This document shows, piece by piece, positions 1 through 64,000 of a stretch of 64,000 bases of DNA. Below the pieces are notes generated by a model. The model saw only the letters and a program-made list of their open reading frames with translations, did no database searches and was not told the origin of the DNA. Origin of the DNA: Utricularia gibba (Eukaryota > Streptophyta > Magnoliopsida > Lamiales > Lentibulariaceae); contig CM007989.1 of NCBI GenBank assembly GCA_002189035.1, positions 6,491,501 through 6,555,500 of the forward strand. The letters run 5' to 3'. The translations under genes were made by a program, and so were the position numbers. The stretch's first letter is position 1. Every line of letters starts with the position of its first letter.

Positions 1-909
1 TTTCATCACTGCCATTTCTTTATACTACATTACACAGAAGGAAATTTTCCTGTAAGCGATGCAACAGCTCATGGACTTCTTTGTTTTGCCCCTCTCATTT
101 TCATTATACCTCTTTAACATTTTTATTACCAACTCTATGGCAGCTATACGCCGGCTTCCGGTTTCGCTGGTGCACTTTCAGGGTTCTTAGTGGGAGTCAA
201 ACAGATAATTCCTGACCAGGAGTTGCCCTTACTGAAGATTAGACTAAAAGTAGGAATTTCTTATCCAAAGACTTTGAACTGATCTTCGCGTGCGTGTGCA
301 TTACTTGATACAACTCTTTTGTAGTGGTTGCCATCTCTTGCAGCAGTGGGGTCACTCGTGGCAAGCTGCTTCACTAATGACACAGCATCTTGTACCCCGA
401 CTATACTATCTGGTGTGTACTTCGGCTGGGTATACCTCAGATTCTGGCAAAGAAAGTCAGAGACGAAAGTAGCTGGCGATCCAAGTGATGAATTTGCCTT
501 CTCTACTTTCTTCCCCACATTCTTGAGGTGAATATTTAACTACACACCCCTTTTTCTTGCATCCCCAGATCTCAGCATTCTGTTTGAAACAGGCCTCCTG
601 TCGACGTAGTCGCGACCATCTTCCATCAGATGTTTTGTGGGAAAAGACCTGAGACACTAGACGACTCAACAGACCATAATTTGGAACTCCATTCACTACC
701 AGGCTCACACCCCATAGAAGCCACACGTAGGAGGTAACCATTCTCTCCTCCACATTGCCCCTGAACATCACCATTTCCATTACAATGTAGCAATGCACTG
801 GTGCAGGGAGCGAGGTGCTCGTGCCCTTGAAGAAAGACTAGCAGCAGAGGAATCCCCTGCCGCCACCATGACAGAGGAAACAAAAGAAGATCCTGCCCAA
901 AATGTGTAG
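1..909 (+). CDS. TMEM115/DUF1751 rhomboid-like Golgi membrane protein, 3' part
   Basis: The 5' end lies outside the window. Five exons join in one frame: 1-51, 144-249, 325-527, 593-733 and 807-909 (stop TAG), all with GT-AG introns. The product shows the conserved family core: a membrane stretch, then SGFLVGVKQIIPDQELPLLK, the loop W-L-P-S-L, the segment ILSGVYFGWVYLRF, the acidic stretch GDPSDEFAFSTFFP, and an arginine-rich tail RRRERGARALEERLAAE. In animals TMEM115 is a multipass Golgi protein linked to retrograde Golgi-to-ER traffic; plant homologues are distant rhomboid relatives without the catalytic Ser-His dyad. No frame problem is visible. Assignment to the family is confident; the function in plants is inferred from the animal protein. 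Confidence 0.88.
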
Positions 910-1919
910 AGAAGAAAGAACCCACACCCAGTATACCTTCAACCTTCCCTCCACCAACTAACCAACTCTTCACCCTCCTGCAATTCAATTCCGAATCTCT
1001 GACACTAGACCGTGATGCCCAGTTCAAGTTATTCACATTCATGCTTCGGACACCCATTTGGATTCACCCAACGCTATCTTTTGGTGCACAGTTATGATGC
1101 TTTATTACAACAGTGGTGGTGGGGGCTCCAACTATGCTGTCCAAGCGCGTAGTAGAGTGGAAGGGATGAAATAATAATATAATAATATACATAAACGTCA
1201 ACATCAGCATCAAGACAAGAATTGAAAGGGAGATATCTGGAAGGATACAACAACGCATAGCCTGAAGAATTAAAAACAAAAAAATACATTATGTTATTTA
1301 TTTTAAAAAGACATCATGTCAATGGGCCGGCCTGGGCCTATTTCGCTGTCCGATTGAGAAAAATTACTGGAAATAATTTTTTTATTTTTCAAAAATTGTT
1401 TTATCATAAATCATTTATTCTGTGTCCGGTTGCGGAATGCATTCACGTCTTTGGATGGATAAGATGCGCTGAAAAAAGCTGATTCTGTACTATGCCTTCT
1501 GTATGGCCGGCCGCAGCACCCGCCGAATACCCCACCGACATCATCTATTTTTTTAATATTAAAACCGACAATAATACCGTGCTTACGTTACTATTAGTAG
1601 TATTATTAAATTTGATTTAATAATATTAAATTTCATGTGTAGGATGATGTTTGGATTTTGATTTTGAATTGTATAGGAATTTTAAAACAAAATACTCCAT
1701 TTTCAAGTTTAACATTATTTAAAATGGATTTAAAATTAAATAATCTGTTTAATATAAAAAAAATATTGATTATAATAAAAAATGATTTCCAAATAATGGA
1801 GTTAAATAGTTACCACCGCCAAGCCAGAAATTTGCATAAATGAGGTTGGTGTTGGTCGCTGTTATGTTTCTTCTATTTGAATATTGTTTTTGCAAGTAAT
1901 TCTCCTTTGGCAGTCTGCG
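910..1919. other. Intergenic: 3' flank of TMEM115 homologue and XTH promoter region
   Basis: About 910-1290 is moderate in GC and fits a 3' UTR. From about 1540 to 1800 it becomes AT-rich. No supportable gene or repeat family is seen. Confidence 0.5.
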
Positions 1920-1926
1920 TATAAAT
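1920..1926 (+). promoter_or_regulatory. Probable TATA box of the XTH gene
   Basis: TATAAAT in a locally GC-richer setting, 69 bp upstream of the XTH start codon. This implies transcription starting near 1950 and a short 5' leader. No competing TATA is closer. Confidence 0.5.
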
Positions 1927-1994
1927 TCCCTGTCCTGCCCACTCCCCATCGTCTCTGTGGTGCGCACTTCCCTCTCTCTCTGTTGCGGGGTGCA

Positions 1995-3115
1995 ATGGCT
2001 TCTGCTTCCATTTCACTCACATTGTGCACTTCTGTTCTTCTTCTCCCGGTGCTTCTAAGTGTAGCTTCTGGGGCAGCTCCAAGAAGACCAGTCGATGTAG
2101 CCTTCGGGAGAAACTACGTCCCCACATGGGCTTTTGATCACATCAAGTATTTCAATGGGGGCTCCGAGATTCAGCTCCTTCTCGACAAGTCCACAGGTGA
2201 ATGAATGCCAGGACTGTTCTTCCTTTCGCTAGGTATTCTTGTGCGCTGAACTGGAGTTTTGATTCAGGAACTGGGTTCCAGTCGAAGGGGTCTTATCTGT
2301 TCGGGCATTTCAGTATGCACATAAAGATGGTCCCCGGGGATTCTGCCGGCACTGTTACTGCTTTCTACGTGAGTGAAATACTCCCTTTTCACCCCTTCCT
2401 TTCTACCATGTAACCGATGATTGCCCTTGAATCACAGTTGTCTTCTCAAAACTCTGAGCACGATGAGATAGATTTTGAGTTCCTGGGGAACAGAAGTGGC
2501 CAGCCGTACATCCTTCAAACGAATGTGTACACTGGAGGCAAGGGGACAAAGAGCAGAGGATTTATCTCTGGTTCGATCCCACAAGGGAATACCATACCTA
2601 CTCCGTCCTCTGGAATCTCTATCAGATCGTGTGAGCTTTAGTTCTTTTTTCTTCAGTCATCTTGGGGCTTGCTCACTTGTCTCCGTTAGATTCTGACAAT
2701 GGAAACATCCAACAGGTTCTTTGTGGATGATGTGCCCATCAGAGTTTTCAAGAACAGCAAGGACTTGGGAGTGAGATTCCCGTTCCACCAGCCTATGAAG
2801 ATATACTCGAGTCTGTGGAATGCCGACGACTGGGCTACAAGGGGTGGACTGGAGAAGACTGACTGGAGCAAGGCGCCCTTCGTAGCTTCCTACAGGGGCT
2901 TCCATGTGGATGGCTGCGAGGCATCGGTTGCGGCCAAGTTCTGCAACACGCAGGGAAAGAGATGGTGGGATCAGAAGGAGTTCCAAGACCTCGACGCTTA
3001 CCAATGGCGTCGGCTCAAATGGGTTCGGAGCAAGTACACCATTTACAACTACTGCAACGATCGGGTTCGGTATCGTACTGTTCCAGCTGAATGCAGTAGA
3101 GATGGAGACATTTGA
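1995..3115 (+). CDS. Xyloglucan endotransglucosylase/hydrolase, XTH5-like (one-base frameshift)
   Basis: Secreted GH16 enzyme that cuts and rejoins cell-wall xyloglucan. Exons: 1995-2196, 2268-2368, 2438-2630, 2716-3115. Residues 1 to about 27 form a signal peptide. Exon 3 holds the catalytic motif [11 protein letters not shown], with the two Glu residues as nucleophile and acid/base, followed by an N-glycosylation sequon (NRSG). The last exon carries [13 protein letters not shown], the [21 protein letters not shown] block, and the XET C-terminal domain with its conserved Cys, ending RDGDI as in XTH4/5-type proteins. Exon 3 is one base short: after GGKG the frame slips, and the conserved [19 protein letters not shown] segment reads in +1. 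The slip sits at the G run 2542-2545. One extra base gives about 298 aa, the usual family length. It is either a sequence error or a recent null allele. Confidence 0.9.
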
Positions 3116-3346
3116 TGATTTCAGGAGATCAGCTTTTCTGCTGTTTACTTTTGCATCTTTGTGCTTGTTCTGAGCTTCTGAGCATACAGTTTCTGTATCA
3201 TTTCTTCTTCGTTTTATCTCACGGTACAATGCATTTGTTTGCTAAATGAAGTCATCCTGTTGGTGTTGATGGCTGTGCAGATTCATTAAAATCGGATCCT
3301 GAAAAATGACCCCTGTAAGAGATTTAGAAATGCATCTACAACCAGG

Positions 3347-5045
3347 TCACACAGCATGGTTCTTCTTCTTCTTCCGAGACCTGGCTAATGCATCGCATAT
3401 CTCGCGTTTACGTCTGTAGATGATGTCCTTCGCCGGCTCATTCTTGTTGCTTGAAGCCGTGTTCCGGCTCTCTAATGCATCACTAACTAAAAGTTTCAGC
3501 CTCCACAGTGTACACTCGCTCTGCTCCCACGAAGTTTGGAGTAGAGGGCAAAGCACAAAGCATCAGAGTTTGAGACGATCATGTGTAAAGTAGATATGTA
3601 TGCAGCAGTGTGTGGCATCAAGAACCTGAGCATTTATGTCCAGCTCCACTTCTTCAGCTGCAGCGTCGAAGTCCATGTTGCTTTCTGCTACAATTCGTAG
3701 TGCTCCGCTAAGGTCCTCGGGTTGCAGCCTGGCAAGAGTAACACCAAGCTTTCGTTTTTCCGTGTCGGATATTTGCCTATAGGGATGTTGCGAATAGTGA
3801 GATTCACGAACAAGCAGACTTGTAAAAGACACTGCAAACAAATAAGAAAAATGCACAACTAAGCTTGCCTGCATTTTTGGACAACCATCTCCCTGAGCTC
3901 TTCAATACGTGAATTGACATTGCAAAGCTGAAAGGGAAAATGGATACAAAATGATCATGATTACTGGGTACACAAAGATATAACAGAAGTACTCGACCCT
4001 TCTACCTCATCATGTAAATCCCTTGCCAATTTTGCATGAGCTGCCTCCTGAGCAAGTTGCATGCTCAGTTGTGCTTCATTTTCCTCGTCTTCTCTTCGTT
4101 TTTCCTGTAAGCATTAACAATGGAATCAACGCCCACACATCTGGGAAAATTATACAAACGGCCAACATTAAGGCCTCATGTTTGGTGTCAACATCCCAGT
4201 TGATGAACTTACCTCCTCTGCAACTTTCGGCAAAAACTGCAGCCACTTCTCCTCAAATTTTTCAAGAAGCGTCTTTGCCATTGTATAAACATCACTCTTT
4301 TCTTCATTGTACTTCATCGCATTGGTAAAAATTAACCGTACATCAGAACATATATCGGCCACATGCTTATAACCTGTCCCATCTTTAGCTTCCATCTGAT
4401 TTTTATGGTAGTGAAGTCCATTGGTCTGTCTATAATCTGCCACAGTTGATTCCTTATCAGTAACGAAAACTTACTAATTCGAAAATCAACTCTTAAAGAA
4501 GAACACAAACGGACCTGATAGTAATCATGCAATCCAAGCCCCTCAACATCAACAGGTTGCATAAATGGCCATGCCCACTTATGCTGTGTGATCTAAGACA
4601 TTGAAGACGAAGCTCAATTCATACAAGGATGCATTTTGATGATTCCAGGCTACAATTTCACAAACAAGCATCAGTTGAAACTTGGAATCGAAACTCGCCT
4701 GTCGAAATATGCTTCCAAACTGGCGCATAAGATCTTGCATCCTCTTAGCAGCAGCAGCTTCTCTGCGAGAAGCATCCTGGTGCAGCTTTTTCATGCTGGG
4801 GTTGTGTTTTTCCTTCTCCAGGCCATCAAATCTTTGACAAGCACGCGATAACTTCAAGTAAAACTGCTCTACATCATTGACCCGTTTCTCGATCTACCAA
4901 ATTAACCACAACAGTAAGTCCCAAATACTCGTTATACGCAGAAATGAAAGGAGATCAATCAATCGCAAAATTCAGGCCTCACTTCGTCTACAGTGGAGGA
5001 TAGCTCATCAATCCTAGTTGGATGATCACCCATATCTCTGGGCAT
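3347..5045 (-). CDS. Bromodomain-NET protein, GTE1/GTE6 (BET-type) family (one-base frameshift)
   Basis: Nuclear acetyl-histone reader. Eight exons in coding order: 4983-5045, 4699-4893, 4515-4592, 4213-4436, 4006-4104, 3869-3927, 3626-3776, 3347-3520. A coiled-coil N-terminus (ACQRFDGLEKEKHNPSMKKL) precedes the bromodomain: HKWAWPFMQPVDVEGLGLHD, then IDRPMDFTTI, then FTNAMKYNEE with the acetyl-lysine-binding Asn. A charged helix follows, then the NET domain (LARLQPEDLSGALRIVAESN, VELDI, TLWRLKLLV) and a basic KKKKK tail. Exon 4 is 224 nt where 225 are needed; one base is missing at 4400-4404 (T run on +), just after DFTTIK. Repaired length is 347 aa. Two introns (4593-4698 and 3777-3868) start with GC. 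The ATG at 5045 is the first in frame; an upstream leader exon is possible because the coding exon follows an acceptor-like TATAG. Confidence 0.88.
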
Positions 5046-5879
5046 CGTATCAGCAATACCTATAGAAATATCATCATGCACTGAGAACAGAATTGGAATC
5101 GTTTTTCATCCTATTACAATCACAGAAACTCGTGAGGTTCCATTCCCATTGAAGTTTCCCCGATTAGGTCATAAGGCGCAAGCAACTGCCGGAGAGAGAG
5201 AGAGGAGGGAGAGATGGGGACCTTCCAGCGGGTCGGGTCGGAGAAGGATCACCATTCAGGCTCAGGCAGCATGCCTTTCCATGAAAGAGAAGCGATCTTA
5301 ATTACCATTATTTTTGGTAATAAAAATATTGATTTAATAAAACCAATTAAAAAAATATAACGCAAGTGTCTTCATCTTCCACCGGCGACGCCGGTGGCGA
5401 CGGTGCAAGCTGAAGTGCATGAGGAGTACAGACAAGCTCATTGTACGCGCCCACGCTGAAGGTGCGTTGAAGGAGTCTTCGGCTTGTTACGTGTAGTCCT
5501 TTAGTCGTACTTTTTGGAAGGGTCGTTTGTTTGTGAGTCTTTGCGACTAATCGATCCTCCATGAGACGAATTTCTGACATCTACTCGAGGCCAGCCGACC
5601 CCGGCGACGGAGCCGCGACTTTTGATTCGCCGGCGCGCAATTTTCATGTCAAATGGAATGTCAATTAATATTTCTTAAATTGGTTTTTCAGTTGGGGCGG
5701 CGGGGTTCCCCTAAAATCTTGGAAACCCTAGTTTGAGTTTATTGCAGAAATTTCTGAAAGCTTATCCCCATCTGCGTGATTGACGAATCCAAATTGGGCA
5801 GTGGCGCCGTTGTCTGGACCCTCGTGCGGCGAAGCTCTTCTCGAACATTCAACAAGTTTTGGATTCTAATTCGATTTCT
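5046..5879. other. Divergent promoter region between GTE and mitoferrin genes
   Basis: 5046-5270 looks like the transcribed leader of the bromodomain gene, with a GA-rich tract near 5194-5215. 5280-5350 and 5640-5690 are AT-rich. 5700-5879 is probably the mitoferrin leader. Open frames on the minus strand at 5347-5580 have no recognisable content. Confidence 0.45.
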
Positions 5880-7029
5880 ATGCCGATGGCTACCGACGCT
5901 TCCCCGAAGTACAAACCAGACCTGATTCCAGCGCCGCCGCATCACCAGCTGGAGCATCACAGAGAGATGAGGGAGGCGGTGCATGACGGCCTCCGTTTTT
6001 ATGAGTTCATGATTGCGGGTTCAGTCGCCGGGATGGTGGAGCATATGGCTATGTTCCCTGTTGACACAGTCAAGACTCAAATGCAAGCTTTGGGTTCTTG
6101 CCCTATTAAATCCGCCAGCGTGAGCCAGGCGCTTCAGTCGATTCTTAAATCCGATGGCTTTAGAGGTCTCTACCGTGGGATCGGAGCTATGGACTCGGCG
6201 CTGGTCCGGCACACGCAGTTTATTTCTCCGTCTACGAGTTGTGTAAGAAGCGTCTTTCTGGTGGGAAACCTGATAATCATGTCGCCCACGCAGCTTCTGG
6301 AGTTTGTGCTACGGTTGCAAGTGATTCTGTGCTTACCCCCATGGACATGGTGAAGCAAAGGCTGCAGTTGAGTAGCAGCCCGTACAAAGGGGTCTGGGAC
6401 TGTATGAGCAGGGTGCTGAGGGAAGAGGGTGTTGGAGCATTTTACGCTTCTTACAAGACCACAGTGCTGATGAATGCTCCTTTTACAGCAGTTCACTTCG
6501 CCACCTACGAGGCTACGAAAAGGGGTTTGATGGAGATTTCGCCTGAAAACGTGAACGAAGAGACGCTTGTAGTTCATGCTACAGCTGGAGCAGCGGCAGG
6601 TGCATTGGCCGCTGTAGTGACCACTCCCCTTGATGTGGTCAAAACTCAGTTACAATGCCAGGTACTTGGACTGAATCTGGTTTATGATAACCTTGTGAAA
6701 TATGTCCATTTTGAGCTCTTGTCACGCATCAGATGCTGCTTCATCAGTTTGAACAAGGCTATGAGTCATTTCTCTTGCTTGTGCTTTAGACACCCTGTTG
6801 ATTCATTGCATCCATGCAGGGTGTATGCGGTTGCGATAGATTCGTCAGCGGTTCGATTATGGATGTTTTTCGGACCATTATAAAGAAAGATGGTTATGGA
6901 GGACTGATGAGAGGATGGATACCCAGAACGCTCTTCCACGCTCCTGCAGCAGCCATTTGCTGGTCGACATATGAAGCTGCTAAAACCTTTTTCCTGGAAG
7001 TAAATCACAGGAGCGACAGCATCACCTGA
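5880..7029 (+). CDS. Mitoferrin-type mitochondrial carrier (one-base frameshift)
   Basis: Inner-membrane carrier of the SLC25 family, mitoferrin group, which imports iron into mitochondria. Two exons: 5880-6661 and 6820-7029. Three carrier repeats are visible, each with a PxDxxK signature: PVDTVKTQMQ, PMDMVKQRLQ and PLDVVKTQLQ. A typical mitoferrin N-terminus precedes repeat 1 (LRFYEFMIAGSVAGMVEHMA). Start chosen at 5880, the first in-frame ATG, giving about 330 aa after repair. At 6191-6192 the sequence has GG where the family codon pattern (GIGAMG-LGAGPAHA) needs GGG. Downstream, YFSVYELCKKRLSGGKPDN and all later signatures read in the shifted frame. Exon 1 is 782 nt where 783 are needed. 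The gene is otherwise complete, so a sequencing deletion is more likely than decay. Confidence 0.9.
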
Positions 7030-7692
7030 GAGTCCAACCAGAGTGTGACACAAGGGATACAGATGCATGTAGGATGAACATTTTTTCATGCATAAGATCG
7101 GATCAATAACCCGGAGAAGAAAGGCAATCGATCAGGTCTCTCATTGTTTCATGTAGTTTATTATGGTGAGAAATTCATGTAGACATGGTATTACGTTGAT
7201 TTTGTAGTGGCTTTGCCTACCTATCCACAAATTTTGATTGGCAATCAGCATGAGAAAGTACTGGCCTTGTATCATTGTTCATTACCTTGATCTGTTGCCT
7301 TGAGGTATCTGTAGCTTAATCTATTCGTAAAATGACCTTTTGTGATCGCTGATAATTTCAAAGTACATATGATGCAGTGTCCCGCTTCTTGTTGGGAAGT
7401 CTAAACCCCAAGCAGGTTGCTCTGGTAATAATTACACAGCAACTATACCTCCAAGTGGCGTGAATACAACAACCTTGTCCCTGTCCCAGCCGAGATTGAG
7501 ACTTCTACATGGAAATCTGGGCTGTATTGGAGAGAAGAGAGCATGATGGACCACTTCGTTATTCATTTTAGTATCAACCTGGTGCAGGCAAGGAGACCAC
7601 ACTGCTGAATTGTGAACAAATAGGAGAGACATTTGTCAAAACAAAGTAAGACTTTAGGAGGTGAGGGTATTGTTTTTGCATACCGGAATTTG
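7030..7692. other. Convergent 3' regions of mitoferrin and SLP1 genes
   Basis: Moderate-GC sequence consistent with two tail-to-tail 3' UTRs. No coding signal is supported; a minus-strand open frame at 7432-7632 is not recognisable. Confidence 0.45.
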
Positions 7693-9725
7693 TTATACAT
7701 AATCTAGCTCCCTGTGTCGCTCTCTTCTAGTCTTGATTGGTCTTGCAATGTCATCTATTATTTCTAGAACCTGGTGAAGGACAATGATCCTAACTTTGTT
7801 CAGAGATTGAATTCTTCTGTTCAAGTTATGAAGTGCTTTAGAAAAGTAGATGTTTACTTCAGGAATGGAATCAAGGACTCCTCGTGACATCCCAACATCA
7901 ATGCGCCAGATACTACAATCGTACGCACTGCAAAGAAGTATTCAGCTGAGGAAATTTCCAGGAGGAGGATGTGGGCATGTCAAAGTTTTTTACCAATTTA
8001 CTCCCATGGTTTGTGGGGTGTGTCCTACCACCATGGCCTTGGCGTTTAGTGTAGTGAGTGTCTCATGAAGAATCGATTGGACCTGAGAATCAAAAAAGCA
8101 AGACGAGCCACAAACAATTAGCAAATGTGCACGCGACTTTCATGCACAGACATATGAATGCATAGGTGATTCCAAAGGAACCTGACAATCTTGCAGGCCA
8201 AAAGTGTCTCTAGAGTAGAGACGACTCCACACCACGCTATCATAACCTCTGGTTGCAATGAAAGGTATTTCCGGGTCACTATCGTCCGTTTGGAGGCCTC
8301 TCATCCAACGAGAGACTTCATTGTTCATCCTCTCTATACCGTACTCGACTGCAGAAGCACCAAACCAATGATTCAGGCATATAATAAGTAAACTATTCGT
8401 GCAGCTTACAGATGACAAGTGTCATAATGACCATGGTGAGGAAGAAGGCCGCCATGACAGAAAACCCAATCATTGATTTTGAGAACAACTGCATGCCCAG
8501 CTAACTCAGATGCCAGTGGACCTCCTGGTCTCAGAAGAACCGATCTTGCAATAACTCCCTTTTGGCGCTGTCCTAATATTCACATAACTGAATTAGAGAG
8601 GAAAAGGGATCTCCCATAAGCAACAAAGAAAACGCTGCTTAGCATCCTAAACACCTTAATAATATGGTCTAGTGTACAAAATAGAAACATACCTTCACCA
8701 AATTCCATGGATCCCAATGATTTTGCTGCATCTTACGGTGACTTCTGGATGTTTCAGATGCAGCAGACCAACCAACAAATGCTTCTTCCCAATTATGCCC
8801 ACAGATTTCCAGGTGTTCAAGAAAATCAGCACATTCATCGAAACCTCCTGATTCGACATACCTGAAGTCACCTTCCACGTTCATTGTTTCATGATTACCA
8901 TTAACCTAAAAACATAAATCACATTCGTCGAGTTCCATTTTGAAAGAACAAAATATGAGATAGGAGTAGACAACAATGTATACACCTGAAAAACTGCTCC
9001 TCCAATGGCTTTCGCCTGGTGATTTAATGACTTCAACAAGGATAAAATTGCAATTTCATCTTCCCCCCGATCTAGGATATCTCCAAGCTGAACTAGTATC
9101 TGGCAAGAAAACGAACGCCCTATCAGGATTTTTCTATCTATCTTTACGGTGTTCTTTCGATACTTCAAAAGAGAAACAAACCGTTTTCCCCCCAACCCAC
9201 GAGTCTTTACCATCAGAACTCAGAACACCCGCCATTTGAAGTGCAAATCTAGCTTTCTGAAGATCTCCATGCAGATCCCCAACTAAAAATTGCCACCAAA
9301 ACAGCAAGCATTAGAGACAGAAAACATGATCCAACATTCATGAGCCAGAGGCGCTATGCTCGTGCTCGTAGAAGATGATGCGCAACTTGATGATCCAGAA
9401 AATAATAATTGAAACTACCAAATCAACTGAAGCACGTTCTCCACTTGCAAAATACTTCGTTCAGATAAACACTATCAAATACCAGAGCAAAAAAGGCAAA
9501 GTTAAGCATCCATACCGGCGATGATTCGACGACCAGGGGCAGAAACAAACGTCGGCGGGTTTCCAATCACCACAATCGGCTTCAAACTTTCTCCCGTAGT
9601 GCGGCTACCGCTTTTGCTGACGCTTACCGAAGACGACTGCGATGAAGCACAGCAACTGATTCCAAGATCCTAGACTGATACGGCGTCTGGAGAAGCAAAG
9701 AACAACCGAGGAATGAGGAAGCCAT
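7693..9725 (-). CDS. SLP1: Shewanella-like protein phosphatase, plastid SLP1 type (one-base frameshift in transit peptide)
   Basis: PPP-family metallophosphatase of bacterial origin found in plastids. Nine exons in coding order: 9516-9725, 9182-9282, 8986-9099, 8693-8905, 8432-8567, 8182-8348, 7994-8082, 7858-7927, 7693-7770. Metal-binding PPP motifs appear in order: VGDLHGDL, QLGDILDRGED, NGNHE, FCHGGLLPHH, and a late histidine motif GHTPQTMG. The eukaryotic-type SAPNY motif is absent, as expected for SLP. The N-terminus (MASSFLGCSLLLQTPYQSRIL, then a Ser-rich stretch) looks like a chloroplast transit peptide. It is out of frame with the rest by one base at the CC pair 9662-9663; adding one base gives 392 aa, close to the family length. 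Exon 5 was set to start at 8567 because only this acceptor keeps frame into RQKGVIARSVLLRPGGPLA. Confidence 0.85.
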
Positions 9726-10608
9726 TCACTCCACGGTCCGCCGATTTCAGGAAGAGCCTTTCTCCGTGTGCCGATGTGGGTGTCCCGCCATTGAACGACC
9801 TTTTTTAACCACCGATTTCATATCCTTCAAATTTTGTTCAAATTATTTTAATATTTTTAACATATTTACATTACCGCCGCAAAACTTCAATATAATTATT
9901 TGCCGCCCCTTCAAGGATTCGTTAATTGCGATTCTCGACTTATGTTTAATTAGATATTCTATCTTTCTTTTTTTGAAACTATCAGGTTTATAGGGATTAT
10001 CACTCTTATTTATTGAATAATTAATTTATTTAATAAATTTCCTAAATACATTTAATTTAGTTTCAGTTTGATTTTTTACTTTTCAAAAAATAATTAATAA
10101 TTACAAATAATAAGCTGGAGAGCCCTTCTTGCAATTAAAAAAAAAAGAAGTTGAAAACATTTATCTTATCAAAATTATTTTTTAAAAAATATTTTCGATA
10201 TATGGAATCGAATATAGTCTTTATATTTATTAAGAAATAGCTTATATTTCCCAATTAACAAAATAGCTTTTATTTATTAAGAAATAGCTTATATTAAGAA
10301 TATACTCAATTTGTGATAATTGACTTTTTGTTCAACTCAAATTATGGTTTTTTTATAATTCAATTGTTTTATATCCTTTTTATCGTATTATTTTATAATT
10401 TTTAATGATTTTTATTTTTTAAATTAATTTGATCTTTTTAAAATAGAAAATATATCTTTTATAATTTTTCAAGATAATTTCAATTCACTTTGAACTTACT
10501 AAAGAATACTCTGAGTGTTCCATGAATTTTCTTCCTAGCTTTCCTATGCACAAACCAATGAAACAATAGGTGGTTATCAACCTAGAAGCCTGAAAAGTTA
10601 CTTTCCGG
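9726..10608. other. AT-rich intergenic between SLP1 5' end and WRKY 3' end
   Basis: 9726-9790 is the likely SLP1 leader. 9800-10480 is strongly AT-rich with a duplicated phrase (TTTATTAAGAAATAGCTTATATT near 10227 and 10273). 10500-10608 is the WRKY 3' UTR. No gene is seen. Confidence 0.45.
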
Positions 10609-12500
10609 TCACCGGAGCAACGAGTTAACGAAGTCGTCTTCTTCTCTGGGCTCGGCTTTCGGCACGCCCTGGTGGTGGTACCCCAGCCTGTGTACCATCT
10701 GCAGCGTGTGGGGAGCCTGCGCCGTCGCGCCACCGCCGGGCGCCAGACTCCCAAAGCTCGGAACTTGCGGGTAGTGCGGCGGTTGCCCACCCAACAAACG
10801 CCCCGCCTCGCCGCGCCCGACCGGCACGTCGTGGTCGTGCTTCCCTTCGTAGGTGGTGATCACGGCCCGCGGGTCGCTGGATGATCGCTCCACGTGCTTC
10901 CGAACCGGGCACCCCAGTGTCGTACATTTGTAGTAGCTCCTGAAAATCAATAGATACGCAGTGTTATTACAAAATAGGATGAATTAACACACGTGGGTTA
11001 TAATTGTATAACCATTCTAATCATGTTTATTAAAACTCTGACTTTATTATTTAGTATAAATATGTTAATAAAAAACAATAACATTTTTAATTATAATTAT
11101 ATAGCACCTGTGTTATTTAAATATAAATAATGTGAGTATATAATTAATTAAAAGAATATGCATACACATGGGAAAACAAATTGAGCTATTTATTTTTTTT
11201 CTATTCAAATGGATGATTACGTGTCAAATAGTTTATGAAATATTGAAATAAATAAATCATATTTGTTAGAATTATTTGTTATTTATTTGTGATGTTGTAT
11301 TTAAGAGGTAACCTTGGGTTGGGGTTGCCCTTCACCACCTTCTGTCCGTACTTCCTCCATTTGTAACCATCGTCAAGGATGTCGATATCACTTGTTGTCT
11401 GAACCACCACTCGCGGCTCTCGGACGGCGTTGCTCCCGGTGGACGAACCGCCTCCAGATTCGTGTTCGCTTTTCCTTGTAAGGAAAGAAAACAAGCAATT
11501 ATATTGTTAGGTTGGAATGTCATCTGCAACATGGATTTTAGGGGTAAATCCTCACCATCTCTTCGCGCCGGGCTCTTGGTTTCCATCGAAATCATCTCTA
11601 CTGTCCTCAAAATCATCGTCTCCGGGCGAAGATGCGGTCTCCGTAGTGACGACGGAGGAAGAGGAATCCATTTTGGCTGCGTATAAGTGATTAGAGCTGG
11701 AGGAAACGGATGATCTTCGAGTGGATTGTGGCTTGGGATGATTGTGGGTTCCCTTGTAGACAATTTCGGTTATGGGTCCGTCGATTGATCGCTCTACCTT
11801 CTTCTTTGTGGGGCAATTGGGGTACGTGCACTTGTAGTAGCTTCTGGGATTTTCACTTCCCTTGACTTGTTTCTGTCCGTACTTTCTCCAGTTATACCCG
11901 TCGTCCTCCATTTTCTTGCTTGATGGGTTGAAGTTTCGCTGTTCCTGATGTCAAAAATTGTGTTACAGAACAAGGGTACATGGAGGAGAATCAGACAGAG
12001 AGTGGCACCGATGAGTACCTGCCCGCAAGGTGTTCGAAACTTTGCTTCAGTGGGAAAACTGAAGCTGAAATTCTCGTTCTGGGTATCGTTCTGCTGCTTC
12101 ACCAACTCAGAGGCGTTGTTCCAAACAAGAGACATGGGAACGGGGAACTCCCCAGTCGCCGGAGATGTCGAAGCCTGCAGAACCCCTTGAAACATTACCA
12201 ACCACCACAAGAAAACAAAAAAGAGTAAAAAAAGATTCTTACATTAGAGGCAGCGAGGAGAACAGGCGAATCCAGGAGCTCCCCTGGGCTGAGCCCCGGA
12301 GGAATAGAAAACCACGAGGAAGGAGAAACGAGGCTCGGCGGAGGTATGGGCAGCGACGGCGGCGGCAAGGATCGGAACTTGGGGAATTCATTTCCAGAGA
12401 CACCACCATCCCTGAATCCCCCAGAGGCCATGGCCTTGCCCTGCCAGGAAGAAGAATCTACACAGAAATCGAAGTTCCCAAAAGAAGAAGAATCCGCCAT
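10609..12500 (-). CDS. Group I WRKY transcription factor, WRKY33/25-like
   Basis: Nuclear W-box-binding regulator with two WRKY domains. Five exons in coding order: 12243-12500, 12019-12174, 11556-11944, 11313-11474, 10609-10939; they sum to 431 aa with no frame break. Start at 12500 gives [12 protein letters not shown]. The N-terminal part has the SP-rich block [21 protein letters not shown], the usual MAP-kinase target region of WRKY33-type proteins. N-terminal domain: WRKYGQK with a C-x4-C-x22-H-x-H finger ([13 protein letters not shown] to THNH). C-terminal domain: WRKYGQK, with C-x4-C-x23-H-x-H ([18 protein letters not shown] to KHDHD), split by the diagnostic group I intron in the codon for R of NPR-SYYK. 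WRKY33-type genes act in defence and camalexin regulation in Arabidopsis; the role here is inferred. It stands alone with long AT-rich flanks. Confidence 0.93.
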
Positions 12501-13674
12501 GGAAACAGCACGTTGCGTAGAAAAGCGAAATCTGGTTCTTCTTCTTAAAGAAATGGAGACCTCGCACGCGTCAAAGCAAGTTCGGTGGGGGCACGGACTC
12601 ATAAGTTGCCTCTTTTGACTCGCTAAAAAATTAATTAATTTCCATTGTAATTAAAATTTTTTTACTGCAGATACCTAATTACTAAAACAAAATTTCATCA
12701 AATTATTATCCATCGCGTAGACAAAATTGTAGGATCTTTTTGAAAACTAACTGTACCAATATTCTCTCTCACACACTAATACTAAAATTTTACACATAGT
12801 ATAGTTATTTTTCACACATAGTAACAGTAGTCTGTTTATTTTTCAAAATCATCGGGAAATTCTATCGATTTTTTAATATTTTCGTAAATTTCGAATGCAA
12901 ATTATTATGACGCCAGCCATTCAAATAAATGTATAAAATTAATATTTTCAGTCAAAGCTCGTGTCTTTGACTGGGTAGCGGCGGCTGTGATGTGCGCGCG
13001 ATCCTTTGAGTCCTTTTCCTCGGGGTCTGTCTCCCCCACCCACAGACATTTTCAAACCGCTACCTCGTTACTACATCAAATAAAATACAATAAAACGGTT
13101 AAAATACAGTTCCGATGACGTGGCACTTGTCTTGTAACCAACGAAATATAATATAATGTTCAATAACCCCGATGTTATCCCGGATATTTAGAAATCTGGC
13201 CTGGCCACCTTATTACTATCGTAATTTTTTTTAACTCAATATGTGTGAGAGTATTTACTAAACGGCCCATGTTATTGTACTAATTAATGACATGGAGTGC
13301 CTATGTATGGTGGTAGTTAGGATATGGTGGGTAGACTTACTAAATAGGAAGAAAGTGATTTGAACTTGTTAACATCTTGGGTGGCAAAAGAAAATTTGTT
13401 AAGGACTTTCAGCCATCCGTTTATTTAATTATGATTCTAGATTTTAGGAAATGCAAAATAAAATGAATTGGAACTCGTAATTAGTGGAATCAAATCTTTT
13501 TAATGATTTATCAAACCCAAAATTTAGACCATGAACTTGTAGGGTACTGCTTGTTACTTGGGCGTTGTTTGATATGAAAGTATAAGATTAGTTTATGATG
13601 AATTTAATAAAATTAGATTGTTTTATATGTAGATATAATTATAACAATTACACGAATATAATTATCATTATACA

Positions 13675-13705
<31 letters not shown>

Positions 13706-15648
13706 TTTCATATATGTATATATGTATATTAAAGGAGGAATATGAGTATTTTTAAATCTATATATTTGAATTTTTCTAAATTCAAATAATATAAACCCAT
13801 CAACATCTAAATCAACCAACTAAAAAAAGCGTGGGTGTAATTATTATTAATTAGTTTGTTTTATTAACATAGGGATTTCTGTGTCTTCTGTGAAAGAGAC
13901 CACGACAGCGATGGTGGTCCGCCCTTCCTTTCACTTCACTCAACGTTGATGGGGGTTATTCTGTTTTTTTTTAAAAAAAATACTCATAAAATTGGATAAA
14001 ATTTTGTTTTTAAGTGAAATCCAAAATTTAGACATTGTGATGGAGGTTTCAGCCACTCCATCCATTAATTAATAATTACAAGTAACATGAGTTGTTTTAA
14101 CAATAAATTGGATTATCAAAGGATAAGAAAAATCTCATGACCATACTATATGTTTTCATCACCAAGCTCTCAACATTTATTCCTCTCTTATTTTGAAAAA
14201 AAAAAACTTTATACAAAATTAGAATGGTGTTACAGTCGTAAATCGGTGTCGCGACAAGAACCGATTTCGGGTTATGAATAGAATCGAATTGATTGGATCT
14301 GATTTAAGCGTTATAGATTTAGGATGTGTTATATGGGTGCAGGAAGCAAAAATATATGATGATTTTTACATGGAAACTATCGAGAGATGAAAAAACCATA
14401 GAACTGTCAAAGTTCGTCAGAAAAATGAGTTTTATTAATAGAGAAAAAAATGTACAAGTCAAACATGTAAATAGTTCAATTTTTTTTTTCTTCAATGGTC
14501 CTTATATTTATAGGAAGAGGTGATTCGATCACATACTGCAAGTATTGACTATTTTCTACATCTAGTAGTTGTACATGTAGTAATACTAACGAATAATCAC
14601 CAACTGTTCTGACATTCTTACAATTCAACTAATTTTCAGACTTTGTCAAAAACAGTCACCGTTGTCTAGTTTTAACCCTTGGGGGTTTCTTGGCCTATTA
14701 CAAACTGTAAAAAATGTTCAAATCTTCTTCCTGGCTAATTTCATCCCCACGTGATATATACCGGTTTAGTGTTTCCATCAAATGGTATTTTGTAAATATG
14801 TTTTCTCTTTTTCATCAATAACAAATGTAGAATATTCATAATTTTTTAATATTGTCTTAAGATCACAATTGAATCTAATTGTCTCATTCGATTCAAATTA
14901 ATTAAAAAAACTAATTTTTCAATTTTATTAATTCAAGATTATGAAAAATTCAATATATATATATAATGCAAAGTTTTAAAACCATCTTTAATTATTGGCC
15001 TTGGGTTCATCATGCCGTTTCTATGCACTGATTGCCTTCTCTAAAAATGGGGGAGAGCCACGGGTCTCTTAATTAGAGATGTCATCATACAAACATCTAT
15101 GTTTGTTATTAATGCTGAACCACAAACTACAAAGAATAAATATTCAAGTCATGCTAAATCTACCGAACTTTTGGCAAATATGATATATCAAAAATATGAT
15201 TTTTCCAAATTATTAATGTTAAAAAAAGGTGCAGCTGAATTAACCGATCGACTCAACTCATCGTTTTTTAAGTGACATATTTTAAAACACATAGGCGCCC
15301 AACTACGGCGAGTTAGTTAAGAAAATAAAGCCTGCTAAATTAATTAAAATATTACATAAATAATTATTGGGATGAGGCCAATAGGAAATAGCCATATCCC
15401 ATTACCAACCACGTGTTGGCAAGCTTAAATAATAATAACAATAATAATAATAATAATAAAATAATACTTATTTCATGTGGATGGGAGGGGACGCTACTTT
15501 TCAACTGCACGAAATAATAATTAAGTGAATTGTAACTAACGTTATCTTCATTGAACACTTTTTTTTTTTTCAACTTTTTTTATTTTTTATTTTGACTATA
15601 TTGCAATATTATTATCATCATGAAAATCAATACAACCAGGGGAACTAA
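12501..15648. other. Long AT-rich intergenic region upstream of the WRKY gene
   Basis: About 3.1 kb. 12501-13080 holds the WRKY leader and promoter, including a GC-richer island at 12950-13050. The rest is AT-rich with a TA tract at 13671-13706 and a loose AAT/ATA tract at 15431-15460. No coding similarity is recognised; decayed repeats cannot be excluded. Confidence 0.4.
13671..13706. repeat. TA dinucleotide microsatellite
   Basis: A nearly perfect TA run, preceded and followed by further ATATG-type imperfect repeats to about 13730. Confidence 0.8.
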
Positions 15649-16023
15649 CTACTGCGTCTTGTTGTTGACAGCAGGACGAGACGCGGAAACCAGATTCCTC
15701 CAGAGGTACTTCCCGCTCGCCATGTCGAGGAATGCCCAAAATCCCTTTCTCACTGCGGATCCGACCTAGAAACGATTCGCAACATTAGGAAACGAACGAT
15801 TGCAGCATCAGCAGCGTCCGATTGGACGAGGAAAACTCATCAATTGACGGAGAATAAAATTGAATACCTTGGTAGACAGGGGAGCGGCGTCCGCGGCACG
15901 TGAATCGGTGTTTCCTTCCGTCGCGGCGGCGTCGCCTTGCGAGGCTGCGTTCACGCCTCTGAGAACGAAGAATCCCGCAACTGCGGCGGAAAGGAAGATG
16001 AGAACAATCCTGAGAGGGCACAT
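15649..16023 (-). CDS. Small membrane-anchored plant protein, 90 aa, function unknown
   Basis: Two exons, 15868-16023 and 15649-15765, joined by a GT-AG intron; exon lengths (156 and 117) sum to 90 aa plus stop TAG. Residues about 3-25 (PLRIVLIFLSAAVAGFFVLR) form one hydrophobic segment that could be a signal anchor. A low-complexity Ala/Asp/Thr linker follows (about 28-50). The C-terminal exon encodes a compact, conserved-looking block, GFWAFLDMASGKYLWRNL, which argues for a real gene although I cannot name the family. The leader contains GA-rich sequence around 16050-16085. Subcellular site is likely the secretory pathway or a mitochondrial membrane; this is inference from the single hydrophobic helix. 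Confidence 0.65.
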
Positions 16024-17689
16024 CGTTTTTTCCCGCTTTTCTTCGAGGGCACGCGCGCGAGAGAGAAAGATAGAGCGAGATCACGCGAAGAGCAGGTATT
16101 TATTTCCCCCAGTTTCCAAAAATAAACATCATATAATATAATATCTGAATTTCCAAAAATAAATCTAATCTAACCTAATCTAGTCTAATCTAATACAGTA
16201 CAATGTAACGTCTGACTTTGTTGAAGATGCGCACCTTTATAGAGACCAGAGTTCGATTCATGCATACCTGGTATATCAAAAAAATTTTACAACATTCAGG
16301 ATTCGATGAAAAATGTCATGAATTTAATATTGTTGTAAAAAATGATTATTCATATACTCTGTTTTATACATTAGGTTAAAAAATTTACATTACGAGTGAT
16401 TAATTTTCTCACACTATCTGACACATGACCACATTTCTAATTTATCCCATGAAGCTATGAAAATGTCATTGTTGTCGATCGATGAACGACCTCTAATACG
16501 ACATCGTGTCGTTCGGATGGACTCCATAGGTCAGATGCATGTTAAATAGTTCTGGTTTGTGAAGCAAGTTATGGGGGGAAGCTACTAAAACAACTTGTTA
16601 CCTGCCCAACAAGAGTCCTAGGAAGTCTCTAGAATTTGGCATCCCAAGGGAAGAGGAGCACTGGTTTGACAACAAAGTAAGCCTTGCACATCTACGAGTA
16701 TTTGGCTGTAAGCGCCAAGTAGGTCTTTATATGTGTTGTTGTTAGAAGGTCAGCTATTGCATCAATTGAGCAGTATGCCCCATGAGGAACTGAAAATCAA
16801 TACTTGAATCTCTAGAAACTTCTGAAGGAGCTTCTCAGGTGCAAGTTCCAGAGGATATACTCGACACTGCAGCTTATATGCCTGAAATTGAGATGTATCC
16901 ACAACTGAGAAGAGCTGTTAGAAGGGCAATGCCCAATACTTTACATGCCCCTGAAGAGATCATCATGATGAAGGGTTGAGTAATATCATTAGACGATCAA
17001 ATTTTAACTATATATATATATATATATAAAATAATAAAAAAGAGACTTTGAATATTATATTTAACTATATATATATATAATACTTTAATAGAAAACATAG
17101 TACAAAATTACTAAAGAATTTTTATTTATTGAAATTATTTGATTATATATTTATTTTATCTTTACAGTAACATTTGAATTATATTATATTAACCTCAAAT
17201 CCGCAATGCGGTTTAGATCTTCCCCTCGAATACATTGATTCGTCAACGTGAACTGCTCTTCTTGACTTGGTAGTTCTTAATTAAAATACATATCTAAATG
17301 CAAAAAAAACATGCTTTTATTAATAAAATATAAAATGTTTAAAAAATAGGATGGATGGTTTTATTTGTAAATTGTGACAGTGAATACCGACGGTCTATAT
17401 TGTTAAAAACTCCCCACTCATGCATTTGCATGCATTAGCTTTTTACGACGTCGTTTTTCTGTCACGATTGCACAAAACTAAGTACGAAGAGATTTGACTG
17501 TGAAGAGCACTCGCCCCCACACAAGACACTTTTACCGGACGGACTCAAAGGGCTAAAACTCAAAGTAGGCTGGTGTATATTGGGTCAGGTCCCCTACTTG
17601 CTTCGAAAATGCAACCCAAAGGAACCACACTGAAAAGGGGAATGAATGGCGACTGAGAAAACTGCAACGATCCCCGAGAATTGTGGCGA
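16024..17689. other. Intergenic with copia relic and eIF2 beta 3' region
   Basis: 16024-16130 is the leader of the small gene. 16140-16560 has no clear feature. 16564-16980 holds a copia relic (separate entry). 16985-17440 is AT-rich with TATA tracts near 17012-17030 and 17067-17080. 17500-17689 is the probable 3' UTR of eIF2 beta. Confidence 0.4.
16564..16980 (+). mobile_element. Decayed Ty1/copia polyprotein fragment (integrase to RT linker)
   Basis: In one frame, 16564-16715 reads KLWGEATKTTCYLPNKSPR and, further on, SLAHLRVFGC. These are hallmarks of the copia integrase C-terminal part (W-x-E-A, Y-L-x-N-x-x-P, H-L-R-V-F-G-C). After frame breaks, 16840-16945 reads like the acidic and basic linker before reverse transcriptase (YPQLRRAVRRAMPN). 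No LTRs or RT core are visible, so this is a short truncated relic, not an active element. Confidence 0.7.
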
Positions 17690-19748
17690 TCATGTGCCTG
17701 CTTTGCGACGACCAACGCGAGCAACGAACCCGGCCTTAATCGGGGCAACGGATCTCCCAGAACCACACTGCAAGATATGCAGCCACATTAGGCTACCAAT
17801 AATACACAAGAAAGTGCAAGGGATTAGAAAACTTGAGTTCTGCTACCCATGAGCCTTCTTTACTAGAGGCACTGGTGCATGCAAAAAAGAAAGGGAGAAC
17901 GGTAAGGAATGTAATTTTAAGAATGTAATGATGTAAATAGGTCAGTCCCGCTGACACTCTGCTGGGATAAAGAGATTGGCAGATCGACAGTGCGCAAAGC
18001 ACCAAGACTATTTTGCGTCACAACAAAGGCAACTTATTTGACCAACTAAAGGTATTGCGGGATACGGTGAACGCTACAGAAAAATACGTAAAGAGGATGA
18101 CATGAAAAGATGGTGAACAGAGTTAGCCTGAGCTGGTAATGACACCTAAATATTACAAAAAAAAAAGAGTACCTTTTCGCATCTGAGAAAGAAGAGACGA
18201 TTCTCCTTGGAGAGTATGGTGTCAGGGCTTTTGCACCCATTGCATATCACATAGTCATCTGCACATATACAGAAAAGTTAAAAAAAAAATAACAGCAGAT
18301 ATGCTGAAACTGTTAAAGAAAAAGAACAACAAATAGCATACTGATGTATCTCCTTAGAATTCCCTCAAAATTTTTTGGAGCAAATCTTCCTTTCACAACA
18401 AGCCGCTGTTGTCCATCCAAGGAGCCACTGGTACCCATTTCAGCTAGCAAGAAGGCCATTACATGCTCAGGTTGCCTGTGCATTCTGCAGATAGATATGT
18501 TTTTGTAACGACCAAGACTTCATGGTATGGAAATGAATGAGAAATAAGACATATAGAATAATGCGTACGTTCTGCACAGATCCATAAAATTAGCAAACAC
18601 AGTCTTCTTTGTGCCTTCACGAAGAACTTGGGGTGGCCTCATTACTGTCCGGCGCCGATCTCCAGCAAGCTCAGGATTATTTTCCCTAAGGAAGTTGACA
18701 ACTCGGCCAAGAAGCTGGATTGCAAACCAGATATTATCAGCATGCTATAGAGAAGCCTTGATAAATTAAGAACAAAGCGGGTAAAACATAAATCTAATTA
18801 ACCTCTTCATACTCATAATCACGGTCACTTCCCTCCCATGGATATTGCTGCAAAACGATTCCCTCTCCCTCCTCATACTCCAAGGATGTATCTAATGATT
18901 TAGTAAAAAGAACTATATTCACTAAAAAGTAACAGAAACGTTGAAAATCATAAATCCCAATGAATTCCAACCATCCAACTCTTCAACAATGGTTTCTTCA
19001 TCTTCAAGTGAAAAATCAGCATGACCCTGAAAAAACACACATCAATATTTCACAGGAGACTGTGCTTTGAGGATGAAAATTTTTAATAAAGCAGAGAAAA
19101 ACCACTCACGGGTTTTTTCTTCTTCTTCTTGAGACCCGAAAATGAAGTTTCTATGCTATCAGAAACTGCATCGAGAAAAGATAAAAAGTTACCTCCACGT
19201 GACAAAAATAATAATGAAAAACAACATCCCACAATTGCCTTCAACTTTTACCTGATAAGTTCTCAGTTTTCTCAACAACAGCGTCCAGTGCTCCATCTTC
19301 TCCCAGATCTTGAGCAACTGGTTTCTTCTTCTTCTTCTTCTTGGTTGGGTCAAAAGAAACTATCTGGAAGAAATATCACGACGCAAAATAAGCCTTTAAA
19401 AATTCGAAACTTCTGATAAGTTGAACCTCATTCTAAAGAAAGAAAATTGAAGTACATAGAAATTCTAATTTATAGGAGAGTACAATCTAGTATGTCTATC
19501 AGTTACCAAGCCTTGATTTCCAGATTTTCAATACAAAATACATGATAAATGTGGAAATGAACTCATTTTCATGCACGTCTTCTGCAAGTGTCCTACTATA
19601 GTGGTAAATCAATTGATCATCTTTAAAAAGTATTACAAATGAAATGAACATCTCAAAAAATTCGTCTGCATAACATTTCGAAGCGACTTACATCAGCAGT
19701 GTCATCTTTAATCTCCCCGATTTCCTTCTCGCGTACTTCATCCGCCAT
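17690..19748 (-). CDS. Translation initiation factor eIF2 subunit beta
   Basis: Part of the eIF2 GTPase complex that brings initiator Met-tRNA to the 40S ribosome in the cytosol. Nine exons in coding order: 19692-19748, 19252-19363, 19110-19165, 18972-19026, 18803-18891, 18569-18714, 18342-18484, 18173-18258, 17690-17767; total 273 aa, near the plant norm. The N-terminal half has two Lys blocks ([10 protein letters not shown] and LKKKKKKP), the K-boxes that bind eIF5 and eIF2B epsilon. The C-terminal half has the eIF2B/eIF5 fold ([37 protein letters not shown]) and a zinc ribbon with four Cys ([11 protein letters not shown] and RCEKCGSGRS), ending [15 protein letters not shown] leader intron is likely at 19762-20133 (acceptor ACACAG, donor GAA/GTAAGG). 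No frame breaks. Confidence 0.95.
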
Positions 19749-20208
19749 TATTTCTTCAAATCTGTGTCAAATAAACTAAATTCGGTAAATTTTGTTAGCA
19801 AGAGCAGGAGTTCCACGCACACAACATAAACGAATGTCGACATCCATGTGAAGGAGAAAAAACCCAAACTAACATTTATGACTCACGTCAGTGCATCGGA
19901 AACATGTATCCAGAGAAATAAATAACTATATCAAAACATGAAGCAAATAAAGTCCTGGACACCGATAACGCGCGCCACACTGAATACTTCCCATTCTACC
20001 ACAAACAAAAACCCTAGCGCAAATAACCCTAGGGCAGAAGCATCCGGTACCAGAAATCCAGAAAGAGGAGTGAAAACGCACAGAAAAGCAGTGCTATAAA
20101 GGCAAATTTCAACGAAGAATTTCTAAACCTTACTTCGCAGGGCGCGGCGCAAAGGAGAGACGACTCGCTCGAGAACCAGCAAAACGCTTCGTTCAAGCAG
20201 TACAGTGG

Positions 20209-20222
20209 ATATATTATATATA
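20209..20222 (-). promoter_or_regulatory. Candidate TATA box of eIF2 beta
   Basis: A TATATAATATA-type run on the minus strand just upstream of the predicted first leader exon (about 20134-20190). Position fits a start near 20180, with the leader then spliced to the coding exon. Confidence 0.35.
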
Positions 20223-20407
20223 CGCAAAAGAAGAATTTTTTTTTCATGTTAAGAAGTATTTATTTTTCTAATATTAGATATTTGTTTATTTATTAACATA
20301 AATTTGGTATTTCAAATATCCATATAAAAAATAATAAAATAATTTCGGCATTTCAACATTTGGAAATAGAATTTTCATACCCGATATTGGAAAAATGTAA
20401 ATCAACA

Positions 20408-21219
20408 TTATTTATATGGGATTTTTACTTCAAATATACATAAATTTTAAGTTACTTACATCAAATATATTTAAATTTTTATATTTACTTCAAATATATT
20501 TAAACATTCATTTTCCTAATATAAAATGTGATTTATCAGCGCGTGTATCTACCTGCCCCCAAACCAGAAATTTTTACTTGGGATTTTTACTTTAAATATA
20601 CCTAAATTTTAAGTTACTTATATCAAATATATTTGAATTTTTATATTTACACCAAATATTTTTAAAAATTTATTTTTTATATAAAATGTGATTTATGAGC
20701 ACCTGTATCTAAATGCCCCTAAACCAAAAATTTTTGCTTGCTAAAATTTTCAGAACCCTAAATATATAATGAAGATGATATTGCTGCATTCAACATCGAC
20801 ATTGGACTTACATTGAAGAAGAAAAAATAGAAAATAAATAATATTGGTAACATTTTATTGACAATGATTGACTTGTTTTCTTAATTATTAATATCTATAT
20901 CTTGTTGATAATTTTTACTGCATTTGGCAATAAAAATTAGACTTACATTGAAGAATAAAAAAATAGAAAATAAATTATGTTGGTAACATTTTATTGACAA
21001 TGATTGACTTGTTTTGCTTAATTATTAATATCTATATCTTATTGATAATTTTTACTGCATTTGGAAATAATGGTAAAATATTTATATTTTTTTGTTAATT
21101 TTTTTAATGTATAAATAATATTGTTAAATACATTTGGAGTAAATATGAAAGTTTGGATATATTTAATGTAAGTAAATTAGAATTTAGGTATATTTAAAGT
21201 AAAAAGCCCTTATTTATAT
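20408..21219. mobile_element. Non-autonomous Mutator-like element (MULE-type MITE) with 10-bp target duplication
   Basis: The element spans 20418-21209 (792 bp) and is flanked by identical 10-bp repeats TTATTTATAT at 20408-20417 and 21210-21219. The ends are inverted: GGGATTTTTACTTCAAATA on the left matches the complement of the right end (GGGCTTTTTACTTTAAATA). Similarity runs for about 58 bp with about 8 mismatches, and more loosely to about 90 bp. A 9-11 bp duplication and long AT-rich inverted ends starting with G fit Mutator-like elements. There is no transposase. Inside, the left end is repeated in tandem (20418-20579 and about 20580-20740), and an about 135-bp unit is repeated at 20810-20940 and 20941-21070. 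Confidence 0.75.
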
Positions 21220-21766
21220 TTTTACTTTATAATTTTCTCATTTTTATCAATTTTTGTAAAGAAATATTTGGTGCAATAACCATGAATCAATTAATTAATA
21301 ATGCTGTTCATTTTTAACCTAAAATAGTTATATTTATTACATTTAAATTAATTATATTGTTTAATATTATTTTATTTTTAATAAAATATTTTGGTGAAAT
21401 TACAAAATGTGCATTTTCATTATAACATTTTCAAAGTCTTACAATTGTATATTTAATTTGAATAAATAATGTAACTAAGACATAACATAAAAAAATATAT
21501 AAATATAATTATATATAATGTATAAATAAAATAGGAAAAAGAAAAAAGGAGAAGAGGAAAAAAAAAAACAGATGGGTAAATTTATATGTTGTACGGAGTA
21601 GTAGATTTGATAATAACTCCCAGTCTCAGATCCTCCACTACAGGAATCTTTAATACACAACCATTGCGGAAAACGAAAATCACATGAGACTTGGTTTCAT
21701 GTTCACCAAAAGCACGATAACAGATGTCAGGCTGCTTTTCCCCTTCAACTAGACCATATAACCCCA
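21220..21766. other. AT-rich spacer and UBC 3' region
   Basis: 21220-21580 is AT-rich with a purine-rich A/G tract at 21530-21570. 21580-21766 is the likely 3' UTR of the ubiquitin-conjugating enzyme. No gene is seen. Confidence 0.45.
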
Positions 21767-22851
<1,085 letters not shown>

Positions 22852-25800
22852 CAAAGAACCCTAGCCCAGACAAAAAGAATAATAGTAATAACAAAGATCC
22901 ATAACCTCACACACCCAACAGGAAATTCGCACAAAACACATCCACATCCTGTCAAATATCCAACGAGCAGAGACGAAATACCGCGACACAGCAGATGCAG
23001 ACTTGAGTCAACAGAAATGAATAGGATGGCGGTAAAATGGAATCTTACGGAGGAGAGGGGCAGAGAGATTTATGAAAGGAGGGGGAGAGAGGAATCCGGC
23101 TCCGGTGACCGGTACGAGACACGACAACTTGCCGGAAAATGGCGTCCAGTCCACGCAGACTCTGGTCGCCTCTATCGCAGACGCGCTTTGCCTTAGCTCC
23201 GGCTACTTAATTCTTGAATGCAGATTCAAATTTCGAAGCTTCCTCGCTGAACGTCTCTCACCTTTTTATTTATAATTGTAAATTTTTAATGTTAAATAAT
23301 CGATTTTCAAATATTTCACCAAAATTGACCATCACACACGTCCTTCGGGTAAATTTTAAAAATATATTACTAAAATAACCCTATATAATAATTATCATCC
23401 ATACACATAATTACATAATTATAATCATATTTTGCTATTATTTATATATTCAAAATATTAAATAATGTTGTAAAATATATAAAATTTCTGATAAATCATA
23501 TTTAATACTGTTAATCTATATTTGTTAATCTTATTATAAATTTATTAAATATTCAAGATATTCAGAAATAATATTAACAACAAAATGCGTCAATTTCCAT
23601 GTTTTGAATATCAATCTATTAATTATAGATATTTATTTTATTAAATAAATTTAAAGTTAAATTTAAAATTTAGAACTACTTGAATTTAATATAAGCTTTA
23701 TTTTATTTAATAAAATATATATCATTATATTAATAATTTTTTTTATCATCGTTTCTAAATATTGAATAATTTATAATTGACAATGGTCACTTCCTCTTCT
23801 ATGTTTTTTTACTTGTACTTTACCATTTCCCAAAAAACACAAATGCCACCTTTTTTAGTATATATATCATGTACCCAAAAATATTTAAAGAGGGAGTTTG
23901 ATGAAAAACAACAAGAAGAAAGAGCTTGTTGAAGAAGATGAAGCTCTTGTGGTCTTCTTGAGTTTGTGGTCAATTATTAGTGTTTAGTCTTCTTCAATAA
24001 AGTTTTTTTTCTTTTTTGGAATGGTTTCATTTGATAGTTAGGTTTTTTTTATTATTTTTGATACATGCTTGAAGGGTTCATCAAGGAGGAATGAATCAAG
24101 TCCTCTCATTTCCTTTGCATATTTATAGAGTGTAAAAAATATTTAAGAACATGAGTGTAGAGCCTAACATGATCATCATGAAAAAGGTTGCATAGACAAA
24201 TATTCAAGAACCCTTGGATAACAAAGATTGTGCATAGATTAAAACTTGAAGTCAACTCCATCCATGTTCCAAGCTAATGGAGAAATAGATGAAAATCTTC
24301 ACATCAATTCCAGTTGAGGGATGAACTTTTAACCCCTTTCAATGGAGAGTTTAGAGTGAAAATGACATGAAATTTTCTGATGAAATGTTTTGATAAAATT
24401 TGAGTGAAATAAATGATGATTGTTAGAGATAAAGTGATGAAATATTTGATATATAAAAAATGAGAGAAAAAATATGATGTAGAAAAAAAGAAATATATTA
24501 CGAAGGAAATAGAAATAATAAAATAATGAAGATTGATGTAGTTTTTCTGAAAAATCTATAATTGATTAGACTTATTCATGACAACAAGCAGAGTTGTTGG
24601 ACATCCTTACTAATGCGTGTCTTTTAGTTGTCTTCTTCTACTTAAAATGATAAGAATGGAAGTGGCTTAGTTGGAGCTACAAAAGATGTTGTAATATTTT
24701 TATTTTTTTAGAAATTTTACTTCATTATTAATATTATAGATTTGTCACCAAAACGACATGATGAGCTTCATGAATCTCAAATGGTTGAGATAGATTATTT
24801 ACTAGGTATTGATGAACATGATTTTAGTGGAATAACAAATTAAGTGACTTATTTATAGATGGGATTTCTCTTCACCCTCTCAAATAAATCTCTCTTAATT
24901 TTCTAATGACACAAATCTAAAATATAATGTATGATTTTAAACTTATCTAATGGCACAATTTTTCATTATTTTAAATTTGCCTTTTGTTTTGTCATTGTTT
25001 TTTTTAAAAAATTCAAAATAATCAATTTAAATATGCAGATGATATTTATTTATTATTTTAATGTTTTTTTAACCTTATAAAATTAACATCATTAGGATTG
25101 GGTATTATAATTTCAATGTGTGGCTTAAAAAAATATACATTATTTAAATAATTTTCTCTATACAACAATGTTTAAAATTTATTTGAAAATATGAAAAAAA
25201 TTAAAACTAATTTCATAGTACTATTCAAAAAATATGACAATGTAAAATTATTTTGAAAATAAAAATAAAATGAAATTAATCTTCAATTATAAAAAATATT
25301 GGTAGAGGTGGGTACGGGTCGGATCAAAAATTAAGTGTCTGACTCGACGGGTCAAACTCATGTGGGTAGAGTGCTTAACCCGACTCATACCCGGATAGAT
25401 TCTTATCGTTTTTAAAAATATAATATATATTTTTATTATAAAATGATGCACTCGATCTTTATAAAACATAAGTATATATTGTATTATTTTTATTAAAAAT
25501 AAATGATACATTCGATTATTATCGTTTCTAAAAATATAATATAGTTTTTATTATACAATGATGCATTCGATCCTTAGAAAAAAATATGTCAATGTAAAAT
25601 TATTTTGAAAATAAAAATAAAATAAAAGTAATCTTCAATTTTAAAAAATACTGGTGTCGAAAAAATATAATTATATTATTTTTACTATATGAAACTATAT
25701 TTATTATTTTATAACATATTTCTCACCTCAACGTAAGGTATTAAACACAGAAATGAAAATAGGGTAGTCAGGCAACCTGTGTTTTGAAAAAATTACTGAT

Positions 25801-25887
25801 GCATGGATGTAATTAATTATCAGAAGGTGAAGGAGTTCCATAGACCTTGTCACAATCCAATCGCCGTGTATCACTTCACTACATTCA
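22852..25887. other. Long AT-rich intergenic region
   Basis: 22852-23270 is the UBC leader and promoter. 23280-25880 is very AT-rich. It includes a short perfect-stem inverted repeat at 23912-23960 and locally duplicated blocks at 25231-25655 (separate entry). No coding region is supported. Confidence 0.4.
25231..25655. repeat. Interleaved direct repeats, AT-rich
   Basis: The block 25231-25312 (AATATGACAATGTAAAATTA and on) recurs at 25581-25655. Between them a second unit (TTATCGTTTNTAAAAATATA, through ATGATGCAYTCGATC) occurs at about 25402-25460 and 25518-25573. The arrangement suggests a partly duplicated, decayed repeat element. The first copy is followed by a GC-richer segment (25308-25395). 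Confidence 0.6.
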
Positions 25888-27834
<1,947 letters not shown>

Positions 27835-28099
27835 GGATCGTGGATTTCAGGCGCAAAACAAATGTGTGATAAAGAGCCCTAATTTGTAACGCCGAGTCCA
27901 CGACGACGTCGTTTACGGTTGTCGTGTGAGCCCCGTCATCCATTGCCAGGTAACTCGAATGAGGGGCTTCAAATTTCAATGGGCCAGGCCCAAGATGGCT
28001 ACAAAAGCCCATATGTAATCCATTAGTATATACAATTCACCGGAAACCCTCGAAATCCATTCTTGTTGGTCGGCCGCGGATACTTCATCGGATTTCGCC
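27835..28099. promoter_or_regulatory. Compact bidirectional promoter of RPT3 and RPL10
   Basis: Only 265 bp separate the two start codons. The interval has a pair of opposed site II-like elements (TGGGCC at 27980-27985 and GGCCCA at 27987-27992) and telo-box-like sequences (AAACCCT at 28044-28050; CCCTAA at 27877-27882). In plants these motifs together mark growth-linked ribosomal-protein and housekeeping promoters. That they drive both genes is inference. Confidence 0.6.
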
Positions 28100-29338
<1,239 letters not shown>

Positions 29339-30130
29339 GCTGCTCCACTCTCTTCTCCTGTGGAATTGTTTCTTGTGTCTTCTGAACACCTCTTTTTTTG
29401 TTTTCGTAAGAGTACGGGCGTATCATCTGAACATTATGACACTCTTGGATCCTCTGATTTTATCAGTTCAAATGCGTTTTTATTTTCTCGATAAATACCA
29501 ATTTTTTTTTAAAAAAGAATATCATGTCAATATCCAATCAAAATACAGTAAAATCAAAAGTCATATTTATATTTAATATATTTCTACATACGTTTTAGTT
29601 ATTATTTTTTATTCTCAAAATGAAAAATTAATAATTCAATACATTTATTGTTTGGTTTTCAAAATTAATATATAAAATCATTATTTTAAAAAATAACCAA
29701 TAAATATAAGATGAATCTTTCATTCTCATTCTAATAAACTTTTATACATACGGAATTATGGTGTTCGTTTTTTGAAATAGATTTATACTAAATTAAATAT
29801 AAAAATATTAAATTTAAATAATTAGTTTTATTTATCACATATTTTTATAATCAATTAAATTGGCCAAATTCGATTTCTAACAAACTTCTTCTCAAATGTG
29901 AAAATATTGACAAACATTCAACCTTTTACGCAATGCAAAATATGAAATTTTCTCAAATTTCGAACATTGTCTAAGAGAGGATGCTCTGTTACAAGACAGG
30001 CATTGTGTTAACAGGGAGCGGGGGAAAGAGGGATTTTAAGTCATCAACACAGAGCAGCACCAAACATATGACACTTATTTGACTTGTTAATCAGCAAACT
30101 TAGTGGTTGGGCATGCGGCATAAGACTCCA
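29339..30130. other. AT-rich convergent intergenic region
   Basis: 3' UTR of RPL10 to about 29450, then AT-rich sequence, then the 3' UTR of QCR8 from about 29960. Nothing else is recognised. Confidence 0.45.
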
Positions 30131-31179
30131 TCAATATCTGTGCTCCATCTTCTCCCTTTCCTTGTACCACTGAACATACCTGTATTCAAGCAAAACGAAT
30201 GCGATTACAAGTGTACCAATCATCAAGGAGCTTAGAGAAGAAAAATCTACAATCTCCAGGACAAGACTCAAGTTAATTAGAAATTTTAAGAAATGAATGC
30301 CATCTTTCTCACAAGGAAGAAATAAACCTGAAGCGCCTAAAACATGTACAGCACACACAAGGAAGAAAAGAGACCACCATGATTCGAGAACAAAAATTGC
30401 ATGTCAGCAAATTGATAGCATTCGAGAAGAAAAAATTGCATGTCAACAAAATAAACTGTCATTCAGGAAGTGTGATCAAGTTGTATGGATTAACCAAAAA
30501 TGAACTGAAGCCCATGATGCAGGGACTTGAGGTTTCAAATATGATGGGAGGCACTGTATATCCCCCGTGTTCTTAGATATGTAGATTATTCAGTGATTAA
30601 GGCTCTAGCTTGGCAACAACCAAGGTGATCCACAAAGCGAGAATAGCATCAATCCATGTGATATCAATAACGCAAGCAAATGATAGTCTACCGGAGCCTG
30701 CTAACGGGCCCTATTTTCCAGTACATCGTTTCACCACAAGCTGACAACCACCATCCACACCCAAAACACAGATATCTTCCCCGGTAAACACTACTTCCCA
30801 AAAGGGATTAACCAGAGGATGAAGATCTATGCACCCAAAACAAACAAATGCATCAAATTTAATCCCATCTTAACTCCATTACAACAATTGGAAACAGGGT
30901 CCGATAACGACAACCACCAATCCAGATCACAAAAATGGAAAAAAAAGATTCCCAGGTATCCAACACAACAACACATCTACACTATCGGACAAACGAAGAG
31001 AACACTTACGAATAGGTGCCGATGAGAGGGGCAAGCAAGAGAGTCGCGCTGAGCCAATTCTCGGACACCTTGTGAGAAATCTTCCCAGGCAAATCCTTCC
31101 ATAAGCCGGGCATCACCTGCTGCTGGAACGGTGACAACGCGTAGATCACCGCCTTCAATCTCACCGGCTGCTTCCCCAT
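30131..31179 (-). CDS. QCR8: Cytochrome b-c1 complex subunit 8 (QCR8)
   Basis: Small inner-membrane subunit of respiratory complex III (ubiquinol-cytochrome c reductase). Two exons, 31010-31179 and 30131-30179, separated by an 830-bp intron; total 72 aa, the plant family length. The start at 31179 gives MGKQPVRLKAVIYALSPFQQ, followed by the conserved GLWKDLPGKISHKVSENW and one transmembrane helix (LSATLLLAPLIGTYSYVQ). The tail is KEREKMEHRY. The splice completes a Ser codon (TC/G) between GTY and YVQ. Frame intact. A longer in-frame upstream extension (to 31209) exists, but its sequence is unlike the family and is probably leader. Confidence 0.93.
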
Positions 31180-31839
31180 TCCCCTGTTCGATTCCGCACC
31201 ACAGACCAACTAGGGCTCCAGAAACTCCCCCATTTAACCACAAATAATCACGTCAAATTTTTTTTTTCCTTATTTCACATCATTATTTTAAATTTAATTT
31301 ACATAATTTAATTTTCATAAATTAAGTACCTGTTCTGTTTTTTAAATTTCTTATTCAATTATGTAGAATAGAATCAAGCTTAAGATTATATGAGTTTTAA
31401 ATTGTAAAATTATTTTGTAAAATAACATAAAATTATATTATAAAATTTAATAAAATAAAATATATATGATAAATTTAATATATTAAATTATTATACAATT
31501 TAATATTAATATATATTTATATTTAAAATAAATAAAAATTGAATATTATAATTTTTCTAATTAATATCTTATTTAATCTGTATTTCAGAGATTTAATAAA
31601 TTTAATAATTTTTGAAATTAATCACAGAATATAAATTTTTAATTTGATTATAAAATTACTAAATTGAACAAAATCAATTCAAAAAATGCATAAAGCATAA
31701 TAGGCCCTAAATTTTTAAAAATAACTTTTTATTACACTTCCAAAATTTGAAAGACTTTCGTTGGAATATTAAAATAAATAATAAATTTATTAATAAAAAA
31801 TAAAGAATAAAAAGACAGCGGCATGCCCCAAACTCCAAT
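31180..31839. other. AT-rich spacer between QCR8 promoter and KH gene 3' end
   Basis: 31180-31250 is the QCR8 leader. 31255-31800 is strongly AT-rich without coding or repeat signal. Confidence 0.45.
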
Positions 31840-33658
31840 CTACCAGGCAGTGTTGGGACGTTTGATACCAGTAGAAGCGAAGGGGAACCTTCTTCTCCAA
31901 CGCTTCTCAGCATCGCCAGCTCCCTCAGCTGCTCTTTTTTGTACACGTCCTGCGACTCCTCCTGCGTTTCCACCACTCAAAAAGCTCGATAAACCAAACA
32001 CCAGCGCCTGAGTCGTTCAGGATCTTACCACAGGCTTCAGCAGCTCTTCAATGATCTCCTTGGCTTGTTTCAGACGGATGTCCGCGGTACCGGCCGGTGG
32101 TTTTGCTGCTTCTGCTTCGATCAGGATGTGCAGTGGCTCGCTCAGATGTTCATAGCCCGGTTTGCCCCTCAGGTTCTCCTCCTGAGGTGAATAATGTATG
32201 AAAACTGAGATGAGGATCAGCTGCATCAGTACGTTTTACCTTCTCAGAATCTTTCAGCGAGCCTCTTCCTCGTATGAAGACACGGCAACCAGTGGAAGCC
32301 TCCACCCGTTTCAGAGAATTGCCTCTGGGACCAAGAAGCCGCCCCACGAAATTGAACTGTTGATGAAGAGTGGATCAAGGGGGTATCAGAGAATTGGAGT
32401 GTAATACCATTAGGGGCGCCATACATTCGGGTATGCATCAACGGGGATGTCCAGGCGCAGCATTTTCTTCACAGGAAATGAACTTGGACTCCCGGGAGGC
32501 CTCCAGTCCGGCGGCTTACCCTCCACACCATTTAACCACTGTTAGCAGGAATCTCAGGTTTCAGGTTAAGTGGTGATCCAAAGTGTGGAATGAAAAAAAC
32601 CAATGATAAGAATTCAGTGAGATGGGAACTTACCTCCGAGTGCAATCTGCTCCAGCCATTCCAGTTCCAGGTGCTTAAAGGATGCTGGCCTATAGGATTA
32701 GGAGCCATCGCTTCCAAGAAAGGTAAGGGACTGTGTAGTCTTTCATAGTTGGTAAAACCATGGTTCAATATTCTTCCCGAAAGTCTCATTATTTCTGCAA
32801 CTTGCAAATGGTTATAAATCTGAAGAAATGAAACCACATAGAGACAAGGTAGCATGACAGGGATGAAGAGGTATTGATAGAAACAAATCAGCATCTAAAC
32901 ACCAACGTGGCATTTCAAGATGATGAGAGAAATATTTCTATCTGGATGGGCAGAAAGCAACAATAGAAACAAAAGAGAGAATGAGAGGCCAAGATCACTA
33001 AAGCAGGTATCCTTGATGCCTCATCCAAGAAAAATCCAGTAGCTCAGACCTATTGAGGTGGCTCTCAAATAGACTGCTAGGCTATAAACATTGCATGAAA
33101 CAGCAAGAATGGGGTATTGCCAAAACGGGACATATGAAAAGTATATGCAGAGGCATTGAGAAGTAAGCACATATTCAATGCTTCCCACCTAACACCGGCA
33201 ACCACCAGAATTATGCACGTCTCCGAAAACCAACACTCACAATCCCATTCACTCCTAGTAATTGTCGGAAAAACGAGACAGAGAATATTTGGATGCCATT
33301 GTTGCTGCTTGAAAACAATAACAAAGGCACCAGAGAAAAAACCTGCAGCAGAGTAGCAGATCCAAAAGTTGAAGGCAGGAGGTATTAACCTTGATCCAGG
33401 AGACGACTACAAACGGGCAGCGCTTGCATGAATGGCGCCAGTTTCTGCCTTTCCATCAGCAACTCGGACAAATACTGACTGCAGCCAATCAAAAACACCA
33501 AATGCACATATGACCCACATAAAAAACCTAGCAATCAACAATCCTGAACACAAACTACGAAATCTAAAATACCTCTCCACATCGGCCATAGTTCTCGGAC
33601 GAGGAGAAGGGATATTTGTAGTAGGGGAGAAGTTCTTCTGGGCGTACAAATTAGCCAT
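31840..33658 (-). CDS. KH-domain RNA-binding protein, STAR/QUAKING-like plant family (one-base frameshift at 3' end)
   Basis: Nuclear RNA-binding protein of the SPIN1/Quaking-like group. Seven exons in coding order: 33573-33658, 33390-33478, 32634-32794, 32425-32538, 32240-32356, 32029-32181, 31840-31961. The STAR homodimerisation region ([34 protein letters not shown]) precedes the extended KH domain: [12 protein letters not shown], then [20 protein letters not shown] with the GPRG loop, [34 protein letters not shown] and IIEELLKPV. The final exon is 122 nt where 123 are needed. One base is missing at the G run 31882-31885, and beyond it the family C-terminus ([11 protein letters not shown] and stop TAG at 31840) is read in the shifted frame. 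Repaired length is 280 aa. Without repair a novel tail would be predicted. Confidence 0.88.
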
Positions 33659-34330
33659 GAATTATACATAAAGAATGTGATGCGCTAAACAGTCTACAAA
33701 GCCAAAGAGACGAATGAAGAAGTGAGCGAGAATTCAAAGAAATAATAGTGCATTGTCAAAACCCAAAAATCTCTTCAGGAAACAGACCAGGCCTTCTGCA
33801 ACGGAGAAGTGCGGAATGAGAACCCTCCAGCGGCAAACAAACACACAGTAAAAAAGTGTACTCTTTTCACAGCTTCGATGAGCTGGAGGCTTCAATGGCT
33901 GTGGGGGCAAATACAAGGAATCCATCATGTGGGTAAACATAAAATTCATCAGTCAAAAATCCAATAGTTTCACCATGACAAATTTACAGTTAAGGTAGAT
34001 GGGAGGTTCGTGGGGTTGAGCTTTGAATGCCATCTTCAGAGATTACGTCATCGTATCTTCGCCTCTTTATCGCCCCCTCCCCTTGCCGATCGGAAAATGA
34101 CGAAAGGCTGAACGGCGCTAATTGCCAGTCGCTTGACAGGAAAAATGAAATTACAAGAATATATTTTACATTATAAATGATTTTTTAATTAATATAATTA
34201 AGTAAAATAATATAATTTTAAAAACAAGGTAAATGCTTTTATTAAATTTGTACACATAATTATTCATATTAACAATTAATATTAAATTCAGCATAATTCA
34301 ATTATTAATTTGGATCCCACTCGCTTCATG
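33659..34330. other. KH gene leader and AT-rich spacer
   Basis: 33659-34100 is moderate-GC, fits a spliced 5' leader and promoter, and has no supported coding. 34140-34310 is AT-rich. Confidence 0.4.
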
Positions 34331-35530
34331 TAATCAGTTCAGATAACCCAACGCCGGAGTACGTGTTCCGCCGCGGCGCCGGAGTCCGATGTGACTGGTG
34401 GAGCACAATTTCTAAGAAAAGTGCGTAGCAGAAACAAGTCCCAGATTAACCAGGTATTAGTGATGGAGATTACAAGAGAAGCGCGATAACGGCAACCGGA
34501 TAACAGCAGGGATCTGAGGAGCTTCCGGCTTCGGGAATCGCCGGAGTAACCAGAGCTTTTATGGAAGGTATTCTTTCGAGATGGAAGAAGGGAATAAGCG
34601 AGACGAAGAGAGGGAGCTCCCTTCAGTCCAAGCACAGGAAAAGCGGGACTGAAAATTCGTCTCCCGCATCATTCACTCAGCAGCAGTAGCACCAAATCCA
34701 CCTGCGCGTCTCAGTTGTCTAATGCCTGTGAGTGAATGAGTCGGCAGCAAATTCATGTCCCGCATCTCCCCCGTAACTGGACCAAAGGAAGCTCTCTCCC
34801 TCAAAAACCCTAAACCCCAAAGGCTATCAGACAAGATATAGCACAAGCATGTTACCACAGTAGAACTTGCCGAGAGAGGAGACTGTGAAAAGCTCTTTGC
34901 CCACCATTTTCTTTGTAGCTGAACTCTCTTCTCCGAGCATTCTTCCCTGCTCCATCCAGCATCTTCATTTTTTTGCCCTGCGCAATAGATAACATACAAG
35001 TACAAGTTCAATAGCACCGTAAAACTCACCCTAAGAGGTGACTGTGAGAAGCTCTCAGTACACCATTCCCTTCGCCACCATTCTACTTTTAAATAAGGAA
35101 AAAGACCCTAAACCCTAAAGCTTGCACGCCAGAAGATGATGAGAAAGAACCAGGACGCAATAAAATAATGGGGCGTGAAGAAAAAGTTGGAGAAATAGGA
35201 AGAGTTGCAGAAATCACGGAAGAGGGATTGAGTGAAGATCTGGAGATTATCTGATTGACGAAGGATGCGTCGCTTTCTTCATGTGAAGAGGAAATCCAAC
35301 ACAATCTCACAAGGACGATACGAAGAAATACACGTCAAAGAAAGACAGGGCCTGCAAATCCGCACAATTCATTGAATTCTCCCAGAAAGAGCGACGCTGT
35401 GAATGTCAATGGTGCTCGAATTCCGGCGACCGGAACCTCTGCCGGAGATGGGGAAGGAAAAAGAGCGTAGTTGGCGGAGCATTCTACGACGGTTGCCTCT
35501 TATAGACTGTGTAAGCGAAGACACGTAATC
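34331..35530 (-). other. Unresolved transcription-unit-like block (possibly coding, minus strand)
   Basis: A GC-richer island of about 1.2 kb between AT-rich flanks, with open frames of 70-120 codons on the minus strand at 35089-35310, 34673-35029 and 34339-34635. A plausible minus-strand intron lies near 34984-35031 (donor GTGAGT, acceptor TGCGCAG). A phrase is repeated on either side of it: AGCTTCTCACAGTCACCTCT near 35046 and AGCTTTTCACAGTCTCCTCT near 34887. The 35089-35310 frame is Ser-rich and resembles an organelle-targeting peptide. I do not recognise the product, and one-base errors like those nearby may have broken it. Confidence 0.3.
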
Positions 35531-36808
35531 AAGGCCCCCTTTACTGTCATACTATGTGGTGCAATGCTGTTCATGCAGAAGCGGAATTCTGGGCAGGAGT
35601 TTCAGATTAATAACATTTCAGCATTATTTTCTCAGAAATGTAATCAAAATTTAGATTTTTAAATTAAATCCAAATTTTTTCCAAATTTAGAATATTGATA
35701 TAATATTTTATGTAATGCAATAGGGTTGAAAGTGCTTCAGGAATTTTGTAGTAATTTGATTATCAGTTTTTTATTAAACCTCTTTAAATAAAAAAAAATA
35801 TATTATTAAATTCATGAATCCAAAAGTATGCATGCCAAATCTATTAGTATTTACACATATTGAATTCATTTATTAAATGTTTACCATGAGAGTGATTAAT
35901 AATGTATTTGAATTATTTGTATTTAAATATATATGTATTGGGTGATTAATTTTATAAATTTATTTTAAAAAATATTATATATATATGTAGAATAAATGAA
36001 AAAAACTCCCAAAATTAGTTTTATTAAGAAACTAAATTTGGATAAAATAGTTTTTAAAATATGATTAAAGGGTTACATAAGAATTTATTTAGTTTTGATC
36101 TTCTAGAAATATTTTTTAATAAATGATTCTGATAAAATAAAAGTTGAGTCTATTTAATTTATTAACATAATAATTTTTTCCAAAATTTTATTCTTTTTGG
36201 AATGACTGATTTTGAAATACTTTTGGATATAATTACTTAAGTTATTCGTAAATAATCAGAATTGGTAACAATTTTCTACTTCTTGGGTATTTATGATGTT
36301 TATTAAAAATTAAATTAATCAAATATTAATTTTAAGTATTTTATTTTAAATAATTCATAATGCCTATTTGTGATGCTGACACGTGCAAGAAATCTAGTAC
36401 ACATATGGCTTTTTCGTCTGAAACACTCCTTCGATCGTTGACTGAAAGAGACGCATTGATTGGATCGTGACGGGACGGGACACCATGACGGTTGACGTTG
36501 ATCTGACAATTCCCCGGCCGACGCGCAACCGGAGAAAACCGGGTCCGGGTTGGACCAACTGGGCTCGACTCTGTGATTGTGAGTAGTGTTCCTGTGGTTG
36601 AACTCGCCATGGTATTGTGCAGCGGAATGGGAAGTTTCTCCATTGCGAGTTGCTTCAGTGATCAGCTTAAAAGGTTAAGCTGATGATGCCAATGCCTCAG
36701 GCTAAATTAGCAGGAATGCAGCGGACAGAAGAAGATGTTTCATGGCAGGAATGGAACTTCTTCATCAGTTGCTGCATCCCAAGTTTGCTCTGGGAAGGAT
36801 AATTCGGG
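35531..36808. other. AT-rich spacer and PPR gene 3' flank
   Basis: 35640-36340 is AT-rich. 36350-36720 is a GC-richer island with a 100-codon minus-strand open frame (36341-36643) of no recognisable family. The rest is the PPR 3' UTR. Confidence 0.35.
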
Positions 36809-38427
36809 CTATCTCTTGTATGGTTTGAGGTGGTACTCTTGGAATTCTGAAGCGAAGGATACTGATTCTTCCTCGAGCTTCTTCTGCAACCTTCTCCAAG
36901 TTCTGAGCATATCAGCTTGAATCAAACCACGGTACAATGTCTCAAAGGTGATCTTTTGTGGGAGGAATCCCTTCTCGATCATCTCAACGAAGAACATGCA
37001 CGCCTGTTTCCATTTCCGTTTCTCACACAATCCATGGATCAGTAACGTGTAGGCATCCAGATCAGGTCCAATCCCACTTTGCTTCAAATCATCCCAAATC
37101 TCCCAAACAAGCCCCATTTTGTCTAGCTTCAAAAACATTCCTAGCAGTATACAATACGTATGCAGATCAGGTGAAAGATAGACACCCTCCTTCATTTTCC
37201 TGTACAACCTTAGTGCACTATCGATCTCCCTTCGTCCCCTGAACTGCTTAAAGAAGCAGTTGTATGTTTCAGCTGTTGGGGTGATTCCATGATGGACCAT
37301 GTCATTCAGCAACTCCTCGGCATCATCCATCCTACCACAACAACAAAGACATTTTATTGCAGATGTGTAGGTCGCCAAGCTCGGCCAAATTCCTTTCTGT
37401 TTCATCATCATCAGCTTGTCTAGGCACAGCTGGGGCTTATGTGCCCGGGTATACACATGGAGCAAAATTGAGTAACTAGTGACATCAGGTTCCAAGCCCC
37501 GCTCACGCATTTCATCGAATACCATCTCCGCTTCCCTGATCACCCCGTCCAATCGACTATCGCAGTGGAGCTTAGCATGCCTGCAAATCCCATTCAACAG
37601 TACATTGTAGGTGACAACGTTTGCCTCGATCCCCCTCTCCAACATCTCCCCCAGGAACTTCTTTCCCATATCAGATTTCCCAACTTTGCACCATCCATAT
37701 ATCAGAATGGTGTACAACTTGGCATCCGCGTCCAATCTGTATTTCTCCTTGTTGAAAATCTCTACAGCAACTTTCACATACCCATACTTGCACAGAGTGT
37801 CCATCAGATAGCGGAATAGGAAACTAAACTGTGACTCGAACGCTTCATTACCAAGGATAACGCCGATGTCATAAAAGGCACGAATTGCAGTTCTGGTCAA
37901 CCCTGCGGCGACCAATCTTCTGATAAGCACAAAGAAAGTAGTGAAATCGGGCTTCGATTCATCGCCCTGGTTGTCCATCTGGAAAATCAGTTGCCACGCC
38001 GCGTCAAATTGTTGAACCCTACCTAAAATGTCGATCAGTATATTGTAAGCAGCAGTGTCCACAATCGCAGCAGAAGAGAGATGGCCATCACCCTGAGCGT
38101 ACTTGAAGAAGGCGAGTGCAATCTTCGAATGGTGACCCAGCCGGAGAAGGGTTTGTTGGATCAGAGAGGGGAAAGGCTGATACCTTGGATTTGTAGGGAA
38201 GATTCCATATGGTGAAACGGATTGTGGTGGCGGATTAGGAGTTGAGAAAGAGCGTCCGCTTCTGGTGATGGTTGGATGGGCCGAAGAGATGGTTTCGCCA
38301 TTACATCGCACGCTGGCGTATATGGGTCGCGTTCATCGGAATCGTGATGTGAGCGGAAGAACCTTAGGCGGGGTGCGGCCATCGCCGCCGTCAGACGAGG
38401 GCTGCGAAAGGGGATTAACGCCGGCAT
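36809..38427 (-). CDS. P-type pentatricopeptide repeat protein, organellar (one-base frameshift near N-terminus)
   Basis: Intronless, as is usual for PPR genes. About a dozen 35-residue repeats follow one another, for example VVTYNVLLNGICRHAKLH, DVTSYSILLHVYTRAHKP, LATYTSAIKCLCCCGRMDDA and DLDAYTLLIHGLCEKRKWKQ. There are no E or DYW domains, so P class: organelle RNA binding for stability, splicing or translation. The uninterrupted frame starts at 38311, but the family N-terminus lies in another frame from 38427: MPALIPFRSPR, then PEADALSQLLIRHHNPFHHM and ESSLQIQGIS. It joins the main frame if one base is added at the G run 38168-38171 (ISLSPSLIQQTLLRLGHHSK). That gives 539 aa. A start at 38382 is also possible. 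The target organelle is not certain; the basic N-terminus would fit mitochondria. Confidence 0.88.
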
Positions 38428-39212
38428 CCGCTTGCTTGTTGAACAGTGTCATTTACTTTCATTAGTTTATCGGAGAATTAAAATCCAAAATATTTTTTTA
38501 ATATTTTAAATATTTTAAAAACATTTTTATTCTTGAAGATAGCAAAATCGTATGCTATCACTCATTAAACGGCGAAGTTTGACTATGGTGACTCAAGTTA
38601 CAGTTATTACAAATAATCTAATCTTCAAGTTTCAAAATTATATTATAGTTACTTCAATTTATATTTTTTGTGAATAGTTTGATTCTAACTTATGAAATTA
38701 CATATTTAATCTTTGATACAATTATTTTGATTTTTTTATATATTTAACCTCTTATTTTAAATTTATCATTTCTGGTTATTCGTTGTATACTTAATCTCTC
38801 ATATTTGATTTACTTTATAAAAATTTTAAAAATTATTTGAATTTTCATTAAACAGTTTTGAGAACTTGAAATGTTTTTTTGTAATTTTGAAACTTTAAGA
38901 TTAGCCTCTTTATACTAACTGAAACTTGATCTGTTATTTTTGTAATTTTATTCTCATTAAATCTCAAAGATTGGATTAAGAATATAAAGTTATTCTTATG
39001 CTGGGCGTCATGAGCATGGAGCTACTTTGGCATGTCCGGTGACTAACCGAGGAATTGCACGAAACTGGCCCTGTGTATCAAGTCATTCCTGGACTGGGGT
39101 AGCTATTGAGAGACTGGGAAGTGGGGGCTTCGAGCATCTCAAAGCATTCAAGAAAACAGATACAGCCAGTTATTTACATCACAAGATGGTCTTCCTGATC
39201 ACAGCCTACCGC
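38428..39212. other. AT-rich spacer between PPR and CBSX3 genes
   Basis: PPR promoter side to about 38470, then AT-rich sequence to about 38990, then the CBSX3 3' UTR. No gene is seen. Confidence 0.45.
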
Positions 39213-40209
39213 TTAGTATCCTCCCTGAATGAATGCATTCAGGCGGTTCAGCTCATCCCGATGCTCTCTCACCACCGCACGTACAACATCGCCGATGGAG
39301 ACCATACCAATCATCCCGCTTGCATCGATCACAGGTATGTGCCTGATGCGGTTATCTGCAGATTAATTTACAGTATCAGGGCCAGAGCTGACAAACATGA
39401 AATGCACTTGTGGAGAGCAGAATTGCTCAGGGGCAGCAGCACCTGTCATGAGTTGCATTGCCTTCAGAACCTTGGTATCTGGTGATACAGTGATCAGCTT
39501 GTTCTGCAGTTGTTGATGGAGATCCCATCAAAGGATTCTCAGTCATTTTCAGGAAGACGACTACACAACAGTATGCTACCTACCTCTTCAGTCATGATGT
39601 CTCCAACTTTTGTGACCTTAGATGACCTCCCTTGTACAATGATCTTCCTGAGATAATCTGTAACAAAAAGTGTCATAATTTCATAGCATAAAGGGATGGC
39701 TAGAAGTTATCATAAAATACAGACTGATCTGATTCAAGGATGAAATGAGAAAAAAACAAACCTCTCTCAGTGATAATCCCAGCAATTGTCTTCTGCTCCC
39801 CAGGCTTAACAACCACAAGAGCACCGACGTTGTGCTGTGTCATCTGCAACACGAGAATGCAGCCATCCTCATTGTTAGCAGAGGCGCAGAAAAAAACTTT
39901 ATGGCTTGAAACTCAAAAGGAGTTCATATTGCAGGGAAGGATCCTTACAGACTTCACAGCATCATAAACAGTGTCATTTGTTGTGCACCAAAGCCAAGAG
40001 CCATCAGCATTTTTCCCTTTGTCTTTCAAAACATCAGATATCTTAGTGCTTTCAAAGCCATGCTCCTCGATCCTCGCCGCAGTGGAAGTAGATTCTTGGC
40101 GAGCAAAAAGAGAACGAGTAGCAGCAGCTGCAGGAGTCAGACGGATATGGCGCAAAATGGCATTCTTGACAACACTCGCATTAGAGAAAAGGGCTTGAAC
40201 TCCTTGCAT
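39213..40209 (-). CDS. CBSX3: CBS-domain protein CBSX3 type, mitochondrial
   Basis: Two-CBS-domain protein; in Arabidopsis CBSX3 sits in mitochondria and regulates thioredoxin o. Five exons in coding order: 39949-40209, 39762-39843, 39584-39657, 39443-39503, 39213-39355; total 206 aa, the same as the Arabidopsis length. Residues 1 to about 45 (MQGVQALFSNASVVKNAILR and on, rich in Arg, Ala and Ser) form a mitochondrial presequence. CBS1: SDVLKDKGKNADGSWLWCTT, AGIITERDYLRKIIVQGRSS. CBS2: VGDIMTEENKLITVSPDTKV, IRHIPVIDASGMIGMVSIGD. It ends LNRLNAFIQGGY. The frame is intact across all introns. An intron probably interrupts the leader upstream of 40209 (CTTGTCTGTAAATGAAAG context), and leader sequence seems to extend toward 40740. 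Confidence 0.93.
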
Positions 40210-41220
40210 CTTGTCTGTAAATGAAAGAAAACATCAGGGGCTTGTCAAGATATCACCGAATATCAGTTGAACAATATGCTTACACCAGAGCCCCTTACAA
40301 AAACGTCAGCATGGATATGTAACCCGACATGGGAGAACAGCGATATTTAATCAGCACCGAGATCTCTAAGATCGTTAAAAGCAAACTGAAATTTGGAGTC
40401 AGAGACGCAGAATTTCGAAAAACTTGAAGAAAGAAATCCGTGTAACAAAGTATCCCTTCCGCATCAAGGGAGCAGAAGAGGCAACAACCCATGTAAAAAT
40501 CCATACACATCGCCTAAACGCTAGGACGATATCGACTTCCAAGAATCATATTGACCTGAACTTCTCCACAAACACTTTTTTTTCCGTTCTCCATTTCCCA
40601 AAGAGGGCACCAGGAATCTTTCGCTTACTCAAAAAAATCAAGTATTTGCAACAACAAAATTGAAGAGAGAGTGAGCTTAACCTCCACCGGTTTCAGCAGA
40701 GCACCATCAACTGAATCAGTGATCCTACCTCTTCTACTCGAGCATTTATATAAGGACACACGTACACCAGAATAGGAAATCTGGGCCTCAACAGAGAAAA
40801 TAACATCAGACCCACAAATGAATTCCCCCTGGTTTTGGATAAGCATCCACGTACGAAAGATGCATTATCGATAAACAAACAAAAACTAAAACTTTTTCTT
40901 TTCTTTTTTTTTTTCTCCGACGAGGGGAAGAGTAAAGAAGACCGGCCGCCATTGGTGGTGTTTTGCTTTCAGGTAAAATAATTTACCAAATTATGTTCAA
41001 TTGCATTAAAAGCATTTATTTTTATATAAATAATGGAAATGAATGAACATGCAAGAAATTCATCTTCAATTAATTTAAAAAATGAATATAATAGAACAAT
41101 AGAATATAATAAAAAATTAATTATATATTTACATTAATAATGAAAATTATTAAAAAATAGTATTAAATTATTTAGAAAATAAATATATAAAACTAACACT
41201 TCACCCTCAAGGCTACAAGG
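40210..41220. other. CBSX3 leader/promoter and AT-rich spacer
   Basis: 40210-40930 is moderate GC, probably leader with intron and promoter. 40975-41200 is AT-rich and abuts the retrotransposon. Open frames here are not recognisable. Confidence 0.4.
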
Positions 41221-42320
41221 TGTAACCCTACACGATCCCAAACCTCATAACCAACATGGTAACACACAAGAGAGTTCATTTGAGGAAATATAGCAAGGTT
41301 TGGCCGAAAATCATTATAAGTATATACAACCTAAGTAGTTTACAACACACTTCACAAGTGAAGTATCTTTCCATCACAAGTATCAAAATGTCTAGTCACC
41401 TAACAACCATTGGGGAGGCACTCCCCACACATAGTTACGTCAATAACATAACACAATCCTAACAACTAGGGAAGGCACTTCTCGTGTCATTAGCGCTACA
41501 AGCGCTTGCTCAAAAACATGACTCTCGGCCACCCCAAGTCTCGCTATCCCATCGGCGCACCCTCCTCGGCCACCCAGCGGTAGACCCGGTGTTTGGACCT
41601 ACACACAAGAACATGTAAGGCGTTAGTTTTGTGGTAGGAGGAACATCATTCCTCATCTCAACCCCATCTCAGTCGTCACTCGTGTTCCCCTGCTCAAAGG
41701 CTCACGGCTTCCATCCCGCGGCTCTCCCGTATTGCCGGCAGACCACGTTCCCGACTGTGGGAAAGGCCCACATCGCCCCTACTCATATGAGCTCAGGCTT
41801 CCACGATCTCGGACAGACCCGAGTTGCCGCCGATGTTCGATCTTCACCGGCCCTGCCCGAAGGCTCCATTTGCTCGCCTAAACTGACGTTCAAGGTTAAA
41901 CCCCTTACCTTCGCCGCCTCCGATGACTCTTGCGCACTCCGCGTCTGTTTCTGCCCTGTTTGTGCCATCGTTCCTCACAGGTTGCGATTGATCTCCTCTC
42001 TCGGACATGTGGTCGAGCCCTAATTTCATCCCCAATTCAATTTAATGGGTTAATTCTTGAGGCGGGTCATGCGTGGAGACTATCCCTGCCCACGTCCCTG
42101 CCCAGCTGACTGACTCCCTTCCCCTCCTGCCATGTGCCTTGCATGCCTCCCACGCAGGTGGTGGTGAATGGTGCTAAGCCCACCGATTTCTTCCCACGCC
42201 GTGGTCACTATATCGCTTAGCCACACCTCTCACCCTCTCCTGTCGCAGTTGACATACGTTCAGCTCGTAGCAAGGGTTACCAAGACTCTTTCCACACTGT
42301 TCTAGCTCCCAGTCATTACA
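41221..42320 (-). repeat. 3' long terminal repeat of the gypsy element
   Basis: 1,100 bp, direct repeat of 46535-47659 with many substitutions and small indels. TG...CA termini. Confidence 0.9.
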
Positions 42321-42346
42321 TTACCCTCCCCCTCTTTTAGAAGGTT

Positions 42347-45300
42347 TCATCCCGAAACCGTACCTTTAAAGAGTTCAGGATGTTGTTGCCACATCTGTGT
42401 TTCCGTCTCCCACGTGGCATCCTCTAGTCCTAGGTTCACCCACTGTATCTTTAGCCATGTAATTGGCTTTCCTTGCTGCGTAGTGATCTTTCTTCCCAAA
42501 ATTTTCATTGGCCTCACCCTATAAGTGAGGTTGTCCCCTACATTAAACTCATCATTCCTAACTTCTCTTTCCGGATCTAGGATTTGTTTATGTAGTTGGG
42601 AGACGTGAAAAACATTGTGCATCCATGTGAACCTTGGTGGAAGTGCAAGTCAATATGCTACCATTCCTATTTTCTGCACGACCCGGTATGGGTCTATGAA
42701 CTAGGGTCCCAATTTGCCAAACTTCGGGCTCCTGGTTAATCCTCGTTAGGGTGACAACCGCAAATATACTGTTTCTCCTACTTCATATTGTAAGGGTCTC
42801 CGCTCTTGGTCTGCCCAGCTCTTTTGGCGGTCATGCACCACCTTCAGTCTCTCCCGAATGACTTTTACTTGTTCTCCATCTCTTCGATTTGCTCATGGTC
42901 GGCCAATGCCCGCTCGCCTACCTCGTCCCAATGCAGCAGGATCCTGCACTTGCGTCCGTACAACACTTCGTATGGTGACATCCTCAAGCTCGCTTGGTGA
43001 CTATTGTTGTACGCAAATTCCGCCAGAAAGACATTCTCATCCCAATATCCCGGAAATTCTACGGTGCTCGCCCGCAATAGGTCCTTTAAGGTCTGGATTG
43101 TGCGTTCCGATTGACCATCTGTTTGAGGGTGCATTGCAGTGCTCATAGTCAGTTTGCTCCCCATCGCCTTTTGCAGTGCTTGCCACAACCGAGACATGAA
43201 TCCAACATGTCTATTCGATACTATGCTTGTGGATACTCCGTGTAGCCTCACTACTTATGCGATGTACACTCGGGCTACCCTCACGATGCTCCATTTCGAG
43301 AGAATTAGGATGAAATGGGCGCTCTTCATCAGCCTGTCCACTACCACCCAAATAGCCTCATGTCCAGACCTTGTCCTTGGCAAGCCTATATCACGAAGTC
43401 CATTGCTATCTGTTCTCATTTCCACTCTAGTATCTCCAATGGTTGCAAGAGTCCACCGGGTCGTTGGTGCTCCGCTTTGATTCATTGACATACTTGGCAG
43501 CGACTCACAATATCTTTTTTCATTCCTGGCTACCAGTATGTGCCCCGAATGTCTATGTACATCTTTGTTCCCTTAGGGTGCATCCCGTATCTTGCTTCAT
43601 GAGCTTCTCGCAATATCAACTTTCTTAGTTGCTCTTCTAGTACCCATATCCTTCCATGTGCCATGATTAGGCCATCTACTTGTCTCGAAAAAGGGTCATG
43701 TCCGGCGCATGCCTTATCATAGATGTGGTGCTCTTTAGTGGCCTCTTGTGATCGTAAAATTCTCTCAAGTAGGCTAGGTTCCATTTAGACTATCGTCTGA
43801 ATCTCTCCTCTCCCCACTACTTCCAATCTCATTCTCTCTATATCTATCATCCTCTCTCAGGCTCCTGCCTAGGCCGTCTGGCACTATGTTCGCCTTGCCA
43901 AGGTGATAATTTACCCCTAAATCATAGTCCTTGAATAGCTCAAGCCACCTACACTTTCTCATGTTTAGCTCCTTCTATGTGAACACGTACTTCAAATTCT
44001 AATGGTCCGTATATAGTTCGCACCGTACACCGTACAAGTAATGTCACCATATCTTTAATGCAAAAATCATCATCACCATCTCAAGGTCATGGACCAGGTA
44101 GTTCCTCTCATGGTCTTTCAGTTGCCTAAATGCGTAGGCAATTACTTGTCATTCCTGCATCAATATGGCCCCCAACCCTTTCCCACTAGCGTCGGTGTAC
44201 ACTTCGTAATCCTTTCTAGCCTGTGATAGTGCCAAGACTGGTGCTTGTGTCAAGGCCCTCTTTAGCCAATCAAAGCTGCCTTGGCACTCTGTCCATTCGA
44301 ATGCTTGAATCTTCTTCAACACCTCCGTTAGGGGTCGTGCCTTCTCCGAGAAGGACTTAATGAATCTACGATATTATCCTGCCATTCCCAAGAAGCTTCT
44401 CACTTCACCCACATTCCTAGGTGTTGCCCATGCAGTGATGGCCTCTACCTTCTTCGGGTCTACTGCCACTCCCTGTCCAATGATAATGTGACCAAGAAAA
44501 CTGATGTTCCTTAAGAAAAATTTGCACTTGGTTGCCTTTGTATACAATTTCTTCTCCCGCAACCTTGTTAAAACCGTGCATAGGTGCTTCCAATGGCTGT
44601 CTCAATCTGACGATTAGACTAAAATATCATCAATAAAGACCACCTACGAAGTCGTCAACGAAGGGTTGGAACAACCGGTTCATTAAATCCATGAACGCCG
44701 TAGGCACGTTCGTGAGACCGAACGGTAGTACAACGAATTCATAGTGACCATATCTCGTCCTAAACGTGGTCTTTGAGATATCCTCCTCCCTAATCTTTAG
44801 TTGGTGATATCCCAAGCAAAGATCAATTTTGTAGAACACCATTGCTCCTCTCAATTGGTCAAACAAGTCATCGATCCGCGGTAGGAGAACACTATTGCTC
44901 CTTTTTCTTCATGAAGAGCACCGGTGCTCCCCAGGGCGATGCACTTGGGCGAATGAACCCTTTCTATGTCAGGCCTTCTAGTTGTATCTTTAACTCTTTC
45001 ATCTCAGCTGGTGCCATGTGGTACGGGGTTCGGGAGATCAGTTTCACATCTCCAATAAGTTCCACATGGAAGGTCACTTCTCAATCAGACATTTGTCACG
45101 GTAGTTCATCAGGGAGCACATCCTAGAATTCCCTGGTTAACTCCTTGACCTCATCCATCGGTTCCTTCTCTTTATTTTCAGTTAGAAATGCCAACAAATA
45201 ATACCGTTTTCCCTCGTCAACCTCCCCTTTGGGGTGATTCCCCATCGCTGGACTATACTCCCACTTTTGTCGCCACCGGTCCTCCAATTCGACTATCCAT

Positions 45301-46451
45301 TCTGCGCATCCAATCCTTGCTTGGTGTCGTCGGAGCCAATCCAAGCCTAGTATGACGTCGGAGCTCTATCAGATTAAACTCTATTTCCATTGCCCCTAGT
45401 TTCATCAGCATGTTGGTGTGCTTCTGTCTCCCATAAAGTATCCTACCCCTTGGTGTTCTAGCCTCGAATATTCGAACTAAGTCTTCACCCTTCAGTCACA
45501 CTTGTTGCACACACTCTTTAATGAAAGAGTGTGTAGCCCCAAAATTGAACAACACTATGCAATTAGTATCCAAGAGCAGGAGCGTACCTATAATCGCCTT
45601 GTCGTCCTTCTCAACCTCGGCCTTGTGTACCCCTCCTCCCACCTTTGGCTCTATAACGTTAGTCTCGATCTTTTGCTCGCTTACAGCGTATCTCTTCCCC
45701 GCACTTTGCCAATAGCCCCTAATTCGGATTCTACAAGTAGTGCTGCCCGAAGTAGCTCCTCTAAGTTCTCTGTTGCCACGGAGATGATTCGCTCCCTCAA
45801 GCAGGGTAGAAGGGTTTGCCGAAACTTAAGCGTCACCAGGCGTTTGCTGTCCATTAGTCCCGGGGCAAATCTCAGCAGTCCCTAGAAACGTGCATAGAAA
45901 TCGTAGACAGTCTTTCCGTTCTTCTATCAAATAGCCTCCAAATCCACTATCTTCTATGTCAACACTACTGCCGAATAGAATCTGTCGAGGAAACACTCCT
46001 TGAAGACTGACCAGTCAGCATCCACCCTCGTACTCACAATACTTCTCCACTAACGTGCTGCATCACCTAACAGGAAATCTATCGCAATCCTACCGCACTG
46101 CTCCTTTGGGGTATTGTGGATTCACATATTCTGCTCCAGTTCCATGAGCCATGCATCGTCCTCGTTCGAGGTCCCTCCACCGAATGTAGGCATCCTCCCC
46201 TTCTTGAGGTGTAGTAAATGCATACGCTCTTCCTCCTCAGGTGACTTCACAATCTCCATTCTGCTCGAGGAGGATCTCACCGCTGCAAGGATAGTTGCTG
46301 CTAACTTCTCCAATTCACCCTTAGTAGCAAAGTTGTCTACGTACTTAGCTGATCCCTTAGTACTCTCGTAGGTTTGTGGCATGCATCTCTCGATAGGGAA
46401 CTGCTCCCCCACACGCCGAGCTATCTCTATCTCATAAAAGTCAAACCACAC
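42347..46451 (-). pseudogene. Gag-pol remnant of the gypsy element
   Basis: Broken polyprotein read on the minus strand. Gag is near 46122-46451 (a frame containing DDAWLMELEQNM). Protease is near 45500-45560, where the expected D-S-G active site reads N-F-G (VLFNFGATHSF), so it is dead; the flank DVILGLDWLRRHQARI follows near 45330. The RT core is near 44600-44870 ([33 protein letters not shown], and VFIDDIL with both Asp kept, then a stop). RNase H remnant is near 43770-43960. Integrase is near 42865-43490 (SNRHVGFMSRLWQALQ, TAMHPQTDGQSERTIQTLKD, EFAYNNSHQASLRMSPYEVL). A chromodomain-like tail lies at 42347-42560 (WVNLGLEDATWE). Many frameshifts and stops, so it is non-coding today. Confidence 0.9.
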
Positions 46452-46515
46452 TTGTTAGTTCTAACTCCACTTACTGGGCGTTCCACGGTGCCTGGGAGGT
46501 TGCAACGATGGGAAA

Positions 46516-46531
46516 CCTGGCTCTAATGCCA
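46516..46531 (-). other. Primer-binding site of the gypsy element
   Basis: TGGCATTAGAGCCAGG on the minus strand, three bases inside the 5' LTR. It differs at two positions from the usual plant initiator tRNA-Met site TGGTATCAGAGC. Confidence 0.8.
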
Positions 46532-46534
46532 GAA

Positions 46535-47659
46535 TGTAATGCCCCACGTCCCCAAACCCCATAACGAGCATGGTAACGCTACTTTTCGGCCGTGCACAGA
46601 AGAGAGTTCATATGAGGAAATATAGCAAAGCTTGGCCAAAAATCATCATTAGTAGGTACAACCTAAGCAGTTTACAATACACTTCACAAGGGAAGGATCT
46701 TTCCATCACAAGCATCAAAACGTCTAATCACCTAGCAACAATTGGGGAGGCACTCCCCGCACATAGCTACGCCAAAAACGTAACACAATCCTAGCAACTT
46801 GGGAGGGCACTTTCAGTGTCATCAACGCTACAAGCGCTTGCTCAAAAACATGACTCTCTCCCACCCTAAGTTTCGGCTATCCCATCGGCACACCCTACTC
46901 AGCCACCTTAGCAGTAGACCCAGTGTCTGGACCTACACACGAGAACATGTAAAGTGTTAGTTTTGTGGTAAGAGGAACATCGTTCCTCATCTCAACCCCA
47001 TCTCGGTCGTCAATCAGTGTTCCCCTTCCCGAAGGCTTACGGCTTCCATCCCGCGGCTCTCCCGCATTGCCGGTAGACCGGGTTCCCGACCGTGGGAAAG
47101 GCCCGCATTGCCCCCCGCTCATACGAGATCAGGCTTCCACGACCTCGGATAGACCCGAGTTGCCACCGATGTTCGATCTTCACCGGCCCTGCCCGAAGGC
47201 TCCATCTGCTCGCTCGAACCAACGTTCAAGGTTAAACCCCTTACCTTCGCCGCCTCCGGTGACTCTCATGCACTCCGTATCTGTTTCCGCCCTGTTCGTG
47301 CCATCATTCCTCTCAGGTCGCGACTGATCTCCTCTCTCGGACGTGTGGTCGAGCCCTAATTTCATCCCCAATTCAATTTAGCGGGTTAATTCTTGAGGCA
47401 GGTCGCGAGTGGGTCGCAGGTGGAGATTGTCCCCTGCCCACGTCCCTGCCCAACTACCCAACTCCCTTCCCCCTCCCTTGCCACATGCCTCGCATGGGTG
47501 GTGGTGAGTGGTCTAAGCCCATCGATTTCTTCCCACGTCGTAGTCACTATATCGCTTAGCCATACTTCTCACGCCCTCCTATCGCAGTTGACACATGTTC
47601 GGCTCGTAGTAAGGGTTACCAAGACTATCTCCACACTATTCTAGCTCTCGGTCATTACA
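46535..47659 (-). repeat. 5' long terminal repeat of the gypsy element
   Basis: 1,125 bp, direct repeat of 41221-42320. It contains an extra 14-base stretch near 46582-46600 absent from the other LTR. Confidence 0.9.
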
Positions 47660-49228
47660 ATAAGGAGCCTAAAAAAACCTCACAAACCCTAATTTTGAAA
47701 ATAAAACCCAAAATTCTAAAAGCAGACACTCAACTTGCAAGTGATGAGTCACGGTTTTGCAATAAATAAGGTTAAGTATGATCTTGGTGGATTTCATCAT
47801 CTAAATACCAATGTTTTACTTCATTCCTTCAATTCAGAAAAAAAAAAACTATTCTAATTCATGTAGATTTTAATTGTATTGTTTATCATTTATTAATTCA
47901 TATTTTATTTTAACAATAATATACATAATTTATTTGCCACCTTCTCATACAAAAGTTATTATTGTTGATGTTCTTATGAATTATTTCAGTAATTGGATAA
48001 TTAAAAGCAAAGTATGTAATATTACAATTAACAATAATGTTTTATAATGATGTATGCATTCACATGTTCAAATATATCTTTTTAATATGAAAGATTTTAC
48101 CTATTGAAAGTCCAATATTTTATATTAGTATCTTAAATCTTTTGGTATAAAATAATTTTAATCAAATTATGATGTTTTATATCAGAATTTAAATTTTTGA
48201 ATTGTTTATAGGCTCATCTGATGGAATGGAAAGATAAAATAAATATTGTAATTGCTTAGTGGAAAAATGATTTTGGATTGTACTATTAGATGAAATTTTA
48301 TGTACGTAATATTATCTTCTATCTTAAAAGTTAAAGTTGTGTTTATGAAATATTAAAAATAAATAATAGTTTTCATTATGTTTTTACTATTGATGGAAGT
48401 TTGTAGTTGTAGCAAATACGTGATTCTTTAACTTATATTTATATGTTATCAAACATTATGATTCTTTTTAATTACTCAACCTCTAATCTTTTTCTTACAA
48501 AGTTTTGTAGATTTAAATAACTTTTGCTTTAGTTTAGATCCCAATTAGTGTGTCAGAACTATGGCTTTCAATATGAATGTAAAATTAGATAAGTATTAGA
48601 ATGAATATAATATGATAATAATATTAGCATATGTTTTAGATCTTAAATTCAAATTAGAGTTGATGAAATTTTTTTGTGTAATATTGCATAGAGATGATAA
48701 GAATTAAGACACATGAGAAAATTGAATGTCAATAAATCGTTAACTGATTTATAAATGAGTAATGTAATTTCAAATATAACATCTCAATTAATTTAAGTAA
48801 AAACTTCTATATCAAAATAGATAATATGTATATTGAAAATTCTGATTATATGCCAAAAATTATAACAACCATGTCACAGTTGGCTTCATTTAGAATGAAC
48901 ATAGTATCTCACTTTTTGGAAAAGTAGGATTTGGAAAAATACTTGTCAAATGATATTATTTGTTGTGATTTTAGTGATCCTAATATTGCATTAAAATTTG
49001 ATATTTTAAATTGATGGAAAATAAATAATATAAAATATCTAATCTTAGCCAATATTGCAAGATATATTTTGATTATTTCTATAATATTTATAGAATCAAA
49101 AACTATTTTTAGTGATTATGATTAAGTTATCAATGATTTTAGATCAAATTTATCAATTAAAATATGTAAGATGTTATTTTATACTAATGAAATATAAATA
49201 TATCTTGTAATGAATTTATATAATAAAG

Positions 49229-49289
<61 letters not shown>

Positions 49290-49816
49290 TAATATTTATT
49301 TTAAATATATCTAATTATTTTATTTGATAATAATTGTATTTTTATTAATAATAGCACATTAATTATTGAAGCAAGTGAGGAATAATGAGAAACAAATATG
49401 AGATATATATTTCACTTACAAATATATATTAATTTGTTTTATTTATTATTTATTTTTTAAGAACATGTTTGATACTAAAGTTTTATATTTAAAATTAAAT
49501 ATTTAAAATTAAATAATATAAATTTATTTTTAAAAAAATTAATTTAGAATATAAAGAATTATAATAATTGATAAAGACATAATGTTGATTTTGATTGGCA
49601 AATTCGTTTATTTTTTTTTTTATCACTTTAGAGATGGATAAGATGCCTTTGTTTGGGGTCAACATGAGATCGATCCCTGAAGCAAATTGAGAACCATAAA
49701 AAAAGCTATCTTTTCTGTGGAGGGCATCTTGGTGACTCCCATGATCTTGATCCCAAGCTCTCCTGCTGGCGAGGAAGCTAAAAAAACCATAGTTTTTTTT
49801 TTCTTTTTGTTGTGGA
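47660..49816. other. AT-rich intergenic downstream of the retrotransposon
   Basis: About 2.1 kb, strongly AT-rich, with an AT microsatellite at 49231-49287. 49620-49816 is the likely leader of the hydrolase gene. No coding content is recognised; it may hold old, unrecognisable repeats. Confidence 0.4.
49231..49287. repeat. Long AT dinucleotide microsatellite
   Basis: A perfect AT run of 57 bases, the longest simple repeat in the window. Length may be unreliable if homopolymer and short-repeat errors occurred. Confidence 0.95.
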
Positions 49817-51992
49817 ATGGCGAATTGCCTTACCTTCGTTGCATTCCCTTGTTTCAAGCACCGGTCTATGTCTTTTGGGTCGTCTTCCCGTCCCCTCTAC
49901 GCGAAGAAGGATTCCTTCTTCAGTTGCAAAGCGATCAATGAGCCGAACGAGGTAAGTTTGGTGTAATTTCTGTGCTGGAACTGTGTTAAAGTTACATTTG
50001 AATATTGCGATAACTCCAGGATTATTATTTGGTCGATGCGCCAACATCTATTGGTGATGGGTTTTCTTTTAGTGGAGGTTAGAATACAGAATGTGTCGCT
50101 TCGTAATGAAAAGCACGAGCTTTAAGAAACTTTTCAACTGGGCTGTTGAGATCTTTCGTTGAACAGGGAAGTATTCAGATGAACCAAGTCCTGCTGATGA
50201 ATGGTTCAACCAAGGAAAAATGGTAGGCTTCATGGTGATCTGAGCAATGCATCTGTATATCACATATTCACATGCTTTCCTTCACCTGTACACCATGGTG
50301 ATATGTGCAGGTGAAAGCACATCCTGTTGGTGGCACCGGTGAGAAGGCAAAAGATCCCATTTTCGGACTACCAATGGCTGGTTCTTCACAGGCATCCACG
50401 GATTTATTCAGGTAATCAGGATCAACCAACACACCAAAAGATTGAATCAATCAACCCCTATCATAAGATGCATCACAGTTGTTGAGGATGTGCTTCAATG
50501 CAGAGCATCTTATGAAATTCTATTTGATATGGCCAGATAGGTGGTTTTGCATTGAAAGTGGAAGCCCTGATAATCCACCCATTATCTTGATCCATGGCTT
50601 CCCATCACAGGTGCACATAACTTTTTTCCTTCAGGTTTTCAGCTTCTTTTCGATTTTGATCTTCATATAGTGGTGCAGGCATACTCATACCGCAATGTGC
50701 TCCCTATTCTGTCCAAGAATCACCATGCTATTGCAATGGATTGGTTAGGTAAAACTAACACCAATTAGATGCGTCAAGCAAGCAACTGGGCAATCAAAAG
50801 CTTTGTTTTTGTTGCAGGTTTTGGGTTTTCAGACAAACCACAGCCTGGCTATGGCTTCAACTATACAATGAAAGGTATGGGGGTTCTTAATCTGTGTAAG
50901 ATTATCAAACAATACTGTCCTAAATTCATCCTTGAAAATCTCAGAATATGTGGAGTCCTTTGGATCCTTGATGGATAAGCTGGCTAAGGACAGGATCACT
51001 CTTGTTGTCCAGGTGGTTTATTCAAGCAAGAAACAGATAGCCAAATGATCAATCAGTTTGTTAATTCTGAAGAGATCCTCTTGTTCTTTGGTAGGGATAC
51101 TTTTCTCCAGTAGTGGTGAAGTACGCTGAGGATCACCAGGATAAGCTCAAAAATCTCATTCTTCTCAATCCACCCGTATGTGATCTCACAGTACTCCATT
51201 CATTTTTCATAGCCATATTCACTTCTCCTCTTTGGTTCATTTGGATCATCTCTATCGCATAGTTGACTTCTAAGCATGCCACACTCCCATCATCACTTGC
51301 CATGTTCAGCAACTTCTTGGTTGGAGAAATCCTTTCTCAGGTGAGAGCACGTGGAATCAATCCATACCCATGCTTTCTTATTTGGTAACATCAAAAACGG
51401 TTCATCAGGATCCAATAAGAGCTAGTGACAAAGTGCTGGCCAGCAGTGGGCCGTACAGCATCAAGGAAGAAGTCGCCATGGTGTACAGAAGACCATACCT
51501 GAGTTCTGGTTCTGCTGGTTTTGCCCTGAATGCAATTAGCAGATCGATGAAGAAGGAGCTCAAGGTTACACTCGTTTTTCTCTTCATACAACTTCATTCT
51601 TCCCTGTTTCTCTGTAACGAATGGGATGCAGGTGTACATAGAAGACATGAGGAGAACCCTGATGGATGAAAAATGGCGAGTTAAGACAGTGATTTGCTGG
51701 GGCGAGAGAGACAAGTGGTTGAGCTTCGATGGAGTCGAAGACTTCTGCAGAGAATCCAAGCATCAACTCATCACACTCCCTCAGGTACACCGCATTTCTT
51801 CTACTGTGCAGTTTTCAGTCACTCGAAACCCTGGTGGATGACTGCGGGGCTGGAGTTCTGCTATGGCGGATTCCATGTAGAATGCATACCAGGTGAAAGG
51901 TGTGTGTCTCTTTGTGGTTTCAGGCGGGGCATCATGCACAGGAAGATTGGAGCGAGGAAGTGGGGAAGGTGATAGCAAGAATGGCAAGATGA
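49817..51992 (+). CDS. Plastid alpha/beta-hydrolase, haloalkane-dehalogenase-like, probable pseudo-enzyme (one-base frameshift)
   Basis: Twelve exons: 49817-49951, 50167-50222, 50311-50411, 50541-50610, 50679-50748, 50818-50874, 50945-51012, 51095-51175, 51263-51340, 51409-51564, 51632-51784, 51924-51992. The N-terminus (MANCLTFVAFPCFKHRSMSF, rich in Ser and Arg) looks like a chloroplast transit peptide. The fold is clear: oxyanion loop PPIILIHGFPSQ, then AIAMDWLGFGFSDKPQPGY, late acid in CWGERDKWLS, and catalytic His in AGHHAQEDW. The nucleophile elbow reads VVQGYFSP where dehalogenases have VVQDWGG, so the nucleophile position is Gly. Exon 2 is 56 nt; frame needs 57, pointing to a lost G at 50166-50168. 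Repaired length is 364 aa. The exon 1/2 junction is the least certain part. Confidence 0.85.
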
Positions 51993-52722
51993 AGAAGTGA
52001 TGACCGTACACACATACATGCATGTGTTTAACATCATACATACTTGATACATGTTGTATAAATTAGTCATAAATTTGGAAAAATTATCAATTTTTTCGAA
52101 TATTATGACTTTATATTATTTATTTCTTTAAAAAAATTTAATATTGCAAATATCGAATTTAGTTTAAGTGATCCTATATTTCACAACATCTGCAATTCTA
52201 CCATTTTATTTGTTTTGAATCTAATCCATTTTTTTATAGTTACATGTTTTCTTTTAAAGAAAATATTTCATATAAAATTTAATTGAAAATTTTATTTATT
52301 CTGTTTACTTACTCCATTTATAATTTATGTGAAATTCATGTAAAACGATATTATTTTTTACTATTTCCTAAACATAGTATCACAATTGTATTATTAAAAA
52401 TATTTCAATTCAATGTTCGTTCTTTAACAAATATAATGCCTCTATTTAATACCATTTTTCTGTTTTTTTTTATCTCATAATCGATATATTAATTTAATTA
52501 GTTTATATGTATTAATATAATATATTTCAAATTTTATTTTTCCAGAGCGGCTATTCTTCAAATCAACCCGCCAGCCCGGAGCTCGAGTCAAGGGGCAAGA
52601 CTCAGGTCAAAACAACTGTGTGTGTTCTCCCGCATCTTCCTCTCGGAACCCTAAATTTCGGGTGGGTTGATTTCTTTAGATTTTCTCTGTAACTGCTGTC
52701 GAGGTTCGCCGGGACGAAGAGG
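51993..52722. other. Intergenic between hydrolase 3' end and ALY promoter
   Basis: 51993-52080 is 3' UTR. 52080-52540 is AT-rich. 52540-52722 is the ALY leader. No further gene. Confidence 0.45.
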
Positions 52723-54044
52723 ATGTCTGGTGCTGCTTTGGACATGACTCTTGATGATCTCATTAAAAGCAACAAAAAATTCGGCTCTAGAGGCCGAGGT
52801 CGTGGCGGCGGGGGTGCTGGTCCCTTGCGCCGCCAGAATGGCAGAGTTGCTAATCGTGCTGCTCCTTATGCCGTAGCAAAGGTCAGATCTTGTTCCCTTC
52901 ATGGATTATAGTAGAAGGTGTGTTTTGCTCTGAAATTTTTCATCTTTAGTTTTTTGTGGTTTTTGTATAGGCTCCTGAATCGAACTGGGGTCATGACATG
53001 TTTCAAGCTGGCGGTCGAGCTTCTAATGTCGAGACGGGGACGAAGCTTTACGTCTCTAATTTGGATTTCGGGGTATCCAATGAAGACATTAAGGTAGAGC
53101 GTAGAGTATGTTCTCTGTAATCTGTGGTTTCTCGATGGAACTTCTCCTGTTTAATACTCAGTATCTTCTGAATCCGTATTATAACTTCTGGGATTCCGTG
53201 CTGCTTGATAAATTGATTAATTACTTGCAGTTTTAGAATTGAAGCTCCTTTGTCTATAATCATGCAACTCAGTGGCTGCGTCTGATCTCATGTGGATTCA
53301 ATTCTTGCTACCCGTTCTTGCCTGCTTGCTTGGTCATGGAAATATGATCGTTTCACTGACTAGGCCTCATGGGATTTTCTGGAATAACAGGAATTGTTTG
53401 CAGAGGTTGGTGATCTGAAAAGATATTCTGTGCATTATGACAGAAGTGGTCGATCAAAGGTACTGTTCATTGATGGCTGATGGTTTTGGTTTTTGTGTTC
53501 TGCATGGTTAAAATCTGAATTTTTCCCTAGGGAACAGCCGAATTAGTGTTCTCACGGCGACAAGATGCCGTAGCAGCTATAAAGAAGTATAACAACGTTC
53601 AGCTTGATGGGAAGCCAATGCAACTAGAGCTAGTGGGAACCAACATGTCAACTCCCGCTGCTGCTACTCTGCCTTTGGGTGCTTTTGCTAATTCCATTTT
53701 TCCTCCAAGGTATGTATTTTGGGATAGAGCAACCCTGATTTCATTACTCTAAATGGTTTGGTCAATATGCTGGGGAATCTGACTGAGTAGATAATATATT
53801 CATGTTGCTATCATTTATGTTATATATGTAACTTCCGTTTTATGCAATATGTAATGATTTATGATGTGGTGACAGTGGCCAAGCTAGAGGTGGTTTCAAT
53901 CGAGCCTTTAGTGGGCGCGAGCGCGGGCGCGGGCGTGGATTTGGAAGGGGTCGTGGGCGTGGAAGGGATCGTAGTGAGAAGGTTTCTGCTGATGATCTGG
54001 ACGCAGACTTGGAGAAGTATCATGCAGATGCAATGCAGACTTAG
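52723..54044 (+). CDS. ALY/REF mRNA export adaptor (THO complex subunit 4)
   Basis: Nuclear RNA-binding adaptor of the TREX complex that links spliced mRNA to export. Five exons: 52723-52881, 52971-53093, 53391-53459, 53531-53709, 53876-54044; total 232 aa, in line with plant ALY1/2. The N-terminal UAP56-binding motif ([14 protein letters not shown]) is followed by an RGG box ([17 protein letters not shown]). One RRM follows: RNP2 KLYVSNLDF and RNP1 GTAELVFS with the helix [21 protein letters not shown] second RG-rich stretch ([18 protein letters not shown]) precedes the C-terminal [20 protein letters not shown]. All introns are GT-AG and the frame is intact. ALY genes are often autoregulated by splicing; nothing in this sequence proves it here. 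Confidence 0.95.
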
Positions 54045-54685
54045 CTAACTTCAGTGTAGGGAGTGTATAATCCTACTGATTCTGCTTGCTGTTCTCAGCT
54101 ATTAAAGTTCAGATTGCGTCGACCTCGTTATTCTGTTGAACAAGAAGGGCAGCAACTATGAGGGAGTTGAACTTTGGTCCAACAAATATGTTATTCTAGG
54201 TAAATGTGTCTTATTAAATGCTGCACCATTCTGATGGTGCTCTTCCCCACTATCAAGAGCCCTCGGGTAACTATGTTCAAGAATCCAGTTATGTACCAAT
54301 GAGCGTCCATACTCTAGGAATAGGTATCAGAATGTTCTCTTTTCTGCTCTTCTATGTTTCTATCCTAAAGAAATTCCGTTGAATGCAAAATTTCTTCTGA
54401 AGGAACTATGGCTGGTATGCAGTGTTCTCTGTGATCTCTGTCTTATAGGGTTCTGCCTGAGCTTTTATGGTCTTCAAGTAGGAAATTTGCTGTCTTATTT
54501 GGAGGGGCAGACCCTGGCTGGCTGTTGCAATGGGTATTCTTCAGAACAGGAACTACTCTTCAATATGCGTCTCTTTTTTTTTTTTTTCAATGAACAAAAT
54601 GACCTCATGGTCCTCTTGCTATGTCCTCCAGAAGAAGAAAGTGGAATGCTGACATCTTATACAGCAATGGAGAAACAAAACCCAG
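54045..54685. other. Convergent 3' regions of ALY and ACR genes
   Basis: Moderate-GC sequence with a T12-type run near 54567-54588. Consistent with an ALY 3' UTR of several hundred bases. No coding support for the open frame at 54379-54711. Confidence 0.4.
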
Positions 54686-56323
54686 TCACCAGCCCATCAG
54701 TGTTCTCCTGACTTTGTCCACGATCTGCTTGCTCGATGGGAACTTGGGGCTGCAGTTGTCATCCAAGAGAAACCTGTAGACCTCCCACTCACGTCCCGCA
54801 GCTAGATGCCGCCCGATCTCAGCCTGTAGTTTGATGTAAAACATCACAATGAAGATACACTAACCTTCACGTACAAGTTTGAACTTGGAAGCTTACCAGA
54901 AATATGCAGATCCCCAGGCTTTTCAGGGCGGAGGTTACATCGTAGAACACTCGGGGCCTTCCTCTTCCCGACATCTCCACTGGGTTAGCTATGAAGAGCT
55001 CTGTGTCTGGACCACGGCTTGTGATGAGTACTCGAAGGGGATGGAGCAGCTCCAGCTTCAAACGGGAACAGAGGCCTGCTTGCTTCTCAGGGTCTACTAG
55101 CTTCTTCCCATCGATGTGTTGGATGAACAGGTCCAGATCTCTGTGACCATTTCTCACAGGTGAAAACCGCCCATATGATATCTAAGACCAGAAACCACAC
55201 GTGAGACATTGAAGTATGGAATACAGAGGTTGTCTTTTGGTTAAGGGACAGGCAGTTGCTTGATACCTTGATGCTATGATCTTTCAAGGTTCGCATGATG
55301 TCATAAAGAAACCCCTTGTGATCCACACAGTTGATCTGGAGTAAGGTGTGAGCAGGGCTCAGGGTGTTGTCGATTTTCACATTGGCTCGTTTCAACTCCG
55401 TCACGTCCAGGCTGAGTGCCTGTAATCGAGGATCCGTTTCCGATATGGTGGATCGGAACAACTCTTCACCGGTACCAGGTGAAAGGCATGCATTTGTGCC
55501 CTGAAGACCATCATACTGGAAACCAGGTAACTGAATCTCACACCCTATGAGCGAATCTCCGAGGGCACTCCTCAACTTCTCACATGTCTCCTCTTGTCTA
55601 GAGCTCATATGCAACAGCGCCCTGCAGTTGGATCATCATCATTCATCAAACAGCTTCCTAGCTTCATCAGTTTGAAGTGGAGCAGAATGACTTACAGATT
55701 ATCTTTTATGAAGAAAAGATCGAGGACACACCCATCTGGGGTGGTGCTCACTTTAACTCTTTGGATCGTAAGCTCTAGTTCGTCAAGGACGCCCGTGACA
55801 TCTGCAAACCACAATACTCAGAACTAGAGGATGAAGAAGAAACATAGAGAATGGGAACTGGTTAAAGGGGCATCAGAATCACCATGTAACAATCCCTTTC
55901 TGTCGAGGCTACGGAATTTGAGCAGATAAACAGGGGAAGAAGGGGCACAAGGGCTTGGAGCAAAAAATTGTGGTATAGATGGCGGGCAGATGGATAGCAA
56001 CCGATCTCTCAAATTCACCCACATTACATGACACCCAGGCGAAGGAACCACCCAGAAAACTACATAACACCACCTCCCATCTGTGGAAACATCTGAATCG
56101 AGAAGAGCAGAATCAGAAACAGGGATCAATATACAGAATGAAGGGAAAAAACAGCCAAGTCAGGACCTCCTTTGGTGATGCAGAGGCCGAAATCCAGAAT
56201 GTTGTAACAAATATCACACCCCAAGCCAGTTTTATCAGGGCAATTCACGGTTATGACATGGGGGTCGTCGGGATTCTTGCCCTTCTCGATCAATACGGCG
56301 TCGTCGCTCATCATCAACCCCAT
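54686..56323 (-). CDS. ACT-domain repeat protein, ACR9/ACR10 type
   Basis: Cytosolic or plastid regulator built of four ACT domains, thought to sense amino acids in the manner of bacterial GlnD. Six exons in coding order: 56167-56323, 55883-56092, 55696-55801, 55267-55621, 54897-55181, 54686-54823; total 416 aa, matching ACR9/10 rather than the longer ACR1-8. ACT1: VITVNCPDKTGLGCDICYNI. ACT2: VYLLKFRSLDRKGLLHDVTG. ACT3: LLQINCVDHKGFLYDIMRTL. ACT4: RVLITSRGPDTELFIANPVE, followed by VFYDVTSALKSLGICIF. It ends QIVDKVRRTLMGW. The start at 56323 (MGLMMSDDAVLIEKG) is the family start; an upstream in-frame ATG at 56362 lies in leader-like sequence. No frame breaks. Confidence 0.93.
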
Positions 56324-59147
56324 TTCCTCCACAGATAAGAGCAGGAATACAGAAAAAAACAAAGGAAACTGGGAGAACGGATATGCTACGGTGTGGTGCT
56401 CTTATCGACAGTTCGGCACGCGGCGGATAGGGCGAGCAGCCGCCATAAACAGCCCCCAGCCCCACGCGGCACATGTATATATATGAAAAACGAGTTGATT
56501 GAAACCGGAATCGGACGAGGATGGATGAAAATATGGGATTCACAGTCCACACCACACATGGCGGTCAGCACCAAGATAACTCGGAGAGGGACCGCGATCA
56601 GCGCATCGCCCATTTGCTTTCAATTGGGGTTACCCTCCTGTCGCCATGCCATATTCGGGGGACACTTCACGGTGATCTGAAAATTATTATTAAGCGGTAA
56701 TTTCACAACTATTTATATTTTGATAAATATATAAAATATTGTTAAAATTAAAAATTTATCCGTATATATATTTTAGAGAAACTTGCAATAAAAATACTTG
56801 AACTTTTGATCAATATAAACATAAATTTCAAGTATTAAAATTATAAGAAAACATTTTAAAACATTTTGAAAATTTTTAAAAATTAAACCAAATGTAGTTT
56901 CAAAACTAACAAAATTTTGTACTAAGTGTTTTTTGTATTTGCATTTGAAGTTCGGCGAATCCAATAATTTCTTTATTAAGGTTATATTTTATTCACATCT
57001 CATGATGTTTGAAGTTTGATGAAGATAAAACCATCATGTGAAAGGAATGGAAATTATGAATAATGTATTTTGAGATAAAAGTCAAACACAATATTTTCTC
57101 CATTTTCCCGCTTCCTAATTCGTTTGTTATTTGTCCATTTTTCTTGTTGTTGCATGAGAGGTTAAATATTAGTAATATAAGAGTTTAAATATACAATTTC
57201 ATTAATTTGAGATCAAACTATTTATAAAAAACAAGTTGAAAGTCTTATACTACAATTTTAAAATTTAAGGATTAAATTATTTATATGAAATATAATTTGA
57301 AGTGTCTATGTCAAATTCCACCCATATGTTTTTTTATTAATACATATTTAAAATAGATGAAAAAAATTAAACTGATAGATCAAGAAAATTAGCATATACG
57401 AAGAATTTTAATAAGCAAAATTGAAAAGTTTTATACACATATTTTATAAAATAAATAAATAAATATATATATATATATTTCATTATTACAAAAATATCTA
57501 GTTATTTAGAATGCACGTGTTTAGAATGAACGATAAACAATTTTAACAAATAATGATAATTATTGATATATTATTATTATTATTAGTAGTATTGTAACAA
57601 AACTAGCCGCTGGGATTCCTTTGGAGGTCAAATCAGTCCACCACAACATGTCCCCCACGTTGTTTAAAAATATATAATATATGCTCATGTTGTCGTATAT
57701 TTCGTAGAAAAACGACGGTTATTTAATTATTTGATCTAACTGAATACATATAATATGCATTCGTTACATTATAAGGACAATTCTTTTGTTACATTACGCG
57801 TATGTGGCGGTAAAAGTTGATACCTGTAGAAAATGAGCCTTGGAATTAGAGGATCTATATTTTTTTATAGATATATAGAAATAATTGAAATAATAATTAA
57901 GATTACATGCTTGACTTCTGTATTGCATGATGTTGTACATGTTAAATATTCAACTCTCTATGATTTTTTTTTTTTTCATACTTGCCTTGCATTCCCAAGA
58001 AGTCATCCATTTTCAAATTATTTTAGGTTAAACGCGTTTAATTTTGAAGTTTGTATCAAAGATCTTCTGTTGTGTTTAGAAAAAAAACTTCATGTAAAAT
58101 TTACATGATCATCCTACTTAATTTTATCTTTTTCTTCATTGGTACTTAATGTGAGATTTACCTAAAATCTTTATACCTTTACATTATATAAATATAAATA
58201 TAAATATATATTTATATGGCTCACGATGAATGAATAATAGAGTAGGGCCCCAAGTCAGAGTAATAATTCAACAAGTGTGTTTAAAGTTTTAGAGATATTA
58301 TATTAAAGTAGTGTTATTCTTGTTATTGAATAAATCATTGGTGGAGAGTAATTTTTTAATAATAATTTTGTATTTTTTTCCATATTCAATCATTGCGTCT
58401 ACCACTTATAATCATGAGTTTAAAAATAAAAAATATAATTTAACAAATATTTTTAATTGATTCCTTCAACGTGATTCATGATTATCATACGGACATGGGA
58501 ACAAAAATAATAAATCAAAATGTGTCCATGTGTATATATAATATAGTTCGACTCTTACAAAAGAATTAGAGAAAAAAACTCATCAGTCCTATAGAGATGA
58601 TAGGCTTTTTAGGGGCAATTATTAATAAAATTTGCTGAAAAAAGTGTGTTAATAAAAAAATGTGAGTATTATTTTTTGTTTTTTATTATTATTTTTTTGT
58701 TTCCTTATGAAAATTGGGCTGATGTTGGCCAGGCGCTTATTGGGCCCACACATGGAGTAACAAAACAGGCTGGGTTTTGAGTATGGGCCGAAACTGTTGC
58801 CTTTTCATCTTGCACGTTTTGCAGAGACTCTGAATTGGATCTTCTGGAAGACGCGCATTTGTTTTGATATCTCGAAGACGCATTTGGATTATTGAATTCG
58901 CATGGTTTTCTCGTTGTTCGTCAGCGGAGATAGAGGTAAAATTTCAGCTCATCTCCTTTCACATGAGCAGTGTGTTTTATTGGGGTTCTTGTGCTTGAGC
59001 GGGTATGCACGCCTGGATGTCAATCACGGATTGACATTTTGCATACTTTCCTGGCATTGCTGTCTTAATTTTATTGGGTTCTTGTGCTTTTTTTTTCCTG
59101 TGTAGATCGATCGTTCATACAGCAGCTGCTCAGTGGATTTCCTAAAA
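56324..59147. other. Divergent intergenic region between ACR and SYP81 genes
   Basis: 56324-56680 is the ACR leader and promoter. 56690-58680 is AT-rich without recognised genes. 58680-59147 is the SYP81 promoter and leader. It carries three site II-like motifs (TGGGCT 58715-58720, TGGGCC 58741-58746, TGGGCC 58784-58789) within 75 bp, typical of growth-linked plant genes. A leader intron is likely between about 58935 and 59100. Confidence 0.45.
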
Positions 59148-61106
59148 ATGTCTAAAATTAGAGATAGAACAGAGGATTTTAAAGATGCTGTGAGGAAGGC
59201 GGCCATCAATTTAGGATATAATGAGGTTAACTTGTGTTTGGAGTTATTGTTTTCTCAATGATAAACTGTTTGGTTGCTTGAGCCTGACTTTTAATTGCGT
59301 CTTATTCAGTCTAAAATTGCTTCATTGATGGCATCTTTTATCATGCCTAAGATTTTGGAGAGGTCATCTTTCACAAAAGCTGCCTTGATAACGGTATTAC
59401 GGCATTCTTGATGTTTATCTTTCATTCTCCTTCCGTTTTGCTCCTTTTCTTGATGATTTTCCTATTCCAGCTCGAGAGCATTAGTGCATTAGAACAATTT
59501 CTTTTGAAGCATAAGAAAGATTACACAGATCGGCACAGGACTACTAAAAAAGAGCGAGATAGCATCGAGCATGAAGTAATATATCTTTTCTATATTTTTA
59601 TATCCCTGTGCTATACTGTGTACAGTCCCATTTGTTTTCCCACATTAAACAGTATTTCAGATTTGTGCTATATCTCCAGTGTTATCTGTGAGTTGTAGTT
59701 TTTTCATTTGTAGGTCATCTGGTGTATGTGTGCTGCAGCCTCTGTTACTTATGACTTCTTATGAAACTCCTTTTTCAGGTTACAATCTCCATTAAAGCTT
59801 GCAAAGATCAAATAGATGTACTACAGAATAGTATAAATAATGAGGAAGTAGATTCAAAGAGATGGCATGGAATAAGGACAGTAAGTTTGAATGCCGATGC
59901 TGTAGCCCACAAACATGGAGTGGTATGCTTTTCTTTTCGTGGTTGAGCTCTCTGCGTGAATAAACAACAGCTTTGATGAAATTCTGGACCTTGATAGGGA
60001 CATTATTTTCCTTTCTCTCCTCAATCCTCTTGTTTCTTTATTTTACATTTCTTTTGATGCGTGAGCTGGGCTAGATACATTAAATTCCTTGTTTTCATCA
60101 GCTCCTAAACTGAAATCATTGTAAGTTAGCGTATTTTGAATCTGACAAATATAAATTTCTGTCCCTAGTAGTGAGTGTAGGAGTTATGGTCTGATAACAC
60201 TGGAAAATTTCGTGTCTTTATTTCTATATCCTGAACAAATTCTTTCTTCGTGGTCATGTTGCAGGTGTTGATTTTAAGCGAAAAACTTCACTCAGTGACT
60301 TGCAGATTTGACCAGCTTAGAGCTTTGGCTTTCCAAGAGGCGATCAACAGAGCGGCCTCAAGACAAAAACATAGTGCTGTTGTAAAGATCGGTGTGAAGA
60401 AAAGCTCCAAAAGCTCTAACTCTGCAAATAGTGATGTTGGGGAATCAAACCTTTCTGAGATCATGCAAAGCAACGGCACTGACGCAGAACCAATTACATT
60501 CCAGCAGCATTTGATGGACGACGAGACACGTGCTCTCCAGGTAATGTAACCCTGCTTCTGGCTCAACCATATTTACCTTGTAACCCGAAAAAGCTTCTTT
60601 GAATCTGCAGTTAGAGCTATCCAGCATGTTAGATGCTGTTCAAGAAACAGAAAAGAAAATGGTTGAGGTGTCTGCACTCAACCACCTGATGTCAACACAC
60701 ATTTTGCAGCAGAAACTACAAATAGAACATTTATTTGAGCAGGTATGAGATGATCACGAGGTGCATGATCTCAATCTTTTGTTTTGTGTCACAGCAAGGA
60801 TACACCCACACACTTTTTCCCTCACCCTTCACACCCCGACAACCACAGTGTCCATGTCCATCATTCTGGCATAATAGGCAATTTTACAGCCCCACTGTTT
60901 CCTTTTTTCTGCTATTCAATTTGGGGTTGTTATGTGAATCCCTGAACCATTGAAATGGGCAGGCAGTTGAGGCCACGAGGAATGTGGAGCTTGGCAATAA
61001 AGAGTTATCCTCAGCCATTCAAAGGAACAGCAGTAGCAGAACCTTTCTTCTACTCTTTCTGATGGTCCTTACTTTTTCAGTTCTCTTTCTTGATTGGTAT
61101 AGTTGA
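59148..61106 (+). CDS. SYP81: Syntaxin-18-type Qa-SNARE, SYP81
   Basis: ER-resident Qa-SNARE for Golgi-to-ER retrograde fusion (Ufe1/syntaxin 18 homologue). Seven exons: 59148-59225, 59310-59393, 59471-59575, 59779-59922, 60265-60540, 60611-60742, 60963-61106; total 320 aa. The N-terminal syntaxin-18 domain begins MSKIRDRTEDFKDAVRKAAI, and the conserved AHKHGVVLILSEKLHSVT lies mid-protein. A variable linker (KKSSKSSNSANSDVG) precedes the SNARE helix: LLSEKL-type heptads, VSALNHLMSTHILQQ, then the central-layer Gln in HLFEQAVEATRNVELGN. The C-terminal anchor is TFLLLFLMVLTFSVLFLDWYS. All introns are GT-AG, frame intact. Confidence 0.95.
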
Positions 61107-62143
61107 AATGGTTGGCTGCTCTCTTTATCCATTCCCCATTATTTACTTCTGCTCCCCATTTCCTCCATTATCATTCTATCATAACTCCAACATCAAACCT
61201 GTTTTTTATTTTTTATCAATTATCAAGTATTTTTACATGTTTTTATATCGGCAATGTAATTTCTTTTCTTTTATCATTGAATTCTGTAAAGAATCTGATC
61301 GTGATTCTCAAAATTTTATGAAATTTAATATTAAATTATATTGAACATTTTCTTTGAATGAAATTTTATAATATTGAATTCGAGCCCCAAGTTGTGTTTC
61401 ATCACCAAAAAAAACTCCATTTAGCAATGTGTAAATTTCAGGAAATTTCGAATTTTGGTTTTCTTTCCAAAATATTATGTTTTTGAAAGAGGTTAGATTT
61501 TGAATTAAAAATAAAATCCAGAAATTTTTTCCACTTTTTTATTATTTGTTTTTCAGCCGAAGTCGACCTTTTTATTGTGCTCAGCGAGCTCTTCGAAGTT
61601 GGAACGGTGCAGGAGCAGCAGAGGTCCCCTGGGTTCCAACGGGTGGAAGCGTGATTCGTGTACATGCATGATAGCGTTGTGTGGCTTTGGATTTGCAGTG
61701 TTGATTAAGCTTTTTCCTTTTTCTTTTTCTTGAAGAGTGGGTGGGAACACGCACGCTCTTCGTCGGTGCGATCGCCACCCGCAGATCCACAGGGAAACAA
61801 ATCGCGTCTGATCCCGGTGGGATTTCATTTTTGGGTACTTCTTCTGGCAAATTTGCTGTGGTGCCAACCACTTCTCTTGTTGGATTGTCTTCTTCCCCTT
61901 TCCCTTTTTGTGGGGTTGTGGTGAAAGCGGCGCTGCTGTATTGGGGTTTTGTGAGATTGACATGCGAAATGCTGCAGCGAAGATCTCGTTTTTCTCTCGC
62001 CGTAGCGATGCGTTTTTGCTCCTTGTAGATCCCTTTCGGATCTTTCGCTAACCAACCTCCGAGATTTATTCGTTCGTTGATGCGGTTCCTGGGCTTTCTC
62101 TGAATTGGGGTTTTTACCGTGCTCACTCTCTTTAGCGTCAACA
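61107..62143. other. SYP81 3' region and UUAT1-like leader
   Basis: 61107-61550 is AT-rich and includes the SYP81 3' UTR. 61560-62143 is a GC-richer leader and promoter region. Long open frames on its minus strand (61553-62250) have no family content. Confidence 0.4.
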
Positions 62144-63646
62144 ATGTCGACGGCGAAAGTGCCCGGTCGGCTTTTCACGATCGGGATAGTGGCGTCATGG
62201 TATTCTTCCAACATTGGGGTTTTGTTACTGAACAAGTACTTACTGAGCAATTACGGTTTCCAGTATCCGATTTTCTTGACGATGTGCCACATGGCGGCTT
62301 GCTCTTTGCTGAGCTACATCGCTATTATTTGGATGAAGGTTGTCCCGTTGCAGACGATAAAATCTAGAATTCAGTTCATTAAAATATGTGGACTTAGCGC
62401 AATTTTTTGTTTTTCGGTTGTTAGTGGCAATATTTCCCTCAAGTATTTGCCAGTGAGCTTTAACCAGGCTGTTGGCGCTACTACACCATTCTTTACTGCA
62501 ATCTTTGCTTATTTGATGGCCCTGAAGAGAGAGGCATGGTTGACTTACATTACTCTGATACCTGTTGTTGCTGGGGTTATCATTGCCAGTGGGGTACGCA
62601 AGCATATTACTTTTGTTGATTGCTTCCATTGTGTTTCGGTCTTGTTTCATACCTTAATCTGCTGCTGATTGAGCTTTCTTTATGAAATGTTAACTACCTG
62701 GGTTTCCCCATGACTGAGCTTTCTCCACGAAGTGTCAACACCTAAAAGTTCATGTGCCATTTTCCAAGATATATTTCTTGTGATTCGCCCATGTTAACTG
62801 AACTATGGGAAATACCTGAGCTGGCTGAATGCAAAGCTTGCCACTGTGTATAAGATATGGTAGCTTGTTGTGAATGAGATATGGTAGCTTGTTTCTGTAT
62901 TCCATTTACTGTGATGGCTGATTTTCACCAGTATCTAGTCTGAACATGATTTTTTTTGGCATGCTGTTAGGGTGAGCCTAGCTTTCATCTGTTTGGGTTT
63001 ATCATGTGTATTGGTGCAACTGCTGCGAGGGCACTGAAGTCAGTGGTTCAAGGCATTTTGCTTTCTGCAGAAGGGTAACACTTCCTTCACATTTTAGCCA
63101 TTTCACTTGTGATCTGCTCTCATTTACGCTGTTGTGAGACAAGATTCTGATAAGCTGCCGCATTGTGTTGAAGGGAAAAAGTGGATTCTATGAATCTGCT
63201 CTTGTACATGGCTCCTGTGGCTGTCGTGCTTCTACTTCCTGCAACTCTCTTTATGGAAGAAAATGTAGTTGGCGTCACGTTGGCCCTAGCAAGGAACGAC
63301 ATGAGTATTGTTTGGTTACTGCTGTTTAATTCCTCCGTTGCGTATTGTGTAAATTTGACCAATTTTCTGGTAACGAAGCACACAAGTGCTCTTACCCTTC
63401 AGGTACTTTCTCATCCCTTCAGTATTAGTGAATGCCATTCCTGTGTCATTCCTGAAAAAACTTTCCTTTATGCCTTGTTCTTCCTTTTAGGTCCTGGGAA
63501 ATGCCAAGGGAGCATTGGCTGTTGTGATCTCTATACTGATTTTCAGGAACCCCGTGTCCATCACTGGGATGCTTGGGTACTCCCTCACCGTCGCCGGTGT
63601 TGTCCTCTACGGCAAAGCCAAAAAGCAGTCGAAATCAAATGTGTAG
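62144..63646 (+). CDS. Nucleotide-sugar transporter of the NST/TPT family, UUAT1-like
   Basis: Golgi antiporter of the triose-phosphate translocator superfamily. The closest recognised group is the Arabidopsis UDP-uronic acid transporter clade (UUAT1 and relatives), which supplies UDP-glucuronic and galacturonic acid for cell-wall polysaccharides. Four exons: 62144-62593, 62971-63074, 63174-63402, 63491-63646; total 312 aa. About ten hydrophobic segments are visible, starting [20 protein letters not shown]. Family blocks: [60 protein letters not shown], and the last exon with [20 protein letters not shown] and [17 protein letters not shown]. Splice sites are all GT-AG and the frame is intact. 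Substrate is inferred from similarity only. Confidence 0.9.
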
Positions 63647-64000
63647 TTCAGAAAGCAACTGATCCTACACCCTCCCATCTGTTTCTTCTTGTAATATACC
63701 TTGGACAACAATAAAAATTTGTTGACCTATTCTTTTCATGGACACTGTGGGCATGCTGATTCCTGGATTCCCATGGTGCACAAGGCAAGGGCAATTTGCA
63801 GCTTCTTGTATCTTCATTTAGAGGTCCTTTTTGAACTCGTTACTCAAGATATTCTATGAATCTGAGCCACGTTACACAGTTTTAGTGTTTTTGTCATCAC
63901 ACTTGCCTTATAATGAACATGTCAAAAGCCTTTTTCAATGCAAAAGAGGAAGCTCCAACAGGTTGGAGGAACCATGAACATGATCTCTACCGGACTCTGA
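63647..64000 (+). other. 3' UTR and flank of the transporter gene
   Basis: AATAAA at about 63711-63716 is a likely polyadenylation signal. No further gene is visible before the window ends. Confidence 0.5.

Follow-up and report, generated by a model that had tools for sequence, protein, structure and literature searches.

Introduction

Residual indels in assemblies built from long reads only are known to interfere with the prediction of proteins (Watson and Warr 2019, as cited in PMC8306402 and PMC8337076). In the long-read assemblies described in PMC8306402, PMC12007338 and PMC8812927, as in the assembly considered here, indels outnumber substitutions, are concentrated in homopolymers, and introduce frameshifts and early stops into normal genes. 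The cases in these sources are mainly nanopore-based and bacterial, whereas the present one concerns a plant, probably PacBio reads, and short runs (2–6 bases) with a G/C bias and one-sided losses. A second system that invites comparison is the fractionation of homoeologues after whole-genome duplication. The likeness is that the locus lies in a duplicated block and that decayed copies do exist (an SLP1-like gene on contig C412, and RPL10 at C1:537k); the difference is that real decay combines multiple mixed lesions with relaxed constraint, unlike the sites described below.

A PacBio genome of Utricularia gibba has been described as an HGAP assembly (coverage 88x, contig N50 3.4 Mb; PMC5793159, Table 2); the assembly used here fits it in size class and contiguity and is probably this one. 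It comprises 100,091,633 bases (100.09 Mb) in 516 contigs. The window, i.e. the whole stretch of 64,000 nucleotides that was analysed, corresponds to C1:6491501–6555500 on a contig of 8.5 Mb. The original prediction for this window held that nine one-base deletions in short homopolymers interrupt its genes. Six of the nine (2542, 4400, 6191, 28102, 29158 and 31882) are firmly confirmed as one-base losses by comparison with related sequences, in genes that are otherwise subject to strong purifying selection, although the one reported at 29158 belongs at 29151–29154; 38168 is likely and 9662 plausible, while 50166 reads through a single TGA. The broken frames are very probably residual consensus errors of long-read assembly that were incompletely corrected with accurate reads, in which case the plant's own reads would carry the missing bases. 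The breaks thus belong to an ordinary, well-known class of artefact, which in this instance can be shown convincingly from the assembly itself.

Internal references and test of codon register

A DNA search of the genome locates a collinear duplicated block for the window on contig C412 (about 819–911 kb, minus strand, mostly 70–91% identical), and additional paralogues of window genes on C375, C4 and C1. Because the homoeologous block and the paralogues serve as references, most of the claimed lesions can be tested from the assembly alone. The same search found no near-identical second copy of the window; the best genic matches are the homoeologues, at about 70–90%. The minus strand of the window also carries LTR retroelement remnants at 41600–47600, with reverse transcriptase and integrase-like fragments.

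In the register test, the window is aligned with its copies, and the substitutions, mostly at third codon positions, are checked for the same phase on both sides of the gap column. Phase is retained at the XTH (2542), carrier (6191), RPL10 (29151–29154) and KH (31882–31892) sites, with p between 5e-10 and 0.005, and the register disappears at these sites once the gap column is ignored. Frame scoring by codon usage is informative at the XTH, GTE and carrier genes, weakly so at 50166, and uninformative at 9662, 38168 and the KH gene. The sites, with the evidence for each, are as follows.

2542–2545, plus strand: one-base loss, xyloglucan endotransglucosylase/hydrolase (XTH) gene (Pfam, paralogue register, PDB match)
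4400–4404, minus strand: one-base loss, bromodomain (GTE-type) gene (Pfam frame switch, paralogue on C4)
6191–6192, plus strand: one-base loss, mitochondrial carrier (mitoferrin-type) gene (homoeologue register, Pfam)
9662–9663, minus strand: possible one-base loss, N-terminal extension of a presumed SLP1-type phosphatase gene (adjacent frames)
28102–28104, plus strand: one-base loss, 10-nt first exon of RPL10 (uL16) (homoeologue, plant uL16 chains)
29151–29154, plus strand: one-base loss, C run in RPL10 exon 3, reported as 29158–29159 (homoeologue register)
31882–31892, minus strand: one-base loss, close to the 3′ end, KH-domain (SPIN1-like) gene (homoeologue register, neighbouring KH match)
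38168–38171, minus strand: likely one-base loss, PPR gene, between the N-terminal segment and the first repeat (frame handover)
50160–50168, plus strand: doubtful site, single in-frame TGA or one-base loss, gene taken to be alpha/beta-hydrolase-like (frame reading)

Confirmed one-base losses

In the XTH gene, positions 63–101 of the Pfam profile Glyco_hydro_16 match in one frame and positions 94–123 in the next. The paralogue at C375:3149631 is one base longer at the gap, with third-position mismatches in register (p=5e-10), and the exon downstream of the break matches PDB 1umz (E=9e-78). The bromodomain gene shows a similar switch: Bromodomain positions 10–45 lie in one frame (a weak match, E=0.089) and positions 51–83 in the next (E=1.3e-7). 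Here, too, the paralogue (C4:487.2–488.4k) is one base longer, and the phase of the mismatches is equal on either side of the gap at 4400. For the carrier gene, the homoeologue at C412:904930 has one more base at 6191, with the periodicity in register (p=2e-4), and Pfam Mito_carr matches are present in both frames around the site. The KH gene differs in length from its homoeologue (C412:868908) by 21+1 bases with the periodicity retained (p=0.003), and the adjoining exon carries a KH profile match under the curated cut-off; the exact base lost, reported as 31882–31885, would lie somewhere within about 31882–31892.

RPL10 carries two of the nine reported sites. Its homoeologous first exon is one base longer, ahead of an identical gtaag donor, and plant uL16 chains in the PDB have four residues ahead of the PAR at residue 5, matching what this exon would encode. 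The break reported at 29158–29159 is real and lies in exon 3; the homoeologue (C412:870983) places the extra base in the C run at 29151–29154 and not in the GG originally named, with the periodicity retained (p=0.005). Over 166 codons, the window gene and its homoeologue show two amino-acid-changing vs 40 silent differences. The older copy at C1:537k presents another picture, with several insertions as well as deletions and, over 96 codons, 23 differences that change the amino acid; judged by these mixed lesions it is a genuine pseudogene, unlike the RPL10 of the window. This copy lies in the stretch C1:536901–541000, where the RPL10–KH gene pair as a whole has an older duplicate.

In the same part of the window, an RPT3-type proteasome ATPase gene (27270–27400, minus strand) has a first intron that appears to start with GC (AAC|GCAAGT) instead of GT; the homoeologue gave no match to this GC donor in a pattern search.

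All lesions at the confirmed sites are one-base losses, without the mixed insertions, stops and larger deletions expected of a pseudogene. The predicted G/C bias is borne out, with eight of nine sites (seven of eight without 50166) in G or C runs, compared with a share of 48% among coding-sequence runs (p=0.014 for all nine, p=0.026 for the eight). So is the predicted lack of insertions: none was found in the coding stretches of the window covered by homoeologues, about 8.5 kb of periodic alignment.

Weaker sites

In the PPR gene, the frame at 36812–38332 holds eight PPR_2 stretches (Pfam), and the N-terminal frame stops exactly where this frame takes over; a one-base loss at 38168–38171 is likely on this handover. 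Among the copies that served as references, none covers the junction. At 9662–9663, in a gene that is presumably an SLP1-type phosphatase, the start (MASSFLG...) and a GISCCASS... stretch lie in adjacent frames of a poorly conserved N-terminal extension, which makes a one-base loss plausible; the scanned fragments of this gene gave no Pfam match. The homoeologue of the SLP1-like gene at C412:903.4–903.8k has decayed and illustrates genuine gene loss following duplication.

The site in the gene assumed to be alpha/beta-hydrolase-like is of a different kind. One frame reads KLFNWAVEIFR*TGKYSDEPSPADEWFNQGKM across 50127–50222, its sole stop being the TGA at 50160–50162, and this frame appears to be in phase with the next exon. 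Since one frame is open on either side of a single TGA, a deletion at 50166–50168 is not the simplest reading; the TGA may represent a real nonsense codon, result from an error or stem from a misjudged splice site. For the junction exon, the genome search returned this locus only, with no paralogue, and the structure search no solved relative. It is possible but rather unlikely that the consensus errors mask true lesions at a few sites, above all at 50166 and perhaps at 9662, in genes on their way to being lost.

Constraint and single-locus genes

The most serious general alternative is real, independent gene loss, in which copies shed after the whole-genome duplication would each have acquired a frameshift. 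The position of the window in a duplicated block with homoeologues on C412 speaks for it, and the decayed RPL10 copy demonstrates that real pseudogenes exist in this genome. Nevertheless, this explanation is very unlikely. Each tested gene has a lone one-base loss and a Ka/Ks far below 1, whereas the real RPL10 pseudogene has many mixed lesions. On either side of the breaks, Ka/Ks is 0.003–0.14 in the XTH, carrier and RPL10 genes, values that show no relaxation of constraint; in the KH gene it is 0.11 on the 27-codon side and 0.51 on the 12-codon side, the latter too short to judge.

A further argument against gene loss comes from genes that have no second copy to fall back on. PRP8 and acetyl-CoA carboxylase are indispensable genes, and each has one such break at its only locus in the assembly. 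In PRP8 (C412:508.3k), the human protein is matched in one frame as far as residue 408 and in the next from residue 407 onwards, leaving no room for an intron. In acetyl-CoA carboxylase (C244), positions 403–513 of the Pfam profile ACC_central and then 547–641 lie in adjacent frames, with the break at about C244:477,586. PDB searches with the acetyl-CoA carboxylase fragments gave no match. Because these two genes are broken at their sole loci, the lesions appear to be independent of gene importance and genome-wide.

A truncated DCL3 has been published for U. gibba, and its authors report a check by RNA-seq and 5′ RACE (PMC8333044). A profile search found only three Dicer_dimer matches in the present genome. 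In view of both points, DCL3 was dropped as a candidate consensus error.

Regions assembled twice

Two stretches of the genome, 38.8 kb in total, have been assembled twice, and one-base indels in short runs, chiefly of G or C, make up most of the differences between the two versions. Contig C316 (38,022 bp) duplicates C412:825.7–860.4k, and C177 (24,235 bp) duplicates C451:2.518–2.527 Mb, at 99.6–99.9% identity. Between C177 and C451, 9,514 aligned columns contain no substitutions and eight indels, five of them of one base; between C316 and C412, 29.3 kb contain 23 substitutions and 42 indels, 35 of them of one base. Of the one-base indels, 36 fall in runs of no more than six bases. Of these 36, 24 affect G or C, compared with a G/C share of 35% among all runs of this length in the contigs concerned (p=1e-4), and 32 sit in runs of two or more. 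The G/C share in the window (8/9) is not different from this 24/36. The same spectrum separates C177 from C451, which cover a single region and show no substitution between them; this is a further point against gene loss.

The direction of the differences can be read as well. The window, as homoeologue, polarises the C316/C412 differences and has the longer version in all seven clear cases; the longer version is therefore ancestral. The polarised losses fall on both contigs, and one of them, at C412:831919, shortens an in-frame gap from 6 bases to 5. One-base losses are about three times commoner on C316 than on C412; C316 was perhaps built from fewer reads.

The main (large) contigs lose bases at a rate of 0.23 per kb (95% CI 0.11–0.44). 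This value is taken from the doubly assembled regions, to which the window does not belong; the rate in ordinary contigs may differ. It predicts about 4.6–6.5 coding losses in the window's coding sequence, whose length is estimated at 20–28 kb, vs about eight seen. Number, direction, context and location, together with the doubly assembled regions, thus favour consensus error over independent gene loss, as originally proposed.

Might the deletions instead be heterozygous one-base variants of the sequenced plant that were taken into the assembly? Since C316 and C412 also differ at 23 substitutions, part of their difference could be allelic, and some allelic difference may exist. In natural variation, however, substitutions are normally several times commoner than indels; here, one-base indels and substitutions stand at 35 to 23 (C316/C412) and 5 to 0 (C177/C451), which makes allelic variation extremely unlikely as the source of the breaks. 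Finally, restoration of the frames by programmed frameshifting, RNA editing or unrecognised mini-introns is scarcely credible: nothing beyond the frame switches themselves points to it, whereas the sites have no evident motif in common, the tested homoeologues have an unbroken frame, related plant proteins (uL16 and XTH chains in the PDB) need no such device, and most breaks lie inside continuous conserved coding sequence.

Implications

Residual consensus error would account for the window as follows. Roughly every 4 kb, a short run, most often of G or C, would lose a single base in the consensus, and each such loss in coding sequence would break a frame, so that the share of genes that look broken though intact may lie between a fifth and a third. 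For most of the "broken" genes in the window, the plant's own version is almost certainly intact. Doubly assembled regions and homoeologous blocks provide an internal, read-free gauge of consensus error. With the main contigs losing about 0.23 bases per kb, about a quarter of typical coding sequences of 1–1.2 kb would appear frameshifted; any claim made from this assembly alone that a gene is lost, truncated or pseudogenised therefore needs a check against reads or cDNA.
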